Origin: Porphyrobacter sp. CACIAM 03H1
Lineage (GTDB): Bacteria; Pseudomonadota; Alphaproteobacteria; Sphingomonadales; Sphingomonadaceae
NCBI RefSeq assembly: GCF_002215495.1
Contig: NZ_CP021378.1
Span: 1-64,000, forward strand
Length of the DNA: 64,000 nt
Reading direction: 5' to 3'
Below, piece by piece: positions 1 through 64,000 of the stretch. Made by a program: the position numbers and the translations under genes. The notes under the pieces are model-generated. The model searched no databases, was not told the origin of the DNA, and worked only from the letters and a program-made list of their open reading frames with translations. Each line of letters opens with the position of its first letter. Within the stretch, counting starts at the first letter, position 1.

Positions 1-399
1 ATCCTCGCCTTCAGCCTTGGTGCGGCCATAGGCGGACTGGGGATTGCGGGCTGCGTCTGGCGCATAGGGGGTGGAGGAGGTGCCGTCGAAGACGTAGTCG
101 GTCGACACGTGCACGACCTTGCCGCCGGTCCCGGCCATGGCCTCGACCATCACGGCGACCGCGCCGGCGTTGATCGCACGCGCGGTCTCCTCGTCGCTCT
201 CGGCCTTGTCGACCGCGGTGTATGCGGCCGCGTTGAGGATCAGCTCGGGCGCTTCGACCACCAGCCTTGCGGTGAGCATCGGCACATCGGTGAGGTCGCA
301 GTCGGCAACGTCGATCGCGCTGATCTCGGCCCACGCGGGCGCAAGCCGCTGCAGCGCCCCGCCAAGCTGGCCACCAGCCCCGGTGATCAGCACTCTCAT
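1..399 (-). CDS. rfbD: dTDP-4-dehydrorhamnose reductase, partial
   Basis: Last step of dTDP-L-rhamnose synthesis: NADPH-dependent reduction of dTDP-4-keto-rhamnose in the cytoplasm. The gene begins at an ATG at 399-397 and runs off the left edge, so only the first 133 codons are present. They read as a Rossmann short-chain dehydrogenase: an N-terminal nucleotide loop ([13 protein letters not shown]), then NAAAYTAVDKAE, then VSTDYVFDG with the conserved Ser/Thr-Asp, then the catalytic YxxxK (YGRTK). The start overlaps the rfbC stop by four bases (ATGA), so it is probably translationally coupled as the third gene of the rfb operon. Confidence 0.93.
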   Translation of the reverse strand, partial: MRVLITGAGGQLGGALQRLAPAWAEISAIDVADCDLTDVPMLTARLVVEAPELILNAAAYTAVDKAESDEETARAINAGAVAVMVEAMAGTGGKVVHVSTDYVFDGTSSTPYAPDAARNPQSAYGRTKAEGED

Positions 400-941
400 G
401 GGAACACCAGCACATTGGCAAGCGACAGCCCGCGCGCGTCCTTGTCCGAGATGATCGGCGCCATGCCGATGGCGGGCCACTCGATCCCGACCGCAGGATC
501 GTCCCACGCCAGCGTGTGCTCCGACTGCGGCGCATAGGGCGCGGTGCACTTGTAGAGGAAGTCGGTGTCGTCCTCGAGCGTCAGGAAGCCGTGAGCAAAG
601 CCCTCGGGCACCCAGAACATCCGCTGGTTCTGGGCACTCAGCTCAACACCCACCCATTTGCCGAAATGGGGCGATGACCAGCGCAGGTCGACCGCAACAT
701 CGAACACCGCCCCCTTCGTCACCCGCACCAGCTTGCCCTGCGGACCCGGGTTCTGGAAGTGCAGCCCCCTCAGCACACCCTTCTGCGAGCGGCTGTGGTT
801 GTCCTGAACAAACTGCAGGTCGAGGCCCGCCTTGCGAAAGGCCTGTGCGTTCCAGGTCTCCATGAAGAAGCCGCGCGCATCACCGAATACCCGGGGCTCG
901 ATGATCAGCACCCCCGGCAGGGCGGTCTCGATAATCTTCAT
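396..941 (-). CDS. rfbC: dTDP-4-dehydrorhamnose 3,5-epimerase
   Basis: Epimerises dTDP-4-keto-6-deoxyglucose at C3 and C5, the third step of dTDP-rhamnose synthesis. The 181 residues match the usual family length. The cupin fold is recognisable from GVLRGLHFQ, which carries the catalytic base His near residue 62, from [13 protein letters not shown], from the [10 protein letters not shown] loop and from [11 protein letters not shown], with the conserved Tyr. Start and stop overlap rfbA and rfbD by four bases each, so the three genes form one coupled operon. The product feeds rhamnose-containing O-antigen or exopolysaccharide. Confidence 0.96.
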
Positions 942-1843
942 CCCGGCTCCTGTTCGGTCAGCAGGGCAAGGAGATACTCGCCATAGCCCGACTTGCGCAG
1001 CGGCTCGGCAATCTCGCGCAGCCGGTCGGCAGTGATGAAGCCCTGACGCCAGGCAATCTCCTCGGGGCAGCAGATCTTGAGTCCCTGCCGCTCTTCGGTG
1101 ATGCGCACATAGGTCGCCGCATCGAGCAGCGAGGCATGGGTTCCGGTGTCGAGCCAGGTGAAGCCCCGCCCCATGATCTCAACCGACATGCTCCCTTCCT
1201 CGAGGTAAAGCCGGTTGAGATCCGTGATCTCGAGCTCGCCGCGCGCCGAAGGCTTCATATCCCGCGCGCGGTCCACCACGGTCTCGTCATAGAAATAGAG
1301 GCCGGTCACCGCGTAGTTCGACTTGGGGACCTTCGGCTTCTCCTCGATCGAGATCGCCTTGCCGGCCGCGTCGAACTCGACAACCCCGAAGGCCTCAGGA
1401 TCATTGACCCGGTAGGCGAACACCGTCGCGCCGGCGGGCCGGGCATTGGCGTTCTGCAGCAGCGTGGGAAGCCCGTGGCCGTAGTAGATGTTGTCGCCGA
1501 GGATCAGCGCGCTCGACCCGCCGCGCACGAAATCCGCACCGATGTGGAACGCCTGCGCCAGGCCCTCGGGCCTGGGCTGCACCTCATAGAACAGCGACAC
1601 CCCGAAGTCCGACCCGTCACCGAGCACCCGTTTGAACTGCGCGGCATCGTCAGGCGTCGTGATGATCAGGATCTCGCGCATCCCCGCGAGCATCAGCGTG
1701 CTCAGCGGATAGTAGATCATCGGCTTGTCGAACACAGGCATCAGCTGCTTCGAAACACCGCGTGTCAGCGGATAAAGCCGAGTGCCAGAGCCACCCGCGA
1801 GAATGATGCCGCGTCTTGTTATCTGCCCCTCGGACAATGTCAT
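938..1843 (-). CDS. rfbA: glucose-1-phosphate thymidylyltransferase
   Basis: Makes dTDP-glucose from dTTP and glucose-1-phosphate, the first step of the rhamnose pathway. The 301-residue protein starting at the ATG at 1843 ([12 protein letters not shown]) has the nucleotidyltransferase signature [11 protein letters not shown] at about residue 15. It also has [13 protein letters not shown], the substrate-binding LGDNIYYG region, and [20 protein letters not shown]. The same frame is open for another 74 codons upstream, but that stretch has no family similarity and would make the protein too long. A weak purine-rich site (AAGGCAGCAG) precedes the chosen ATG. It is the first gene of rfbA-rfbC-rfbD. 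The usual second enzyme, rfbB, is not in view. Confidence 0.95.
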
Positions 1844-2331
1844 CTGCTGCCTTTTGGTCGCCGGTCCCGCACTGCGGCTGGCATCTGCGCAATCTGTGGT
1901 CAAGGACAAGCTTGAACCGGCACCCATTATGGCACGGGGTCCAACGCAGCAGGCCGTGGATCCGACCAAGAGGCGGCTCCTGCTCCGCGGTCTGACAACT
2001 GCAGCCGGGGCCATCGCTGCCGGATTCTTTGCCGCGGAAACGATCGCTTGCGCAATACCGTGCAAGGGCGATTCCTTCCGCTCCTGCCGGCATCATGAAG
2101 GTTCGAAGCGACAGGACCGATGGGACGGACATCGCGCAGGGAGATGCAGGTTGCCGGCGGGACGTTCCCCGTTCTCCCGCGGCGGCCGACTTCTGGCTAC
2201 AACGTCGGCAGCAGGCACAGAGGAATAGCTCGGAGACCTCTCCTCTCCCGCAATCGGGGATCGCCCCGCCTGCGGCCACGCAAAACAAGAGTCGCGCGGA
2301 CAGCGGGGCAGACCCGATTGCGGACAAGGGA
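1844..2331. other. intergenic stretch between rfbA and the LuxR-type gene
   Basis: This should hold the rfb promoter and the transcription end of the minus-strand regulator at 2332-2973. The only readable element is a short plus-strand frame with a Tat-like N-terminus (1929-2228), listed separately. No transposase, RNA gene or clear terminator was seen. Confidence 0.5.
1929..2228 (+). pseudogene. possible remnant of a Tat-exported protein (N-terminal part only)
   Basis: A 99-codon frame from the ATG at 1929 begins with about 15 polar residues. A twin-arginine-like core (KRRLLLRGL) follows, then a hydrophobic Ala/Gly-rich segment and a small-residue region, which is the layout of a Tat signal peptide. 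After about 45 residues the translation becomes Arg/His/Cys-rich and loses any protein-like character. The likely reading is a gene start whose body has been lost or frameshifted. Chance is not excluded: the ribosome site is poor and the mature part is not recognised. Confidence 0.25.
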
Positions 2332-2973
2332 TCAGGCGGCGAGGGTCAAACGCCCCATGGTCGATTCCATCTTCATGCGGATCGCCTCGGCGGCGTGGCG
2401 AGCGCCGAGCTTGTTCATCATGTTCGCGCGGTGGATCTCGACCGTTCGTGGACTGATGTGAAGCTGCCGTGCGATGTCCTTGTTGGAGTTACCCGCAGTC
2501 AACGCATCAAGCACCTCACGCTCGCGCTCCGACAGCGCGGCAAGCCGGCGCTGAGCGTGAATGACGCGCTGGCGCCATTGGCTCACCTGGGCCGCTTCCC
2601 GACCGATCCGTGAAAGACAGGACGCAAGGCGCTCGGGGCGCAGGGGCAGGGACAGGTAATCGAGCGCGCCCGCCTTGATCGCCTCAACCACGCGGCCGGG
2701 CGACGGCTCGACGTCCATCGCCACAACCGGCAGGGAAATGCCCAGAGACATGAGGCGCTCCAAAGCGAACCCGACGCCGCCGATCTGAGGGCAGTCGCGA
2801 ACGAAAATGATCCCAGCGCGCGGCGGGTGAACCGAAAGTTCCGAGTAGTCGCTGTACAGTTCGCAATGCCGCCCGACAGAGCGTCCAACCCGTACCAGCT
2901 CGGCCCTGACCTGAATGTCGGCCTCGACGAAGTGCAGCGGCATGCTGGAAGAAGTATCGTGTTCGTGTTGCAT
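2332..2973 (-). CDS. LuxR/FixJ-family transcriptional regulator with degenerate receiver
   Basis: A 213-residue DNA-binding regulator. The start at 2973 is chosen because AAGGGG lies six bases before it; the frame is open a further 15 codons upstream. Residues about 10-125 follow the receiver fold of FixJ-type regulators, but key phosphorylation residues are missing. The conserved Thr/Ser position reads VVAMD, the conserved Lys position reads LSLPLRP, and the phospho-acceptor Asp is displaced (IIFVRDCPQ). Residues about 145-205 are an intact LuxR HTH (LSEREREVLDALTAGNSNKDIA, then SPRTVEIHRANMMNKLGA). It is probably controlled by something other than classical phosphotransfer. No sensor kinase is adjacent. 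The target is unknown. Confidence 0.85.
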   Translation of the reverse strand: MQHEHDTSSSMPLHFVEADIQVRAELVRVGRSVGRHCELYSDYSELSVHPPRAGIIFVRDCPQIGGVGFALERLMSLGISLPVVAMDVEPSPGRVVEAIKAGALDYLSLPLRPERLASCLSRIGREAAQVSQWRQRVIHAQRRLAALSEREREVLDALTAGNSNKDIARQLHISPRTVEIHRANMMNKLGARHAAEAIRMKMESTMGRLTLAA

Positions 2974-3638
2974 GGCATTCCCCTTTTCCATGCTCCACAC
3001 ACTGCCATGCGTAAACATGGTAAACAGAAAAGAAGTTAATCCGTAGCTCTACTTATGGGCGGGTGTGCGAAACGCGGGGCCTGAAAAGATCCATTATCGA
3101 CAATCATCCTATTCGGTGGCATATTCCCTCCGAAATGGAAGGAAGAGTGGATGCTTACCAAAAGAGAGATTTTGTGGTTGCACGCACTCCAGGCAGACTT
3201 CGCTCGCATGAGGGATTGGGTCGCGGTCGGTCATGTGCAGGGCCTGATCGACCACATCGCAGATGAGCATGGTCTTGCGGGCGGCCCACTGCCGAACATC
3301 GGTACCGGACTCGAGATGCATTGACAGCGGAAGGCACAAGGCCCCCGCGCGCGGCAGGTCTCCAAGGTCGGGGGGCCGGATGCCGCAAGGCTTTCGCAGC
3401 GGCATTGGCCGGAACTGGCCTGAAAAGGTCCTTAGGCCCAGTCTTTACCGCGATTGCTGATATCGGCAAACCCGTCGCGCCGCGCGGTAGACAATTGGGC
3501 GCCACAGTCTCGCCTGGACGATCGGCAGTGCCCCGCACCATTAATCAAGCGCCATGAACGCTCGCTCGGTTAACCTTACCTTAGAGCTTGTAGTGACATG
3601 GCCATATGCACACGAAGGTTGAGGGATCAGGGACACAG
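2974..3638. other. intergenic stretch with PilZ-gene promoter signals
   Basis: About 660 bp between the divergent LuxR-type gene and the PilZ gene starting at 3639. No frame here looks like protein. Near the right end are TTAATCAAGCGC (3541-3552), nearly repeated upstream of the small gene at 6502, and a CtrA-like TTAA-N7-TTAG at 3570-3584. Confidence 0.5.
3570..3584 (+). promoter_or_regulatory. CtrA-like site TTAA-N7-TTAG
   Basis: The bases read TTAA, seven bases, TTAG, one mismatch from the CtrA consensus TTAA-N7-TTAA. The site lies 54 bp before the preferred start of the PilZ gene at 3639. A related TTTA-N7-TTAG sits 51 bp before the next PilZ gene (4735-4749). The match is visible; the assignment to CtrA is inference. 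Confidence 0.4.
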
Positions 3639-3998
3639 ATGACGAGCGTGAGGAACTCCACTGGCGATCCCCAAGCGAAGGGACGCCCAGCCGATCGTCG
3701 CTGGAGCGCCCGGCTCGTGATGAACGTGCCGGTCGTCCTGAAGGACGCAAACGGCCGGAATGTGCCCGCCAGCATTGTCAACATGGCCGAGGACGGATTG
3801 ATGATCGCATTCGATCCGCGCCATGAGATTACGACCTATTCGATCTTCTCGATCGAGATAGAAGCCCATTGCAACCTGCAGTGTTACGCGGTCTGGATCG
3901 ACCGCGGCCGCGCTGGAATGCAATTGACACTTCCCGTTCACCCCGCCGTTCTCAACGGGCTGGTGCGCAGATACCCTTTGCCCACGCCGGGCGTCTGA
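3639..3998 (+). CDS. single-domain PilZ protein
   Basis: A small cytoplasmic protein of 119 residues from the ATG at 3639, which follows AGGGACACAG; an in-frame ATG at 3606 would add 11 residues. It is essentially one PilZ domain, the family that binds cyclic di-GMP. An RxxxR motif is seen in RRWSAR. The second motif reads NMAEDG, where the consensus is (D/N)xSxxG, so Ser is replaced by Ala and binding may be weakened. The beta-barrel continues through CYAVWIDRGRAGMQ. It is the first of several PilZ singletons in this region. Partner and target are unknown. Confidence 0.85.
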   Translation: MTSVRNSTGDPQAKGRPADRRWSARLVMNVPVVLKDANGRNVPASIVNMAEDGLMIAFDPRHEITTYSIFSIEIEAHCNLQCYAVWIDRGRAGMQLTLPVHPAVLNGLVRRYPLPTPGV

Positions 3999-4800
3999 AA
4001 CCTCCGCAGCGGGATTTCTCCTCCCCGGGGGTCGAGAAGCCTGTCACCCGCCAATGATTGGGGTCGGCTAGGTCGGCCGGACACCTGGACCGCGTGATGG
4101 GTCCTGCTGCAGGCCGGGGCTTTCGCTGCAGGTCGGCGCGTGAGCGCCATTAACCGGGGCTCCTCCTGGGGCACAGCTCATCAGCAACGAAGAATGATGA
4201 AAGCGCGGGTGAACCGGCTTCATGCCCGCTGCCACCGCGTCTCGCCGGCCACATGCCGCGACAGATAGCCGCCGCACACACCAGAGCTTTCGCGCGCGAG
4301 GTATGGGCCCAAAGAGTTCAGGGAGGTTGCAGCCATGATCCGCCGCGCGCGCCGGCCCGCCTCACCTGCATGGCGCAAGCGGCCCTTGGGCAAGCACTTT
4401 GGACCGACAGGCCGATGTCGAGATCCCTGCTATTGCGCATGCGCTGCAGGATCTGCGGGCGACCCGGAGGTTCGAAGTGACTGTAGGAAAATTGGCCGCC
4501 AGCCGTCCGTGGGTGCATCTGGTAGGGGACTGGCGGCCAACCTTGTGTCGGAGTGAACCGCACAGGCTCGCTCCTGATGACCAGTACATGATTAGGGGAT
4601 TTGGTTTAAACCCTCGAAACCAACGACATCAGTATCTTCGCTGAGCCGAAAGTTTTTCCCGGGCATCCTCGGCACGCTTCTCCCAGGAGACATTTTCTCG
4701 CGCTCGCGCCGGCATCCACTCAAGACACGCGAGCTTTACCTTCTCTTAGCACATCAGGGATGATCATACCCCGCGGAGGGTGCGAGGGTAAGCCACCAAC
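3999..4800. other. 800 bp without a convincing gene
   Basis: All frames of this spacer were considered. The open ones are short, Arg/Pro/Ser-rich and lack good ribosome sites. A 10-bp palindrome GGTTTAAACC lies at 4603-4612 and a CtrA-like TTTA-N7-TTAG at 4735-4749. Nothing else is recognised. Confidence 0.5.
4735..4749 (+). promoter_or_regulatory. CtrA-like site TTTA-N7-TTAG
   Basis: The bases read TTTA, seven pyrimidine-rich bases, TTAG, starting 66 bp and ending 51 bp before the PilZ gene at 4801. Spacing and sequence resemble the element at 3570-3584 in front of the preceding PilZ gene. Two mismatches from the CtrA consensus make this tentative. Confidence 0.25.
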
Positions 4801-5238
4801 GTGCAGACAGGCTGGATCATGGTTCGAAATATCTGTGACATAAACCGCCGCAACCTCGCCGCGGAAGGCTTCGAGCAGGATGAGCGGGCTTTCGAGCGGC
4901 ATCGGACCTTCATCGCCGTGACGCTGAGAGGTGCCACGGGGAACGTCTATCCCGCCACGATCGAGAACATTTCCTTTGCCGGCTGCATGGCGAGCCTGCA
5001 ACTTGCTGATCGCATCAAGCGCGAGCGCGTCATCAGTGTCAGGTTCGGCGCATCTGTCCACGTTATCGGACGCGTGGTCTGGTCGCGAAACAACCAGGTG
5101 GGGCTTCGCTTCACGTCGCTGTTCGACCGCAACCGGATCGCAGCCGATGAGCGGCCAACGGCGGAGCAGGAGATTTCCAGCGACGCGCGCAGCGCCTTGC
5201 GCCTCGTCCCCGATGAGACGTCGGGGCACGGCTGCTGA
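4801..5238 (+). CDS. single-domain PilZ protein
   Basis: A 145-residue cytoplasmic PilZ protein, expected to bind cyclic di-GMP. The frame opens with GTG at 4801; an ATG at 4819 is an alternative start, and neither has a strong ribosome site. The binding motifs are present: RxxxR in RAFER followed by HR (about residues 29-35), and (D/N)xSxxG as NISFAG near residue 56. The barrel strand VIGRVVWSRNNQVGLRF follows. The C-terminal 35 residues are polar and probably disordered. It is second in a series of PilZ singletons on the same strand, each with its own long upstream spacer, so probably transcribed alone. Confidence 0.85.
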   Translation: MQTGWIMVRNICDINRRNLAAEGFEQDERAFERHRTFIAVTLRGATGNVYPATIENISFAGCMASLQLADRIKRERVISVRFGASVHVIGRVVWSRNNQVGLRFTSLFDRNRIAADERPTAEQEISSDARSALRLVPDETSGHGC

Positions 5239-5841
5239 ATGCGAGTTAACCGGCGCGGCCATGGAAGCGACATCTCGAGAGCCATACCGGATCTCGCAAG
5301 GCAGCCCAAGGCGCAGCGGGAGGATCGCTGGCGAGCAAGGGCCCCGGAAATCCGCTCGCTCATGTCCCTGAGCACCGGCGGGCTTGGGGGGACATGCCGC
5401 CGTCCTTGCCCACCCATGATCCTACAGAGGATGGCGAGGCGCAACTGCCTGGCCATGCCTCGCCTGCAAGAGCCACGGCTCGCCTGATCTGCCGAGTATG
5501 GTCGGAACTGCGAGCACAGCCAAGCCGACCGGGACAGACCTTCACCGGTTGCAGGCGGCGGGTAAGAGAACCAACGTGACTTACGTACGGCTTCTTTCTC
5601 TCCCTCCCGATCAGCCTTGTTCCCGCACGGTCTTCCCCGCCCGGGCAGGCATGTCAGTTTACCGTCATTAAGGGTTTCTCCATGGGTCAGCGTTAGGCAA
5701 GTCAATCGAAGCATGAGGCTCGGCGAGGTCACCAGGCGTGGTCGGGATCGGTAGGGGGTAGCGCCCCGCTGGTCAGAACCTGCAGTGATGTTCCGGCACG
5801 GCCTCTGCATCGGGGTCGCAGGAGCTTGAGGAGACCAACCG
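5239..5841. other. 600 bp without a convincing gene
   Basis: The spacer between two PilZ genes. Short frames here lack coding character or recognisable domains. TTTACCGTCATTAAGG at about 5656-5671 loosely resembles the TTAA-containing elements before the other PilZ genes, but its spacing differs. Nothing else was identified. Confidence 0.45.
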
Positions 5842-6294
5842 ATGAATTATCCGATGACGCCGCCGCTCAGCGGGGTTCGCGAACGCACTGCAAGCGCCGT
5901 CGCGATCGACGAGCGCCAGACCCTCAGGAGATGCCTGAGGCGGCCGGTGCAGCTTCAGGATTCAGGCGGGCTGAAATGTTCCGCCATCATGGTTGATATC
6001 TCGGAGACCGGTTGCCAATTGCAGTTTGACGGGTTCGTCTCGATCCAGGTCGGCCGAATTTACTGTGTCAAGCTCGAGGGCACCGAGGCGCTCGGCGCAT
6101 ACGCCATCTGGACTGACCGGGAGAGATCCGGATTTTTCTTCGCATCCCCGCTTTACACTGCAGTCGTCGAGCACATCGCCGGCAGAGCGACGCCGCCCCG
6201 CGCCGAGCCAGATGTCGCGAGAACGCTACCTTCCGTTCCCCGCGCAGCCCCGTTCAACTCGAGCCGGCCGCCTAAACTTTTCGCAGTTGTCTGA
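5842..6294 (+). CDS. single-domain PilZ protein
   Basis: A 150-residue PilZ protein with a clear start: GAGGAG lies eight bases before the ATG. The RxxxR motif is in RRCLRRPVQL at about residues 31-40 and the (D/N)xSxxG motif is a canonical DISETG near residue 55, so cyclic di-GMP binding is expected. The barrel continues through YAIWTDRERSGFFFASPLY. The last 40 residues are Pro/Ala/Arg-rich without a recognised fold. Third of the plus-strand PilZ singletons; no operon partner is adjacent. Confidence 0.88.
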   Translation: MNYPMTPPLSGVRERTASAVAIDERQTLRRCLRRPVQLQDSGGLKCSAIMVDISETGCQLQFDGFVSIQVGRIYCVKLEGTEALGAYAIWTDRERSGFFFASPLYTAVVEHIAGRATPPRAEPDVARTLPSVPRAAPFNSSRPPKLFAVV

Positions 6295-6501
6295 TTTGAA
6301 TGTGGAAATGGCCCCTCCCGCTTGGAAGCCAAGGCAGCGTCAGGCACCATTCGGGTCCAACTGTTGCGAATTTGCGACACACAGCGTGTGCAAACCTTTG
6401 CGAGACTTGTAGATATCCGCCAATAGCCTTAATCAAACGCTATCGTTGTATCCGGCTCAGGGAGGGCCGGCAATTCGCGGCATTCGCAAGAGGGGAGAAG
6501 C

Positions 6502-6669
6502 GTGTCCGCCGTCATTCTTGCAGATCTTGAACAGATCCTGAGCCGCCTCGATGAAGCGGGCGAGGCCTTGTGCGCCGCGCAGCTCCAGATGGTGATCGAC
6601 ACCCTCGAGAGGCGCTGTGATGCGGACGTCCGCGGACACGCGCCTCTCATGCGCAGCAAGGCCGATTAG
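6502..6669 (+). CDS. small helical protein, member of a local three-gene family
   Basis: A 55-residue protein starting at GTG 6502, directly after AGAGGGGAGAAGC, an excellent ribosome site. It is predicted to be mostly helical. Its core (ILADLEQILSRLDEAG, then AAQLQMVIDTLE) resembles the small proteins at 17555 and 19268, which share a pattern of acidic helix, short gap, then A-x-[HQ]-[LV]-x-M-x-[IL]-D-x-L. The gene is convergent with the MarR-like gene and their ends overlap by four bases (6666-6669). TTAATCAAACGC lies 62 bp upstream. Function is unknown; a role as a partner of the winged-helix protein is only inferred from position. Confidence 0.6.
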   Translation: MSAVILADLEQILSRLDEAGEALCAAQLQMVIDTLERRCDADVRGHAPLMRSKAD

Positions 6670-7154
6670 AGGAAGGCCGTAAGAGCGCGCTCCACCTTAA
6701 CCTTCCCGCCATCGGTCATTTGGATGACCGTGCGCCGCTTGTCCTCAGGGTCGGGCTTTCGCTCGATCAGCATCATGTTCTCGATGACCTGAAGCCAACG
6801 CAATCCCGTTGTGGTGGGACAGCCGCCACCAATGCAGGCGCTCGTCACCGAGATCTTCTTGCCAGTGACCCTGGCCTGATACAGGTCCAGCATCATGTCC
6901 CACGCGGGGCTGACTGCAAATCCCGTCATGTCGAAAATCTCGTCAACCTTGCGCCGCGCCGAGTAAATCTTCGCGGCGAGCCCAGCAAGCGTGGCCTGGG
7001 TGGGAATGACGGAGAGTTGGTCATCCGAGAATGACCGCAGCTCGATAGCAAGGGCCTCCATGCGGTCGGCAATCGTCTGTCGCCGGTCCTGCTGCCCAAT
7101 CGAAGCTGTCGGCGTGTGGCCTTCGGGCTGATATTCGGCAAGCTGTGTTCTCAA
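6666..7154 (-). CDS. MarR-like winged-helix protein (paralogue 1)
   Basis: A 162-residue transcription factor of the MarR-like winged-helix type. The start is placed at TTG 7154, preceded by GGAGGAGG at good spacing; an upstream TTG at 7169 lies on the ribosome site itself. The DNA-binding part is about residues 75-155: PAWDMMLDLYQARVTGKKIS, a recognition-helix region with VTSACIGGGCPTTTGLRWL, and a wing of the type RKPDPEDKRRTVIQMT. The same block occurs in the proteins at 15645 and 19334, so the window carries three paralogues. Its end overlaps the small gene at 6502. Ligand and targets are unknown. Confidence 0.82.
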   Translation of the reverse strand: MRTQLAEYQPEGHTPTASIGQQDRRQTIADRMEALAIELRSFSDDQLSVIPTQATLAGLAAKIYSARRKVDEIFDMTGFAVSPAWDMMLDLYQARVTGKKISVTSACIGGGCPTTTGLRWLQVIENMMLIERKPDPEDKRRTVIQMTDGGKVKVERALTAFL

Positions 7155-7509
7155 GACTGCCTCCTCCAAGTTAGTCGGAAGTTCCCCCTAGGGAACCAAC
7201 CTACTTGACGATCTCCGGTTCCTACGTGTGGTAAATTTAGCTTCGCGCGCGTGCATGCCCGTATTGTTGCGTAGCGGCGAATCCTCCGGGCTTTGGGGGC
7301 TAGAGCCCCGACAGAAATGCCCGAAGCAGTGCTTCCGGCTGACCGCAAGCCGCCGAATCAATAGTTTGGATTGATACTTGGCGGCGGCAGCACAACCTTG
7401 CCGGGCGCGCAATGCGAAGGTCAGGACCTACTCCCATCACGCCGCTCCGCCTGCAGCTTCGCGAGTGGCGCGGCCGCTGGACGACGTGCCTGTGACGGCC
7501 GCAAGCTCC
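7155..7509. other. intergenic, probably decayed coding sequence
   Basis: Between the MarR-like gene and the recognisable DUF1800 tail. The stretch just before 7510 may be the eroded body of the DUF1800 gene, but no family motif is readable upstream of about 7510. Confidence 0.35.
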
Positions 7510-7587
7510 AACGAGGATCGCATCCGCCGCGTCCATATCGGCGCGATGCTGATCCTCGCATCAACCGACTACCTGATCCAGAAATGA
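7510..7587 (+). pseudogene. C-terminal remnant of a DUF1800-type gene
   Basis: The last 25 codons before the TGA at 7585-7587 read NEDRIRRVHIGAMLILASTDYLIQK. That resembles the usual end of DUF1800 proteins, where a charged stretch is followed by a hydrophobic helix and a (S/T)PDYL(I/V)Q(K/R)-like tail. Upstream codons show no family similarity, so most of a 500-residue gene is gone. The position supports this reading, because DUF1800 genes usually sit directly before DUF1501 genes and a DUF1501 remnant starts 46 bp downstream. The assignment rests on few residues. Confidence 0.45.
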
Positions 7588-7632
7588 ACCGGCTGCACCC
7601 TCGCAAGAGGCAGTCCAGTAGGGCAATCAAAC

Positions 7633-8146
7633 ATGTTCATCGGCAAGGCCAACGCAATCTCGCGACGCGCTTTTTTACAACGCTCCAGCCAGCTGGCGAT
7701 AATGGGGGCAGCCTCCTCCTATGCCATGGGCCTTGCGGGCCCTGCCGAGGCCGCCGCCATCGAAAGCAGCGGCGGCTAGATGGCGCTCGTTGGTATCTCC
7801 CTCTATGGCGACAATGACCATGGCAACACTCTCATCCCCTTCGATGCCAAAAACTACGCCCGCTATGCCGCCATCAGGGGCGAGGTTGGCTCGGAAGAGG
7901 CTGCCGGAATTGCCCTGTCCCGCGCATCACTTGCCAACACGGTCTTGCGCACGCCTGATGATCAGCGGCTGACAGGTCGGTGGCGGACGATTGCTGCCGA
8001 CAACCTCGGTGGATGAATACTCTGCCACGCTTGCTCAGTGGCTGGGGGTGGCGGCCTCGGAGCCCCCGTCGGTCGCGCCGAATACTGGCAGTTTCGCAAG
8101 CCCCGATCTGGGGTTCATGAGACAGGCAGCAACAACCGCCGCATGA
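7633..8146 (+). pseudogene. broken DUF1501 (Tat-exported) gene
   Basis: DUF1501 proteins are Tat-exported, sulfatase-like proteins of about 450 residues. Three pieces survive. From ATG 7633 there is a Tat signal peptide with SRRAFLQ and a signal-peptidase region near AGPAEAA. In the same frame a TAG (7777-7779) interrupts what is normally GYKALV, and the frame then continues as ALVGISLYGDNDHGNTLIPFD and YARYAAIRG, typical of DUF1501 N-termini. In the +1 frame, 8012-8146 gives DEYSATLAQWLGV and GSFASPDLGFM, matching the family C-terminus. A nonsense mutation, a frameshift and a large internal deletion make this a clear pseudogene. Confidence 0.85.
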
Positions 8147-8270
8147 CACTGACGTTCCCACACCAGCGCCGCGGCAAACAAGTGATGGCTGTCTCGCACG
8201 TGTCGCCCGAATCAGATATGTCCTGATCCGCGTCTCGAGGAGTTCGGTACCCGATCGGATCTTCGGTCCT

Positions 8271-8300
8271 GGCCCCGCTTAACGCGGGGCCTCTTTTCGT
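8271..8300 (+). terminator. rho-independent terminator
   Basis: A perfect 8-bp stem, GGCCCCGC and GCGGGGCC, flanks a five-base loop (8271-8291) and is followed by the T-rich run TCTTTTCGTT. It lies after the DUF1501 remnant and before the convergent GGDEF-EAL-PilZ gene. It may be the terminator of the dead operon or of a short RNA from 8147-8270; no such RNA is recognised. Confidence 0.75.
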
Positions 8301-8418
8301 TCCAGGAACAAAGCGCTCCGGCCTTGTTCGTCGCATCCCGGCGCCATGACCGCTCACCTTGAAAGGGCATCACGGGGCGAGGCCTTGCTCGCCCTGCCGG
8401 CCCTCGCGCCGCAGCGCC

Positions 8419-10599
8419 TCAAAGGTGCGTGAGCTGCAATTGCACGAAGCTGGGCTTACCCTTCTTGGCGTCCTTCCAGGCACGAAGCGCTTCATGATCA
8501 CCGCTCAGGGAGGCTACCGGAAGTCCAGCCTCTGCCAAGGTATAGGGCGAAATCCGATGGCGGGTCATCAGCCCTCCATTGCCATCAGAGACCAGCGGAA
8601 CCTCGAAGCGCACACCCTGGCTCTTCTCGTCCGTATTGACCACGCTCGCCACTGCAAGTTGCCCATTGCCGAGATCCAGAACCACTTCCGTGCCGACCGG
8701 AACGCCCGCGATACCGGCAATCTTGGCGCCGGTTCGTGAAATGTTCTTCAGCAACACCTCGTAGTAGTGGTCGTCATGGACCAGCCCGATCTTGCGCAAC
8801 ACGGTCATCCGCTCGGCTCTCTGGCGGGCAAATCCTCTCGGCCTGAATGTCTGGAGCACCACAGAACCCTCATCGACGATCTGGGCCTGATCGAGCGGTG
8901 CTGAAAAGACGCCGCCATGAACGACCTCGATCCCGCTGGCGATGACCGCATCCAGGACATCGAGTGCATCGACCTCCCTGATCGAAGCCGGAACGCCAAA
9001 GGACCGCGCGATGCTGACAATCGCGCCGAGGATCGCATTGGTGCGCTCGGGCTGCAGAACCCAGTCACGCACAAATCTCGGCGAGATCTCAACCCGTTTG
9101 AAGCTGAAATCGGCAAGCAGCGCGATTGCGGAATTGCCCACGCCGAAATCGCTTGCAACCAACCTGACGCCGACAGCATCCAGATCATCGCCGAGCCTTT
9201 TCGCCATCTCGGCATCTGCCGAGAGGAATTCCTCGCTGATTTCGAGCTCAATGCGCGCACGATCGAACGAGGCATCGCTGGCAGCAGCAAGAATTATCTT
9301 CCGGAAATCCGGGTCCTTCAGGAACCCTCGGGGCGGAGAAATGGCAAGGCTGAGATTGCCCGGCCAGGCGGAAGCATCCTCGCAAGCCTGGCGCAGCATC
9401 CACTCGCCAAAGTCCCCGGATGCGCCCGAGCTTTCGATCATCGGCCAGAAGATGTCCGGCAGGACCTCGCCAAGCTCGGGACTGTTCCAGCAGACCTCGG
9501 CGCGCAACGCGCAAACCTCGTTGCTGCCGGCCGAAATCAGCGGGGCATAGCGCAGAGCGAATTCACCGCGCTCCATTGCCCCCTCGAGCTCCTGCTCGAT
9601 CCGGACAAGACGCGACGCCTCTTCGGCCAGTTCCGCGGAAAATATGCTGTAGCTGCCCCCCCCTGATTGCTTGGTCGACCTGAGTGCAAGGTTGGCCGCA
9701 TCGACCAGCTCCGTGGTCGTCACCGCGTCATAGGGAGCCATGGCAATGCCGATCGACACGCTCAGCTGGATCCGGCGTCCATGGACCCGGTACGGCTGCG
9801 AAAGCAACTTGCCCGCGTGCTCCGCGAACTCAGCAAGATCTCCCCGATCATCCACATCGGGCATGAAGATCCTGAACTGCTCTGTGGCAATGCGCCCCAC
9901 TTCCCCGCGATGGCGCAATGCCGACCTCAGACGGTTGCCCATCTCGGCCAGCACGCAGTCCATATGACCAATACCGTAGCGCTCGCAGGCATGTTGGAAG
10001 CGGTCGATTTCCATGACGACCAGCGCACACGGCCGCTCGGCATGCGCGAGGCTCTTGAAGGCCGCATCGAAGCGCTTGCCAAAGTGGGCAGCATTGTAAA
10101 AGTTCGTTACTTCGTCGAATTTCTCCTGCAGCATCTTCGTCTGGTGGTCGACGATCAGATGGGTGACATCGGCAGCATGCCCGAGATATCCGACAAACTG
10201 GTCGCCGAGATAATGAGGAAAGCCGCTCAGCTGAAGCCAGACGCCCGCCCCCTCCTCATTCTTATTCACGCAGCGCACGATATGATTGGTGATCTTGGCG
10301 CGCGCGCTCAGCTTGAGAGACAATGATCGCTGCTGCGAGATCGCGCTGTCACTCGGGGCATCCTCGAACACGCTCGTGATGCGCTTGCCCGACACGTCCG
10401 CCAACTGCACCCCGAGGGCAGCCAGTGCAGGCGCATGGATCGAGGCAATCCTGCCATCCGCGTCGGTCGACCACAAGATTGCGGCCTCGGATTGCGCGAG
10501 CGCGATGGCGAGATTGGCCGCGCTCCCCTCAGTTTCCTGAGCGGAACTCGGCCCTCGTGACCAGCCTAACCCGGCAATAGTTTTCAGTTTCCTGACCAT
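8419..10599 (-). CDS. PAS-GGDEF-EAL-PilZ protein with degenerate GGDEF and EAL sites
   Basis: A 726-residue multidomain cyclic-di-GMP-related protein with no signal peptide, so probably cytoplasmic. Order: PAS-like sensor (about 35-150), GGDEF fold (155-310), EAL fold (335-575), PilZ (610-700). The GGDEF signature is replaced by ATEQF (238-242). In the EAL part the motif reads ALRAEV, the Asn of VNxS is lost (LAISPPRG), the DDFG pair reads SDFG and the Lys of KID reads VEIS. Both enzymes are therefore probably inactive. The PilZ part keeps NISRTG. A receptor or scaffold role is likely. The gene lies downstream of and on the same strand as the Tad-type genes. A 33-bp inverted repeat ends five bases before its start. 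Confidence 0.88.
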   Translation of the reverse strand: MVRKLKTIAGLGWSRGPSSAQETEGSAANLAIALAQSEAAILWSTDADGRIASIHAPALAALGVQLADVSGKRITSVFEDAPSDSAISQQRSLSLKLSARAKITNHIVRCVNKNEEGAGVWLQLSGFPHYLGDQFVGYLGHAADVTHLIVDHQTKMLQEKFDEVTNFYNAAHFGKRFDAAFKSLAHAERPCALVVMEIDRFQHACERYGIGHMDCVLAEMGNRLRSALRHRGEVGRIATEQFRIFMPDVDDRGDLAEFAEHAGKLLSQPYRVHGRRIQLSVSIGIAMAPYDAVTTTELVDAANLALRSTKQSGGGSYSIFSAELAEEASRLVRIEQELEGAMERGEFALRYAPLISAGSNEVCALRAEVCWNSPELGEVLPDIFWPMIESSGASGDFGEWMLRQACEDASAWPGNLSLAISPPRGFLKDPDFRKIILAAASDASFDRARIELEISEEFLSADAEMAKRLGDDLDAVGVRLVASDFGVGNSAIALLADFSFKRVEISPRFVRDWVLQPERTNAILGAIVSIARSFGVPASIREVDALDVLDAVIASGIEVVHGGVFSAPLDQAQIVDEGSVVLQTFRPRGFARQRAERMTVLRKIGLVHDDHYYEVLLKNISRTGAKIAGIAGVPVGTEVVLDLGNGQLAVASVVNTDEKSQGVRFEVPLVSDGNGGLMTRHRISPYTLAEAGLPVASLSGDHEALRAWKDAKKGKPSFVQLQLTHL

Positions 10600-10603
10600 G
10601 GTG

Positions 10604-10636
10604 TCATGATTTCACATTAAGGTAATGAAATCATGA
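10604..10636 (-). promoter_or_regulatory. 33-bp inverted repeat at the start of the GGDEF-EAL-PilZ gene
   Basis: Perfect 11-bp arms, TCATGATTTCA (10604-10614) and TGAAATCATGA (10626-10636), surround an 11-base centre that itself contains CATTA/TAATG. The element covers the region where a ribosome site would be expected for the gene starting at 10599, and no Shine-Dalgarno is visible. It could be a dimeric operator or an RNA hairpin that controls translation. Confidence 0.65.
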
Positions 10637-10769
10637 AGTCGGACTTATGTAGATTTCGTTTCTCTGAATTATGTCACCATGCCACGAAACCATGCGGCAT
10701 TAGCCGAAATCCTACCGAGGGCAATCTTTAGCCTGAACAACTGTGAGCACATGGCCAAGGCCATGGCCC

Positions 10770-11444
10770 TTAATCGCAGACGGATACTTCCACACCTTCA
10801 GCATTACGCGGTGCATTGAGATCGCGACTTTCTCGCACGTTGAATACGGCCATCTCGCTGATCGGTTGCGGTGGGATGCTCATTATGGGGATTACAGGCT
10901 CGTAATTGTAATAGATCTCGACAACCATGACCGCCGTGCCGGCTGCCGCCTGCACCTGATTGCCGGCCGGCCCCATACCAGGAAAGCCGGTGCCACTCGC
11001 CCCATCACCCTCGACACCATATGCTGATCCGACCGGATTCTGGCCGAAGCAGCGCTGCCAGGCTATCCACTGCCCGCCCTGCGCATTGCGCTGCAAGCTC
11101 GACAGAATGATCCTGCCGTTCTCGGCAAGGTCACCCATGTTGGCCTGAAGTTCTGCACCGATGAAGACGTCGTTGATCTCCGCTTCCGAGATCTGATGAA
11201 TGCTGAGACCCGCACTGCGAGTCCCCATCCGCGAAGCGTTGTCGGCAACAAGAACGGCAAGATCGCCAATCCTCTTGGTCGCGAACACGAAATTCGCAAG
11301 CTCGATGCCGAAGGACAGCAAGATGAGCAGCAAGGGCAGCGCAAAAGCAAACTCGGTAAGCGCAAGACCCTCGCTGTCCTTGCCCAGCCGGCCCAGGTAG
11401 CGCGCGAAACCTGGTGGCATTTTTTCCTTGCGTCTCATGTGCAT
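10770..11444 (-). CDS. TadE-like pilus assembly protein
   Basis: A 224-residue protein of the TadE/pseudopilin type, used in Tad (Flp) pilus assembly. After a basic N-terminus comes EGLALTEFAFALPLLLILLSFGIELANFVF. The Glu and the hydrophobic segment are characteristic of TadE-like membrane anchors, and the rest is exported. It is last of three overlapping genes and starts inside the end of the preceding gene (10-bp overlap). The Tad ATPase, TadB/C and secretin genes are not in the window, so these minor components may work with a locus elsewhere. Confidence 0.8.
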   Translation of the reverse strand: MHMRRKEKMPPGFARYLGRLGKDSEGLALTEFAFALPLLLILLSFGIELANFVFATKRIGDLAVLVADNASRMGTRSAGLSIHQISEAEINDVFIGAELQANMGDLAENGRIILSSLQRNAQGGQWIAWQRCFGQNPVGSAYGVEGDGASGTGFPGMGPAGNQVQAAAGTAVMVVEIYYNYEPVIPIMSIPPQPISEMAVFNVRESRDLNAPRNAEGVEVSVCD

Positions 11445-12040
11445 ACCCGCGTCGTTGGCTGCGCCTGAAGATCGAAAGGCTGATTTTTCAGTAAGGTCTG
11501 AGCCTGCACCTCGACCGACGGATCAAGTCCAATCAGGGCTGAGACAGGGAACAGGCGATCATATGTCAAGGTGACGGTGTAGATGACCACGTCTCGTGCA
11601 CCTCCCCCACCCACACGGGCACCGTCAAGATCATGCCGTCCGTTGCCGTTGAGGTCGAGGAAGCTCTCACCGGCATCACAGTCATTGCTGTCGTTGGTGT
11701 CGACAAACGGTTCCGCCCGGGCCTGCGCCAGACCATAATTGTTGAACGAGACGCGCTCGAATTCAACCTCACCGTGCGGGACCAGCTCACGCATCTGTTC
11801 GGTCAGGCGGGCATCCATGTCGGACCGTGTCTCGTCGTTGGCCGTCTCAAGCGTTGAGGCGCGGCCAACCGCATTGACCAACCCGGTCAGCTGGGCACGG
11901 GCATAAACCAAGTAGGCGATGTCGAAGATGAACATTAGCACGCCCAGGAAAACGGGAGCAACGACCGCGAATTCCACGATCGTTGCCCCGGAGACGTCAG
12001 ACACCAGCCTGCGCCATGTGCTGTCAGGGGGCAAAGCCAT
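11435..12040 (-). CDS. TadE-like pilus assembly protein
   Basis: A 201-residue TadE-family protein. The N-terminal segment GATIVEFAVVAPVFLGVLMFIFDIAYLVYARAQ has the E-plus-hydrophobic-helix signature of TadE/TadG anchors near residues 17-50. The remainder, with an acidic NDSNDCDAGE stretch that could bind metal, is predicted to lie in the periplasm. The start overlaps the stop of the VWA-domain gene by one base in an ATGA context (12040), so it is translationally coupled to it. Confidence 0.85.
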   Translation of the reverse strand: MALPPDSTWRRLVSDVSGATIVEFAVVAPVFLGVLMFIFDIAYLVYARAQLTGLVNAVGRASTLETANDETRSDMDARLTEQMRELVPHGEVEFERVSFNNYGLAQARAEPFVDTNDSNDCDAGESFLDLNGNGRHDLDGARVGGGGARDVVIYTVTLTYDRLFPVSALIGLDPSVEVQAQTLLKNQPFDLQAQPTTRVCT

Positions 12041-14097
12041 CAGCTGGTCAGCCTCAGTTCGGCCAATTGCGTGGCGATCTGGGAGAAGGTCGCGGTCAGT
12101 TCGGCCGCGTTGCGGGCTTCAAACGCACGTCCCGGTGATGCGCAGTTGATCAGCAGTTCATCAAGGTCCGTGCCGAAGGCGATGACCCACAAGGTGATAT
12201 TCTTGTTGTTCTTGGCGACCTCGCACAGCTCGGCAAGACGGCTTTCGGAGACACTGTCTTCCATCGTGCGGGAAGGAAAGCTCCCTGTCGGTGTGCGACG
12301 GCGCGCAACCGCCGCGATGCCCCAGGCCGAATAGGTGAAGGGGCGCGTATCCTTCTGCCCGTCAACCATGAAGATCATGTGCCGCTGGACAGCGCCGCCC
12401 GAATCCGCGACGCGGTGTTCGGCACTGAACAGGCCTTCCCGCGAGATCAGCCGCAGCCCCCACAGCATACCGATCTCGTGGTAGGTATAGCCCTGCGGCC
12501 GCAGGGAACCCATGTAGGATTGCAGCTGCTGCAGGGTGATCTCGCCCATCTTCCGGGCGGGAGAGGGGCATGCACCCTCATAGATGCCAAAGTTTGAACC
12601 GAAGGGATTGAAGTAGTTGTAGGTCGTCGTCAGGCTCATCTGCCGTGTGATGGTCGCTGAAAGACCGCTGAAGACCCATTGACCATTGGTGAGCGGGTTT
12701 GTGGTTACGCGCTGCTCGGTCTCGCGGCTGCCAGACCCGACATTCCGGGCATAGACAAGCGCCGGCAGATAGGGTTTCCACTGCGTGTCCGGGTCAGTGC
12801 GCGATGGAACCAGGTCAACCTCCATGTCGTATCGCGGTGTGAGGAAGGTCTCGTTGGTGCGCCGGGTCGCGCGCTCCTCGATGCAGGCCCTGTCACCATC
12901 CGGCCACCTGATGGTGCGGTCGGTCTGGTTGTCATTGACCGGAGCAGAAAAACTTCCGCCCGACACCACGGCGTCGCCCGATCCCGAACCCTTGAGAGGA
13001 CGCAGATCGTACTGGATCGGCTCGTAGATCCAGTGGCGTGCCGTGTTGGTCGTGGTGCCGCCCGTGTTGGTGTTCTCGCGCACGGTCTCCGTCTGCTGCT
13101 CGCGATAATCATTCCAGTCGCGAGGCGTGATCCAGCAATTGCCGTTGGAGTCGCGCTGGATGATGAATTCGGTGCCGTTGCGGGTCCGGATCCGCGTGCG
13201 GGAGCGGGGTAGCGCGGTTGATGAGGGTTCCCATGCACTCCAGCTCGTCGTCGTATCGCTCCAGTTTTCTCGCGGTAGGCTCGTAGGGCAGTTCTCCGAG
13301 GGGGCCTGGTAGCGCGGCCGGTCGGTGCGTGTGCCGCTCAGGAATGTCGAAGTGGTCTGCGATACAGTGCTGCTCGGGTTGCCCCCCGATTCCCAGGTAT
13401 GCACACCGTCAGGACGACGCGAGTCGTAGGTCCCGTAATCCTGGATCCAGTCGCGATGAAGCAGCATGCCGACGTTGACAGTCTGGGAGTAAGGCACGAA
13501 GCCGTAACGGATACGCGCACCTTCCGGTTTTGCTGCCTCGAGCGTGTTGTAGAACGAAGTTACGGCATTCGTCAGAGCATCGATCCGACGAATACTGTCT
13601 CCCGGGTTGGGGTCATTCATTGAAAGCGTCGTGTCGAGCACCATCATCACGTCGGTGTTCGGCAGGTTGAGATCTGCCGAACACGACACTGACACGTCAC
13701 GATTCTCGAAGTTGAAGAAGCGCATGAGGGTCATGGGGACCTGAACGGTCGCCTCACCATTTACAACGCCGCTTGAATTCGCCGAATATTCAACCGACAA
13801 ATCACCCGTCGAGTAACTTCCTTGCGGGAAATTGAAGTTGAAATAGTTTTCTGCGACCTGCTCGCTCGCGCCGTTCCACGTAAGACCATTCATCGCACGC
13901 CTTGAGGCAAGTGCGCCTGCATCGCAAGCGGACTGAAGGCGGGACTGGACGAGATAGATGCGGCTCAGATCGACCGCGCCGCCAATCATGGCAACCAAAG
14001 GGACTATCGCCGCAGCAGTCATCGCGAGGGTATTCGCGCTCTTGTCCAGCAGGAGAGCCCTGGCAAAAGGCCGTCCGGAGAAATAGCTCAACACCAT
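12040..14097 (-). CDS. TadG-like protein with von Willebrand factor A domain
   Basis: A 685-residue membrane-anchored protein related to TadG. Residues about 20-50 form the hydrophobic pseudopilin-like anchor (TLAMTAAAIVPLVAMIGGAVDLSR). The VWA domain begins at TDVMMVLDTTLSMND near residue 153, with a MIDAS-type DxTxS pattern, and resumes near the C-terminus with RHMIFMVDGQKDT and ITLWVIAFGTD. A long Ser/Thr/Arg-rich insert separates the two halves. It is first of a three-gene Tad-type operon. A stem-loop lies about 110 bp upstream at 14206-14231. Confidence 0.85.
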   Translation of the reverse strand: MVLSYFSGRPFARALLLDKSANTLAMTAAAIVPLVAMIGGAVDLSRIYLVQSRLQSACDAGALASRRAMNGLTWNGASEQVAENYFNFNFPQGSYSTGDLSVEYSANSSGVVNGEATVQVPMTLMRFFNFENRDVSVSCSADLNLPNTDVMMVLDTTLSMNDPNPGDSIRRIDALTNAVTSFYNTLEAAKPEGARIRYGFVPYSQTVNVGMLLHRDWIQDYGTYDSRRPDGVHTWESGGNPSSTVSQTTSTFLSGTRTDRPRYQAPSENCPTSLPRENWSDTTTSWSAWEPSSTALPRSRTRIRTRNGTEFIIQRDSNGNCWITPRDWNDYREQQTETVRENTNTGGTTTNTARHWIYEPIQYDLRPLKGSGSGDAVVSGGSFSAPVNDNQTDRTIRWPDGDRACIEERATRRTNETFLTPRYDMEVDLVPSRTDPDTQWKPYLPALVYARNVGSGSRETEQRVTTNPLTNGQWVFSGLSATITRQMSLTTTYNYFNPFGSNFGIYEGACPSPARKMGEITLQQLQSYMGSLRPQGYTYHEIGMLWGLRLISREGLFSAEHRVADSGGAVQRHMIFMVDGQKDTRPFTYSAWGIAAVARRRTPTGSFPSRTMEDSVSESRLAELCEVAKNNKNITLWVIAFGTDLDELLINCASPGRAFEARNAAELTATFSQIATQLAELRLTS

Positions 14098-14520
14098 CCG
14101 CGTTGTCCTGTCCTACACTGCCGTCGCACGGGTTGCGAGGATTGGCCTCAGCCACATCGCGCGAAGGTGCTTCTTTAGACCGGATGAAGAAATTTCCTAT
14201 TTATCAGTCTGGTAAGTAAAATCGCCAGACTCATGGTAAGAAGGTGGTTACCACCCCGAGAACGGCTGCAAGATCGTGAACACAAACTTGACGCTGTCAC
14301 ACGCGCCGTCATCATGGCAAGTACGCCCAAGATAATAGCGACCGAAGCCGCTCGCAGAGGTCACGGAGGGCGCTCAGCAGCAATGGCTCGCCGGGTCGGC
14401 CCCGGATTGCCGGCGCCGGGCCACATCTTACTTGCACTGGACTACGGGGCGTGAAACAGATTGTTCACCATGGCAGGTTAACGCTTACCCCCGTTGCACT
14501 ACGAGGGAGCAAGGCAAATC
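14098..14520. other. intergenic stretch between divergent TadG-like and receiver genes
   Basis: It holds the promoters of two divergent genes. A hairpin with arms AGTCTGG (14206-14212) and CCAGACT (14225-14231) is visible, and GGTTAACGCTTACC starts at 14476, 45 bp before the receiver gene. The short frame at 14233-14454 has no protein-like features. Confidence 0.45.
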
Positions 14521-14961
14521 ATGGCGCGCATATTGCTAGCAGAAGCCGACGATTGCGCATCCAGGATCATCTCAGTTTATGTCGAACGCAGAGGCCACCA
14601 AGTGGTTTGTGCAAGAGACGGTGAAGTGGCAGTTCGGGAGATTAGTCGCTTCCGACCAGACCTCGTGCTGAGCGAACTCATATTGCCCATGCGGTCAGGC
14701 TTCGATATCCTCGCAGCCGTGCAGCACCTCGGGCTGGCATCAAGCACTCCCGTCATATTCGTCACAGCCGTCGCATCGGAGCAGATGATCGATCGAGCGC
14801 TCGGCCAGGGCGCAATCGACTACATCGTCAAACCCTTCAACCTGCGCGACCTTGCCCTCAGTGCCGACCTTGCTCTCGCCCAGCGGCGCGCGATCAACGC
14901 GCCCGACAAGACGAGGGGGGCGCATGGCCTGCGCGGAGGACAACTCGCCGAGGTCGCCTAG
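14521..14961 (+). CDS. single-domain response regulator with Asp-to-Glu phospho site
   Basis: A 146-residue receiver-only protein; the start at ATG 14521 gives the usual receiver N-terminus MARILLAEADD. The acidic pocket is present (EADD, 8-11), as are the switch Thr (FVTA) and the Lys in IVKPF. The phospho-acceptor position, however, reads LVLSELILP with Glu52 where Asp is expected. Such a change blocks phosphorylation and can mimic the active state, so the protein may be a constitutive interaction module. There is no output domain. No kinase is adjacent. Confidence 0.87.
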   Translation: MARILLAEADDCASRIISVYVERRGHQVVCARDGEVAVREISRFRPDLVLSELILPMRSGFDILAAVQHLGLASSTPVIFVTAVASEQMIDRALGQGAIDYIVKPFNLRDLALSADLALAQRRAINAPDKTRGAHGLRGGQLAEVA

Positions 14962-15644
14962 GATCGCCTTGGCACGCAAGCCATCTTGATGGCGCTCCTT
15001 TCCTCAATGCCGCTTGTCCCTGCCTGCCCGCAAGCCTCGTGCGCGCGCCGCGGCCCAGCCAGCCACGTTCGCTGACGAGCCCGGTATTGACCAATACATC
15101 CCAAACTCGGGCGCGGCTGACTGCTCGAATTGCTGTGCGGCGGTCTGAAGGGACAAAGCAGGATTGCAACTGCCGGAGGCCGGGGCTGGCTCGCTTTGCG
15201 CAAGCGCAGCTTCATCTCACGCAATCCGGAACCGACCAAAAGAAAGCGCAAGCCAGCCTTCGAGGCTCGCTACGTCTGGGTACCAAGCTGACCGCAAAGC
15301 GCCTCCCGTCCATCACGCTTCCTTGCTACCAACGGGCAGTCCGGCTCAAGCCCTGCCGCTGATCGGCTTTCACCCGATCTAAAGCACTTCCCTGATCACT
15401 ATGTTAATCTCTTTTAAAGAAAACGAAAACCGAGCAGGCGAGGACAGACTAACAGCGCTGCTAAGCGGGCTGATCTGCGCGGCCGACTCGATGGTCGCGC
15501 AGGTCCTGCAACGCTGCACTGTTGCTCATCGCTGATGAGTTGTCATGGCGGAGAAAGGTCTGCATGCGCGCTTGCCTACACCTCCGGCAGGTCGACGGCA
15601 CTCATTCGGCCCTCTCGGGCAAAGAAAAGCGCGGAAGTTGTTTC
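14962..15644. other. 680 bp without a convincing gene
   Basis: The spacer before the second MarR-like gene. Candidate frames are short and atypical. An AT-richer patch at about 15390-15430 may be a promoter region. Nothing else is recognised. Confidence 0.45.
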
Positions 15645-16028
15645 ATGGATTTGGCCAAAGAATTCCAAGGTCTTGGCGCTGACCCTCTGCTGTGTCAGGC
15701 GGAGCGGATTCTGTCCCAACGCAAGCTGCGCAACCTCACGATCGACCCCGATCTACTCGGCGAACCGGGATGGGACATCCTTCTGCTCGCCTATGTCGCG
15801 CATCGTCGAGGCTCGTCATGCACGATTGCTCAAGTGGCCGATGAACTGAATGCAAGCTCCGCACTCGTGACACGCTGGGTCAGCGCGCTGACAGCCCGCA
15901 ACCTGTTAGTGAGCAACCAGATCTCCTTTTCGATCAGCGATCTTGCGGAATGCAAAATATCGGATCTGCTTGAACACAACATCAGGGAGATGGCTCAGGC
16001 ATTCAGGCACGCAAAGCCCAGTCCCTGA
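15645..16028 (+). CDS. MarR-like winged-helix protein (paralogue 2)
   Basis: A 127-residue protein from ATG 15645 (MDLAKEFQG), with GGAAG eight bases upstream; the frame is open 41 codons further but without protein-like sequence. The winged-helix block starts at LLGEPGWDILLLAYVAHRRG and continues through IAQVADELNASSALVTRWVSAL to a short wing. It aligns with the proteins at 6666 and 19334 (DPAWDMLLDLYV-type motif, then VTRW/LRWL). This copy lacks the charged DPEDKRR wing of paralogue 1 and is the most divergent. Target and ligand are unknown. Confidence 0.72.
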   Translation: MDLAKEFQGLGADPLLCQAERILSQRKLRNLTIDPDLLGEPGWDILLLAYVAHRRGSSCTIAQVADELNASSALVTRWVSALTARNLLVSNQISFSISDLAECKISDLLEHNIREMAQAFRHAKPSP

Positions 16029-16747
16029 CTCTGACTGCCTCCTTCACCCCACAATAGCGGCATGCGACAGCGTCGGCGGCCCAATGTGCCCGACTGCCCC
16101 AGAGAATTGGCACTTCGCGGGCGAGGCGAGGATATGTCCGATCCGCAGTCGCTAACATGAGCAGACCGGCTCACGCTCCCACCTGCAGCCCTAGCGTTCC
16201 TGTCTTGCCCGCTACGGGTCTAGCCGGGCGGCAGCAGGTGAATGGCTCCACCTGTCCCTCATGCGGCGAGGGACCTGCCTCCTGCGCCGCGTTGTCGATG
16301 ACGTTGACACTGTCAACGAGAACGATATTGTGCGACCAAGCACATCGTCAAGGTCGAAGATCATGCACGAGGACCTGCACAATCGGCCAAGCCTCAGGAG
16401 CAACTTCGTATGTCTCTCCTTATCAGGGACAGGACCGGACAATGTGTGCCCGGTGACATAGTCGACACGTGTCACTGCCTGTCCATCGGCACTGAGCGAC
16501 CAGATGGGGAATACAGGCTGATCGACCACCATGGACCTCGCGGCGTCGCCTTCGCAAACCAATTTGCCGCAGCCAATCGGATCGACGGTCTGTCCGCTGA
16601 TCGGCGTTGCCCCCAACAACGCCTGCAGTCAGACCGGCGAAGGGTGCCGGCAAAGAAGCGGACCGCCCTGCGTCATCTTCAACGAGATCAGGTTGACCCT
16701 GCCTCGTCGCCAACAGCGAACCAGCGACGCAGGTCAGGCTTTAGAAC
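16029..16747. other. 720 bp without a convincing gene
   Basis: The longest frame is on the minus strand (16212-16619, 135 codons). It has a plausible central stretch (VFPIWSLSADGQAVTRVDYVTG) but an Arg/Ser-rich tail, no good ribosome site and no recognised domain. It could be an orphan gene or a decayed one. Confidence 0.4.
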
Positions 16748-17389
16748 ATGAGTAGTCAGGGAGAGACCAGCCCGTGTTCGGATCTGCGAGAAGCCTGCGT
16801 GCGTGAAGCGCTCGCCATCATCACCTCCGCCGGCGTCGAGAAGCTCAGCCTTCGCGAGGTGGCGCGGCGGCTTGGGGTCTCGCATCAGTCTCCCTATCGG
16901 CACTTCGAGAGCCGGGACCATGTGCTGGCCGAAATCGTGCGAAGGGCGTTCGTCGATTTTGCTGCAGCCCTGCGCGGTGCGCCGATCACGGACAATCCCG
17001 GCGCAGATGCGCTACAGATGGGGTTCACCTATGTTCGCTTTGCACTCACGCAGCCGCTTCAGTACCGGCTGATGTTCGGAGGCAGCCTCCCCGATCCGAT
17101 GGTCCACAGCGAAATGATGCGGGGCGCCCGGGACGCCTTCAACGTCCTTCGCGACGCGCTCAGGCGGGTGGCCGCCGCGCGGGGAAGAATGGCCGACCCA
17201 AAGGTGCTTGATCAAGAAGCCCTGTTCGCGTGGTCCAGCCTGCACGGCGCTGTCAGCTTGTTGGCAAGTGACGCAATGGGAACGCTCGACCTCGATCCCG
17301 GCGAGCAGGATGCCTTTATCGGCCATGCATTGAAAAGGATAGGAACCGCACTCGGCATAACCCCCCCGCATACTCACGAATCGTCTTAA
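16748..17389 (+). CDS. TetR-family transcriptional regulator
   Basis: A 213-residue repressor-type protein. Residues about 12-65 form the TetR HTH: REALAIITSAGVEKLSLREVARRLGVSHQSPYRHFESRDHVLAEI, in which helix 3 reads SHQSPYRHF. The C-terminal part, with YRLMFGGSLPDP and WSSLHGAVSLL, resembles the WHG-type ligand domain (TetR_C_33). A small gene follows 165 bp downstream on the same strand. The ligand is unknown; there is no divergent transporter or enzyme to suggest one. Confidence 0.92.
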   Translation: MSSQGETSPCSDLREACVREALAIITSAGVEKLSLREVARRLGVSHQSPYRHFESRDHVLAEIVRRAFVDFAAALRGAPITDNPGADALQMGFTYVRFALTQPLQYRLMFGGSLPDPMVHSEMMRGARDAFNVLRDALRRVAAARGRMADPKVLDQEALFAWSSLHGAVSLLASDAMGTLDLDPGEQDAFIGHALKRIGTALGITPPHTHESS

Positions 17390-17554
17390 GGTTATCTCAG
17401 CCGCTGTCCGGGATGGCCGATTGGCCTCGCCCGGTTACTCTTTCGCTGCGGGCTTGTGGATCAAGGGCTCACTTCTTCGCACGGACGGGAACCTCGCGCC
17501 GCCCAAGAACCGGCCTGGGCACGGCAGGATCCGCTGAAAGCACAAGGAACGATA

Positions 17555-17803
17555 ATGTCTTCGAAGGAGTGCGAAACTCATCGTAACAGCAGTGCCACCA
17601 TGCGGATCGAGTCGAGACGCGATCCTGCAGCGGCGCCGCCTTCGCGCAAGCTCGAAGACACGAGGCGGCTCAAAGCACTGGTTGCACAGGCATTGGCCAT
17701 ATCTGACGAGCTCAATCTGCCGTTTGTCGGGATCGATCTGAGCGCAGCGCTCGAGAAACTCGGTGACCCCGAATGTTCACGCGTTGAAAAGGACATTGGC
17801 TGA
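17555..17803 (+). CDS. small helical protein, member of a local three-gene family
   Basis: An 82-residue protein from ATG 17555, preceded by AAGGA at six bases. The first 45 residues are polar. The C-terminal part (ALVAQALAISDELNLPFVGI, then DLSAALEKLG) is an amphipathic helix pair. It resembles the small proteins at 6502 and 19268 in pattern and in its position next to a regulator, here the TetR gene. The upstream extension to 17456 has no ribosome site. Function is unknown. Confidence 0.6.
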   Translation: MSSKECETHRNSSATMRIESRRDPAAAPPSRKLEDTRRLKALVAQALAISDELNLPFVGIDLSAALEKLGDPECSRVEKDIG

Positions 17804-18127
17804 TGACCAGGGCAAGGCCCGGCTACCCCCGGCTAGCCCGAGCGGACATTGCGACTTCCCTAAGAAAGGGGGATCACGTGCACCAGCAAATGTGGGAGCG
17901 AACTCGCCGCCGCAGCTGCCAGCGCCCTTGCGAAGATGCTTCAATAGCAGCCCAGCAAGCTGCTGCACCTTGCATCTTGAGCCCGCACAAACAACCGCTG
18001 CGCGGGCGTGTCAGCATGTTCCTCCACTTCAATGCGAACGGCTAGACGCGGCAGTAGAGCGATCGAGGCCGTACTTGCTTGGCCGCGCAGCAATCACTTC
18101 AGGCCGCAGGCTGCGCCAGTGCACCGA
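17804..18127. other. intergenic, no gene recognised
   Basis: 324 bp between the small gene and the convergent PilZ gene. Frames here are Arg/Cys-rich and not protein-like. No terminator with a T-run was found. Confidence 0.4.
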
Positions 18128-18652
18128 CTATTCGGCAAGAAGCCCGAACAGGCTAAATCCGATCAACACCCACAACAGACTGCTGGCACCCAGAATTATC
18201 CTCGCCTTGGTGGCAAGGGACAATGCCTCGGCTGCATCGTCTGGCGAAAGGACGTCGTCATCCACCGCCAAAAGAGCGCCCACTTGGCTGCGGCCCGTGT
18301 ATCCTGCACCAGCAAGTGCCGATTTCGTGAGGCTCAACACCACAAGCTCCTGGAGTTCTGATGGGTCCAGAGGTTCCGAGAAAGCGGTGCCGTGAAGTCT
18401 GCCGCTGCTCCAGACAACCTTGCAGAACTTCGGAACCGAATTCGGCAGCTCAACGATAAGGCACACGCCCGAGGGTAAGGCATGTTCGGTCTGGAGAAGC
18501 AAGCCAGTGGCTGACACGTTCAGAATGGTCAGGTCTGGGGAGCTGTCATGTGAGTCGGCTCGCAGTGCCCCCAAACGCACGCGCCAGCGCTCATCGCCGC
18601 GGCGTTCGGCCGGCTCATCACGGAGCAAAAGAGCTGGAATCGACACTGACAC
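18128..18652 (-). CDS. PilZ protein with C-terminal membrane segment
   Basis: A 174-residue protein starting at GTG 18652. The PilZ domain spans about residues 12-105 with RxxxR in RRGDERWRVR and a good second motif, NVSATG. The barrel strand VVWSSGRLHGTAF follows. Unlike the other singletons, it ends with a hydrophobic segment (IILGASSLLWVLIGFSLFGLL), so it is probably tethered to the inner membrane with the PilZ domain facing the cytoplasm. It stands alone between two spacers. Confidence 0.83.
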   Translation of the reverse strand: MSVSIPALLLRDEPAERRGDERWRVRLGALRADSHDSSPDLTILNVSATGLLLQTEHALPSGVCLIVELPNSVPKFCKVVWSSGRLHGTAFSEPLDPSELQELVVLSLTKSALAGAGYTGRSQVGALLAVDDDVLSPDDAAEALSLATKARIILGASSLLWVLIGFSLFGLLAE

Positions 18653-19049
18653 TCACCACAGACTGTCCCCGGCATTTGGGCGATCGATCTTGAGAATGTG
18701 TAGGGGCTGGCATCGGGAAAACACGTAGGGCGCATCTTCGCTGCTATCGGGGCGCGCGAATACCGAAGCAACCCTCGCGGCCCGTCACGCCGCCTCAATC
18801 ATCCGTGACAGAAACATGACGGGCGTGGGACAATCAAGCCAGCAGATCGGGCGCCCGCCCATCACTGCAGATCACATTGACCGCCCCGCGAGCGGAACGT
18901 CATTGCCACTTCTGACCATCGGCTCACAGGCAAGCGGGCCAGATGGACAGGCCACAGGCTTTCGTGACAGCAGACCAACTGCAGGAAGAAAGTGTCCTCA
19001 TGCGCTCGTCTCCAGGCTAAAAGTCAAGTTGGCTCAATAGGCCGAATAT
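18653..19049. other. intergenic, no gene recognised
   Basis: About 400 bp that should hold the PilZ promoter. No frame shows coding character and no repeat or hairpin stands out. Confidence 0.4.
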
Positions 19050-19268
19050 TCAGAAGTCATCGGGCTCATCTCCCGCCGGGGTGCCGGTCGTGCTCAGCAC
19101 CCGAGCCGTGACGATCGGAGCAAAGGGTGCGCCGCCAAGCGATTTGCTCGGCCCATTCACACAAAGAGCATCAAGCGCCATCTGGACATGTGCAGCGGAC
19201 ACGAGATTACCCGACGATTCCAGATCGTCGATGATCATGGTCATGCGATGCGAGATATCGGCAAGCAT
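19050..19268 (-). CDS. small helical protein, member of a local three-gene family
   Basis: A 72-residue protein from ATG 19268. The N-terminal half (MTMIIDDLESSGNLVSAAHV, then QMALDALC) matches the pattern in the proteins at 6502 and 17555; the C-terminal half is Gly/Pro/Thr-rich. It lies 65 bp downstream of the MarR-like gene at 19334-19975 on the same strand, so the two may be co-transcribed. The ribosome site is weak. Function is unknown. Confidence 0.55.
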   Translation of the reverse strand: MLADISHRMTMIIDDLESSGNLVSAAHVQMALDALCVNGPSKSLGGAPFAPIVTARVLSTTGTPAGDEPDDF

Positions 19269-19333
19269 ATAAAGAGATATGCATATCGCACATCTTTGTT
19301 CCCGGTGGACGCGTCTCCCCTTTCGGAAAAAGC

Positions 19334-19975
19334 TTAAGGCAGGCCTGTGCCGAGGATTGCGCTGAGGGCCCGATGCGCCTTGCTCGTCAGGGTCACAAAT
19401 CTGGCACCGCCACGGCCTGCATCCGCTGTCAGTAGGACAAGGCCTTGGCTTTCAAGCACCGCAAGCCAGCGAAGCGCTGTTGCCTGCGGCACAATGGCAG
19501 CACGGCACGCCCGTGCAGTAGAGGTTTTCTGCCCCCGATGTTCCCGCACAAACATGTCGAGGAGCATGGACCAGGCCGGATCGCCAAGCAGTTCGCGCGG
19601 TAAGGAGCGTGCGCGCACCTTTCGACGACGAAGCTCGAGTTCGGCACACATGACGAGCCTCTCGAACGATGGCACGCTTCGGTCGCGGGACGTCTCGCCC
19701 GACGGACGCGATCGCGCGCGACCAGCTTCGAGCGGCACCGCGGCGCTTGGCAATAAACTCGGGTCTGACGAACAGGATGTGGCTGAAAACCTCGCTTCTG
19801 GGACATCCACTGGACTGCTCCTTTGCGGTTGCGGTTCCCCTCCCGTCCCACACGAGCAAGAGTCGGCTATAGGCCCGTTTTGCTTGACGTCCAAATTTCT
19901 GCACAAGGCGCCGCAAGTTTGTCCGCAACTCCTCTCCAACTGCAAAAGTGCTCGAGCCCGCTTGCTGCACGGCAA
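19334..19975 (-). CDS. MarR-like winged-helix protein (paralogue 3)
   Basis: A frame of up to 213 codons, opening at a TTG at 19975. Only the last 105 residues are recognisable: LLGDPAWSMLLDMFVREHRG, then IVPQATALRWLAVLESQGL, then a wing and a closing helix. This is the block shared with the proteins at 6666 and 15645. The first 100 residues are Ser/Pro/Arg-rich and may be untranslated, so the true start is uncertain; ATG at 19651 is the latest possible. A small helical protein gene follows. Target unknown. Confidence 0.72.
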   Translation of the reverse strand: MPCSKRARALLQLERSCGQTCGALCRNLDVKQNGPIADSCSCGTGGEPQPQRSSPVDVPEARFSATSCSSDPSLLPSAAVPLEAGRARSRPSGETSRDRSVPSFERLVMCAELELRRRKVRARSLPRELLGDPAWSMLLDMFVREHRGQKTSTARACRAAIVPQATALRWLAVLESQGLVLLTADAGRGGARFVTLTSKAHRALSAILGTGLP

Positions 19976-20503
19976 TGGAAGAACGGTGTATCAGGCGCCT
20001 TGCCTGTTCGAAAAGTGCGGTCTCGAGGCCATGGCTCAGGGGTGATTGCCGCGCCGAGGGCAAGACCTGCGACAGCACTTGAAAGCGGGGCCGCCAGTCT
20101 GAGGATTTGGCTAGGGCACAGAAGCTGGCGGCCCAAGATGGAAGTTGTCGGGTCATTGGCTGGTTCAGAAGCGCAAACGCTTCCCCCGACGGCCTGCGAT
20201 CTACACCAGTTCGCCTAACAGGCAGTAAATGAGCTCACGCCCATCTCCCCAATGCAGCGGGAGCCAAGGCAAAGAGCTGCCTGGCGCCCGGTGCCGGCAC
20301 CAGTCTCAAGCTCTCCGATTGAATCCGAGGGAAAAGTGCGAGCTGTACAGGGGCGCGCCGCGAACCGGCCTCATGCGCCTCATCGGCATGCAGCCGAGCC
20401 GCGATGATGGCAAGCCGGGGCAGCAGAAAGAGCTTGACCGGTACATAGGCGGCCAGGCCTGCGGACATGCACCCAGAGCAGTGCTTTCGTGTCGCAGCCA
20501 ATC
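19976..20503. other. intergenic boundary of the regulatory region
   Basis: About 530 bp between the third MarR-like gene and the end of mmsB. Frames are short and atypical. It marks the switch from sparse, regulator-rich sequence to densely packed metabolic operons. Confidence 0.45.
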
Positions 20504-21388
20504 TCAGCCCTGTCCGGCGCGCGATATGCTCATGATAACGCCCGAAAAATCGATCGCCGCATTTTCCCTTGCGAATTCCTCGTAAATCGCGCGGGCGTGT
20601 TCGCCTAGTTCGACCTTGGCCCCCGCCCCTGCCGCCGCTTCCATCGCCAGATTGAGGTCCTTGAGCATCAACCCTGCAGCGAACCCGCCCTGATAGCTGT
20701 TGTCGGCGGGCGTAACCGGGCCGACGCCCGGCACGGGACAGTAGGAAGTCATCGACCAGCACTGGCCGCTTGAGACGCTCGAGATGTCGTAGAAGGTCTG
20801 CGGATCGAGCCCGAGCTTCTGCGCCATGGCAAAGGCCTCGCAGGTGCCGATCATGTGGATCGCGAGCAGCATGTTGTTGCAGATCTTGGCAGCCTGGCCG
20901 GTGCCGGGCCCGCCCGCGTGAATCACCGCCTTGCCCATCGCAGCGAGGATCGGCTGGGCGCGGGCGAAAGCCTCGTCGCTGCCGCCGACCATGAAGGTGA
21001 GCGTGCCGCCCGCCGCCGCTGCGATGCCGCCCGATACCGGCGCGTCGACCATTTGGTAGCCGTGAGCCTCGGTGACGGAGATCACCTCGCGCGCAGTGGC
21101 GACGTCGATGGTCGAGCAGTCCATCATGATCGCACCTTCGGGCGCATGGCCGATCACATCGTCCCAGTACACCTGTTTGACAATCGCGCCGTTGGGCAGC
21201 ATCGAGACCACCGCCTCGGCACCCTCGCAGGCCTCTCTGGCGGTGGCGAAGGTGTCGCACCCCACCTCGCGCGCGGCGGCGAGAGCGGTTTCGGAAAGGT
21301 CGAAAGCGCGAACCTCGTGGCCCGCCTTGACGAGGTTTGCGGCCATCCCGCCGCCCATGTTGCCGAGGCCGATGAAGGCTATTTTCAT
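20504..21388 (-). CDS. mmsB: 3-hydroxyisobutyrate dehydrogenase
   Basis: Oxidises 3-hydroxyisobutyrate to methylmalonate semialdehyde with NAD+ in valine breakdown. The 294-residue protein from ATG 21388, with GGGGAGA upstream, begins with the Rossmann motif IAFIGLGNMGGGMAANL. It has the substrate-site signature DAPVSGGIAAA near residue 120 and the catalytic-Lys region GTGQAAKICNNM near residue 170. It is last in a five-gene minus-strand run whose other members supply the preceding steps. The next enzyme, methylmalonate-semialdehyde dehydrogenase, is not in the window. Confidence 0.94.
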   Translation of the reverse strand: MKIAFIGLGNMGGGMAANLVKAGHEVRAFDLSETALAAAREVGCDTFATAREACEGAEAVVSMLPNGAIVKQVYWDDVIGHAPEGAIMMDCSTIDVATAREVISVTEAHGYQMVDAPVSGGIAAAAGGTLTFMVGGSDEAFARAQPILAAMGKAVIHAGGPGTGQAAKICNNMLLAIHMIGTCEAFAMAQKLGLDPQTFYDISSVSSGQCWSMTSYCPVPGVGPVTPADNSYQGGFAAGLMLKDLNLAMEAAAGAGAKVELGEHARAIYEEFARENAAIDFSGVIMSISRAGQG

Positions 21389-21414
21389 GGCTGCTGTCTC
21401 CCCTTGTGGCAGGC

Positions 21415-22212
21415 TCACCGGCCCTTCCACTGCCCCTCGCGCTTCTCGACGAAGGCGGCCATGCCCTCGGCCTTGTCCTCGGACGCGGTGAGGATCTGGA
21501 AAATCCGGCGCTCGACGATCAGGCCTTGGTGGAGCGTCATTTCGAAGGCCGAGTTCACCATCTCCTTGTTCGCAATCGTCGCCATAGGCGGCATGGCGGC
21601 GATGGTGGCGGCGGTCTTGAGGCTTTCGGCGATCAGTTCCTCATGCGGCACCACGCGCGCGACGAGGTTACTGCGCTCGGCCTCCTCGGCGTCCATCATC
21701 CGGCCGGTGAGGCACATCTCCATCGACTTCGACTTGCCGATGGCGCGGGTCAGCCGCTGCGATCCGCCCATGCCGGGGGCAACGCCCAATTTGATCTCGG
21801 GCTGGCCGAACCTGGCCTTGTCAGAAGCGATGATGAAATCCGCCATCATGGCCAGCTCGCACCCGCCCCCCAGCGCGAAGCCGTTCACCGCGGCGATCCA
21901 CGGCTTGCGGGTCTTCTTGACGATCTCGCTAGTCCACGGAGCGAAGAAATCGTCGAGGTAGAAATCTGCCGCCGGCTTGTCGGCCATTTCCTTGATGTCC
22001 GCACCCGCCGCAAAGGCCTTGTCGCCGCTGCCGGTCAGCACCGCACAAAGCTGCGTCGCGTTGGTCTGATAGGCGGCGAAGGCATCGATCAGCTCGGCGA
22101 GCACCTGCGAATTGAGCGCGTTCAGCGCCTGCGGGCGGTTGAGGGTGATGAGCGTGACGCCCCTGGTGTCGCGGGCATCGGTCTCGACGAGAATGGTTTC
22201 GTATGTGGCCAT
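21415..22212 (-). CDS. enoyl-CoA hydratase
   Basis: A 265-residue crotonase-family enzyme from ATG 22212. It has [11 protein letters not shown], the oxyanion-hole segment [11 protein letters not shown], and [28 protein letters not shown] with the two catalytic glutamates expected of a true hydratase. In this context it probably hydrates methacrylyl-CoA to 3-hydroxyisobutyryl-CoA. A 103-bp gap carrying a repeat element separates it from the hydrolase gene upstream. The frame extends through the repeat but the ATG at 22212 gives the normal N-terminus. Confidence 0.94.
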
Positions 22213-22228
22213 GTCTGACTTCCTCGTC

Positions 22229-22305
22229 GCCCCTGCGAAGGCAGGGGCCTGTCTGAGTTGGCGGCTTGCAATCAAGCCTAGCTGGATTCCCGTCTCGGCG
22301 GGAAT
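22229..22305. repeat. intergenic REP-like double hairpin
   Basis: Two inverted repeats in a 77-bp unit: GCCCCTGC/GCAGGGGC (22229-22248, 4-base loop) and ATTCCCG/CGGGAAT (22286-22305, 6-base loop). Such paired GC-rich hairpins, one with a GGCGGGAATGACG-like side, are common interspersed repeats between genes in sphingomonads. It lies between two genes of the valine run and might act in RNA processing. Confidence 0.65.
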
Positions 22306-22315
22306 GACGGATTGG

Positions 22316-23374
22316 TTAGGCGAGCGGCACCCACTCCTCGCCTTCGGGCAGGGGCGCGAAGATCGCATCGAGCAGGTCTTCGGTCACGCCTTTGGGGGTG
22401 GCCGGGTTCCACTTGGGGTCGCCGGTCTTGTCGACGATCACCGCACGCACGCCCTCGGCGAAGTCGGGTCGGGTCAGCACGCGGCTGGCGATCCGGTATT
22501 CCATCCGCATGTTGTCGGCGAAGTCGGAGAGCTTGGCGCTTGTCGCCAGCTGGCGCAACGCGACTTTGCAGGTCTGCGGGCTCTTGGTGCCGAGCGTGTC
22601 GCGCTCCTTCATTGCCCAGTCGTCGCCCGCATTGGCCGCCGCCTCGAGGCTGGCAAGGATGTCCTCGTAACGGTCAGAGGCGAAGTGCTTGGCGATCTTG
22701 TCTGCATTCGCCTCGATCCGTGCCTTGGGCGGTGTGCCGACGGGTTCGGAAAGGATGCCCGCGATCCGGTCAGGGTGATCGTGGATGCGCGCCTTGATGT
22801 CCTCGAGCATCTCGTGCGGCACGTAGTGCGTGGCGAGCCCGGTCCACAGGCACTCCGCCCCGTCGAGCCGTGCTCCGGTCAGCGCGAGGAACTGGCCGAG
22901 CCGGCGCCCTAGGCGCGAGAGATACCAGCCGCCGCCCACATCGGGGAACAGGCCGATGCCGGCCTCGGGCATGGCGAAACGGGTGTTCTCGGTCGCCACG
23001 CGATACTTGGCGGGCTGCGAGATGCCAACGCCGCCGCCCATCGTGATCCCGTCCATGAAGGCGACGATGGGCTTGGCGTAGGTGAACATCAGGTGATTGA
23101 GCTGGTATTCGTCATGGAAGAACCTGCGGCCCGACACCCCGCCGTCGTTCAGGGCAGAATTGCGCAGGAAGGCGATGTCCCCGCCCGCGCAGAAGCCCCG
23201 CCCCTCGGCATGGTCGAGGATCACCGCCCTGATGCTGTCGTCATTCGCCCAGGCGGCGAGCGCCGCGGTCATCGCGTGGCACATGTCGAGCGTGAGGGCA
23301 TGGATCGCCTTGGGCCGGTTGAGGCTGATGTGGCCGATCGGGCCGTCTGTGGAGATCAGGACGTCGTCGGTCAT
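22316..23374 (-). CDS. 3-hydroxyisobutyryl-CoA hydrolase
   Basis: Releases 3-hydroxyisobutyrate from its CoA ester in valine catabolism. At 352 residues it is longer than ordinary crotonases and fits the ECH_2/HIBCH group. Visible signatures are [13 protein letters not shown], the MGGGVGIS loop, [21 protein letters not shown] and the C-terminal [25 protein letters not shown]. The start overlaps the VOC gene stop by four bases, so it is coupled. Confidence 0.95.
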
Positions 23375-23769
23375 TGCCCAATGTCTTTCGGTTCGATCAG
23401 ATCCCAGCGATTTCCGAAGGGGTCGCTGAAGACGGCGACGGTGCCGTAGCTCTCCCGGCGCGGCGCGTCCTCGAATTTCAAGCCGGCATCGACAAGCCGT
23501 GCATGGGTGCCCGCGAAATCGCCTGTATGCACGAAGAAGGCCACACGCCCGCCGGCCTGCTTGCCGATGGAGGCGGCTTGCGCGTCATCGGCGGCGCGAG
23601 CAAGCAGGAGCCGACCGCCGTCCCTCCCGCCGACCACCACCCAGCGCTTGCCCCCGCCCATATCGATGTCTTCGACCAGATCGAGCCCGAGCGCATCCAC
23701 GCAGAAGGCGATCCCCGCGTCGTAATCGGGCACTATCAGCGTCGTCATAGCAAGCCGCGTGCCGTTCAC
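23371..23769 (-). CDS. VOC-superfamily (glyoxalase/bleomycin-resistance-like) protein
   Basis: A 132-residue VOC-fold protein with two beta-alpha-beta-beta-beta repeats; the second ends in VFSDPFGNRWDLIEP with the usual metal-ligand Glu near the end. Substrate cannot be told. It overlaps its neighbours by four bases on both sides and so is translated with the acyl-CoA dehydrogenase and the hydrolase. An accessory role in acyl-CoA or aldehyde handling is inferred from position only. Confidence 0.85.
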   Translation of the reverse strand: MNGTRLAMTTLIVPDYDAGIAFCVDALGLDLVEDIDMGGGKRWVVVGGRDGGRLLLARAADDAQAASIGKQAGGRVAFFVHTGDFAGTHARLVDAGLKFEDAPRRESYGTVAVFSDPFGNRWDLIEPKDIGQ

Positions 23770-24911
23770 TGGCGCAGCAGATCGCGGCCCACGACCATGC
23801 GCATGACCTGATTAGTGCCTTCGAGGATCGAGTGTACCCTGAGGTCGCGCCAGAAGCGTTCGATGGGATAATCCTGAAGGTAGCCATAGCCGCCGAACAG
23901 CTGCAGCGCGCGGTCGACGATGGCGCTGCCGTTGTCGGTAGCTAGGCGCTTGGCCATCGCCGAGAAGCGCGTCTTGTCGGGTGCATTGTGGTTCACCTTG
24001 GCGGCGGCGAGGTAGAGCAGCGCACGCGCCGCCTCAAGGTCGGTCGCCATGTCGGCAAGCATGAACTGGGTGTTCTGGAAATCGGCGACCGCCTGGCCGA
24101 ACTGCTTGCGCTCCTTGGTGTAGCGGATTGCCTCGTCGAGGCACCTTTGCGCCCCGCCCAGCGAGCAGGCCCCGATGTTGAGCCGCCCGCCATCGAGCCC
24201 CATCATCGCTATGCGGAAGCCCTCGCCCTCGGCACCGACGAGATTGTCGGCCGGCACGCGCACGTCCTCGAGAATCAGCTGCGCAGTCGGCTGGGAGTGC
24301 CAGCCGAGCTTCTTCTCCTGCGCGCCGAAGCTGACGCCGCGCATGTCCTTTTCGATCACCATGCAGGAGATGCCCTTGGGCCCGTCCTCGCCGGTGCGCA
24401 CCATCGCGACATAGATCTCGTTGGCGCCCGCGCCGGAGATGAACTGCTTGGTGCCGTTCAGCACATAATGATCGCCGTCCCGCCGTGCGGTCGTCTTGAG
24501 GGCCGCCGCGTCCGAGCCGGAACCCGGTTCGGTGAGGCAATAGCTGGCGATCTTCTCCATGGTGACAAGGCTGGGCAGATATTTCGCCTTCACCGCCTCT
24601 CCGCCGAAGCGGTCGATCATCCACGAGGCCATGTTGTGGATCGAGATGAAGGCGCTGGTCGAGGGACAGCCATAGGCCATGGCCTCCATGATCAGCGCCG
24701 CTTCGAGTCGCCCGAGGCCGATCCCGCCCGATTGCTCGGAAACGTAGATCGCGCCGAAGCCGAGTTCGGCGCTCTTCTGGATCGTCTCCCGCGGGAAGAT
24801 GTGCTTCTCGTCCCACTCGGCGGCGAAGGGGGTGATATTGTCGGCGGTGAACCGCTGCGCGACCTCGCGGATCGCCAGCTGATCGTCGGTGAGTTGGAAT
24901 TGTCCGTGCAT
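23766..24911 (-). CDS. acyl-CoA dehydrogenase, probably isobutyryl-CoA dehydrogenase
   Basis: An FAD enzyme of 381 residues, the normal family length. It has YCLTEPGSGSDAAALKTTARRDG, KQFISGAGANEIYVAMVRTG, RKQFGQAVADFQNTQF, LFGGYGYLQDYPIERFWRDLRV and the catalytic-Glu segment HSILEGTNQVMRM. In this operon, with HIBCH and mmsB, the likely reaction is isobutyryl-CoA to methacrylyl-CoA. It is the first gene of the run. A transcriptional regulator is not visible nearby. Confidence 0.93.
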   Translation of the reverse strand: MHGQFQLTDDQLAIREVAQRFTADNITPFAAEWDEKHIFPRETIQKSAELGFGAIYVSEQSGGIGLGRLEAALIMEAMAYGCPSTSAFISIHNMASWMIDRFGGEAVKAKYLPSLVTMEKIASYCLTEPGSGSDAAALKTTARRDGDHYVLNGTKQFISGAGANEIYVAMVRTGEDGPKGISCMVIEKDMRGVSFGAQEKKLGWHSQPTAQLILEDVRVPADNLVGAEGEGFRIAMMGLDGGRLNIGACSLGGAQRCLDEAIRYTKERKQFGQAVADFQNTQFMLADMATDLEAARALLYLAAAKVNHNAPDKTRFSAMAKRLATDNGSAIVDRALQLFGGYGYLQDYPIERFWRDLRVHSILEGTNQVMRMVVGRDLLRQ

Positions 24912-24965
24912 GGCCTAGGCCTCTAACGGGGTTTGCGAGGTTGGAAAAGGCTGGCGGACTTTTTG

Positions 24966-25499
24966 CTAGGGGCTGGTGCCCGCAGGTTGCAGGACAAGGT
25001 CGCAGGCATCGCCCTTGCCCGCCTCCCCCGCCGCCGCGAAGCGCTCCGCATCGGGCGCGAGGCGGCGGATCAGGATCACGCCGCGGGCCGTCGGGCTGAC
25101 GATTGCCCCTGCCGCGGGAGCGCTTCCAGGCGGCAGCAGCCGCACTGCGACCGCCTTGCCCGTCCCGCGCAGGACCACGAAATTGTCGGTCCGCACATCG
25201 AAGAAGGACAGCGACTGGTAATCGGGCCAGGCCGCCATCCGCACGGTCAGGCTCGCATCCGGGCGGTCGAGATCGAAGCGGCACAGCGAGTAGTAGAGAT
25301 CGGGCGAGGAGCGCACGATGCTCTGGCTCTGCGGCGTCACCCGATTCGGCGTGGTGAAGGCATGGAGCGCCACGCCGCGCGCCTCGAGCGCCGCCATCGC
25401 GCGGTCCATGATGAACCCGGGCGCGAGGTGCAGCGTCAGTGCGTGCACCGCGGCGGCGCAGACGAGCAGCACGACTAGGGGACCGACCCAAGTTTTCAT
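24966..25499 (-). CDS. DUF1254-family protein
   Basis: A 177-residue exported or membrane-anchored protein from ATG 25499 with an N-terminal hydrophobic segment (VGPLVVLLVCAAAVHAL). The body has SPDLYYSLCRFDLDRPDASL and WPDYQSLSFFDVRTDNF, as in the short DUF1254 proteins that are split from a DUF1214 partner. Here that partner is encoded immediately upstream with a four-base overlap. Role unknown; the family is often co-inherited as a pair. Confidence 0.8.
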   Translation of the reverse strand: MKTWVGPLVVLLVCAAAVHALTLHLAPGFIMDRAMAALEARGVALHAFTTPNRVTPQSQSIVRSSPDLYYSLCRFDLDRPDASLTVRMAAWPDYQSLSFFDVRTDNFVVLRGTGKAVAVRLLPPGSAPAAGAIVSPTARGVILIRRLAPDAERFAAAGEAGKGDACDLVLQPAGTSP

Positions 25500-26095
25500 G
25501 GCCGCCCCTCGCAGGACAGGCGGGCGATGCGGGGCGGATCGAGACGTTGCTCGGGCTCGGCAAGCAATGCCGGCTCGGGCATGTAGAGCCTCAGGGTCAG
25601 ATCGAAGGTCCCAGCTTCCCGGCTCGATATCCATGCCGCGCCGTTGCCGGGCCGCTCGGGAGCGATGATCGCCTCCCAGGTCCCGGCGCCGGCCTGTTCT
25701 GCATCGATGCTGAGCGCATTGTCGGTGTTGGCCGGCAGCATGCTCGCTGCGTCATAGAGCGTCACCGACCACCACCCTGCGGGCATGGGTCCGCCTGACA
25801 GGCGGTAGGTGCACGCCTCGCGCAGGGGGGCGCCGGTATCGTCGAGGGCGCGGGTGAAGTAGACCGCCTCGGTCTTGGCGAGTGCCAGCAGGCCATGGCG
25901 GGCGACGCGGGCGCGGGTGTAAGGATCCGCCGCCTCGGAACCTACGGCAAAGTCGCTGCGCCAGCCGCCGACATCGACATCGCCGAAGGCGAGCTTGCGC
26001 CCCTCGGGCCACAGCCCGGCGATCCACAGCGCACTGCCAAGCCCCAGCAACGCACCGACAATGACCGCGGCACCATATGACAACGACCGCCGCAT
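25496..26095 (-). CDS. DUF1214-family protein
   Basis: A 199-residue protein from ATG 26095 with an N-terminal membrane segment (GAAVIVGALLGLGSALWIAGL). The core carries YFTRALDDTGAPLREACTYRL, GGPMPAGWWSVTLYDAASML and LRLYMPEPALL, characteristic of DUF1214. It overlaps the RidA gene upstream and the DUF1254 gene downstream. The two halves, which are often fused in other bacteria, probably act together in the cell envelope. Confidence 0.82.
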   Translation of the reverse strand: MRRSLSYGAAVIVGALLGLGSALWIAGLWPEGRKLAFGDVDVGGWRSDFAVGSEAADPYTRARVARHGLLALAKTEAVYFTRALDDTGAPLREACTYRLSGGPMPAGWWSVTLYDAASMLPANTDNALSIDAEQAGAGTWEAIIAPERPGNGAAWISSREAGTFDLTLRLYMPEPALLAEPEQRLDPPRIARLSCEGRP

Positions 26096-26484
26096 CACCC
26101 GGGGATCACCGCTTCCGCCTCGATCTCGACGCGCCATTCCGGGCGGCACAGCCACGCCACCCCCACCATCGTCGCCGCCGGCCGCGCCGCACCGAAGAAG
26201 CGCGCATGGACCGCGCCGACCGCATCCTGATCGGCCGGGTCGGTGAGCAGCATCCGGGTTCGCACCACGTCGGCCGCGCAGCCACCCAGTTCCTCGATCG
26301 CTGCGACGATGATCGCGCAGCACCGCTCCGCCTGCGCCTTGGCACCGCCCAGCGTGGCCGAACCGTCGGGCTCGACCGGGCCGGTTCCGGCGACGACGAT
26401 GCGGTTGCCCTCGCGCACCGCGCGCGCAAAGCCGAAGGTCGCCTCGAAGGGCGAGCCCGAGGTTGTCCGCAGCCTGTCGCTCAT
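26095..26484 (-). CDS. RidA/YjgF-family protein
   Basis: A 129-residue RidA-like protein; the archetype hydrolyses reactive enamine/imine intermediates to ketones. The fold is shown by NRIVVAGTGPVEPDGSATLGGAKAQAERCCAII, the trimer-interface region VVRTRMLLTDPADQDAVGAVHARFF and a closing VEIEAEAVI. The catalytic Arg is represented by VVRTRM. It sits between a lipoprotein gene and DUF1214, overlapping both. Confidence 0.9.
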   Translation of the reverse strand: MSDRLRTTSGSPFEATFGFARAVREGNRIVVAGTGPVEPDGSATLGGAKAQAERCCAIIVAAIEELGGCAADVVRTRMLLTDPADQDAVGAVHARFFGAARPAATMVGVAWLCRPEWRVEIEAEAVIPG

Positions 26485-26813
26485 CCGCAGGTGACGCCAG
26501 TGATCTTCATCTTCTCGTCGTAGCGCACGTTCACGCGGTCCTGGCGGTAGTCCATCGTCCAGGCGCTATTCGGCGGGCCCCAGCGCAGGGTGCGCGCGCC
26601 GCTGTCCTTGAGGATCGCCTCGCCCATCGCCTGGGTCGCGTCATGCCCGACGTGATACTGCGCCTTCTCGGCATTGCACACCATCGGCACCGGCGGAGGC
26701 GGCACCGCCTCGGCCTGGTCGGGGGCGTTGTCCGAGATGCTCACGACGCAGCCGGTCAGACCCATGCCGACAAGCCCCGCCACCGCCGCACGCGCTGCTG
26801 CTGCTGTCCTCAT
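26481..26813 (-). CDS. I78-type peptidase inhibitor lipoprotein
   Basis: A 110-residue protein from ATG 26813 with a signal peptide ending in the lipobox LTGC, so predicted to be lipid-anchored. The mature part contains HVGHDATQAMGEAIL, WGPPNSAWTMDYRQDRVNV and ends MKITGVTCG. This is the I78 inhibitor pattern (Dyr..RvNv..d....I..v.CG), with two cysteines likely joined. It overlaps the RidA gene by four bases. Confidence 0.8.
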   Translation of the reverse strand: MRTAAAARAAVAGLVGMGLTGCVVSISDNAPDQAEAVPPPPVPMVCNAEKAQYHVGHDATQAMGEAILKDSGARTLRWGPPNSAWTMDYRQDRVNVRYDEKMKITGVTCG

Positions 26814-26903
26814 CCGCTCTCTCCCCTTGCATCCGCCGGCAGGATCCGGCCTGTCGGCCTGCATAGCTATCAGGCCGCAGGCGCGATGCAAGCCGGGAGG
26901 CGG

Positions 26904-29261
26904 TCAGGCCGCGCGTGCAGCGGGGGCCCGGGCGGCGGGCATCGAGGTTGCCGCCAGTGCCGCCAGATCGCCGGCGGGGAGCGGCCGGCCGACGAGATAC
27001 CCCTGCGCATAGTCGCAGCCCATCTTGCCGAGGAATTCGAGGCACGCGGCCTGCTCCACCCCCTCGGCCACGACCTTCAGCCCCAGTTCGTGCGCCAGCT
27101 GCACGGTCGAGCGCACCAGCATCGCATCGCCCTTGTCGACATGGGCCTGGGCCACGAACATCCGGTCGATCTTGAGCTCGGACAGGGGGAGCAGCTTGAG
27201 GTAGTTCAGCGCCGACTGGCCCGTGCCGTAATCGTCCATCGAGATGCGGATGCCGGCAGCGCGGAAGCGGTGGAGCGTCGCGATCGCGGCCTCGGTATCC
27301 TCGAACTGGGCGCTTTCGGTGACCTCGAAGGTGATCTGGTCAGTCGGCGTGCCGGTCTGCGCGACAAGGTCCAGCGCGCGCTCGGCGAAGCTCTCGGACG
27401 TCAGCAATGCGGCCGAGATGTTGACCGCCACGCCGATCGGAAGGCCCTGCTCGCGCCATCCCCATGCATCGGCCAGCGCCTGCGCGAGCACGGCAAGGGT
27501 CAGCTCGTCCATCCGGCCGCGTTCCTCGAACAGCGGGATGAAGCAATCGGGCGGGAGCAACCCGCGCTCGGGATGGTTCCAGCGCACCAGCGCCTCGACC
27601 GCGTCAATCCGGCGCGTGGCGAGATTGAGCTTGGGTTGGTAGAGCACGGTAATGCTGCCGCTGCGCAGCGCCTCGTCGAGCTCGCCGAGCAGCGAGAACT
27701 GCTGCGACACCGTCTCGCCCGCCTCGATGGTGTGGAGCCGCCAGAACTTGCCGGCGCGCCGCGCGAGGCTCGCCGCATGGGCGGCATGGGAGGCCGGGTC
27801 GGCGATACCGTGATCGGCCACGCCGAAGGTCAGGGACACGCCGAGCCTGCGCCCGGCGATCTCGAAGGGACTGCGCATCAGCGCGCGCAGGCCCGAGAGC
27901 TGCGACTCCAGCTCGTCGATCGGCAGGGGCGAGATCCACACCAGCGTGCGATCCTCGGAGCGATAGACCTTGTCCACCCCGCTCGCGACCTTTAGCCTTT
28001 CGGCGATGCGGTTGAGCAGAATGCCGATCCCCTCGTTGTCGGCAGCGAGCTTGAGGGCGTCGAACTCGTCGATCTGGGCCGCCACCAGAAAACGATCCGC
28101 GGCCGCCGCAGGCCGTGCCGCGAGGCCGAGGCGGTTGAGCAGACCGCTCTCCGCATCGACCTGGCGACCGAGCGCAGCGATCCGCTGGGTGATGATCATG
28201 TAGCGGATCGCACCGGCCGCGGCGGCAAGCGCGAGCGCGGGAACGATCTCGAACCACACGCCGGCCATGACACGCGCAGCGAGCCAAGCCGCCAGCAGCG
28301 CGGCAAGAAAGGCCCCGCTCCGCACCAGCACCGCGCGCCGCCGCTGCGCCGCCAGCGTTACCAGTGCGAGCAGCGCCGAGGCGATCAGCGGCAGGGGCCA
28401 CGAGCCGTAGACCGGCACGACCTGCCCCAGCGTCTCTGCCGCCAGCGCCTGGATGACCACGCCCGGGATCACCCCGTAACCCGGCACGGCATAGCGATCC
28501 CCCAGCTCGATCGCGGTCGCACCGATGATCACGTCCTTGCCCGCAAGGCTGCCCGGCGGGATCATTCCGTTCTCGATGGCGATGAAGCTGTGGCGCGGGA
28601 TGGTCGCGGGATCGATGGCGAAGTCGATCGGGAACTTCCGGTCGACGACCCCCGCCTCGCCGGCGACGAAGGCCGAGAGCGAGGGGCGTGCGGTGCCGCC
28701 CGTCACCGTGCCGAGCGGCATCCGCCGGACGTGGCCGTCATCGGCATCGGGCGCGACCGAGACAGAGGCGAGATGGGCGTGTTCGCGCAGCACCGGAATG
28801 GGGAGCGAGTCCAGCTTGCGCGCGTCCCCGAAGGCAGCCTTCTGCGCGAAGGTCGGCAGGGCGACGGGGGCGGTGGACTCCGCGATGGCCTGCGCGAAGG
28901 CCTTGTCTCCGGCATCATCGCCGGTGCTCGAGAAATCGACATCGAAGCTGATCGAGCGCACCCCTGCCGCGTCGAGCGCGCGCACGACCCGGGCGTAGTG
29001 TTCGCGCGGCCAGGGCCAGCGGCGGATCGCGGCCATGCTCGCCGCGTCGAGTTCGACCACATGGACCTGCCCTCCCGCGTCCCGGCCGAGCAGGGCGAAG
29101 CTCAGTTCCTCAATGCGGTTCTCCGTGCTGCGGAAGGCCCCGCCGAGGGTCGCGGCGGCGATCACCAGCGCCAGGGCGCAGACCATCAGCAGGCTGATGC
29201 GCCGGCTGTCGGAGCGCAGCCTGTCAGCAGCAAGGGCGGGAGAGAGGCGAGGCAGCTTCAT
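26904..29261 (-). CDS. CHASE2-GGDEF-EAL cyclic-di-GMP phosphodiesterase
   Basis: A 785-residue inner-membrane protein. An N-terminal membrane segment (about 22-40) is followed by a periplasmic CHASE2 sensor (45-320), then two or three membrane helices (to about 375), a degenerate GGDEF fold in which the signature reads SEDRTL (385-510), and an EAL domain (530-770). The EAL site is complete: EALVRW, AVNIS, FEVTES, MDDYGTG, LKIDRMF, AEGVE and QGYLVGRPL. It should hydrolyse cyclic di-GMP in response to an envelope signal. It lies just downstream of the FecR-domain gene, the usual company of CHASE2 proteins. Confidence 0.93.
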   Translation of the reverse strand: MKLPRLSPALAADRLRSDSRRISLLMVCALALVIAAATLGGAFRSTENRIEELSFALLGRDAGGQVHVVELDAASMAAIRRWPWPREHYARVVRALDAAGVRSISFDVDFSSTGDDAGDKAFAQAIAESTAPVALPTFAQKAAFGDARKLDSLPIPVLREHAHLASVSVAPDADDGHVRRMPLGTVTGGTARPSLSAFVAGEAGVVDRKFPIDFAIDPATIPRHSFIAIENGMIPPGSLAGKDVIIGATAIELGDRYAVPGYGVIPGVVIQALAAETLGQVVPVYGSWPLPLIASALLALVTLAAQRRRAVLVRSGAFLAALLAAWLAARVMAGVWFEIVPALALAAAAGAIRYMIITQRIAALGRQVDAESGLLNRLGLAARPAAAADRFLVAAQIDEFDALKLAADNEGIGILLNRIAERLKVASGVDKVYRSEDRTLVWISPLPIDELESQLSGLRALMRSPFEIAGRRLGVSLTFGVADHGIADPASHAAHAASLARRAGKFWRLHTIEAGETVSQQFSLLGELDEALRSGSITVLYQPKLNLATRRIDAVEALVRWNHPERGLLPPDCFIPLFEERGRMDELTLAVLAQALADAWGWREQGLPIGVAVNISAALLTSESFAERALDLVAQTGTPTDQITFEVTESAQFEDTEAAIATLHRFRAAGIRISMDDYGTGQSALNYLKLLPLSELKIDRMFVAQAHVDKGDAMLVRSTVQLAHELGLKVVAEGVEQAACLEFLGKMGCDYAQGYLVGRPLPAGDLAALAATSMPAARAPAARAA

Positions 29262-29280
29262 GCGTGTCGGGCCGCCGGCA

Positions 29281-30672
29281 TCAGCGCTGGCTGTAGGCCA
29301 CCGCCATATCGGTGAGCACGGGGCCAGGCTCGGTCACGAGGATGGACTGGCCGCGCGGGCCATTGCCCCCGCCATTGCCTCCGCCTCCGGGATTGCCGTT
29401 GCCCGGATCACGGCCACCGCCGTTACCGCCACTGCCGCCGGGATTGCGGTCGCCATTGCCGCCACCGCCGGGGTTCCCGTTCCCGTTGCCATTACCACCG
29501 CCGCCGGGGTTGCCGTCGCCGTTGCCGCTGCCGCCGGGGTTGCCGTTGCCATTATCGCCGCCGCCAGGGTTCCCGTCGCCGTTGCCGCCGCCGCCAGGGT
29601 TGCCGTTGCCATTACCGCCGCCGCCGGGATTGCTGTTGCCGTTGCCACCGCCGGCGCCCGGGCTGCCATTTCCGTTGCCGCCGCCACCGGGGTTGCCGTC
29701 GCCGTTGCCGCCGCCGCCGCCGGGGTTCCCGTTGCCGTTGCCGCCACCGCCCGGGTTGCCGTTGCCCCCAGAGCCGCCGCCCCGGTCGCCTCCGGCGCCG
29801 CAGGTGCCGTTGGCGCAGACCACGCCATCATCGGCGCGCCCGCGCGAGTTGCCGACCGGCGCCGCATTGCCGCGCCCGGTGTTGTCGGCCACCACGGCCG
29901 CGGCCAGCACCACCACCTCGCCCGAGACGAAGCCGCCGGTCACCTCGCCGAGATCGCGCGGCGTGCTGAGGATCGCTTCCCCGATTCGCGGGCGGCCTCG
30001 ATCATACGCGCCCGAGGGCTCGTAGGCGGCGGGTCGCAGCGAGGCCGCCGGCGGTGGCGATCCCGCACTCGCGCCGCCAGCCGAGCGCGCGGGCGAATCG
30101 ATCACGCGCCGGCCCTCGCCCTCGACCACCATCCGCAGCGGATCGGCGGCCGCGATAATCGCCACGGCGCCCGGACGGATCAGGTCGCGCGCGCCGCCGT
30201 CGAGCGTCGAGGTCTCGACCGCGCCTTCCGTGACCTGCAGGCTGGCGCCCTCGCGGCTCACCGTGATGACGAAGGTCGTACCCTTCACCACCGCCGCGAG
30301 ATAGGGTGTCTCCACGCCGAAGTGCGGGTTGGGCTGCTTGCCGATGTTGAACAGGGCGCTGCCGTAATCCTGAAGGATCTGGATGATCCCGCGTTCGCGC
30401 TCGGCAGGCGCGATGCGCAGCTGGGCGTTCTGGCGCATCGTCACGAATTCCTCGCCCCGGACCAGCACCGCCGAGGCCCGCGAATCGGTGCGGATCGTGG
30501 CGCCGGCGGCAAGCGCGGTCCCGACCGTCGCGGGACGCTGTCCGCGCGCATCGACGACCGTCACGACGCCCTTGACCTCGCTGACGGTCCAGGGGCCGCT
30601 CTGGGCAAGCGCCGGGGTGCCGCTGAAGAGCAGCAGAAGTAGCGGCAACAGGATGCGTGTCACGATGCGCAT
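29281..30672 (-). CDS. FecR-domain protein with Gly/Asn/Pro-rich repeats
   Basis: A 463-residue exported protein from ATG 30672, preceded by GGAGAAACAT. Signal peptide: ILLPLLLLLFSGTPALAQ. The FecR domain covers about residues 30-170 (VTMRQNAQLRI, FGVETPYLAAVVKGTTFVI, EGAVETSTL). Residues about 300-440 are a low-complexity tract built from GNGNPGGGG and GNGDGNPGGG units, and the protein closes with a short ordered tail. It has no anti-sigma cytoplasmic part, so it is not a classical FecR. It is divergent from the TpsB gene and upstream of CHASE2-EAL. It may be a surface or periplasmic sensor. Confidence 0.85.
   Translation of the reverse strand: MRIVTRILLPLLLLLFSGTPALAQSGPWTVSEVKGVVTVVDARGQRPATVGTALAAGATIRTDSRASAVLVRGEEFVTMRQNAQLRIAPAERERGIIQILQDYGSALFNIGKQPNPHFGVETPYLAAVVKGTTFVITVSREGASLQVTEGAVETSTLDGGARDLIRPGAVAIIAAADPLRMVVEGEGRRVIDSPARSAGGASAGSPPPAASLRPAAYEPSGAYDRGRPRIGEAILSTPRDLGEVTGGFVSGEVVVLAAAVVADNTGRGNAAPVGNSRGRADDGVVCANGTCGAGGDRGGGSGGNGNPGGGGNGNGNPGGGGGNGDGNPGGGGNGNGSPGAGGGNGNSNPGGGGNGNGNPGGGGNGDGNPGGGDNGNGNPGGSGNGDGNPGGGGNGNGNGNPGGGGNGDRNPGGSGGNGGGRDPGNGNPGGGGNGGGNGPRGQSILVTEPGPVLTDMAVAYSQR
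29353..29775 (-). repeat. in-gene tandem repeat coding Gly/Asn/Pro units
   Basis: An imperfect tandem array of short units, about 27-36 bp each, encoding GNGNPGGGG-type peptides inside the FecR-domain gene. Repetition is visible on both strands as recurrent CCGCCGCCGGGGTT blocks. Unit number is likely to vary between strains through slippage. Confidence 0.8.
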
Positions 30673-30809
30673 ATGTTTCTCCGTGCTTAACAATTGCACA
30701 GGAACTGAGGACATCCTGTTTAAGCCCATGGTTAACAGGGTCTTGCGATGGGACTTGGTTAACCTTTGCGTTGTAGGGGAACGGCCCACTCGTTGTTTGT
30801 GGGTGCCGT
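30673..30809. promoter_or_regulatory. divergent promoter region with GGTTAAC repeats
   Basis: 137 bp between the divergent FecR and TpsB genes. GGTTAAC occurs at 30730-30736 and GGTTAACC at 30757-30764, in direct orientation 27 bp apart. The reverse strand of the first reads GTTAACCAT, the CtrA half-site. A TTAA pair at 30720-30735 is spaced by eight rather than seven bases, so it is not a clean CtrA site. Shared regulation of both sides is likely. Confidence 0.45.
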
Positions 30810-32465
30810 TTGATCCTGCGACCGGTTAATCTTTGGGGAAGCGTCATGGTGCTGCTGGCGGCAAGTCCGCTGGCGGCGCAGGATGCGCTCGACCGGACAA
30901 ATCCCCAGGGACTCGCCAACCGCGACGAGCTGCAGCTGCCTCCTCCCGACAAGGTCCGGATCGAGGTGCAGCCGGTGCTCGACATGCCGGCCGCCGGCAG
31001 CGGCGACGGCGGCACCGTCGATGTCGGCGCGATCATCATCGATGGGCTGGTGGCGATGGACCGCGCTGCCTTTGCCCGGGTCATCGAACCCTTCGCCGGA
31101 CGCCCCCTCGACCGCACGGAGATGGTGCGCCTGACCGACGCCATCGCCGCGCGAGCGCGCGAGGAGGGCTACGTCCTCGCCTCCGCGTGGATCCCCGAAC
31201 AGGCGCTGGTCGGCGGGACGCTGCGGGTGCGGATCGACGAGGGCACCGTCGATGGCCTGCGGATCGAGGGGTCGGACGATCCCGCGATCCGCCGCCAGCT
31301 CGAACGGCTAGTCGGCGGCGGCCCCGTCACGCTCGCCGCCCTCCAGCGCGAGGTGCTGCTTGCCGACGATCTCCCGGGGGTGTGGATCCGCTCGACCCGC
31401 TTCGAGCGCGAAGGCACGCGCCGCATCCTCGTGGTCGATGCCGCACGCAGCGATGCCGGCGGCAGCGTGCTTGTCGCGACCGACGGCACCAAGCCGCTGG
31501 GTCCGGTGCGGGCGCGCATCGATTTCGACGCCAACGGCCTCATCTCCCCGCGCGACCGGGTCGATCTCAGCATTTCGGCGACCCCGTTCGATCCCGAGGA
31601 GCTGGCCTTCTTCAGCGCGCGCTACACCGTGATCGTGAACGATGCCGGCACGAGCGTGGGTGCCTTCGGCTCGTGGTCGCGCACCGAACCGGGCGCTTAT
31701 CTGGCGGGCCGCGGCCTGCTGGGCGAGGCGTGGCAGGCAGGGCTGCGCCTGCGTCACCCGCTGATGCGCGGCTCGGCCCACAGCCTGTGGCTCGAAGCGA
31801 GCGGCGAGGTGCAGGACCTGCGCCAGGACGCCTTCGGGCAGCTTGCCCGCCACGACCGCATCGCGCTCGCGCGGCTCGGCTTCTACGGCTACGGCCCGCT
31901 CGCCGGGGGCAGCCTGCAAGGGCGCGCGACGGTCAGCCAGGGACTTCCGGTGCTCGGCGCGACCGGGACGAGCGATCCGCTCGCCTCGCGCTTCGATGCC
32001 GCGCCCGATTTCACGACCCTGACATGGTGGCTCAACTGGCGGCGCGGGATCGTGCCGCGGGTCAGCCTCTCGCTCGCCGCCACGGGACAATTTTCGAGCG
32101 CGCCGCTGCTGATCGGGGAGAGCTTCGTGCTCGGCGGCACCCAGTTCCTGCGCGGCTACGACTTCGCGCAGCGGGTCGGCGACCAGGGCGTCGCCGGTTC
32201 GGCGGAGCTGCGTTACGACTGGCCCCGCGCCCTGGGCGGCGTGCGGCACCTGCAGCTCTATGCCTTTGCCGACGGGGGGACGGTCTCGAACCTTGGGGGC
32301 GGTCTGGGCGGCGGCACCCTCGCCTCGAGCGGGGCGGGGCTGCGCACCGACATCACTCGCGATCTCGACCTCGATTTCGAGGTGGCCGTGCCGCTCACCG
32401 AGGAGCGTTACGACACCGGCGACAATTCGCCGCGCCTCAACCTCAGGATCGTGCAGTCGTTCTGA
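30810..32465 (+). CDS. ShlB/FhaC-type (TpsB) outer-membrane translocator
   Basis: A 551-residue Omp85-superfamily protein of two-partner secretion. The signal peptide (WGSVMVLLAASPLAAQ) favours the TTG start at 30810; an ATG at 30846 gives only a short signal. A POTRA-like region follows (about 60-200; GGTVDVGAIIIDGLVAMDR, EGYVLASAWIPEQAL, GGTLRVRI). Then comes a beta-barrel with the substrate-loop signature FVLGGTQFLRGYDF and a C-terminal Phe. No filamentous TpsA substrate is in the window, so the client is unknown; the divergent Gly/Asn-rich protein is a candidate partner. Confidence 0.9.
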   Translation: MILRPVNLWGSVMVLLAASPLAAQDALDRTNPQGLANRDELQLPPPDKVRIEVQPVLDMPAAGSGDGGTVDVGAIIIDGLVAMDRAAFARVIEPFAGRPLDRTEMVRLTDAIAARAREEGYVLASAWIPEQALVGGTLRVRIDEGTVDGLRIEGSDDPAIRRQLERLVGGGPVTLAALQREVLLADDLPGVWIRSTRFEREGTRRILVVDAARSDAGGSVLVATDGTKPLGPVRARIDFDANGLISPRDRVDLSISATPFDPEELAFFSARYTVIVNDAGTSVGAFGSWSRTEPGAYLAGRGLLGEAWQAGLRLRHPLMRGSAHSLWLEASGEVQDLRQDAFGQLARHDRIALARLGFYGYGPLAGGSLQGRATVSQGLPVLGATGTSDPLASRFDAAPDFTTLTWWLNWRRGIVPRVSLSLAATGQFSSAPLLIGESFVLGGTQFLRGYDFAQRVGDQGVAGSAELRYDWPRALGGVRHLQLYAFADGGTVSNLGGGLGGGTLASSGAGLRTDITRDLDLDFEVAVPLTEERYDTGDNSPRLNLRIVQSF

Positions 32466-32487
32466 ACCGGGCAGATGGCCCCGCCCT

Positions 32488-33948
<1,461 letters not shown>

Positions 33949-34013
33949 TATTGGCTATCCCTCTTGGGGAGAGCCTATGGCACAGGCGCATTTCAACTCA
34001 AGGAAAAGCCGCG

Positions 34014-34325
34014 ATGAATAGCAATGCCGATCCGCTCGACGCGCTCGATGACGCCCAGGCCGCCGCCGCCTTCCGCCGGCTGGTGCGCCACCTGAGGCAC
34101 CGCCACGATGCGCAGAACATCGACCTGATGGGGCTCGCCGGCTTCTGCCGCAACTGCCTTGCCGACTGGATCCGCGATGCGGGCTATCCCGGCGACAAGG
34201 AGCAGGCGCGCGAGGTGATCCACGGGATGCCGAGCCCGGAATGGAAAGCGACCCGCCAGTCCCCCGCGACCGAGGAACAGCTCGCCCGGATGGAGGCCAG
34301 CATGGCCAAGAACGCACAGGAATAA
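34014..34325 (+). CDS. DUF1244-family protein
   Basis: A 103-residue cytoplasmic protein from ATG 34014, preceded by AAGGAAAAG. The core [33 protein letters not shown] matches DUF1244, a small conserved alphaproteobacterial/gammaproteobacterial family with paired Cys (FCRNC). Function is not known. Co-directional with gapR 83 bp downstream. Confidence 0.9.
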
Positions 34326-34408
34326 TTTTCCGCAGCGGTTCAATCGCCCGGGGCGGCTGGCTATCGGGTCCCACCAACCGATTCTCGTTTTTTGATGGAG
34401 ACATTCCC

Positions 34409-34645
34409 ATGGCCGACGCCACCGACGACCGCCTGCGCCTGCTGATCGAGCGCATCGAACGGCTAGAGGAAGAGAAGAAGGGCATCGCCGACGACATCCG
34501 CGACGTCTACATGGAGGCCAAGGCCGTCGGCTACGATCCCAAGATCATGCGCCAGATCGTGCGCCTCAGGAAGATGAAGCCCGACGATCGCAGCGAGCAG
34601 GACATGCTGCTCGAGACCTACAAGACCGCGCTCGGGATGGCGTGA
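34409..34645 (+). CDS. gapR: GapR-family (DUF2312) nucleoid-associated protein
   Basis: A 78-residue DNA-binding protein that encircles overtwisted, AT-rich DNA ahead of replication and transcription forks in alphaproteobacteria. The sequence is typical throughout: [48 protein letters not shown], a long coiled coil followed by the basic clamp. The start at ATG 34409 has GGAGACATTCCC upstream; the frame extends further 5' without similarity. Confidence 0.94.
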
Positions 34646-34728
34646 TCCGCCGCGCGCGCGGCGGAGCGTCATTGCAACGTCATCTCGCTGTGTTATGACG
34701 TTAACACAGCACTGAGAGGAGAGACGGC

Positions 34729-35076
34729 ATGGCATCCCCCTGGAAAGACGCGCGCAGCGTGATCGTCAGCACCACCCCGACGCTCGAGGGGCACCCGATC
34801 CAGGAATACATGGGCATCGTCACCGGCGAGGTGATCGTCGGTGCGAACCTGTTCCGCGACCTGTTCGCCAATATCCGCGACATCGTCGGCGGGCGCTCGG
34901 GCTCGTACGAGCGGATCCTTGCCGATGCGCGCAACCAGGCGATCGAGGAACTGCAGTCCGAAGCCGCCGCGCGCGGCGCGAACGCGGTGGTCGGGATCGA
35001 TCTCGATTACGAGGTGATCGGCGACACCGGCTCTATGCTGATGGTCAGCGCCAGCGGGACGGCGGTCAGGGTCTGA
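34729..35076 (+). CDS. YbjQ/UPF0145-family protein
   Basis: A 115-residue cytoplasmic protein of the YbjQ (heavy-metal-binding-domain-like) family. It shows [67 protein letters not shown] and [11 protein letters not shown], nearly the whole family signature. AGAGGAGAG lies just before the ATG. Members form pentamers; their cellular role is unclear. Five bases separate it from the acetyltransferase gene. Confidence 0.93.
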
Positions 35077-35081
35077 ACGCA

Positions 35082-35537
35082 ATGGCTGCGGTCCGTCGCC
35101 TCGCCCCCGGCGACGTCGCAGGCTTCCGGGCCATGAACGCCCTGTTCGCGGACGTGTTCGAGGACCCGGAGAGCTATGCCGCCGCCCTTCCCTCCGATAG
35201 GTGGGCGGCGGACTGGCTCGCCAATCCCGACCACATCGCGCTGATGGCCGAGGCAGACGGCGGGCCGGTCGGCGCGCTCGCCGCCTATGTCCTGCCCAAG
35301 TTCGAACAGGCCCGCAGCGAGATCTACATCTACGACCTCGCCGTGCTGGAGGCGGTGCGGCGGCAGGGCGTCGCCACCGCCCTGATCGACGCCCTGCGCG
35401 CCATCGCCCGCGACATCGGCGCATGGACGATCTTCGTGCAGGCCGACATCGTCCCCGAGGACGAACCGGCGCGCAGGCTCTACCGCAAGCTCGCCTCGGA
35501 GGAGATCACAGCGCTCCATTTCGACATCGCGCCGTGA
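35082..35537 (+). CDS. GNAT acetyltransferase of the AAC(3)-I type
   Basis: A 151-residue GNAT enzyme. Residues 73-88 (KFEQARSEIYIYDLAV) and flanking positions match the aminoglycoside 3-N-acetyltransferase AAC(3)-I group almost exactly, and RRQGVATA (93-100) is the acetyl-CoA loop. The C-terminal HFDI also matches. AAC(3)-I enzymes inactivate gentamicin-type aminoglycosides; whether this chromosomal homologue does so is unknown. No integron, transposase or attC site is nearby, and codon use looks like its neighbours, so it appears to be resident. It may be co-transcribed with ybjQ. Confidence 0.88.
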   Translation: MAAVRRLAPGDVAGFRAMNALFADVFEDPESYAAALPSDRWAADWLANPDHIALMAEADGGPVGALAAYVLPKFEQARSEIYIYDLAVLEAVRRQGVATALIDALRAIARDIGAWTIFVQADIVPEDEPARRLYRKLASEEITALHFDIAP

Positions 35538-35553
35538 GGGGGGGGGCTCGCCC

Positions 35554-36255
35554 TCACCAGCGGTAATCGAGCACCAGCGCGACGACGTTGAAGGCGCTGT
35601 GATGGGCCACCGCCGCCGTCAGACCCAGCCGGGTGCGGGTATAGGCGAGCAGCAGTCCGCCGATGGTCTGGGGCATCACCACCAGCACGCCCAGGGGATG
35701 GTTCAGCGGCTCGTAATTGCCAAGGTGGATGAGCCCGAACAGCAGGGTCGATCCCCACACCAACTTGCCGAAGTGCCTGATGAACCACGCAGGCACCTCG
35801 CGGTCGCGGTGGCGGGTGCGGCTCCAGTGGACGAGGCCCGCGATCACCGCCCCCACCCCCGCCAGTGCCAGAGCCGTCGCCGCGCCGGGGCCTGCGAACA
35901 GGCTCGCCATGAACAGCGCCAGCGCGGCAAGTCCGTAGAGCGCGAAATGCAGCGCGGCGAGCCGTCCGCTAAGCCAGCCGCGGAACAGCAGCTCCTCCAG
36001 CAGCGGAGCGAGCAGCAGCGAGAGGAAGGCGTCCTCGGCAAGCGTGATGTCTTCCTCGATGGGCTCGGGCAGGATGGGCACGAGCCTGTCCAGCCCCTCG
36101 GCCATGCCCATCGCCAGCAGCCCCAGCGCCAGATCGAGCACGAGGAGCGCCAGCAATGCGAGCGCCGCCGCCGGCCCCCACGCCATCGGCTGCGCGACGA
36201 AGGTCGGGCGCAGCGCGAAGCGGCCGGCATCGGCGATCCGTGCGCGAAAGGTCAT
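35554..36255 (-). CDS. CPBP-family intramembrane protease
   Basis: A 233-residue multi-pass membrane protein (six to eight helices) of the CPBP/ABI family of glutamic intramembrane proteases. The motifs are present: EELLFRGW (EExxxR), LFGLIHLGN (FxxxH) and HHSAFN (HxxxN). The start is placed at ATG 36255, giving MTFRARIADAG; a longer frame would run into yebC. It is convergent with the acetyltransferase gene and divergent from yebC. Substrate unknown. Confidence 0.87.
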   Translation of the reverse strand: MTFRARIADAGRFALRPTFVAQPMAWGPAAALALLALLVLDLALGLLAMGMAEGLDRLVPILPEPIEEDITLAEDAFLSLLLAPLLEELLFRGWLSGRLAALHFALYGLAALALFMASLFAGPGAATALALAGVGAVIAGLVHWSRTRHRDREVPAWFIRHFGKLVWGSTLLFGLIHLGNYEPLNHPLGVLVVMPQTIGGLLLAYTRTRLGLTAAVAHHSAFNVVALVLDYRW

Positions 36256-36335
36256 CGCGCCCGCCCTTGCATCGGCCGCGCCTGCCGGAGTAAGGCCCGC
36301 ACTCACATCCCCATCAATCCGGTGAAGTTCGTCCA

Positions 36336-37079
36336 ATGGCAGGCCATTCCAAGTTCAAGAACATCATGCACCGCAAGGGTGCACAGGACAAGAAACGCGC
36401 GGCGATGTTCTCCAAGCTCTCGCGCGAGATCACGGTGGCGGCCAAGATGGGCATGCCCGATCCCGACATGAACCCGCGCCTGCGTCTCGCGGTCAATGCC
36501 GCCAAGGCGCAGTCGATGCCCAAGGACAACATCCAGCGCGCCATCGACAAGGCCAGCCAGGCGGGCGGCGAGGACTATATCGAGATGCGCTACGAGGGCT
36601 ACGGGCCCGGCGGCGTCGCGCTGATCGTCGAAGCGCTGACCGACAACCGCAACCGCACCGCCACCAATGTCCGCACCGCCTTCAGCAAGAACGGCGGCAA
36701 CCTCGGCAGCGAAGGCTCGGTGAGCCACGGCTTCGAGCGGCGCGGGCTGATCGAATACAAGGCCGAGGTGGGCGACGAGGAGAAGGTTCTCGAAGCCGCG
36801 ATCGAGGCGGGCGCCGACGACGTCGAAAGCTCCGAGGACGGCCACACCATCTGGACCGCCGCCGATGCGCTCCACGGCGTTGCGGGTGAACTCGAAAAGG
36901 TGCTCGGCCCGGCCGACAACGTGAAACTGGCGTGGAAGCCGGTGCTCAGCGTCGAGGTCAACGAGGAAGTCGCGGGCACGCTGATGAAGCTGATCGACAC
37001 GCTCGACGACGATGACGACGTGCAGACCGTCTGGGGCAATTACGAGATCCCCGACGAGGTGATGGAGAAGCTGGGCTGA
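36336..37079 (+). CDS. yebC: YebC/PmpR (TACO1)-family protein
   Basis: A 247-residue cytoplasmic protein of the TACO1/YebC family, known as transcription regulators or translation factors that relieve stalling. Signature: [22 protein letters not shown] at the N-terminus, [33 protein letters not shown] and [19 protein letters not shown]. The gene lies directly upstream of ruvC, an arrangement common in alphaproteobacteria. Confidence 0.96.
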
Positions 37080-37168
37080 AACGCTGGGAATGGCTGCTGG
37101 CGATTGCTCTCGGCAGCGCCTTCCTGCTCGCCGCCGTCTGGCGCATCGGCCTGACGATCGGGCTGTGA
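37076..37168 (+). CDS. possible 30-residue membrane peptide between yebC and ruvC
   Basis: A 30-residue frame opening with CTG at 37076, overlapping the yebC stop by four bases, encodes [20 protein letters not shown] plus a short tail. It would be a single membrane helix with basic flanks. The non-ATG start depends on translational coupling. It fills nearly all the gap to ruvC, which argues against pure spacer, but chance is not excluded. Confidence 0.35.
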
Positions 37169-37175
37169 GCGCAAG

Positions 37176-37649
37176 GTGCTGATCCTCGGGCTCGACCCGT
37201 CGCTGTCCTCGACCGGCTGGGGGGTGATCCGCGCCGAGGGCGCGCGCATCGTCCATGTCGCCAACGGGCAGGTGAAGACCGATCCTGCCGCGCCCATGCC
37301 TGAGCGGCTGGCGGCGCTTGCAGCAGGGCTGGCCGCGGTGATCGCCGAACATCGCCCGGCCCGCGCAGCCGCCGAGGAGATCTTCGTCAACAAGAACCCC
37401 CAGTCGACCCTCAAGCTCGCGCAGGCGCGCGGCGCGGTGCTGGCGGCCTGCGGGGCGGCGGGGCTGCCGGTCAACGAACACGCCGCGCGGCTGGTCAAGA
37501 AGGCGGTCACCGGCACCGGTGGGGCGGATAAGGCGCAGGTGGCCGCGATGGTCAAGGTGCTGCTCCCCGGCGTGCAGATCGCCGGAAGCGACGCGGCGGA
37601 CGCGCTTGCGGTGGCGATTGCCGACGCGCATCTGGGTCCGCGAATGTGA
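37176..37649 (+). CDS. ruvC: Holliday junction resolvase RuvC
   Basis: A 157-residue endonuclease that cuts Holliday junctions with RuvAB. The start is GTG 37176. It has the first catalytic Asp in ILGLDPSLSSTGWGV, the Glu in AAEEIFVNKNPQSTLKLAQARG, and the C-terminal acidic pair in AGSDAADALAVAIADAH, i.e. the RNase H-fold set. ruvA and ruvB do not follow here; an ArsC/Spx-like gene does. Confidence 0.95.
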   Translation: MLILGLDPSLSSTGWGVIRAEGARIVHVANGQVKTDPAAPMPERLAALAAGLAAVIAEHRPARAAAEEIFVNKNPQSTLKLAQARGAVLAACGAAGLPVNEHAARLVKKAVTGTGGADKAQVAAMVKVLLPGVQIAGSDAADALAVAIADAHLGPRM

Positions 37650-37662
37650 AGGGAGAGAAGCG

Positions 37663-38010
37663 ATGATCCACCTCTACGGCATCCCCAATTGCGACACGGT
37701 CAAGAAGGCCCGCACTTGGCTCGACGCGCAGGGCAAGGCCTACGCCTTCCACGATTACAAGAAGGAGGGCGCCGATCCGGCGAAGCTCGCCGCGTGGATT
37801 GCGGCCGCGGGGCTCGATGCGGTGGTGAACCGCAAGGGCACGACCTTCCGTGGGCTTTCCGAGGAGGACAAGGCGAAGGCCGCTGACAGTCACACGGCTG
37901 TCGCTTTGCTCGTCCAGCACCCGAGCGTCATCAAGCGGCCCATTGCTGAGCATGCGGGCGGCGTGCTGGTGGGGTTCAAGGAGGAAGAATGGTCCGCAGC
38001 CTTGCTCTGA
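37663..38010 (+). CDS. ArsC/Spx-family protein (YffB type)
   Basis: A 115-residue thioredoxin-fold protein from ATG 37663. It begins IHLYGIPNCDTVKKARTWLD, with a single Cys in the position of the ArsC catalytic Cys (NCDT), and contains KRPIAEHAGGVLVGF. This is the YffB/Spx-like branch, not a proven arsenate reductase; the arsenic operon at 58673-61063 has its own ArsC. It overlaps the glpQ start by 22 bp. Confidence 0.9.
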   Translation: MIHLYGIPNCDTVKKARTWLDAQGKAYAFHDYKKEGADPAKLAAWIAAAGLDAVVNRKGTTFRGLSEEDKAKAADSHTAVALLVQHPSVIKRPIAEHAGGVLVGFKEEEWSAALL

Positions 38011-39026
38011 TCGCGGCGCTGGCCCTCGCCTTGCCCGACCCTGCCATCGCCGCTGATCGCCCGATCGTCATCGCCCATCGCGGCGCAAGCGGCGAGCGGC
38101 CCGAGCACACGCTGGTCGCCTACGAACGCGCGATCGATCAGGGCGCGGACTTCATCGAACCCGATCTCGTCGTGACCAAGGACCTCGTCCTCGTCGCGCG
38201 CCACGAGAACGAGCTGTCGAGCACCACCGATGTGGCCTCGCGCCGCGAGTTCGAGGACCGGCGACGCACCAAGACCATCGAGGGGCAGACACTGAGCGGC
38301 TGGTTCGCGGAGGACTTCACCCTCGCCGAATTGCGCACTCTGCGGGTGAAGGAGCGGGCGGCAGGAATCCGCCCCGCCAATGCCCGTTTCGACGGTTTCT
38401 ACCAGATCCCCACCTTCGAGGAAGTCGTGAAACTCGCCCGCGCCAAGGGGGCCGAGACCGGGCGGGTCATCGGCCTCTATCCCGAACTCAAGCACCCCAC
38501 CGTGCTGCTCGAGCAGGAGGGCATCGACAGCGTCGATCTGCTGGTGCGCGATCTCAGGCGCTTCGGGCTCGACAAGGCGGATGCCCCGGTTTTCGTGCAG
38601 GTGTTCGAGGTGCGCCCGCTCCAGCGCCTGAACAAGCTGGTCGACACGAGGCTGATCCTGTTGATCGGCCCGCAAGGCGGGCCCTATGACGAGCAGGGCC
38701 TGCGCTGGGCCGACATGATGACACCCACGGGGCTGGCGGAGGTGGCAACCTATGCCGACGGCATCGGGCCGTTCCTCGGCCATGTCGTCACGCCAGAGGG
38801 CACGACCACCACGCTTGTCGCCGATGCCCACAAGGCGGGGCTGAAGGTCCACCCCTGGACCCTGCGCAAGGAGAACGGCTTCCTTCCCGAAGCGCTGCGC
38901 AGCCCCGGCGGGCCGGCGGCGGAGGGCGACTGGCGCAGCCTGTTCCGCGCCGCCATCGCCAGCGGGGCGGACGGGTTCTTCACCGACAACGTGAAGGAGC
39001 TGGTGGGGCTGCTCGATGGGCGGTGA
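37989..39026 (+). CDS. glpQ: glycerophosphodiester phosphodiesterase
   Basis: A 345-residue secreted enzyme that splits glycerophosphodiesters to glycerol-3-phosphate and alcohol. Signal peptide: SLALIAALALALPDPAIAA. Catalytic features follow the family: IAHRGASGERPEHT, FIEPDLVVTKDLVLVARHENEL with metal-binding Glu/Asp and second His, and the GLKVHPWTLRKEN motif near the C-terminus. Periplasmic GlpQ rather than cytoplasmic UgpQ is indicated by the signal and length. Confidence 0.95.
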   Translation: MVRSLALIAALALALPDPAIAADRPIVIAHRGASGERPEHTLVAYERAIDQGADFIEPDLVVTKDLVLVARHENELSSTTDVASRREFEDRRRTKTIEGQTLSGWFAEDFTLAELRTLRVKERAAGIRPANARFDGFYQIPTFEEVVKLARAKGAETGRVIGLYPELKHPTVLLEQEGIDSVDLLVRDLRRFGLDKADAPVFVQVFEVRPLQRLNKLVDTRLILLIGPQGGPYDEQGLRWADMMTPTGLAEVATYADGIGPFLGHVVTPEGTTTTLVADAHKAGLKVHPWTLRKENGFLPEALRSPGGPAAEGDWRSLFRAAIASGADGFFTDNVKELVGLLDGR

Positions 39027-39396
39027 GGCCGGCTTCGCGCCGCGGGCGATCCGGCTCGGCGCGCGGGTCGTGCTGTGGCTTCACGCCGCGCTGTGGGCAG
39101 CCTTCGCGGTGGGGATGATCGTGCTGGCCGTCACGGATCAGGGCTCGCGCGAGAACGCGACCTTCCTTCAGGTCACGGCCGCCTCTGTGGTTGTGGCGCT
39201 GGGAAGCCTCGGTGCGGCCCTGCAGCGCCGGTGGGGTGCAGCGCTGGCGCTTGTCGGCGGGCTGGGCTTCATGCTCGCGTGGGTCGCCGGGAACAGCGGC
39301 CACGGCTACCGTCTGCCTGTCGCCGCGCTGCTCGGCCTGTTCGCGCTGGCTGCCTTGGCCGAGCGGCGCGAGAGGATCAGCCCGCCCGCGCGCTGA
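39016..39396 (+). CDS. small membrane protein, function unknown
   Basis: A 126-residue protein with four predicted membrane helices (about residues 18-40, 50-68, 73-90 and 98-115) and short basic ends. The start overlaps the end of glpQ by 11 bp, so it is coupled to it. The 3' end overlaps the convergent ubiG by 20 bp. No family is recognised. Confidence 0.7.
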   Translation: MGGEAGFAPRAIRLGARVVLWLHAALWAAFAVGMIVLAVTDQGSRENATFLQVTAASVVVALGSLGAALQRRWGAALALVGGLGFMLAWVAGNSGHGYRLPVAALLGLFALAALAERRERISPPAR

Positions 39397-40114
39397 GGAT
39401 GTAGTTGAGTGCCATGTCGTCCGAGAGGTGCAGCCCCTTGCCCGGCCGCCACGCGATGCCGCGCCTTGCCGTCACCGTGAGTCCGACCTCGGCAAGCAGC
39501 GCCTCGAGTTCCTCGGGCGTGATGAAATCGTCCCAGTGGTGCGTGCCCTTGGGCACATAGCCCACCGCCTCCGCCGCGCCGACCAGCAGCACCCTGCTGG
39601 CCGCGGTGCGGTTGGGGGTGGACATGACCAGCAGCCCGCCCGGTGCCAGCCGCGCCGCCACGTTCTTGAGGAACGCCGCCTTGTCGGCGACATGCTCGAT
39701 CACCTCGACGCAGGTGACGAGATCGAAAGTGCCGATGTCGAGCCCTGCGACCTCGCCCGCCATGTAGCGGATGTCGAGCCCCATTCCTTCGGCATGGGCC
39801 GCTGCCACCGAAACATTCTCCGCCGACGCGTCCACACCGGTGACGGCGGCACCGAGCCGCGCGAGAGGCTCGCACAGCAGCCCCGCCCCACAGCCGATAT
39901 CGAGCGCCGACTTGCCCGCCAGCGGCCGCGCCTCGCGCGCGGCACCCGGCCAATGCGCGTCGATCGCCTCACGGAGGAAGGCGAGGCGCACCGGGTTGAC
40001 CTGATGGAGCGAGGCCATCGGCCCCTTGGGATTCCACCAGTCGCGCGCCAGCTTTGCGAAAAAATCCGCCTCTTCGGGGCGAATGGTAACATTCGAGATG
40101 TTTGCGTTTCCCAT
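39377..40114 (-). CDS. ubiG: ubiquinone O-methyltransferase
   Basis: A 245-residue SAM-dependent enzyme carrying out both O-methylations of ubiquinone synthesis. Visible: FAKLARDWWNPKGPMASLHQVNPVRL near the N-terminus, the SAM loop ALDIGCGAGLLCEPLARLGAAVTGVDAS, VTCVEVIEHV and LVMSTPNRT. It is divergent from lysC across 51 bp, an order seen in many alphaproteobacteria. Confidence 0.96.
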   Translation of the reverse strand: MGNANISNVTIRPEEADFFAKLARDWWNPKGPMASLHQVNPVRLAFLREAIDAHWPGAAREARPLAGKSALDIGCGAGLLCEPLARLGAAVTGVDASAENVSVAAAHAEGMGLDIRYMAGEVAGLDIGTFDLVTCVEVIEHVADKAAFLKNVAARLAPGGLLVMSTPNRTAASRVLLVGAAEAVGYVPKGTHHWDDFITPEELEALLAEVGLTVTARRGIAWRPGKGLHLSDDMALNYILSARAG

Positions 40115-40165
40115 GAAGCCCTCCTAACAGCGCGCGCGGACACTCACCAGCGGGAGCAGGACCCC

Positions 40166-41437
40166 TTGGCACGGATCGTGATGAAATTCGGCGGCACCTC
40201 GATGGCCGGGACGGAGCGCATCCGCCGCGTCGCCAACATCGTGCGCGCGCAGGCCGCGCGCGGCGATCAGGTCGCGGTGGTCGTCAGCGCGATGGCGGGC
40301 GAGACCGACCGGCTGGTCAACTTCTGCCGCGAGGCCAACCCGCTTTACGACCCTGCGGAATATGACGTCGTGGTGGCGAGTGGCGAGCAGGTCACCAGCG
40401 GGCTGCTGGCGCTCACGCTGCAGGCGCTGGGCTGCAAGTCGCGCAGTTGGCTCGGCTGGCAATTGCCGATCCACACCATCGAGGCCCATGCCAAGGCGCG
40501 GGTCGAATCGATCGATGCAGACGCGCTGATCGCCTCGATGGAAGCGGGCGAGATCGCTGTGATCCCGGGCTTTCAGGGCCTTTCTGCTGATAACCGCGTC
40601 ACCACGCTCGGGCGCGGCGGCTCGGACACCTCGGCGGTGGCGGTGGCCGCCGCGATCAAGGCGGACCGCTGCGACATCTACACCGACGTCGACGGCGTCT
40701 ACACCACCGACCCGCGCATCGTCGCCAAGGCGAAGAAGCAGAAGGCGGTGACCTACGAGGAAATGCTCGAACTCGCCAGCGTCGGGGCCAAGGTGCTCCA
40801 GACCCGCTCGGTCGGCCTTGCCATGAAGGAAAAGGTGCGCGTGCAGGTGCTTTCGAGCTTCATCGGCGAGGGCGCGCCGCCCGCCGACGACCTGCCGGGG
40901 ACGATGATCGTCTCCGAAGAGGAAATGGACGAATTGGTGGAGAAGGGTGAGATGGAACGCCAGCTTGTGACCGGGATCGCGCATGACAAGAACGAGGCCA
41001 AGGTGATCCTCACCCGCGTGCCCGACCGGCCCGGCGCGGTGGCCAACATCTTCGAGCCGCTCGCCGCGGCCTCCATCAATGTCGACATGATCATCCAGAA
41101 CGTCGGGCGCGACAAGGGCGAGACGGACGTCACCTTCACCGTCCCGCAATCGGACCTCGCCCGCGCGCAGGCGCTGCTCGAGGATCGCCGCGACGCGATC
41201 GGGTTCAACCGCATCATCACCGACAGCAAGATCGCCAAGATCTCTGTCGTTGGCGTTGGCATGAAGAGCCACGCAGGCGTTGCCTCCTCGATGTTTCGTG
41301 CGCTCTCGGACCGCGGCATCAACATCCAGGCGATCTCGACCAGCGAGATCAAGATCAGCGTGATGATCGACGAGGACGAGACCGAACTCGCGGTGCGCGT
41401 GCTGCACACGGCCTACGGCCTCGACGCGGTTAGCTGA
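40166..41437 (+). CDS. lysC: aspartate kinase
   Basis: Phosphorylates aspartate, opening the lysine/threonine/methionine pathways. The start is taken as TTG 40166 with GGAGCAGG upstream, giving the canonical MARIVMKFGGTSM; total 423 residues. The kinase part has TLGRGGSDTSAVAVAAAIKADRCDIYTDVDGVYTTDPR. Two C-terminal ACT domains follow (about 270-420; VPDRPGAVANIFEPLA and the IAKISVVGVGMKSHAGVASSMF segment), indicating feedback control by amino acids. Confidence 0.96.
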   Translation: MARIVMKFGGTSMAGTERIRRVANIVRAQAARGDQVAVVVSAMAGETDRLVNFCREANPLYDPAEYDVVVASGEQVTSGLLALTLQALGCKSRSWLGWQLPIHTIEAHAKARVESIDADALIASMEAGEIAVIPGFQGLSADNRVTTLGRGGSDTSAVAVAAAIKADRCDIYTDVDGVYTTDPRIVAKAKKQKAVTYEEMLELASVGAKVLQTRSVGLAMKEKVRVQVLSSFIGEGAPPADDLPGTMIVSEEEMDELVEKGEMERQLVTGIAHDKNEAKVILTRVPDRPGAVANIFEPLAAASINVDMIIQNVGRDKGETDVTFTVPQSDLARAQALLEDRRDAIGFNRIITDSKIAKISVVGVGMKSHAGVASSMFRALSDRGINIQAISTSEIKISVMIDEDETELAVRVLHTAYGLDAVS

Positions 41438-41508
41438 TCGGTAGGCCGGTCTATCTCAGTTAACCAATTCAGGTGACATCGCCTTAACCTTTAGGGCCAG
41501 AGTGTGCG

Positions 41509-41528
41509 CGCGCCCAGTTACGGGCGCG
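41509..41528 (+). promoter_or_regulatory. leader hairpin before the PilZ-HTH gene
   Basis: A 7-bp stem (CGCGCCC at 41509-41515, GGGCGCG at 41522-41528) with a 6-base loop, 12 bases before the ATG at 41541. No T-run follows. It could mark the lysC transcript end or limit ribosome access to the next gene. TTAACC half-sites occur just upstream (about 41460 and 41484). Confidence 0.4.
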
Positions 41529-41540
41529 GAGTCGCACAGC

Positions 41541-42230
41541 ATGGCCATAAAGGCACACCTCGATCACCAACCCAGCCCGGACGAAGGCGGGCGAAGCGCC
41601 CCCCGGCGGGCGCTGCGGCTCGAAACCAGCGGCTTCGTCATGGGCGCGGGCGAAGCGAACGTCACGATCCACAACATCTCCTCGACAGGGCTGCTGCTCG
41701 AAAGCGGCCTCGACCTTGCCGTGGGCGAACAACTTGCGCTCAACCTGCCTGAGGCGGGCGGGGTCATCGCGACCGTGGTGTGGCAATCCGAGCGGCTCTA
41801 CGGCTGCGCCTTCGCTGAGGCGATTGGCCCCGCGGCGCTGGCCGCCGCGCAGTTGCAGGGCTTCGCTCCGGGCGTGCCGACCCGCACGCTGAGCCCTGCG
41901 CCAGCCGCATCCGCACAGCCCTTCGCGAGCGGCGATGCGCTCGGCACCCGGCTCAACCGATTGCGGCGCGAGGCAGGCCTGACCCTTGCCGATGTCGCCG
42001 CCGCGCTCGGGGTCAGCAAGCCCACGGTCTGGGCCTGGGAGAAGGGTAAGGCCCGCCCTCTGCCCGAACGGCTCGACGCGATCGCCGCCGCGCTGGGAGT
42101 CGATCCCGCCCAACTGTCGCTCGGCCCCGCTTCGCGCGAGATCGACGCGGTGATCGAGGAGTGCCGCCATCGCATCGCCGAAGCTTGCGGCACCTCGCCG
42201 GCGGGTGTCCGGATCATGATAGAACTTTGA
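41541..42230 (+). CDS. PilZ-HTH (XRE) fusion regulator
   Basis: A 229-residue protein joining a cyclic-di-GMP receptor domain to a DNA-binding domain. Residues about 15-110 form a PilZ domain: RRALR gives RxxxR, NISSTG gives (D/N)xSxxG, and VVWQSERLYGCAF is the barrel strand. After an Ala/Pro linker, residues about 135-195 are an XRE/Cro HTH (LNRLRREAGLTLADVAAALG, VSKPTVWAWEKGK). It is well placed to turn cyclic-di-GMP level directly into transcription. It lies upstream of a GGDEF-domain gene. Targets are unknown. Confidence 0.88.
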   Translation: MAIKAHLDHQPSPDEGGRSAPRRALRLETSGFVMGAGEANVTIHNISSTGLLLESGLDLAVGEQLALNLPEAGGVIATVVWQSERLYGCAFAEAIGPAALAAAQLQGFAPGVPTRTLSPAPAASAQPFASGDALGTRLNRLRREAGLTLADVAAALGVSKPTVWAWEKGKARPLPERLDAIAAALGVDPAQLSLGPASREIDAVIEECRHRIAEACGTSPAGVRIMIEL

Positions 42231-42272
42231 TCCGCAGTGGTTCCCGCGCTTAGAAACCCCTACTTACTGCGC

Positions 42273-42286
42273 CCAATACGTATTGG
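42273..42286. promoter_or_regulatory. 14-bp perfect palindrome
   Basis: CCAATACGTATTGG is a perfect palindrome in the 226-bp AT-richer region between the PilZ-HTH gene and the GGDEF gene. It is a candidate operator for a dimeric regulator; the PilZ-HTH protein is an obvious candidate by position, but nothing in the sequence proves it. Confidence 0.5.
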
Positions 42287-42456
42287 AGGGACTGATCCGT
42301 TGGGAAAATATGGTAAACGGAACTCGGAGGCGATTCGTTTTTTAGTCAAGTAACTTCACAGAACTAACAATTGAATGCTTTGCATCCGGGAAACCAGGGG
42401 TAGTTTTCTTCTATTCGCGTTTCGTTAGTTACCAAGTAATTCTGACTAGGAGCGAG

Positions 42457-43416
42457 TTGGCGAATCTTTCGTTGGACCGCTGGGGCACTGTCGGCATGAA
42501 AATCGGGCTGAGTGACGTCGAAGGGCATGTACTGCACGGACTGTTGGAGGAGACCTCCGGCGATATCGTGATCAGGCTGGACCGACAGGGGTTCATCATC
42601 CACGCGTCCGCCAACATATCAGAGTTGGGCATCGATTGCTCCGCCGCGCTCCTGCTTCCCCACATTACCGACCTTGCGGAGCGCGACCATGCCCCCTTCC
42701 TTGGCGAACATGTTGCCGCCACCCTGGCCGGGCGCGGACAGACAGGGTGGATCGAGTTCCCGGTGATCGCCTGCCCCGAGCACGACACCTGCCGCGAGAC
42801 GGGATGCCAGCGCTGGTACGCGCTCAGTCTCAAGCCGATGCTGGACGAGGCAGGGACGCCCGACGGGGCGCTGTGCCTGATGCGCTCGATCCAGCAGCTG
42901 CGCAGCCTGGAAGGCGAGCTTCACGCCCGCGCGATCACCGATCCGCTCACCGGCCTTGCCAACCGCCAGGCCTTCTGTGCCAGTCTGCGGCGCCATCTCG
43001 CCCACGGCGGCGGGCAGATGATCGCGGTCTTCGCGGTCGACGGGATGCGCGCGCTGCTGATGCGCTACGGCCAGCGCACCGCCGACGAGGTGGTGTGGGG
43101 CTTTGCCAAGTTTCTCGAAACGATGGCCCTGCCGGGGCACGAGCTTGCCCAGCTCGATGGAGAGCGGTTCGCGGTGCTGCTTCCGGAGATGACCTCGCGC
43201 GGGGCGCGCGAATGGGCCGAGGACGTGGTCGCGACCTTCGCGGGCCTCGCCGCCCCGGCCTCGGCCAAGGCGCCGCAGCTGACCGCGAGCGCGGGTCTGG
43301 CGCGGGTCGAATGTACCGTCGACTGGACGCTGCGCGAAGCCGAACTTGGGCTGGTGCTGGCGCGAGCGGGCGGCGGGCGGCAGGTGGCTGTGGCCGGGCA
43401 CCGCCGGGCAGCGTAA
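42457..43416 (+). CDS. PAS-GGDEF protein with altered active-site motif
   Basis: A 319-residue cytoplasmic protein; start TTG 42457 follows AGGAGCGAG. Residues about 25-150 are PAS-like, with a Cys-rich stretch (CPEHDTCRETGC). The GGDEF fold covers about 155-310, beginning with TDPLTGLANRQAF. The signature reads DGERF (234-238) instead of GGDEF, so cyclase activity is doubtful. It probably acts as a receptor or regulator. The AT-rich leader carries the palindrome at 42273-42286. Confidence 0.85.
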   Translation: MANLSLDRWGTVGMKIGLSDVEGHVLHGLLEETSGDIVIRLDRQGFIIHASANISELGIDCSAALLLPHITDLAERDHAPFLGEHVAATLAGRGQTGWIEFPVIACPEHDTCRETGCQRWYALSLKPMLDEAGTPDGALCLMRSIQQLRSLEGELHARAITDPLTGLANRQAFCASLRRHLAHGGGQMIAVFAVDGMRALLMRYGQRTADEVVWGFAKFLETMALPGHELAQLDGERFAVLLPEMTSRGAREWAEDVVATFAGLAAPASAKAPQLTASAGLARVECTVDWTLREAELGLVLARAGGGRQVAVAGHRRAA

Positions 43417-43458
43417 TCCCGATTGGACTCGCGGTGCGGCGCAGGTAAACCCGCCTCG

Positions 43459-44643
43459 ATGAGCCACATTGCCACCATCCTGCTGCTCGGTTCGGGCGAG
43501 CTGGGCCGCGAATTCGTCATGTCCGCCAAGCGCCTCGGGGCGCGGGTGATCGCCTGCGATTCCTATGATGATGCCCCCGCGATGCAGGTGGCAGACGGCC
43601 GCGAGGTGTTCTCCATGCTCGACGGCGCGGCGCTGAGGGCGGCGGCGGAGAAGCACAGCCCCGACCTGATCGTCCCCGAGATCGAGGCGATCCGCACCGA
43701 GATACTCGCCGATCTGGAAGCCGAGGGCTTCACCATCGTCCCCTCGGCCCGCGCCGCGCAGCTGACCATGAACCGCGATGCGATCCGCGATCTGGCGGCG
43801 GGCGAATTGGGGCTGGTGACGTCGCAATACGACTATGCGGAAAGCTACGCCGAGGCGCAGGCCATCGCAGAACGCATCGGCTATCCGCTGGTAATGAAGC
43901 CGGTGATGTCCTCCTCGGGCAAGGGCCAGAGCAAGGTCGACACGCCCGAGGCGCTGGAAGCCGCGTGGCAATATGCGGTCGCCAACATGCGCGGCGACCG
44001 GGCCAGGGTGATTTGCGAGCAGTTCATCGCCTTCGACTACGAGATCACGCTGCTGACCGTGCGCCATGCAGGCGGCATCGCCTTCTGCCCTCCGATCGGC
44101 CACCGGCAGGAGCGCGGAGACTACCGCGAGAGCTGGCAACCCGCCGCCATGAGCCCTGCCGCGCTTGCAAAGGCGCAGGACATGGCCGCCAAGGTCGTCA
44201 TGGCGCTGCAAGGCGATGGCCGCGGCTGGGGGCTCTACGGGGTGGAGTTCTTCGTTCGGGGCGAGGAGGTGATCTTCTCCGAGCTTTCCCCCCGCCCGCA
44301 CGATACCGGCATGGTGACGCTCGCCTCGCAGGACCTGACCGAGTTCGACCTCCACGCCCGCGCGATCCTCGGGTTGCCGGTGCCGGAGAGCATCGCCGCG
44401 CGCCCTGCGGCCTCCGCCGTGATCCTTGCCGACCGTGACAGCGACGCCTTCGCTTTCGAGGGGCTGACCGACGCGCTCGCGCTGGGCGACACCGACGTGC
44501 GGATCTTCGGCAAGCCCGTTACCCGCCCTTACCGCCGCATGGGCGTGGCGCTGGCCCGCGCGGCCGACGCCCCCGCAGCGGTCGAGCTTGCCAAGCAGGC
44601 GGCGAGCGCGATGCAGATTGTCTATTCGCCGCCGGGCGACTAA
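43459..44643 (+). CDS. purT: formate-dependent phosphoribosylglycinamide formyltransferase
   Basis: Makes formyl-GAR from GAR, formate and ATP in purine synthesis. The 394-residue ATP-grasp enzyme from ATG 43459 shows LLLGSGELGREFVMSAKRLG, VPEIEAIRTEIL, YPLVMKPVMSSSGKGQSKV, FCPPIGHRQERGDYRESWQP and FSELSPRPHDTGMVTLASQDLTEF, all typical of PurT. It stands 11 bp before a nitronate monooxygenase-like gene and one gene before purU, which supplies formate. Confidence 0.96.
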   Translation: MSHIATILLLGSGELGREFVMSAKRLGARVIACDSYDDAPAMQVADGREVFSMLDGAALRAAAEKHSPDLIVPEIEAIRTEILADLEAEGFTIVPSARAAQLTMNRDAIRDLAAGELGLVTSQYDYAESYAEAQAIAERIGYPLVMKPVMSSSGKGQSKVDTPEALEAAWQYAVANMRGDRARVICEQFIAFDYEITLLTVRHAGGIAFCPPIGHRQERGDYRESWQPAAMSPAALAKAQDMAAKVVMALQGDGRGWGLYGVEFFVRGEEVIFSELSPRPHDTGMVTLASQDLTEFDLHARAILGLPVPESIAARPAASAVILADRDSDAFAFEGLTDALALGDTDVRIFGKPVTRPYRRMGVALARAADAPAAVELAKQAASAMQIVYSPPGD

Positions 44644-44654
44644 GCGCGCCCTCC

Positions 44655-45668
44655 ATGGAAACCTATCCCAAGACCGCCGCGCTCATGCAGCGCGGCACCG
44701 ACTTCCTCGGCTGCGAGACCGCGATCCTGTGCGGCGCGATGAGCTGGGTGTCGGAGCGCAACCTCGTCGCCGCGATCAGCAACGCGGGCGGCTTCGGCGT
44801 GATCGCCTGCGGGGCGATGACCCCCGAGCTGCTCGACACCGAGATCGCCGCGACCAAGGCGCTCACCGACCGCCCCTTCGGCGTCAACCTCATCACCATG
44901 CACCCGGCGCTGTTCGATCTCATCGCAGTGTGCCGCAAGCATGGCGTGACCCACGTGGTGCTCGCGGGCGGCATCCCGCCCAAGGGCTCTGTCGAGGCGA
45001 TCAAGGCCGATGACAGCGGCATCAAGGTGATCTGCTTCGCGCCCACCCTCGCCCTCGCCAAGAAGCTGCTGCGCTCCGGGGCGGACGCGCTGGTGATCGA
45101 GGGGATGGAAGCGGGCGGCCATATCGGCCCGGTCTCCACCAGCGTGCTGGCGCAGGAAATCCTGCCCGAACTCGCGGCCGAGCACCTGATCTTCGTCGCC
45201 GGCGGCATCGGCCGGGGCGAGGCGATTGCCTCCTACCTCGAGATGGGCGCGGCCGGGGTCCAGCTCGGCACGCGCTTCGCCTGCGCGACCGAGAGCATCG
45301 CCCATCCCGATTTCAAGAAGGCCTTCTTCCGCGCCTCGGCCCGCGAGGCGGTGGCTTCGGTGCAGGTCGACCCGCGCCTGCCGGTGATCCCGGTGCGCGC
45401 GCTCAAGAACAAGGGCACCGAGGAATTCACCGCCAAGCAGCGCGAAGTCGCGGCCCTGCTCGACGAAGGCGGGATCGACATGGCCGAGGCCCAGCTCCAG
45501 ATCGAGCACTTCTGGGCCGGTGCCCTGCGCCGCGCCGTGATCGAGGGCGATGTCGAGAACGGCTCGGTCATGGCCGGGCAGTCGGTCGGCATGGTCACCA
45601 GGGAAGAACCCGCTGCCGACATCATCGCCGAGCTGATGGCACAGTGCGAGGCGGCGCTCGCCCGATAA
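44655..45668 (+). CDS. nitronate monooxygenase-like FMN oxidoreductase
   Basis: A 337-residue TIM-barrel flavoprotein of the 2-nitropropane dioxygenase/FabK superfamily. The N-terminus ([42 protein letters not shown]) and [10 protein letters not shown] are typical, as are the flavin-binding [15 protein letters not shown] and [29 protein letters not shown]. Substrate may be a nitronate or an enoyl thioester. It is sandwiched between purT and purU with gaps of 11 bp and 1 bp, so it is co-transcribed with them. Confidence 0.88.
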
Positions 45669-45669
45669 G

Positions 45670-46536
45670 ATGGCCGAGCCCCTCGTCCTCACCCTCGCCT
45701 GTTCCGACCGGCCCGGCATCACCGCGCGGGTCACCGGCTTCCTTTTCGAGCGGGGCGCGAACATCCTCGACGCGCAGCAATTCAACGACCGTGCGGAAAG
45801 CGGCGGGACCGACCGCTTCTTCATGCGCGTGGTCTTCGATCCCGACGGTTCGACCGCAGACGGGCTGCGCAACGATTTCGCCGCACTGGCGGACGAATTC
45901 GGGATGGAATGGAAGATGGCGCGCGAGGATCGCCCGCGCCGCACCATCATCATGGTCAGCAAGTTCGACCACTGCCTCGTCGACCTGATTTACCGCTGGC
46001 GCACGGGCGAGCTGGCCATCGATCCGGTGGCGATCGTCTCCAACCATCCCCGCGAAGCCGCAATCCGGGTGGATATCGGGGACATCCCCTTCCACCACAT
46101 TCCCGTCACGCCCGAGACCAAGCCCTCCGCCGAGGCAAGCTTGCGCGCTCTGGCGGAGGAGACCGGTGCCGAGCTGGTGGTGCTGGCGCGCTACATGCAG
46201 GTCTTTTCGGACGAACTTTCTGCGCATTTCGCCGGGCGCGCGATTAACATCCACCATTCCTTCCTCCCCGGCTTCAAGGGCGCGCGGCCCTATCACCAGG
46301 CCCACGCGCGCGGGGTGAAGATCATCGGCGCGACGGCGCACTTCGTGACGGCCGATCTCGACGAAGGCCCGATCATCCACCAGGATGTCGAGCGCATCAC
46401 CCATGCCGACAGCCCGGAGGATCTGGTGCGCAAGGGCCGCGACATCGAACGCCGCGTGCTCGCCGAGGCGGTGCGGCTGTTCGCGGCCGAGCGCGTGCTG
46501 ATGAATGGCGGGCGCACGGTGGTGTTCCGCGGCTAG
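45670..46536 (+). CDS. purU: formyltetrahydrofolate deformylase
   Basis: Hydrolyses 10-formyl-THF to formate and THF. The 288 residues have an N-terminal ACT domain ([32 protein letters not shown]) and a formyltransferase-type catalytic domain with [42 protein letters not shown], carrying the conserved Asn/His/Asp set (INIHHS, DLDEGP). Its formate is the substrate of PurT two genes upstream. Confidence 0.95.
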
Positions 46537-46603
46537 GCCGGAAGAAGCCGCTTTCACACTATGTTAAATGGTTAATGGCATTGCCGGGGCAAGGAGATCG
46601 TTC

Positions 46604-47029
46604 ATGCCCGCACTGTCATGGGAAATTCTGCGCCTGATCGCGCTGGTGGTGGTTTTCTTGCCGGTGCTGGTCGTCAACCTGCGCACCGGGACGCTGCCGA
46701 ACTGGGGCTCCCTCGCGGTGCTGGTGGCGGGAGTCGTGATCGGCCTGTTCCGGCCCGATCCGCTCGATCTTCCGTGGCTGTTCTGGATCGGCGGTCTGGT
46801 GACATGGCTCGCCCTGTTCGCCGCGATGCGGGCACCGGCGGGGCTGGTCAAGATCGGCATCGCCTTCCTGCCGTGGTTCGAAGGCCCGGGCGAATATCTC
46901 GCCTTCATCGTCATCGCGATGCTGATCGTCGGAATGGCGGGGGCGACGATGCGCTTCAAGACCGTGCCTTTCGCGCCTGGCCTGATGATCTCCGGCCTCG
47001 GCCTCTTCGCGGTCACCGCCGCGATGTGA
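46604..47029 (+). CDS. degenerate prepilin-peptidase-like (CpaA/TadV) membrane protein
   Basis: A 141-residue protein with four or five membrane helices; the start at ATG 46604 has AAGGAGATC upstream. Layout follows type IV prepilin peptidases of the short CpaA/TadV kind: VVNLRTGTLPNW corresponds to the first catalytic loop (normally D...R..IPN) and APAGLVKIGIAF to the second (normally GxGDxK). Both catalytic Asp are missing (Asn25 and Leu81 in their places). It is therefore probably not a peptidase. It may be a scaffold or antagonist in Tad pilus assembly. TTAA-rich sequence lies just upstream. Confidence 0.6.
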   Translation: MPALSWEILRLIALVVVFLPVLVVNLRTGTLPNWGSLAVLVAGVVIGLFRPDPLDLPWLFWIGGLVTWLALFAAMRAPAGLVKIGIAFLPWFEGPGEYLAFIVIAMLIVGMAGATMRFKTVPFAPGLMISGLGLFAVTAAM

Positions 47030-47105
47030 GGCATCACCGGGCGGGCTGTGCGCCCGCTCATTTCGCGGATTGCGGTGCCGGGCGCGGCGGGGCATTCTGG
47101 CCTGC

Positions 47106-47507
47106 ATGATCGTCCAGCGCCTCGACCATGTGAACATCATCACCGACCGGCTTGGCGAGACCGCGCGCTTCTATGCCGAACTGCTCGATCTCGAGGAGCG
47201 CGATGGCCCGCCGCCGCTGACGCCCGAGAACGCGCGGTGGATGTATGACGCGGGCGGGCAGGCGATCCTGCACCTCAACGCGGTGGGTTGCCCGCGCACC
47301 TTCGAGCGCGCCGTGACGCCCGGCGCCGAAACCGGCGCGATCCATCATGTCGCACTGCGCTGCGGGGAATTCGAGGAAGTGAAGGCACGGCTCGATGCCC
47401 GCGGGGCGGATTACCGGGTCAACGACATCCCCGCGATCGGCCTGAGGCAGATCTTCACCGCCGATCCCAACAACGTGCTGCTCGAGCTGAACTTCTTCGC
47501 TAGCTAG
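47106..47507 (+). CDS. VOC-superfamily protein
   Basis: A 133-residue glyoxalase-fold protein from ATG 47106 (MIVQRLDHVNIITDRLGETARFY). Metal ligands of the usual type are visible: His in DHVNI, His in IHHVALRC and Glu in NNVLLELNFF. Substrate cannot be predicted. Its stop overlaps that of the convergent beta-propeller gene. Confidence 0.88.
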   Translation: MIVQRLDHVNIITDRLGETARFYAELLDLEERDGPPPLTPENARWMYDAGGQAILHLNAVGCPRTFERAVTPGAETGAIHHVALRCGEFEEVKARLDARGADYRVNDIPAIGLRQIFTADPNNVLLELNFFAS

Positions 47508-48610
47508 CGCGGGAGATCGGTCGCCTGCACCTCGGTGCCTATGGCGTAGAGCCTGACCCCTGCCCCTGTCGGTACGGCCTGGAACTTGTTCGCCGCCCGC
47601 GCAATGGGCACGCGCTCCCACGTCTGGCCGCCGTCCTTCGTCGCGAAGCCGCCAGCGGCAGTGCCGACGAAGCCAACGTCCTTCGAGACGAAGCCGATGC
47701 CGAACTGGCGCGCGGTCTTGTCCTGCGCCATTTCTATCTCGCGCCAGGTCTTGCCTCTGTCGTCGCTGCGGATGACGAGCTGGGTGGCGCGTTCGGGATC
47801 GTAGGACTGTACGGTAGCGTAGCCGGTGGCGCCGCCTTCGGGAAAGCTGGCCTTCCAGATCAGCTCGAAGGGGCGGCCCGAGCGGTAGACCTCCTTCCAC
47901 GTTTTGCCGCCATCCTCAGTGCGCAGCACCAGCCCCTCGGCCTGCGCCGGATCGGGATGGGTGGCGGCAAAGACGAGGCCGGTCATTTCGTCGAAGAACT
48001 TGATGTCGAGGATCATTCCTGCGTGCGGCGTCATGTCGATCACGCTCCACGTCTCGCCCCCGTCGACCGAGCGCAGGATGCCGGTCGGCCCGCCGACCCT
48101 GCCGGCGGCATGGATCACCGTGCGCGGTTGCAACTCGCCCTGATAGATGCGGCGGGTATGCAGGATGTCGATCGCACAGACGCCCTTGATGGTCGCCGCG
48201 CCGGTATCGACCGCCTCCCATGTCCGCCCGCCGTCGCGGGTGCGATAGAGCGGGGTCGTGTCGGTGACGCCGGGGTAGTAATCGGTGCCGATGTTGCCGA
48301 TGAAGCCGTTCATCCGGTCGACGAAGCCGACCGCGCGCACGAACGTGCCGGGGCGGCTGGCGACCTTCTCCCACGTCGCGCCGCCGTCCCTGGTGGCGAA
48401 GAGATCGCCCGCGCCGGTGCCGTACCAGCCGTGGTCCGCATCGACGAAGCTGACCGAGTCCCGTTTGCCGCGATAGGCTTCGGTCGTGAATGTGCGCCAT
48501 TCGCCCGCCTGAGCAGGCGCGGCGGCGGATGCGGGCGCGGGGGCCTGCTCGGCGGCAAGCGGCGCGGTGATGGCCAGCGCGGCGAGCGCGGCGGCGATAC
48601 GTGTTGTCAT
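47504..48610 (-). CDS. exported YCF48/sialidase-like beta-propeller protein
   Basis: A 368-residue secreted protein from ATG 48610 with a signal peptide (IAAALAALAITAPLAA). It is built of repeated blades with Asp-box-like turns: TRDGGATWEKV, TRDGGRTWEAV, SVDGGETWSVI, TEDGGKTWKEV, SDDRGKTWREI and TKDGGQTWERV. These are typical of BNR/YCF48-type propellers, which act as assembly factors or sugar-binding proteins. No sialidase catalytic residues are evident. It starts 25 bp downstream of the end of the PQQ dehydrogenase gene on the same strand, suggesting co-transcription and perhaps help in enzyme assembly. Confidence 0.82.
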   Translation of the reverse strand: MTTRIAAALAALAITAPLAAEQAPAPASAAAPAQAGEWRTFTTEAYRGKRDSVSFVDADHGWYGTGAGDLFATRDGGATWEKVASRPGTFVRAVGFVDRMNGFIGNIGTDYYPGVTDTTPLYRTRDGGRTWEAVDTGAATIKGVCAIDILHTRRIYQGELQPRTVIHAAGRVGGPTGILRSVDGGETWSVIDMTPHAGMILDIKFFDEMTGLVFAATHPDPAQAEGLVLRTEDGGKTWKEVYRSGRPFELIWKASFPEGGATGYATVQSYDPERATQLVIRSDDRGKTWREIEMAQDKTARQFGIGFVSKDVGFVGTAAGGFATKDGGQTWERVPIARAANKFQAVPTGAGVRLYAIGTEVQATDLPR

Positions 48611-48635
48611 GGCGTGCGCCCCCTGTGGCCGGGCG

Positions 48636-50810
48636 CTATCGGCGGGCGATTTTCTTCCCCGCCTCCAGCGCCTTGTCTTCGTTGGCGCGCTTGATGACAT
48701 AGGCGCGGATCGCCTCGATCTCGTCTTTCGACAAAGAGCCCTTGAAGCTCGCCATACCGTTGTCCTTGAGCGCGCCGCCCTCGACCACCGCGTTCCACGC
48801 CTGCGCGCTTTCGAGTGATCCGGCGCGGCGCAGGTCCGGGAGCACGGTCGAGCCGACCGCGCCCGGCGCGTGGCAGACGGCGCAGTAGCGGCCGTACTTG
48901 GCCTGCCCGACGGCGATGACCTCCGGCGCGGCGGTGCTTGGCGGCGGGTCGAGGGGCAGGTCGGCGAGCGCGGGCTCGGGCGGCAGCTTGGCGGTGCCGC
49001 CGAGCTTGAAGACGAGCAGGCGCGAGATGTTCCGCACCGGCGCCTTGCGCGCGATGATGTCGCCATCGACCGACAGGGCATAGGCCCCGCCCCAGCCGGC
49101 CAGCACGGCGACATATTGTTCCCCGTTCACGGTGTAGGTGACGGGCGGCGCGACCACGCCGGTCTGGGCGGCGAAGCTCCACAGCTTCTTGCCGGTGCCA
49201 GCATCATAGGCGTTGAATTCGCTCCCTGTGGTGCCCTGGAAGACGAGGCCGCCGCCGGTCGCCAGCAGCCCCCCGTTCCACGGCCCCGGGTGCTCGACCG
49301 TCCAGCGCGCCTTCTGCGCCACCGGGTCCCATGCCACCAGCATCCCCCGCAGCGTGCCCGCGACCTGCTTGCGGAAGCCCCCGTCGGGCGGCAGGTCGCC
49401 CGCGCCGAGGTTGAACCCGGCATTGAAGCCGCGTGCGCGATCGGGCTTCCAGTTGGCCTCGGGGGCATACATCATCCCCGCCTCGAAGGCCGGGATGTAG
49501 ACGAGGTTCTCGGTCGGGCTGTAGGCCATCGGGTGCCAGTTGTGGCCGCCCAGCGCGCCGGGGGTGACAAGCGCAGGCTTGCCGGTCTTGTCGACACGTG
49601 TTTCCGGGTTCTCGATCGGTCGGCCCGTCTTGGGGTCGATGCCGGTCGCCCAGTTGACCGTCACATAGGGTTTGGCGCTGATGAACTGCCCCGTCTCGCG
49701 GTCGATCACGTAGAAGAAGCCGTTCTTGGGGGCCTGCATCAGCACCTTCCGGGGCTTCCCGTCGATCTCCATGTCGGCGAGCATGATGTGCTGGGTGGCG
49801 GTGAAGTCCCAGGTCTCACCGGGCGTGGTCTGGTAGTGCCAGACATACTCGCCCGTCGAAGGGCGGATCGCGACGATGCTGGAGAGGTAGAGGTTGTCCC
49901 CCTCCCCTGTCCCGTCCTTGCCGGGCGAGCGGTAGGCGCGATTCCACGGACTGCCGTTGCCGACCCCGATATAGAGCAGGTCGAGATCGGGATCGTAGGC
50001 CATCGAATCCCACACCGTCCCCCCGCCGCCGATCGCGTCATTGGCGCCGAGGACGTCCATGTTCCATGTGGCCGCCGCCTTCTTGAGATGCGCCGGCGCG
50101 TCCTCGCCCGGCCCGCCTTCGGGGACGGTGTAGAACTTCCAGAGCTGCTCCCCGTCCTCGGCATCATAGGCCGCGACAAAGCCGCGCACCCCGAACTCCG
50201 CGCCCCCGTTGCCGATGATCACCTTGCCGTCGATCACCCGCGGCGCGCCGGTGATGGTGTAGCTCTTGGACTGGTCGACGGTGACCGTCTCCCACGCCAC
50301 CTTGCCGCTCTCGCGGTCGAGCGCGATCAGGCGGCCATCGAGGGTGCCGAAGAACAGCTTGTCGCCCCAGGCCGCAAGCCCGCGGTTCACGACATCGCAG
50401 CACGCCTTGACCGCGGTCTCGCCGGGAACCTGCGGGTCATACTCCCACAGCTTCTCGCCCGTGGTCGCATCGAAGGCCTTTACCTTGCTCCAGGCCGTGG
50501 TGAGATAGAGCCTCCCGTCGATGACGAGCGGCGTCGCCTCCTGCCCGCGGCCGGTGTCCATGTCGGCATACCAGGCCAGGCCTAGCTGGCCGACATTCTC
50601 CCGGTTGATACCCTCCAGCGGGGAATAGCGCTGTTCGGAATAGGTGCGCCCGTGGCTGATCCAGTTGGCGGCATCGCCGTCGGCCGACACCAGCATCGCG
50701 GCGGTGATCCCCTCGCCGCTCCCGTCTTCACCGAAAATCTGGCTGCAATTGGCCAGCGTGCCTGCTGACAGCAACAGCGCAGCCCCCAGCGCCCATCGCT
50801 TGAATTCCAT
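48636..50810 (-). CDS. PQQ-dependent quinohemoprotein alcohol dehydrogenase
   Basis: A 724-residue periplasmic enzyme from ATG 50810 with a signal sequence ending near TLANCSQ. The eight-blade PQQ propeller shows W-docking motifs such as GEKLWEYDPQVPG, ESGKVAWETVTVDQ, GEYVWHYQTTPGETWDF and KKLWSFAAQTGV. The vicinal disulfide ACCDVVNRG is present. The C-terminal domain carries a haem-c site, CAVCH, making it a type II quinohemoprotein. It oxidises alcohols or aldehydes and passes electrons to the respiratory chain. The in-frame extension beyond 50810 lacks coding character. PQQ synthesis genes are not in the window. Confidence 0.93.
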   Translation of the reverse strand: MEFKRWALGAALLLSAGTLANCSQIFGEDGSGEGITAAMLVSADGDAANWISHGRTYSEQRYSPLEGINRENVGQLGLAWYADMDTGRGQEATPLVIDGRLYLTTAWSKVKAFDATTGEKLWEYDPQVPGETAVKACCDVVNRGLAAWGDKLFFGTLDGRLIALDRESGKVAWETVTVDQSKSYTITGAPRVIDGKVIIGNGGAEFGVRGFVAAYDAEDGEQLWKFYTVPEGGPGEDAPAHLKKAAATWNMDVLGANDAIGGGGTVWDSMAYDPDLDLLYIGVGNGSPWNRAYRSPGKDGTGEGDNLYLSSIVAIRPSTGEYVWHYQTTPGETWDFTATQHIMLADMEIDGKPRKVLMQAPKNGFFYVIDRETGQFISAKPYVTVNWATGIDPKTGRPIENPETRVDKTGKPALVTPGALGGHNWHPMAYSPTENLVYIPAFEAGMMYAPEANWKPDRARGFNAGFNLGAGDLPPDGGFRKQVAGTLRGMLVAWDPVAQKARWTVEHPGPWNGGLLATGGGLVFQGTTGSEFNAYDAGTGKKLWSFAAQTGVVAPPVTYTVNGEQYVAVLAGWGGAYALSVDGDIIARKAPVRNISRLLVFKLGGTAKLPPEPALADLPLDPPPSTAAPEVIAVGQAKYGRYCAVCHAPGAVGSTVLPDLRRAGSLESAQAWNAVVEGGALKDNGMASFKGSLSKDEIEAIRAYVIKRANEDKALEAGKKIARR

Positions 50811-50958
50811 CGATCCCGCTCTCCCCTGAGGCCTTGCACCGGCCTCTTTTGTCGCATGTTGCCGCGCACAGAACGGCTTGTCCATTCCCGCTTGTGGATC
50901 GCGCCCGCCCGGGCCAGAACCGGCAGCGCGGCGAGGGATGCGCGAGAGGAGTATTTCG

Positions 50959-51837
50959 ATGTGCGATGAAAGCAAGCTGGCCGAATGGGCGCGGGCGACT
51001 GTCAGCCGCCGCCAGTTCGGCGCGCTCACCGGCGCGGCGGCGCTGGCCGCCTGCGCGAGCGGTGAAAGCGAGAGCCTGGCCCAGCCCCTCCCCGGCCTCA
51101 AGGAGCGCGGTGTCAATTTCGAGACCGCCGATGGCCGGATGGACGGCTTTCTCGTCCAGCCCGAAAGCGGCACCCATCCCGCGGTGATCCTGTGGCCGGA
51201 CATTGCCGGCATCCGCGAGGCCAAGCGCAACATCGCCCGCAAGCTGGCGGGCGCCGGTTACGCGGTGCTGGTGGTGAACCCCTATTACCGCGACGTCACC
51301 GGCGAACAGTTCGCCGATTTCGCCGCCTTCATTGCGCAAGGCGGCTTCCAGAAGGTCGGTCCGTGGCGCGGCAAGCTCAATGCCGAGACGATCATGCGCG
51401 ACGCCAAGGCGATCACCGACTGGCTCGACCGGCAGGAGGGCGTCGATCAGGCGCGCGGGATCGGGACGCAGGGCTATTGCATGGGCGGACCCTTCACTGT
51501 CTGGAGCGCGGCCGCCGTGCCTTCGCGCATCAAGGCGGCGGCGAGCTTCCACGGTGGCGGGCTGGTGCGCGCCGATGCCCCGATGAGCCCGCACAAGGTC
51601 CTCGGCGAAGTCGATGCCGCACTGCTGATCGCTGTGGCGCAGGACGATGACGCCAAGGACCCCGCCGACAAGACCACCTTTGCCGAGGCCGCCAAGGCCG
51701 CCGATGTCGACGCGATCGTCACCGTTTATCCCGGCAATCACGGCTGGATGGTGTCCGACAGCCCCGCCTACGACGCCACCGCCGCCGCGCGCGGCGAGGC
51801 GGACCTCAAGGCGCTCTACGCGAGGGCACTGGCCTAA
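50959..51837 (+). CDS. Tat-exported dienelactone hydrolase family protein
   Basis: A 292-residue alpha/beta hydrolase from ATG 50959, preceded by GAGGAG. The N-terminus has a twin-arginine signal (SRRQFGALTGAAALAACASG), and the Cys in LAACAS may be lipidated. The hydrolase shows HPAVILWPDIAGIREAKR, the nucleophile elbow GTQGYCMGGPF with Cys as in dienelactone hydrolases, Asp in VAQDDDAKD, and His in YPGNHGWMV. Substrate unknown. It is divergent from the PQQ dehydrogenase gene. Confidence 0.88.
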   Translation: MCDESKLAEWARATVSRRQFGALTGAAALAACASGESESLAQPLPGLKERGVNFETADGRMDGFLVQPESGTHPAVILWPDIAGIREAKRNIARKLAGAGYAVLVVNPYYRDVTGEQFADFAAFIAQGGFQKVGPWRGKLNAETIMRDAKAITDWLDRQEGVDQARGIGTQGYCMGGPFTVWSAAAVPSRIKAAASFHGGGLVRADAPMSPHKVLGEVDAALLIAVAQDDDAKDPADKTTFAEAAKAADVDAIVTVYPGNHGWMVSDSPAYDATAAARGEADLKALYARALA

Positions 51838-51997
51838 TTCCCGCCCCGGTCCTCTCGCCCGTTCGAGCGGGACGGGCGGAGGGTCGGACTCCCGTGACAA
51901 GGCAGATTGACTCGGGTCGGCGAAGCGCATAGGTCATGTGATAAAGTTTCATGGCTCTCGCCATGCGACCTTCCCATCCCTTTCGTCCGGACCTGTC

Positions 51998-54151
51998 ATG
52001 ACCAAGAGCCGTGCCCTGCTGGCGCTCACCCTTTCGGGTGCCGCGCTTCCCTTCATCCATGCCCCGCTCGCTGCGGAAGACAGCGCCGACACTGCCAGCG
52101 AAAGCGAAACCCAGGACAACATCCTGATCACCGCCACCCGCCCGGCCTATCGCGGCGAATTCGAACCGCTCGAGGTGCCGCAGGCCGAGCAGGTGATCGG
52201 CCCGCAGCAGCTGCGCGACATCAACGCGCTCGACCTCAATTCCGCTCTCGACCTTGCGGCCTCGGTCGCGCGGCAGAACAATTTCGGCGGGCTGTGGAAC
52301 AGCTTCGCGGTGCGCGGCTTCGTGGGTGACGAGAACCTGCCGAGCAACTACCTCGTCAACGGCTTCAATGCCGGGCGCGGTTTCGCCGGACCGCGCGACC
52401 TTTCCGGGATCGAGGCGGTCGAGATCCTGAAAGGCCCGCGCGCCGCGCTGTTCGGGCGCGGCGAGCCGGGGGGCACGGTCAACCTCGTAACCAAGCGCCC
52501 CCGCTTCGAGAGTGCGGGCGAGATCCGCCTGCTTGCCGGCTCCTTCGACACCTACCGCGCCGATGCCGACCTCCAGACCACGCTGGGCGATGCCGTCGGC
52601 GTGCGCTTCGCCGGGTTCTACGAGGACGCAGGCTCTTTCCGCGACACGGTCGAGACCGAGCGTTACGGCTTCATGCCCTCGGTCGCGGTGAAGCTCGGGG
52701 AGGCGACCCGGATCGTCTACGAGCTCGAATATGCCCGTCAGGAGGTCCCCTTCGACCGCGGCGTCGTGGCGGTGAACGGCCAGCTCGGCGTGATCCCGCG
52801 CAGCCGCTTTCTTGGCGAGCCCGGCGAAGGGCCGAACGTCGCAGAGGTGCTCGGCCACCAGATCGAGCTGCAGCACGATTTCAACGACAACTGGAGCGCG
52901 CTCGTCGGGGTGAACTATCGCGACACCTCGCTGCTCGGGACCTCGACCGAGGCCGAGCTGACCGCCAGCCGCCAGCGCTTGCTGCGCGACGGGCGCACAC
53001 TCACCCGCCAGCGCCGCCTGCGCGATTACGATGCGACCTATTTCGTCGCCCGCGCCGAATTGGCGGGCAACTTCACCACCGGCGATGTCACCCACCGCGT
53101 GCTGATCGGCGCGGATACCGACCGCTTCGAGAACGATCAGGTGTTCCTGCGGGCGCGCGGGCCGACGCTGGCGAGCAACCCGACCGAGCAGCAGCTTCAG
53201 GCGATCGACATCTTCAACCCCGTCTATGGCCGCTTCCCGCTCGCAACCCTGGCCCCGCTCACCAACCAGGTCGAGGTGCAGAACGCGACCGGCGTCTATG
53301 CCCAGTATCAGGTCGGTATCTCCGAGACCTTCGAACTGCGCGTCGGTGGGCGCTATGACGATTACGACCAGCGCCTCACCAACCGTGCCAACGGGCGGGT
53401 GCGGGAGGCGGGCGAGAACCGCTTCAGCCCGCAGGTCGGCGCGGTGTGGCGGGCGACCCCCGAGATCTCGATCTATGCCACCTATGGCGAAAACTACCGC
53501 CCGCTGTCGGGCGCGGATTTCACGGGCAATCCCTTCGATCCCAACCTGTCGGAAAGCCTCGAGGGCGGGATCAAGTATGCCGCCGCCAGCGGCCGCCTCA
53601 CCGCCACGGCGAGCGTCTTCTCGATCCAGCAGGGCAACATCCTCGTCGCCGACCCGGTCAATGCCGGCTTCACTGTCGCGGGCGGCGAGGCGCAGAGCCG
53701 CGGCTTTGAATTCGACCTCGAGGGAGAGCTCGCCCCCGGCCTCGATCTGTGGGTGTCCTATGCCTATGTCGATGCCGAGATCGAGAACGACGTCGCCGAC
53801 CCCGACTTCGGCAAGCTGATCCGCGCCGGTGACCGGCTGCTCAACATCCCCGAACACACGCTGAGCGTCCAGCTCGCCTATTCGACGGAAGTGGCCGGCC
53901 GCGACGTGCGCTTCGGCGGCGGGGTGCTGCACGTCAGCGAGCGGCTGGGCGAGGTCGGCACGACCTTCGAACTGCCCGACTACACCCTCGCCCGCCTGTT
54001 CGCGGAAGCCGAGCTGACCGAAGGCGTGCGGTTGCGAGTGGATGTCGACAACCTGTTCGACACCACCTGGTACAGCAATTCCTTCTCGCAGCTCTGGGTG
54101 CAGCCCGGCACGCCGCGCAACGCCCGCGTCATCGCCAGCTTCGCCTTCTGA
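51998..54151 (+). CDS. TonB-dependent siderophore-type receptor
   Basis: A 717-residue outer-membrane receptor from ATG 51998 with a signal peptide (LLALTLSGAALPFIHAPLAA). It has a TonB-box-like DNILITATR, a plug (about 55-190) with IEAVEILKGPRAALFGRGEPGGTVNLVTKRP, and a 22-strand barrel ending in NARVIASFAF with a terminal Phe. The form resembles the siderophore subfamily. It is the first of five tightly spaced genes including an ABC exporter/importer and a deacylase, so its ligand is probably handled by them. No Fur box or sigma/anti-sigma pair is recognised upstream. Confidence 0.93.
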   Translation: MTKSRALLALTLSGAALPFIHAPLAAEDSADTASESETQDNILITATRPAYRGEFEPLEVPQAEQVIGPQQLRDINALDLNSALDLAASVARQNNFGGLWNSFAVRGFVGDENLPSNYLVNGFNAGRGFAGPRDLSGIEAVEILKGPRAALFGRGEPGGTVNLVTKRPRFESAGEIRLLAGSFDTYRADADLQTTLGDAVGVRFAGFYEDAGSFRDTVETERYGFMPSVAVKLGEATRIVYELEYARQEVPFDRGVVAVNGQLGVIPRSRFLGEPGEGPNVAEVLGHQIELQHDFNDNWSALVGVNYRDTSLLGTSTEAELTASRQRLLRDGRTLTRQRRLRDYDATYFVARAELAGNFTTGDVTHRVLIGADTDRFENDQVFLRARGPTLASNPTEQQLQAIDIFNPVYGRFPLATLAPLTNQVEVQNATGVYAQYQVGISETFELRVGGRYDDYDQRLTNRANGRVREAGENRFSPQVGAVWRATPEISIYATYGENYRPLSGADFTGNPFDPNLSESLEGGIKYAAASGRLTATASVFSIQQGNILVADPVNAGFTVAGGEAQSRGFEFDLEGELAPGLDLWVSYAYVDAEIENDVADPDFGKLIRAGDRLLNIPEHTLSVQLAYSTEVAGRDVRFGGGVLHVSERLGEVGTTFELPDYTLARLFAEAELTEGVRLRVDVDNLFDTTWYSNSFSQLWVQPGTPRNARVIASFAF

Positions 54152-54171
54152 CCCCGCCCGGAGAACCGCCG

Positions 54172-54891
54172 ATGCCGCCTGCTCTTGAAGCGCGTTCGCT
54201 GTCGCTGGTCCGCGACGGGACCACCGTTCTGAACGACGTCTCCTTCGCAGTCGCCCCGGGCGAGGTCTATGCCCTGCTCGGCGGCAACGGCGCGGGCAAG
54301 TCGACGACGCTGCTGACCTTCCTCGGCTTCCTTGCCCCCTCGGGCGGCGAGGTGCTGGTCGCGGGTCGTCCGGTCACGCAGGATATCGAGGCAGCGCGCG
54401 GCGCCATCGCCTACCTGCCCGAAGCCGCCGCGCTCTACGGCCATCTCGATGCATACGAGAACCTCGGCTATTTCCTCGATCTGGCCGGGCGCCGGGTCGA
54501 CCGCGCCGCGATGGACGCCGCGCTCGACCAGGTCGCGCTCCCGGTCGAGGCGCGCGGGCGGCGAATGCAGTCCTATTCCAAGGGGATGCGCCAGAAGACC
54601 GCGATCGCGCTCGCCCTGCTGCGCGACACCCCGATCCTGCTGCTCGACGAGCCGACCTCCGGCCTCGATCCGGTGGCGATCGACGAATTCCACGCGATGG
54701 TGAAGGCGCTGGCGGCAGCGGGGCGCACGGTGCTGATGGTGACGCACGATGTCTATGGCGCGTGCCAGGTCGCCGACCGCGTCGGCCTGCTGCGCGCCGG
54801 ACGGCTGGTGGGAAGTTTCGAGGCGGAGCCCGGCGCGCGGATCGACACCGAGACCGTCCACGCCGCCTTTGCCGCACGCGAGGCGGCATGA
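54172..54891 (+). CDS. ABC transporter ATP-binding protein
   Basis: A 239-residue ATPase. Walker A is GGNGAGKST (about 38-46), the signature is SYSKGMRQK in a CcmA/NosF-like context, Walker B is ILLLDEPTSGLDP, and the switch His lies in MVTHDVYG. The gene starts 20 bp after the receptor gene and overlaps the first permease by four bases. It is a membrane-export type ATPase working with the two DUF3526 permeases that follow. Confidence 0.94.
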   Translation: MPPALEARSLSLVRDGTTVLNDVSFAVAPGEVYALLGGNGAGKSTTLLTFLGFLAPSGGEVLVAGRPVTQDIEAARGAIAYLPEAAALYGHLDAYENLGYFLDLAGRRVDRAAMDAALDQVALPVEARGRRMQSYSKGMRQKTAIALALLRDTPILLLDEPTSGLDPVAIDEFHAMVKALAAAGRTVLMVTHDVYGACQVADRVGLLRAGRLVGSFEAEPGARIDTETVHAAFAAREAA

Positions 54892-56324
54892 GCGCGCCGC
54901 TGCGCATCGCCCGCGAGGAATGGCGGCTGTGGGCGCGCTCGCGGGTTGTGCTGGTCGCCGCCCTGATCGTCGCCGTGCTGCTCGCCGCGACCAGCGTGCT
55001 GACGGCGCTGCGCCTCGCCGAGGAGGCCGAGCGCCGCACGGTGCGGCAGGCGAGTGCCGAGGCAACTTTCTTCTCCCAGCCCGACCGCCATCCGCACCGG
55101 ATGGTCCACTACGGCCACTACGCCTTCCGCACGCCCCCGCCGCTCGCCGCCTTCGATCCGGGGGTGGATGCGGTCACCGGGCAGTCGATCTTCCTCGAAG
55201 GGCACCGCCAGAACACCGCGATGTTCGCCGACACCCGCGCGGCTGCGGACCTCGGCGGCTTTGCGGCGTTAACGCCGGCCAATCTCTACCAGCTGCTGAT
55301 CCCGCTGCTGCTGATCATCATCGGCCACGGCGTGGTGCTGCGCGAGCGCGAGAGCGGAACGCTCTCGGTGCTGCTGGCGCAAGGGCAGGCGGGCCTCGCC
55401 ATTGCGGGCGGCAAGGCGCTCGCGCTGGCAGGGGTGGCGGGCCTGTTCCTGCTACCGGTCGCGGTGCTGGCGGGCCTGTCGCTCGCGGGCGGCGAATCCC
55501 CGCTTGCGGCGGGGCTGCTGGTCGGCGGCTACGCGCTCTACCTCGCCGTGTGGGCAGCGCTGGTGCTGGCGGTCTCGCTGTGGGTGCGCCAGCGCAGCGT
55601 CGCGCTCGGAGTGCTCGTGCTGCTGTGGCTGATGGTCGCGCTGATCGTCCCGCGCATCGGCATCAACGCCGCCAGCGCCGCGATCGACGCCCCCGGCAAG
55701 ATCGAGAGCGATCTCGTGATGCTGGCGGAGGAACGCAAGCTGGGCGACGGGCACAATGCCGCCGACCCGGCCTTCGAGGCGCTCAAGAAGCAGGTGCTCG
55801 AACAATACGAGTCCGAAAGCGTCGAGGAACTGCCGATCAACTGGCGCGGGGTGGTGGCCAGCCATTCCGAAGCCAAACTCACCGCCCTGATGAACACCTA
55901 CGCCGAACGCCGGATGGAGCGCGAGGCGGCGCAGGCGCGGATCGTGACATGGTTCGGCCTCGCCTCGCCGACGCTCGCGGTCGGCGCAGCCTCGCGCACG
56001 CTGGCGGGAACCGACCTTGCGACCCACCACCGCTTCCTGCGCGAAAGCGAGGCGCTGCGCTTCGATTTCGTGCAGGGGCTGAACGATCTCCACGCGACCG
56101 CGCTCACCTATGCCGATGATGCCGCGCGCAGTTCCGACCCGGAGGCGGAAAAGCGCACGCGGATCAATGCGGCATCGTGGCGCCTGCTCGATTCCTTTCG
56201 CTTCGTGCCCGACCCGGCCGAGGCGCGCGCCGCCCGGGCCGCCCTGCCGCTGCTGCTGCTGCTCGGCTGGCTGGCGGTGCTGGGCGGCGCGATCGTGGCC
56301 GGCGCACGGAGGCTCGCGCCATGA
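54888..56324 (+). CDS. ABC-2 type permease with DUF3526
   Basis: A 478-residue inner-membrane permease from ATG 54888. There is one N-terminal helix (VVLVAALIVAVLLAATSVL) and a large periplasmic loop with FFSQPDRHPHRMVHYGHYAFRTPPPLAAFDPGVD. A set of five helices (about 130-270), another loop with helices (ESVEELPINWRGVVA) and a C-terminal helix follow. This is the NosY-like DUF3526 architecture. It is coupled to the ATPase and to the second permease by ATGA overlaps. Confidence 0.9.
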   Translation: MSAPLRIAREEWRLWARSRVVLVAALIVAVLLAATSVLTALRLAEEAERRTVRQASAEATFFSQPDRHPHRMVHYGHYAFRTPPPLAAFDPGVDAVTGQSIFLEGHRQNTAMFADTRAAADLGGFAALTPANLYQLLIPLLLIIIGHGVVLRERESGTLSVLLAQGQAGLAIAGGKALALAGVAGLFLLPVAVLAGLSLAGGESPLAAGLLVGGYALYLAVWAALVLAVSLWVRQRSVALGVLVLLWLMVALIVPRIGINAASAAIDAPGKIESDLVMLAEERKLGDGHNAADPAFEALKKQVLEQYESESVEELPINWRGVVASHSEAKLTALMNTYAERRMEREAAQARIVTWFGLASPTLAVGAASRTLAGTDLATHHRFLRESEALRFDFVQGLNDLHATALTYADDAARSSDPEAEKRTRINAASWRLLDSFRFVPDPAEARAARAALPLLLLLGWLAVLGGAIVAGARRLAP

Positions 56325-57568
56325 GCGGCCTGCTGCGCGAGGCGCGCTTCCTGCTGCGCGACCGGGGGGCGCTGCTGTGGCTGGCGCTCGCGCTGCTGCT
56401 CTCGGCCGCGGCGACGGGCTTCGGCATCGCCGAGGTGCGCGAACAGCGCGCCACCATCGCCGCGTTGCTCGAGGAGGACGCGCGCGACCGGGCCGACGCG
56501 ATTTCCAAGCAGGAGGAATGGGGCGGCGCGGCCTATGCCGCCTTCCACCTTGCCTATGCACCGCCGTCGGACTTCGCCTTCGCCGCGCTCGGCCAGCGCG
56601 ACACCGCGCCTTGGCTCCACCGGGTGCGGATGCTGGCGCTCGAGGGGCAGATCCACGAGGCCGACACGAAGAACGCCGATTTCGGCCTGATCGGGCGGTT
56701 TGATTTCGCCTTTCTGGCGGCGACCATCGCGCCGCTGCTGCTGATCCTGCTGCTCCACGACCTGCGCGCCGGTGAGCGCGTGGCAGGGCGGCACGATCTG
56801 CTGGTGGCGACCGCCGGTGCCCCGCAGCGCCTGTGGCGCCCGCGTGCCGCGGTGCGCTTCGGCGGGCTGGCGCTCGCGCTGCTGCTGCCCTTCTGGATCG
56901 GCGCGGGGATCGAGGGTGCGGGTCTTTCGAAGGCTCTCGCCGCCAGCGGGCTGGTGATCGGCGGGCTCGCGGTCTGGGGGCTGATCGTGGTCGCCATCGG
57001 TCGCTTCGCCGCGCCCCCGCCGGTTCTGCTCGCCGCACTGGTCGGCCTGTGGCTGGCGCTCGCCCTGCTCGTCCCGGCGGTTTCGCGCGCGGCGATTGAG
57101 ACCGCGGTGCCCGTGCCCGACGGGGCGGAGATCCTGATGCTCCAGCGCGAGGCGGTGAACGATGCCTGGGACAAGCCCAAGGCCGCCACGATGGAACCCT
57201 TCCTCGCCCGGCATCCCGAATGGCGGCCGCTCGGAGAAGTCGCCAAGCCCTTCGAGTGGAAGTGGTATTACGCCTTCCAGCAGGTCGGCGATCAGCAGGC
57301 GGAGCCGATCGTGACGGCCTATCGCAAGGGCCGTCTCGCCCGCGATGCAGCGGCGGGGTGGGCAGCGCTGCTCTCGCCTGCGGCCCTTGTCGAACGCGGG
57401 TTCGAGCGGCTCGCGGGGACGGACACGCGCGCGATGATCGCCTATGAAGACCACGTGCGCGCCTTCCATGCCGATCTGCGCGCGTTCCACTATCCGCTCT
57501 TCTTCCGCGATCCGCCCTATGATCCGGTGGTGTTCGAGGGGCTGCCGCGCTACCGGCCCCTGCCATGA
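56321..57568 (+). CDS. ABC-2 type permease with DUF3526 (second)
   Basis: A 415-residue permease from ATG 56321 with the same plan as its neighbour: an N-terminal helix (LLWLALALLLSAAATGFGI), a periplasmic loop (YAAFHLAYAPPSDFAFAALGQRDTAPW), five helices, then a conserved loop with EWKWYYAFQQVGDQQ. The two permeases are paralogous but divergent and probably form a heterodimer. The end overlaps the deacylase gene by four bases. Confidence 0.9.
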   Translation: MSGLLREARFLLRDRGALLWLALALLLSAAATGFGIAEVREQRATIAALLEEDARDRADAISKQEEWGGAAYAAFHLAYAPPSDFAFAALGQRDTAPWLHRVRMLALEGQIHEADTKNADFGLIGRFDFAFLAATIAPLLLILLLHDLRAGERVAGRHDLLVATAGAPQRLWRPRAAVRFGGLALALLLPFWIGAGIEGAGLSKALAASGLVIGGLAVWGLIVVAIGRFAAPPPVLLAALVGLWLALALLVPAVSRAAIETAVPVPDGAEILMLQREAVNDAWDKPKAATMEPFLARHPEWRPLGEVAKPFEWKWYYAFQQVGDQQAEPIVTAYRKGRLARDAAAGWAALLSPAALVERGFERLAGTDTRAMIAYEDHVRAFHADLRAFHYPLFFRDPPYDPVVFEGLPRYRPLP

Positions 57569-58632
57569 GCCTTGCCCGCCTGATCTGCACCGCCCTGCTG
57601 CTGCTCTTCGCCCCGGCGCTCGCCGCAGCGGAAGACCCGGCGCCTTTCGTCATCGCCGGAGAGACCGTCGCCCCGGGCACCCGCGCCGATTTCCGCATCC
57701 CCGTGCCCGAAGGCAGCGACGGGTCGACCTTCATCCCCGTGAGCGTCATCCACGGCGCCCGCGAAGGCCGGGTGCTGGCGGTGGTGGCGGGTGTCCACGG
57801 CTTCGAATTCGCCTCGATCCTCGCCGCTGAGCGGCTCGCCGAGCGGGTCGATCCCGCGCGCCTATTCGGCACGCTGGTGCTGGTGCGCGTCGCCAACATC
57901 CCGGGCTTCGAGGGCCGCTCGCCGAACGTCAATCCGGTCGACCGCAAGAACCTCAACCGCGTCTTCCCCGGCAAGGCGGACGGCACCCAGACCGAACGCA
58001 TCGCCGATCTCATCGCGCGCGAGGTGGTCGCCCGCAGCGACTTCCTGATGGACGTGCACAGCGGCGATGGGGCCGAGTTCCTCGACCCTTTCATCGGCGT
58101 CTACGGCGGGCCGCTCGCGACCGATTTCCCGCTGGCGTTGAAGGTGGCGCAGGGCTTCGGCTTTCCCAACATCGTGCGCTACGCGATGCAGACGCAGGCG
58201 CAGATCGACACCGGGCGCTCGCTCAACCGGCAGGGCGTGGCGATGGGCAAGCCCACGATCCTGGTCGAGATCGGCCAGAACGGCAGCCGCGAGGAGGCCC
58301 ATGTGGCCGCGATCGTCGCGGGGGTCGAGAACGCGCTGGCGATCCTCGGCATGAGTGACGCACCGGTGCAAGCGGCCCCCGCGCCCACCCGGCTGTTCGA
58401 GGGCACCACCGCGCTCGCGGCCGGCCATGCGGGCGTCTATCACCCCGTCGACGCCCGCCCCCGCGCACTCAAGAAGGGTGAGTTGGTCGGCATCATCCGC
58501 GACTACGCCGGCAAGGAGATCGAACGGCTGCTTTCCCCCGTGGACGGCCATGCGCTCTACGGCATCACCGGCCCGCCGGTCGAGCCCGGCGACGGCGTGG
58601 TGACGATCGCGCTCCCCACCGACGGCTTCTGA
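57565..58632 (+). CDS. exported succinylglutamate desuccinylase/aspartoacylase-type (M14) enzyme
   Basis: A 355-residue zinc enzyme with a signal peptide (LICTALLLLFAPALAAAED), hence periplasmic. Zinc ligands follow the AstE/AspA plan: HxxE in VHGFEFAS and the second His in FLMDVHSGD. The catalytic Glu is in ILVEIGQNG and the Arg region in NLNRVFPGK. Family members remove acyl groups from amino acids or split small amides. Export and coupling to a TonB receptor and ABC transporter suggest processing of an imported or exported small molecule. Substrate unknown. Confidence 0.88.
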   Translation: MSLARLICTALLLLFAPALAAAEDPAPFVIAGETVAPGTRADFRIPVPEGSDGSTFIPVSVIHGAREGRVLAVVAGVHGFEFASILAAERLAERVDPARLFGTLVLVRVANIPGFEGRSPNVNPVDRKNLNRVFPGKADGTQTERIADLIAREVVARSDFLMDVHSGDGAEFLDPFIGVYGGPLATDFPLALKVAQGFGFPNIVRYAMQTQAQIDTGRSLNRQGVAMGKPTILVEIGQNGSREEAHVAAIVAGVENALAILGMSDAPVQAAPAPTRLFEGTTALAAGHAGVYHPVDARPRALKKGELVGIIRDYAGKEIERLLSPVDGHALYGITGPPVEPGDGVVTIALPTDGF

Positions 58633-58672
58633 GCGCGCCGGACAGGGGGCGATGCCGGCAGCGGCCGCCCCG

Positions 58673-59728
58673 TCAGGCGGTGCTTTCGGGAAAGCGGGCG
58701 CGGGTGCGGTTGGCGAAGGCGACCAGCGAGAGCATCACCGGCACCTCGACCAGCACGCCGACCACCGTCGCCAGCGCCGCGCCGCTCGACAGGCCGAACA
58801 GCCCGATGGCCACCGCCACCGCCAGCTCGAAGAAGTTCGAGGTGCCGATCAGCGCGCAGGGTGCGGCAATGGCATGAGGCACCCGCCACGCATAGGCCCA
58901 GGCATAGGCAGCGGCGAAGATGCCGTAGGACTGGATTATGATCGGCACCGCAATCAGCGCGATCAGCAGGGGATTGGCGATGATTGTCCCGGCCTGAAAG
59001 GCGAACAGCAGCACGACCGTCGCCAGCAGGCCGATGATCGACCATGGCTTCAATCGCGCGGTGAAGCCATCGATCGCCGCCGCATCGCCGCCGTGGCCTG
59101 CGATCACGCGGGCGCGGGTCCATGCCCCTGCCGCCAGCGGGATCACCACGTAAAGCACCACCGACAAGAGCAGCGTCTCCCACGGCACCACGATATCGGT
59201 GACGCCCAGCAGCAGCGCCACGATCGGGGCGAAGGCGACGATCATCACGAGGTCGTTCACGGAGACCTGCACCAGTGTGTAGGCCGGATCGCCGCGGGTC
59301 ATCTGCGACCATACGAAGACCATCGCGGTGCAGGGGGCCGCGCCCAGCAGGATGAGCCCGGCGATATACTCCTGTGCGTCGGCGCGGGGCAGCAGGCCGG
59401 CATAGAGATAGTCGAAGAACAGCACCGCCAGCGCCGCCATGGTGAAGGGCTTGACCAGCCAGTTGATCGCCAGCGTGATGACCAGACCTTTCGGCTTCCT
59501 GCCGATGTCCCTGATGCTCCCGAAATCGACCCCGACCATCATCGGGAAGATCATCGCCCAGATCAGCACCGCGACGACGAGGTTGACCGAGGCATATTCC
59601 AGCCCCGCCAGCACGCCGACCGCATCGGGCGCCACAAGTCCCAAGCCGAGCCCGGCAAGGATCGCGAGCAGCACCCACAGCGAAAGATACCGCTCGAACA
59701 GGCCGAGCGGCGAGGTCGCTTCGTTCAT
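58673..59728 (-). CDS. ACR3-family arsenite efflux permease
   Basis: A 351-residue inner-membrane carrier with ten predicted helices that expels arsenite. Typical elements: [22 protein letters not shown], the conserved Cys in [34 protein letters not shown] and [22 protein letters not shown]. It is last in the operon and touches the arsC stop. ACR3 (not ArsB) is the carrier type. Confidence 0.96.
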
Positions 59729-60219
59729 CACGCCGCCCCCTCCATCGCGCCGATCCGGGCAAGGGCTGCCTGCAGGGCGGACTTGTCCATCGCCGCCCGG
59801 TCGAGCGCGAGGAACGCCCGCACCCGCATTTCCAGCAGCCGCCAGGTTTCCTCGAAAGCGGCGTCGACCTCGGCCTCGCTGCCGGTCACCTCGGCAGGAT
59901 CGGGGAGACCCCAATGGGCCTTCAGCGGGCTGCCCATGAACACCGGGCAAGCCTCGCCCGCAGCATTGCCGCACACGGTAATTGCCAGATCGATCGGCGG
60001 AGCGTCGGGGCCGGTGAACTCGTTCCAGCTCTTCGACCGCAACGGCGCGGTGTCGATCCCCCGGCGTTCGAGCAGCCGCAGCGCGCCGGGGTGCGGCACG
60101 CCCTTGGGCTTGCTCCCCGCGCTGAAGGCCCGGACCTGACCTTGCCCGAGGTGGTCGAACAGCGCCTCGCCAAGGATCGAGCGGGCGGAATTGCCCGTGC
60201 ACAGCACCAGAATGTTCAT
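59728..60219 (-). CDS. arsC: arsenate reductase, thioredoxin-coupled type
   Basis: A 163-residue LMW-phosphatase-fold reductase converting arsenate to arsenite. It starts [18 protein letters not shown], in which CX5R is the P-loop, and has the resolving Cys pair in [12 protein letters not shown]. The C-terminal 40 residues ([19 protein letters not shown]) form a helix extension common in proteobacterial members. Start ATG 60219; the ACR3 gene follows with overlap. Confidence 0.94.
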
Positions 60220-60239
60220 GGTCGCCCCCGCGGTCGGGT

Positions 60240-60710
60240 TCAGCAGCAGGACGGCGCCGCGGCCGCGCTCTGCGGCACGCAGCACGCGCCCGCCGCGGCA
60301 TCGGCATTGGCGAGCTGTTCGAGATCGGGGCTGCCGCCATAGGTGGTGCTGCCGCCGGTGGTCAGGAAGGCCTCCCACACAACCCCGTCGGGGTCGGCGA
60401 TCCAGCTCTTTTCCGACTTTGCATAGCAGCAGGTGGTCGCGCCCTCCTCCAGCACAGGGCGGTCGGCGGCCTTGAGGCGGGCATAGACCTCGGCCAGTTC
60501 GCCCTCGTCCTCGACCTGCAAGCCGACGTGCTCGATGCCCTTCGTCGCCCCCTCGCGCATCGAGATCGCGAAGTTGATGCGCGGGTCCTCGAGCATCCAC
60601 TTGGCATAATCCGCCTTCACCACGCTCGGCGCGGCGCCGAAGAGGTGGGTGTAGAAGGCGATCGAGGCATCGAGGTCGGTCACGCCGACGTGGAGGTGAA
60701 AGCGTTTCAT
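60240..60710 (-). CDS. arsI: ArsI-type C-As lyase (VOC fold)
   Basis: A 156-residue VOC-family protein resembling ArsI/Cad[51 protein letters not shown], and the diagnostic vicinal Cys in [25 protein letters not shown] provides the metal-ligand Glu. ArsI cleaves methyl groups from trivalent organoarsenicals and aromatic arsenicals. A Cys-rich C-terminus (GACCVPQ, PSCC) adds possible arsenic ligands. It is coupled to arsR by one base. Confidence 0.92.
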
Positions 60711-61063
60711 CAGGCGTTCTTCCGGTTGGTTGCAGGTTCGCAAGCGACGGCATCGGCACAAGCCGCGCCGCCGCAGCAGTTTTCGGTGAGGTAGCCCATC
60801 AGCGCATTCATCGCGCCGTAGTCGGCCGAATAGAGGATCGACCGGCTCTCGCGCCGCTGGGTGACGAGGCCCGCGTTGGCGAGCTGGGCAAGGTGGAAGC
60901 TCATCGAGGAGGGCGGCACGCCGAGCTTTTCGGCGAGCACGCCGGCCGGAATACCCTCGGCCCCGGCCTGCACGAGCAGGCGGAAGGCGGCGAGCCGATG
61001 CTCTTGCGCGAGCGCGCCCAACGCGCGGATGACGGCTTCTGCCTGCAACAGAGGCGCTCCCAT
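60710..61063 (-). CDS. arsR: ArsR-family repressor
   Basis: A 117-residue arsenic-responsive repressor and first gene of the operon. The winged helix is HRLAAFRLLVQAGAEGIPAGVLAEKLGVPPSSMSFHLAQLANAGLVTQRRESRSILYS. The usual ELCVCDL motif in the DNA-binding helix is absent. Instead the C-terminus carries ENCCGGAACADAVAC, a C-terminal metal site seen in the other ArsR subtype. An inverted repeat overlaps its promoter at 61066-61081. Confidence 0.94.
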   Translation of the reverse strand: MGAPLLQAEAVIRALGALAQEHRLAAFRLLVQAGAEGIPAGVLAEKLGVPPSSMSFHLAQLANAGLVTQRRESRSILYSADYGAMNALMGYLTENCCGGAACADAVACEPATNRKNA

Positions 61064-61065
61064 AG

Positions 61066-61081
61066 TTCTATAATGGTAGAA
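61066..61081 (-). promoter_or_regulatory. probable ArsR operator
   Basis: Inverted repeat TTCTATAATGGTAGAA, with TTCTA and TAGAA arms and a 6-base centre, begins three bases upstream of the arsR start codon. An AT-rich ATAAT-like box lies within it. Position and symmetry fit autorepression by ArsR. Confidence 0.7.
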
Positions 61082-61185
61082 TTATCAAACTTTGGGAGCG
61101 GCGTCAAATCCTGCGGTCCGGCGGCACGACCCGCCGGAATCTGCAGCGGGGCACTTTGACGAGGGTACGGAACGAATGGTCGCAT

Positions 61186-61203
61186 TTGTCACATAATTGA
61201 CGC
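61186..61203 (+). promoter_or_regulatory. Pho-box candidate before the porin gene
   Basis: TTGTCAC-ATAA-TTGACGC has the 7-4-7 layout of the PhoB box (two TGTCA-type heptamers around an A/T tetramer). It lies about 70 bp before the porin start, where a PhoB-activated promoter would be expected. A better copy occurs before phoU (63490-63507). Confidence 0.6.
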
Positions 61204-61271
61204 TAAATGGACATAGTCGCCTGCCGCAGTCGGCTCATGTCGAAACCGGCGAGTGCGAAGGCAGCTTTGTC

Positions 61272-62771
61272 ATGATACGAATGTCCGGTGGCGGCGCCAT
61301 CATCGCGTCTGCCGCCGCCCTGCTGGCGGCAACGAGCGCTCCGGCCCTTGCCGCCGCCAGCGCCGGTCCTGTGCCGAGCGAAGCCGATCAGGCGCGCACG
61401 ATCGCCAACCTCCAGCGCCAGATCGACGAGCTGAAAGCGATGGTCGAGGCGCTTCAGGCAGACCGGTCCCGTGCAGCCCCGCCCCAGCCCTCGGCCGCAC
61501 CCGCCGCCTCGCCGCCCCCAGTGGCAATCGCAAGCCCGACCCCGGCCCCGTCCCCTGCGACGATCACGCCGCCGGCAGACGCGGGCCAGATCCGCCTCGC
61601 CGTTGCACCTGCTCCGGCCAAACCCAAGGCGTGGTACGAAAAGCTGCGCCTGCGCGGCTATACCCAGCTGCGCTTCAACCAGATCATCTCCGGCGATTCG
61701 AACGCGCCCGCCGGCATCTCGCGCCTGCGCTCGATCCATGACAGCGCGATCAATGCCGACAGCAACTTCAGCTTCCGCCGGCTGCGCATGATCATCCAGG
61801 GCGACCTCAACGATCATGTCTCGCTCTACTTCCAGCCGGATTTCGCCGCTTCGGTCTCGAACCAGTCGGTCGGCGAGCGGCGCGAAGGGACGGTCTCGCT
61901 GCGGGACATGTATGCCGATGTCTTCCCCTTCGACGACAAGTCCTTCCGCATCCGGCTCGGCCAGTCGAAGGTGCCCTATGGCTGGGAGAACATGCAGTCC
62001 TCGTCCAACCGCCTCGCGCTTGACCGCACCGACGGCATCAACAGCGCCGCCGCAGGCGAGCGCGATCTCGGTATCGTCGCCTATTACACCCCGCCGAAGG
62101 TGCAGGCGATCTGGGACCGGCTCGCCAAGGACGGGCACAAGCTTTTCGGAAATTACGGCGCCTTCGGCTTCGGTGCCTTCAACGGGCAGGGCCTCAACCG
62201 CACCGAAGCCGACGACAACGTGATGCTCGTGGGCCTTGCCACCTGGCCCTTCGAACTCGACGGGCTCGGGCTGGAAGGGCAGGTGTTCGAAATCGGCGGG
62301 TCGGTGATGAGGAACCGCATCCGGCCGGAAATCCGCACCGGCGGGCTGAGCGCCGCCGGATTCAAGGACAACCGCGCGCTGATCCACGCGATCCTCTACC
62401 CCAACCCGATCGGCGTGCAGGGGGAATGGAACTGGGGCACGGGCCCAGAATTCGTCCCAGCCACGGGCCGGATCGAGGAACGTCCGCTGACTGGCGGCTA
62501 TGTCCAGCTGATGGGCAAGATCGACGACTCGCCGATCGGCCCCTTCTATCCCTTCGCGCGCTGGCAGTATTACCGCGGCGGCTTCAAGGCCGCGGTCAAC
62601 GCGCCGCGGTTGGAGACCGAGGAGCTGGAACTGGGCTTCGAATTCCAGCTCGACCCCGCCTTGGAGATCACCACCACCTATGGCTGGGCCTCGCGCAAGG
62701 AGGCGGACGAGCGCCGGCTCGGGCAGGCCGAAGGGCAAATCCTGCGGGTGCAGGCGCAGTGGAACTATTGA
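61272..62771 (+). CDS. phosphate-selective porin (OprP/OprO family)
   Basis: A 499-residue outer-membrane porin; start ATG 61272, with ATG 61281 as an alternative. A signal peptide (AAALLAATSAPALAA) is followed by a trimerising coiled coil (DQARTIANLQRQIDELKAMVEAL), a Pro/Ala-rich linker and a 16-strand barrel. Typical barrel features are YTQLRFNQIISGD, FSFRRLRMIIQGDLNDHVSLYFQPDF, RIRLGQSKVPYGWENMQSS and the closing WNY. It takes up phosphate under starvation, as the Pho-box-like site and the convergent phoU gene suggest. Confidence 0.92.
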   Translation: MIRMSGGGAIIASAAALLAATSAPALAAASAGPVPSEADQARTIANLQRQIDELKAMVEALQADRSRAAPPQPSAAPAASPPPVAIASPTPAPSPATITPPADAGQIRLAVAPAPAKPKAWYEKLRLRGYTQLRFNQIISGDSNAPAGISRLRSIHDSAINADSNFSFRRLRMIIQGDLNDHVSLYFQPDFAASVSNQSVGERREGTVSLRDMYADVFPFDDKSFRIRLGQSKVPYGWENMQSSSNRLALDRTDGINSAAAGERDLGIVAYYTPPKVQAIWDRLAKDGHKLFGNYGAFGFGAFNGQGLNRTEADDNVMLVGLATWPFELDGLGLEGQVFEIGGSVMRNRIRPEIRTGGLSAAGFKDNRALIHAILYPNPIGVQGEWNWGTGPEFVPATGRIEERPLTGGYVQLMGKIDDSPIGPFYPFARWQYYRGGFKAAVNAPRLETEELELGFEFQLDPALEITTTYGWASRKEADERRLGQAEGQILRVQAQWNY

Positions 62772-62795
62772 CCCGGCACCTGCGGTGGCCGGGGG

Positions 62796-63461
62796 CTATT
62801 CGCCGGTGAGCATGTAGGCGACGTCCCCGGCGATCTTGGTGGCGTAGTCGCCGACCCGTTCCAGCTGCTTGGCGATCAGGATCAGCTGGAGGCCGTCACC
62901 GCTGCCGAGTGTGCCTTCGTCCATCGCCTCGCGGCACGCACGGATCAGCGCGTCGTTCATCGCGTTGAGCTCGGCGTCGGAGGACATGACCTCGCCGGCA
63001 AGCTCCCGCGAACCCTCGTTGAAGCTGGCGATCGCCTTTGCCACCATCTCGCCGGCATGGCGCTCCATTGCCCTAAGCAGCGGGAAACGCGGCCCAAGAA
63101 CGGCAAGGTCGACCTCCTCGTGCCGCCGGGCAATGCGCTTGGCCTGGTCGCCGGTCCGCTCGAGCATCTTGCCGATCCGGATCGCGGCCATCAGGTAGCG
63201 CAGATCCTCCGCCATCGGCGCACGAGACATGATGATTAGCAGGGCCCGTCTCTCGAGCGACCGTTCGAGTTCGTCGATCGCCTTGTCCTGCGCCACCACC
63301 TGCATCGCCGCGACCCTGTCGGCCTTGCAGAGGGCATGGAGCGCGCCGGACAGCATCGCCTGCGCCTCGTCGGCCATCCGGTTGATGATCGACCGGACTT
63401 CCGCAAGCTGCAGGTTATACGAGGAAACCGTATGGGGGCGGTCGATTACGGGGTGCGCCAT
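62796..63461 (-). CDS. phoU: phosphate signalling protein PhoU
   Basis: A 221-residue cytoplasmic three-helix-bundle protein that restrains the PhoR/PhoB response and Pst transport. The two helical repeats and metal-binding E/D motifs are clear: EVRSIINRMADEAQAML, VVAQDKAIDELERSLERRALLII, RISKMLERTGDQAKRI-like (RIGKMLERTGDQAKRIA) and ILIAKQLERVGDYATKIAGDVAYML. It stands alone here, whereas it usually ends a pst operon. A strong Pho box lies 29 bp upstream. Confidence 0.95.
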   Translation of the reverse strand: MAHPVIDRPHTVSSYNLQLAEVRSIINRMADEAQAMLSGALHALCKADRVAAMQVVAQDKAIDELERSLERRALLIIMSRAPMAEDLRYLMAAIRIGKMLERTGDQAKRIARRHEEVDLAVLGPRFPLLRAMERHAGEMVAKAIASFNEGSRELAGEVMSSDAELNAMNDALIRACREAMDEGTLGSGDGLQLILIAKQLERVGDYATKIAGDVAYMLTGE

Positions 63462-63489
63462 CGCCGGATTATGACAGTTTTCTTACAAT

Positions 63490-63507
63490 GTGCAAGTTTT
63501 GTGACAG
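63490..63507 (-). promoter_or_regulatory. Pho box before phoU
   Basis: Read on the minus strand: CTGTCAC-AAAA-CTTGCAC, the 7-4-7 PhoB layout with a perfect first heptamer. A further ACTGTCAT occurs closer to the gene (63471-63478). It indicates PhoB control of phoU. Confidence 0.8.
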
Positions 63508-63630
63508 TTCTCTTCGAAGGCGTGCCGGACTGCCCTCCCACGGCAAGCCGTGGCAGGGTAACTGCACACACCTGTCGGGGCCAGGCAGGCTGCGAGCGGA
63601 TCCTCGGGCGGGAGGGAGCCCCGCCGCGCC

Positions 63631-64000
63631 TTAGGCCTTGTACGCCTTGGCTCTTTCGTTTGCCGCGCCGAAGCGGCCGTGTTTGCGGTAGCGCAGCATC
63701 CACTTGTCGAGGAACAGGCCGAGCGGCCGGGCCTCGATCCCGAGGTCGACGAGGCCGAGGGCTCCCGGCGCGACCGTGCTGCCGGGCTTGAGGAGCGTCC
63801 ACTGGTCGCGGGTCATCGGCGTTACCGGCAGAGCGGCGAAGGTGGCAGACAGGCCGTCCGGCACGGCGAGGAAGGTGCGCTTGCGCCCCTGCGCGGCGGC
63901 GATGCGGCGGTGGATCTCCATCATGGAGAGCTGCTCCGGCCCGCCCAGTTCGTAGGTCCGACCGCCGTGCTGCTCGGGGTGTTCCAGCGCAACCGCCACC
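63631..64000 (-). CDS. NDUFA9-like NAD(P)-binding protein, partial
   Basis: The C-terminal 122 residues or so of a complex I NDUFA9-subunit-family, SDR-like protein; the N-terminus lies beyond the right edge. Visible are AVALEHPEQHGGRTYELGGPEQLSMMEIHRRIAAAQGRKRTFLAVP, then MTRDQWTLLKPGSTV and a basic C-terminus. The pattern of EHP..G.tYELGGP.. is characteristic. Such proteins bind NAD(P)H and are often linked to quinone metabolism. Confidence 0.85.
   Translation of the reverse strand, partial: VAVALEHPEQHGGRTYELGGPEQLSMMEIHRRIAAAQGRKRTFLAVPDGLSATFAALPVTPMTRDQWTLLKPGSTVAPGALGLVDLGIEARPLGLFLDKWMLRYRKHGRFGAANERAKAYKA

Follow-up and report, generated by a model that had tools for sequence, protein, structure and literature searches.

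The members of the MarR family that are regarded as canonical sense small molecules and carry C-terminal dimerisation helices after the wing, and MarR, LuxR-type and TetR regulators normally have either a small-molecule ligand or a fused sensor domain. A different mode of control is found in Bacillus subtilis, where the protein SinI resembles part of SinR, which is not a MarR protein. As described in PMC6123443, SinI binds SinR, disrupts the SinR multimer and relieves repression of biofilm genes.

The locus described here lies in a stretch of 64,000 nucleotides from Porphyrobacter sp. CACIAM 03H1 (hereafter the window), in which short genes adjoin genes for DNA-binding proteins (Table 1). All genes named in an earlier note on this DNA are open reading frames at the positions listed. 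The proposed likeness to SinI/SinR is that here, too, a DNA-binding regulator would be acted on by a small protein. The two differ in that many paralogous pairs with several regulator classes are present here, and in that our small proteins have no homology to the N-terminus of the MarR-like proteins (hhalign 0.2% for 65 of the 85 MarR frames, the other 20, MarR-like 1 among them, having been missed by the motif pattern). The idea of a split protein, in which the small protein would be homologous to the MarR N-terminal helices, was rejected on the same comparison, and no significant fusion of a small and a MarR protein was found among the 85 frames (best E 0.27).

Table 1. Genes of the regulatory neighbourhood in the window.
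Feature	Position	Strand	Description
FixJ-like regulator with LuxR-type HTH	2332..3018	-	Neighbourhood gene
Single PilZ protein	3606..3998	+	Pfam E 9.4e-5, passes cut-off
Single PilZ protein	4801..5238	+	Pfam E 2.4e-9, passes cut-off
Single PilZ protein	5842..6294	+	Pfam E 0.0034, below cut-off
Small 1	6502..6669	+	55 aa, predicted helical hairpin; 4 bp tail-to-tail overlap with MarR-like 1
MarR-like 1	6666..7169	-	Winged helix with long N-terminal helices (model, profile E 7e-36)
PAS-GGDEF-EAL-PilZ protein	8419..10599	-	Fifth PilZ domain of the region
MarR-like 2	15522..16028	+	GEPGWDILLLAYVA type; profile E 2.8e-8; TTG start uncertain
TetR-family regulator	16748..17389	+	Upstream of small 2
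Small 2	17555..17803	+	3' of TetR gene; ATG possible at 17555
Single PilZ protein	18128..18652	-	Pfam E 5.7e-4, below cut-off; hydrophobic C-terminal stretch by eye
Small 3	19050..19268	-	65 bp downstream of MarR-like 3, same strand
MarR-like 3	19334..19975	-	WSMLLD type; profile E 1.3e-17; TTG start probably too far upstream

A family of small helical-hairpin proteins

The three small proteins of the window, in which the earlier note had seen a shared pattern of weak similarity, belong to one family of predicted helical hairpins of about 55 residues (HMM–HMM 94–95%). Against the core subfamily, HMM–HMM comparison gives 95.3% for the small 3 (19050) subfamily, which was assigned by this comparison only, and 94.3% for the small 2 (17558) subfamily, which was assigned through intermediates and searched as 17558–17803 and not from the ATG at 17555, versus at most 2.8% for 30 column-shuffled controls. 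Small 1 (6502) matches a profile made from other genomes only with E 4e-5. Since the direct comparison of the small 2 and small 3 subfamilies gives no match (0.1%), their link runs via the core subfamily.

In the model of small 1, helices 2–19 and 22–44 form a two-helix hairpin, which has the shape and about the size of Rop/Rom. A Foldseek search with this model found nothing significant; the best matches (E >1) include Rop, to which no sequence relation was seen, and the small protein is therefore not assigned to that family. A search for solved relatives gave a single match of E 0.26, none better. Neither Pfam nor NCBIfam yields a family match of weight for the small proteins; an amidase identity, given by an NCBIfam match in 5 of 62 members (best E 0.0044), was taken as chance. 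Comparison of small 1 with its counterpart in genome G045 yields pS 0.77 and pN 0.23 over 38 codons, one antisense frame giving a similar ratio. The only profile-confirmed plasmid member that we saw with an annotation, WP_156452179.1, is labelled a hypothetical protein, and a literature search for such a pair of small protein and regulator found no description; the family appears to be undescribed.

MarR-like proteins with a predicted shortened C-terminus

The three MarR-like proteins of the window, which had been noted as paralogues, all match a profile of core proteins from outside the window (E 7e-36, 1e-17 and 3e-8) and form one divergent MarR-fold family. Individually they stay under the Pfam cut-offs (best 21.9 bits vs 22.2, HTH_27); other members of the alignment reach E 4e-8, and a profile of 49 members matches PDB MarR chains with E 5e-8. 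The model of MarR-like 1 (pLDDT 88) has 84 Foldseek matches to the PDB with E ≤0.001, the best being MepR (4lll), with which it shares the predicted winged-helix fold and wing. Unlike the MarR family it is predicted to have extra long N-terminal helices (residues 23–49 and 58–79) and to stop 16 residues past the last strand, that of the wing, with only a 14-residue helix after it; in this one member modelled the C-terminal dimerisation helices are absent. A further difference from the family is the frequent companionship of a small protein. Proteins similar to MarR-like 2 are found at loci L215 (11349–11729) and L397, and MarR-like 3 has no match in phage records.

Recurrent pairing across genomes

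Pairing of small proteins with regulators recurs in related genomes far beyond chance. In a profile scan of 61 genomes, 61 of 74 small-protein matches have a MarR-like gene, identified independently, no more than 1 kb away (0.15% expected by chance for each match), and 47 of the 51 core MarR genes of the genus have a small gene directly upstream on the same strand. Single-sequence queries place 13 of 43 matches of 6502 (P 6e-27), 4 of 57 of 17558 (P 2e-6) and 2 of 35 of 19050 (P 0.001) beside MarR genes. Within the named genomes, 41 of 80 MarR loci have a small gene within 1 kb, 39 of them upstream on the same strand and two convergent. Core small and core MarR genes are co-inherited, both being present in 47 of the 61 genomes and both absent from nine (small only, two; MarR only, three; Fisher 6e-7), which leaves five discordant genomes. 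The core pair is also found in Novosphingobium. None of 52 long-frame MarR relatives of the genus (two-domain type, hand-picked nearly all by frame length) has a small gene within 1.5 kb; at the named loci the difference between long-frame genes (2/9) and others (39/73) is not significant (Fisher 0.15).

The arrangements of the window recur as well. The convergent order of small 1 and MarR-like 1 is repeated in three genomes (G045, G044 and G011), MarR-like 3 followed by small 3 twice in G003 (loci L190 and L191), and TetR followed by a small gene in G047 (L234), whose TetR is 63% identical to that of the window. At L215 in G045 the small gene is still open beside a decayed TetR, of which only a remnant precedes it. 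Other small genes adjoin a LuxR-type regulator, or TetR as in the window, and orientation varies among loci, both convergent and divergent orders occurring. The arrangement class was predicted correctly from the nearest small protein in 54 of 76 cases versus 30.8 after shuffling, mainly because of the core class, two TetR-linked small proteins having been entered under two label spellings and thus being unable to match each other; non-core subfamilies track arrangement only loosely (11/30).

Because the small proteins are homologous and the pairing is found in relatives, the partner system that had been proposed, perhaps with the small protein as an antagonist, survives in its pairing both of the refutations set by the earlier note. 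It is also wider than first thought, since most of the genus has a core pair and other small genes adjoin LuxR-type and TetR regulators. The repeated occurrence of a small gene next to a particular regulator in genomes of marine relatives of Erythrobacter suggests, at the level of gene order, that it encodes a dedicated partner controlling its regulator.

Small genes also occur without such a neighbour. In other genera, a profile match to MarR, LuxR-type or TetR regulators lies at most 1.2 kb from 19 of 44 small genes and is lacking for 25, many of the latter with a pattern like MREALALLDxAGE. Core-type small genes stand beside enolase without a MarR gene at four loci (L403, L415, L416 and L436), and at L002 a small-3-like gene has no MarR gene beside it, the core pair being 9 kb away. 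This persistence, both next to enolase and in a subfamily that lacks regulator neighbours, is what would be expected if the small protein regulated on its own, by binding RNA or DNA or as a Rop-like scaffold, and had only a transcription unit or control region in common with the HTH gene, never contacting the HTH protein; the appearance of Rop among the best, non-significant, fold matches points the same way. We nevertheless consider this reading unlikely, as contact between the proteins better explains the co-inheritance with MarR, the fact that the genes adjoin in different orientations, tail to tail among them, and the neighbours from three HTH classes.

Less probable still is that small and HTH genes merely travel together, without functional link, in mobile sphingomonad cassettes. 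A cassette of LuxR-type HTH, small protein, membrane protein, RadC and MarR genes is indeed found on plasmids and, by eye, near transposase genes, whereas 47 of the 61 genomes in the genus retain the core pair in the same order, and the pair extends to Novosphingobium. A toxin–antitoxin type pair, in which one gene would counteract the other and both would be repressed by the HTH protein, would fit two adjacent small genes with many paralogues and with MarR relatives on plasmids too, but is very improbable given that they have no match of weight to a toxin or defence family in Pfam, NCBIfam or PADLOC, that the core pair is kept in most of the genus, that convergent and divergent orders occur and that small genes survive alone.

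Genomic context and cyclic-di-GMP

RxxxR and [DN]xSxxG are the motifs of PilZ domains, and by eye both are kept in the single PilZ proteins of the window except 3606. Of the four such proteins counted in the earlier note, two are confirmed by Pfam and the other two (5842 and 18128) score below the cut-off. The tie of the partner system to cyclic-di-GMP, which the same note had drawn, fared less well than the pairing and the homology. PilZ genes lie within 5 kb of none of nine core MarR genes and of 8 of 35 accessory ones, the 35 including four genes known only from individually retrieved loci, of which two had been noticed beside small genes and two are among the eight with PilZ; with the window left out, the count is 5 of 32 (P 0.005). 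A cyclic-di-GMP link of the pairs would thus be a weak, minority feature. Genes similar to the FixJ-like gene of the window occur at L215, L216 and L195 (by eye) and at L405 (HTH match).

The window copies are surrounded by PilZ, GGDEF/EAL, pilus-type and dTDP-sugar genes. From this context we would guess that surface or biofilm functions are their likeliest outputs.

A proposed two-gene regulatory module

We somewhat favour the reading that the pairs form a regulatory module of two genes, present in multiple copies in Sphingomonadales, in which the small protein is the protein partner of the regulator. One gene would encode a winged-helix protein of MarR type, divergent and shortened at its C-terminus, which a TetR protein or a LuxR-type HTH protein whose C-terminus is hydrophobic replaces in some copies; the other would encode the helical hairpin of about 55 residues. 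The small protein most likely binds its own regulator, putatively via the long N-terminal helices of the latter, and binding would alter dimerisation or DNA binding of the regulator. We infer physical binding, this contact surface and an inhibitory sign of the small protein, which on the best reading would work like SinI on SinR but is unrelated to SinI. More tentatively, the hairpin family may provide, across the order, input subunits that can be exchanged among transcription factors of three unrelated classes, namely TetR, shortened MarR and LuxR-type with a membrane-like tail, in place of a small-molecule ligand or a fused sensor domain.

Should the small proteins prove to bind the regulators beside them, control of MarR-type regulators in an order of environmental bacteria would be exerted by dedicated small proteins and not by ligands, using a family for which Pfam and NCBIfam hold no model. 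The presence of several paralogous pairs in one genome would then make partner specificity directly testable, and through the pairs near PilZ and pilus-type genes the control of surface attachment in Erythrobacter would become accessible.

Family membership of the small proteins

Every gene named in the earlier note is an open frame at its position in the window, which covers bases 1–64000 of a genome completed as a single contig of 3,525,023 bases. Of the four single PilZ proteins, two reach the Pfam cut-off and two score below it. All three MarR-like proteins miss the Pfam cut-offs when scored individually; a profile of 18 core MarR-like proteins of the genus, that is, of the pair found in most of its genomes, matches all three. 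In the predicted model of MarR-like 1 (mean pLDDT 88), a MarR winged helix is preceded by helices 23–49 and 58–79 and followed, after the wing, by one short helix; the closest solved structure is MepR. MarR proteins usually carry C-terminal dimerisation helices, which are absent from this predicted structure.

Coordinates of the features in the window and in loci extracted from other genomes (L numbers)
Location	Feature	Observation
396-2065	dTDP-sugar genes	by eye
3606, 4801, 5842, 18128	single PilZ proteins	
6502-6669 (+)	small 1	
6666-7169 (-)	MarR-like 1	core MarR profile: 6684-7001, E 6.8e-36
8419-10599 (-)	PAS-GGDEF-EAL-PilZ protein	
10770-14097	three TadE/TadG-like pilus genes	by eye
15522-16028 (+)	MarR-like 2	core MarR profile: 15690-15914, E 2.8e-8
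16748-17389 (+)	TetR	
17555-17803 (+)	small 2	queried as 17558-17803
19050-19268 (-)	small 3	
19334-19975 (-)	MarR-like 3	core MarR profile: 19364-19678, E 1.3e-17
L002:1438-1644	small-3-like gene	no MarR neighbour, 9 kb from core pair; surroundings phage-like by eye
L181:937-2657 (G047)	LuxR-type gene adjoining small	apparently truncated by transposase genes (by eye)
L195:2778-3638	tandem double MarR-like domain protein	neighbours: small and tandem PilZ protein
L215:2003-2479 (G045)	small of the kind found after TetR elsewhere	still open; TetR reduced to apparent 3' remnant
L215:13333-14913, L213:2987-5167, L208:10526-12114, L412:2525-4658, L417-L419, L421	LuxR-type HTH cassettes	
L417:3497-4342	JAB-annotated protein (Blastomonas sp. 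RAC04 plasmid)	MarR-like domain in frame within it
L418	HTH-X-membrane-MarR cassette (Sphingopyxis macrogoltabida plasmid)	next to lasso peptide cluster
L420:4374-4556	60 aa hypothetical protein (Sphingomonas paeninsulae plasmid)	80 bp after MarR-like gene; small-like by eye; no match to small profile at E ≤ 1

Searching 41 genomes with MarR-like 1 as query revealed the core pair of the genus, in which a small gene (consensus LExQLxxLDxxGAxIAAAHLDAAIQQLR) lies immediately upstream of the MarR-like gene. A profile of 14 core smalls matches window 6502 at E 0.0024, and none of 22 control stretches of 20 kb each (440 kb in all) has a match at E ≤ 1; iterating the profile brought in 24 matches, none from control DNA. 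Built without any window sequence, the profile finds 6502 at rank 3 (E 4.4e-5), 19050 at rank 13 (E 0.16; best control 1.4) and 17558 at E 14, and a broader profile without window rows finds 17558 at E 5e-9 and 19050 at E 0.083 (best control 3.1). Compared profile to profile with the core family including 6502, the 19050 and 17558 subfamilies reach 95.3% and 94.3%, against at most 2.8% for column-shuffled controls (n = 30); compared directly with each other they do not match (0.1%). The likeness of the three proteins claimed from the sequence was thus upheld in the HMM–HMM check, and on this sequence evidence the three window smalls are members of one family. Small 1 is predicted to fold as a two-helix hairpin (residues 2–19 and 22–44), and a search of Pfam, NCBIfam and PDB returned no relatives of weight.

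Pairing with MarR-like genes

The pairing of smalls with MarR-like genes is real. We used each window small as an untrained single-sequence query against 61 genomes (E ≤ 1, self excluded) and scored whether a MarR-like gene from separate MarR-like searches lay within 1 kb, for which the chance per match is 0.15%. Such a gene was present for 13 of 43 matches of 6502 (P 6e-27), 4 of 57 of 17558 (P 2e-6) and 2 of 35 of 19050 (P 0.001); the last two rank 1 and 5 (E 0.003 and 0.034), both come from genome G003, and both keep the window gene order relative to the MarR-like gene. A 62-row small profile gave 74 matches in the 61 genomes (E ≤ 0.01); 61 have such a MarR-like gene no more than 1 kb away, or 63 if two MarR genes first noticed in extracted loci are added (G044 contig 9, G055 contig 20). 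Three of the 11 remaining matches come after TetR or a TetR remnant (window, G047, G045), two lie before a LuxR-type HTH gene (G011, G073), two at contig ends (G055), one beside a MarR gene truncated by a contig end (G023) and one without a MarR gene within 9 kb (G048); two, inside long frames, are probably chance. Since MarR neighbourhoods supplied part of this profile, cleaner evidence comes from the single-sequence tests and from the named genomes.

For the latter, a small profile built without them was applied to the best 80 of 561 MarR loci from a separate collection. A small was found at E < 1e-3 in 43. In 41 of these it is no more than 1 kb from the MarR gene (in 39 upstream on the same strand, in two convergent), and the genera include Erythrobacter, Porphyrobacter, Qipengyuania, Novosphingobium, Sphingomonas and Parasphingorhabdus; the neighbourhood survey, in the genus as in the named loci, therefore bears out the recurrent pairing that had been proposed. 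The profile has no match in the Rhizobiales-labelled MarR loci L315, L320, L322, L332 and L368; in L329, a Hyphomicrobiaceae bin with a Rhizobiales-type label, a small lies 2 kb from the MarR gene.

Core MarR genes have a small within 1 kb upstream on the same strand in 47 of 51 cases, and across the 61 genomes both core genes are present in 47, the small alone in two (one a contig-end case, L423), the MarR gene alone in three and neither in nine (Fisher 6e-7). Of 52 long-frame MarR relatives, proteins with an additional N-terminal domain as judged by eye, none has a small within 1.5 kb.

Arrangements and copy number

Among 87 small matches in 81 loci, most of them selected for MarR or small content, 46 lie upstream of MarR on the same strand, 13 upstream of a LuxR-type HTH gene, eight convergent with MarR, five divergent from it, two downstream of it on the same strand and two after TetR; 11 are without such a neighbour. 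The convergent 6502/6666 pair of the window recurs in G045 (L215), G044 (L182) and G011 (L216), each time with a second small about 0.65 kb beyond the opposite end of the MarR gene, placed before a LuxR-type HTH gene in G045 and G044. Genome G262 (L457–L459) has seven small matches, and the convergence of several with closely similar MarR-like genes suggests recent duplication.

A recurring cassette comprises a LuxR-type HTH protein (C-terminus hydrophobic by eye), a protein of ~110–130 aa, a membrane-like protein of ~150 aa and then mostly a RadC or MarR-like gene. Smalls often lie near it, and sphingomonad plasmids also carry it.

A wider scan covered 149 family-level genomes selected irrespective of MarR content (E ≤ 0.001) and gave 44 smalls in other genera, 42 by hand count (48 listed, minus four genus loci and two duplicates) and two from separately extracted loci. 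A MarR, LuxR-type or TetR profile match lies within 1.2 kb of 19 (17 and 2 in separate profile analyses), and none of these profiles matches within that distance of the other 25, so a small can exist without its regulator. Many of the 25 share a pattern like MREALALLDxAGE; they include core-type smalls adjoining enolase with the MarR gene missing (L436 and L432, the latter at the L403 site), and by eye another TetR gene lies near two of them and a small XRE-type gene near one. Such smalls count against a partner role; a less likely alternative is that the small is a stand-alone regulator, to be set against the pairing in the genus.

Cyclic-di-GMP neighbourhood

The proposed tie to cyclic-di-GMP output is weak. 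In 12 genomes, a PilZ domain lies within 5 kb of 8 of 35 accessory (non-core) MarR genes (chance 3.5% each, P 2e-5), a count that includes three window PilZ genes from the Pfam search, missed by the genome search, and four MarR genes from extracted loci; excluding the window, 5 of 32 remain (P 0.005). The enrichment nevertheless concerns a minority of copies, and core MarR genes have none (0 of 9). Window-like neighbourhoods occur in G060 (GGDEF, FixJ-like, small, double MarR, tandem PilZ), G044 (HD-type phosphodiesterase-like gene, PilZ) and G015 (tandem PilZ). The PAS-GGDEF-EAL-PilZ protein of the window may be a receptor instead of an enzyme, because its GGDEF and EAL signature motifs appear degenerate by eye.

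A possible partner system

Among the open-licence papers listed in literature searches, none was found to describe the small and MarR-like pair. Besides action of the small as a stand-alone regulator, less likely alternatives are that smalls and HTH genes might form toxin–antitoxin pairs or might hitch-hike together in mobile cassettes. According to PMC6123443, SinI binds SinR and breaks up the SinR multimer, whereby biofilm genes are derepressed; the pair described here is not a member of that system and may, by analogy, resemble it in its working. On the simplest reading, the small would act as a partner protein and tune its regulator, and, judging from the predicted folds, its helical hairpin could pack onto the regulator's long N-terminal helices.
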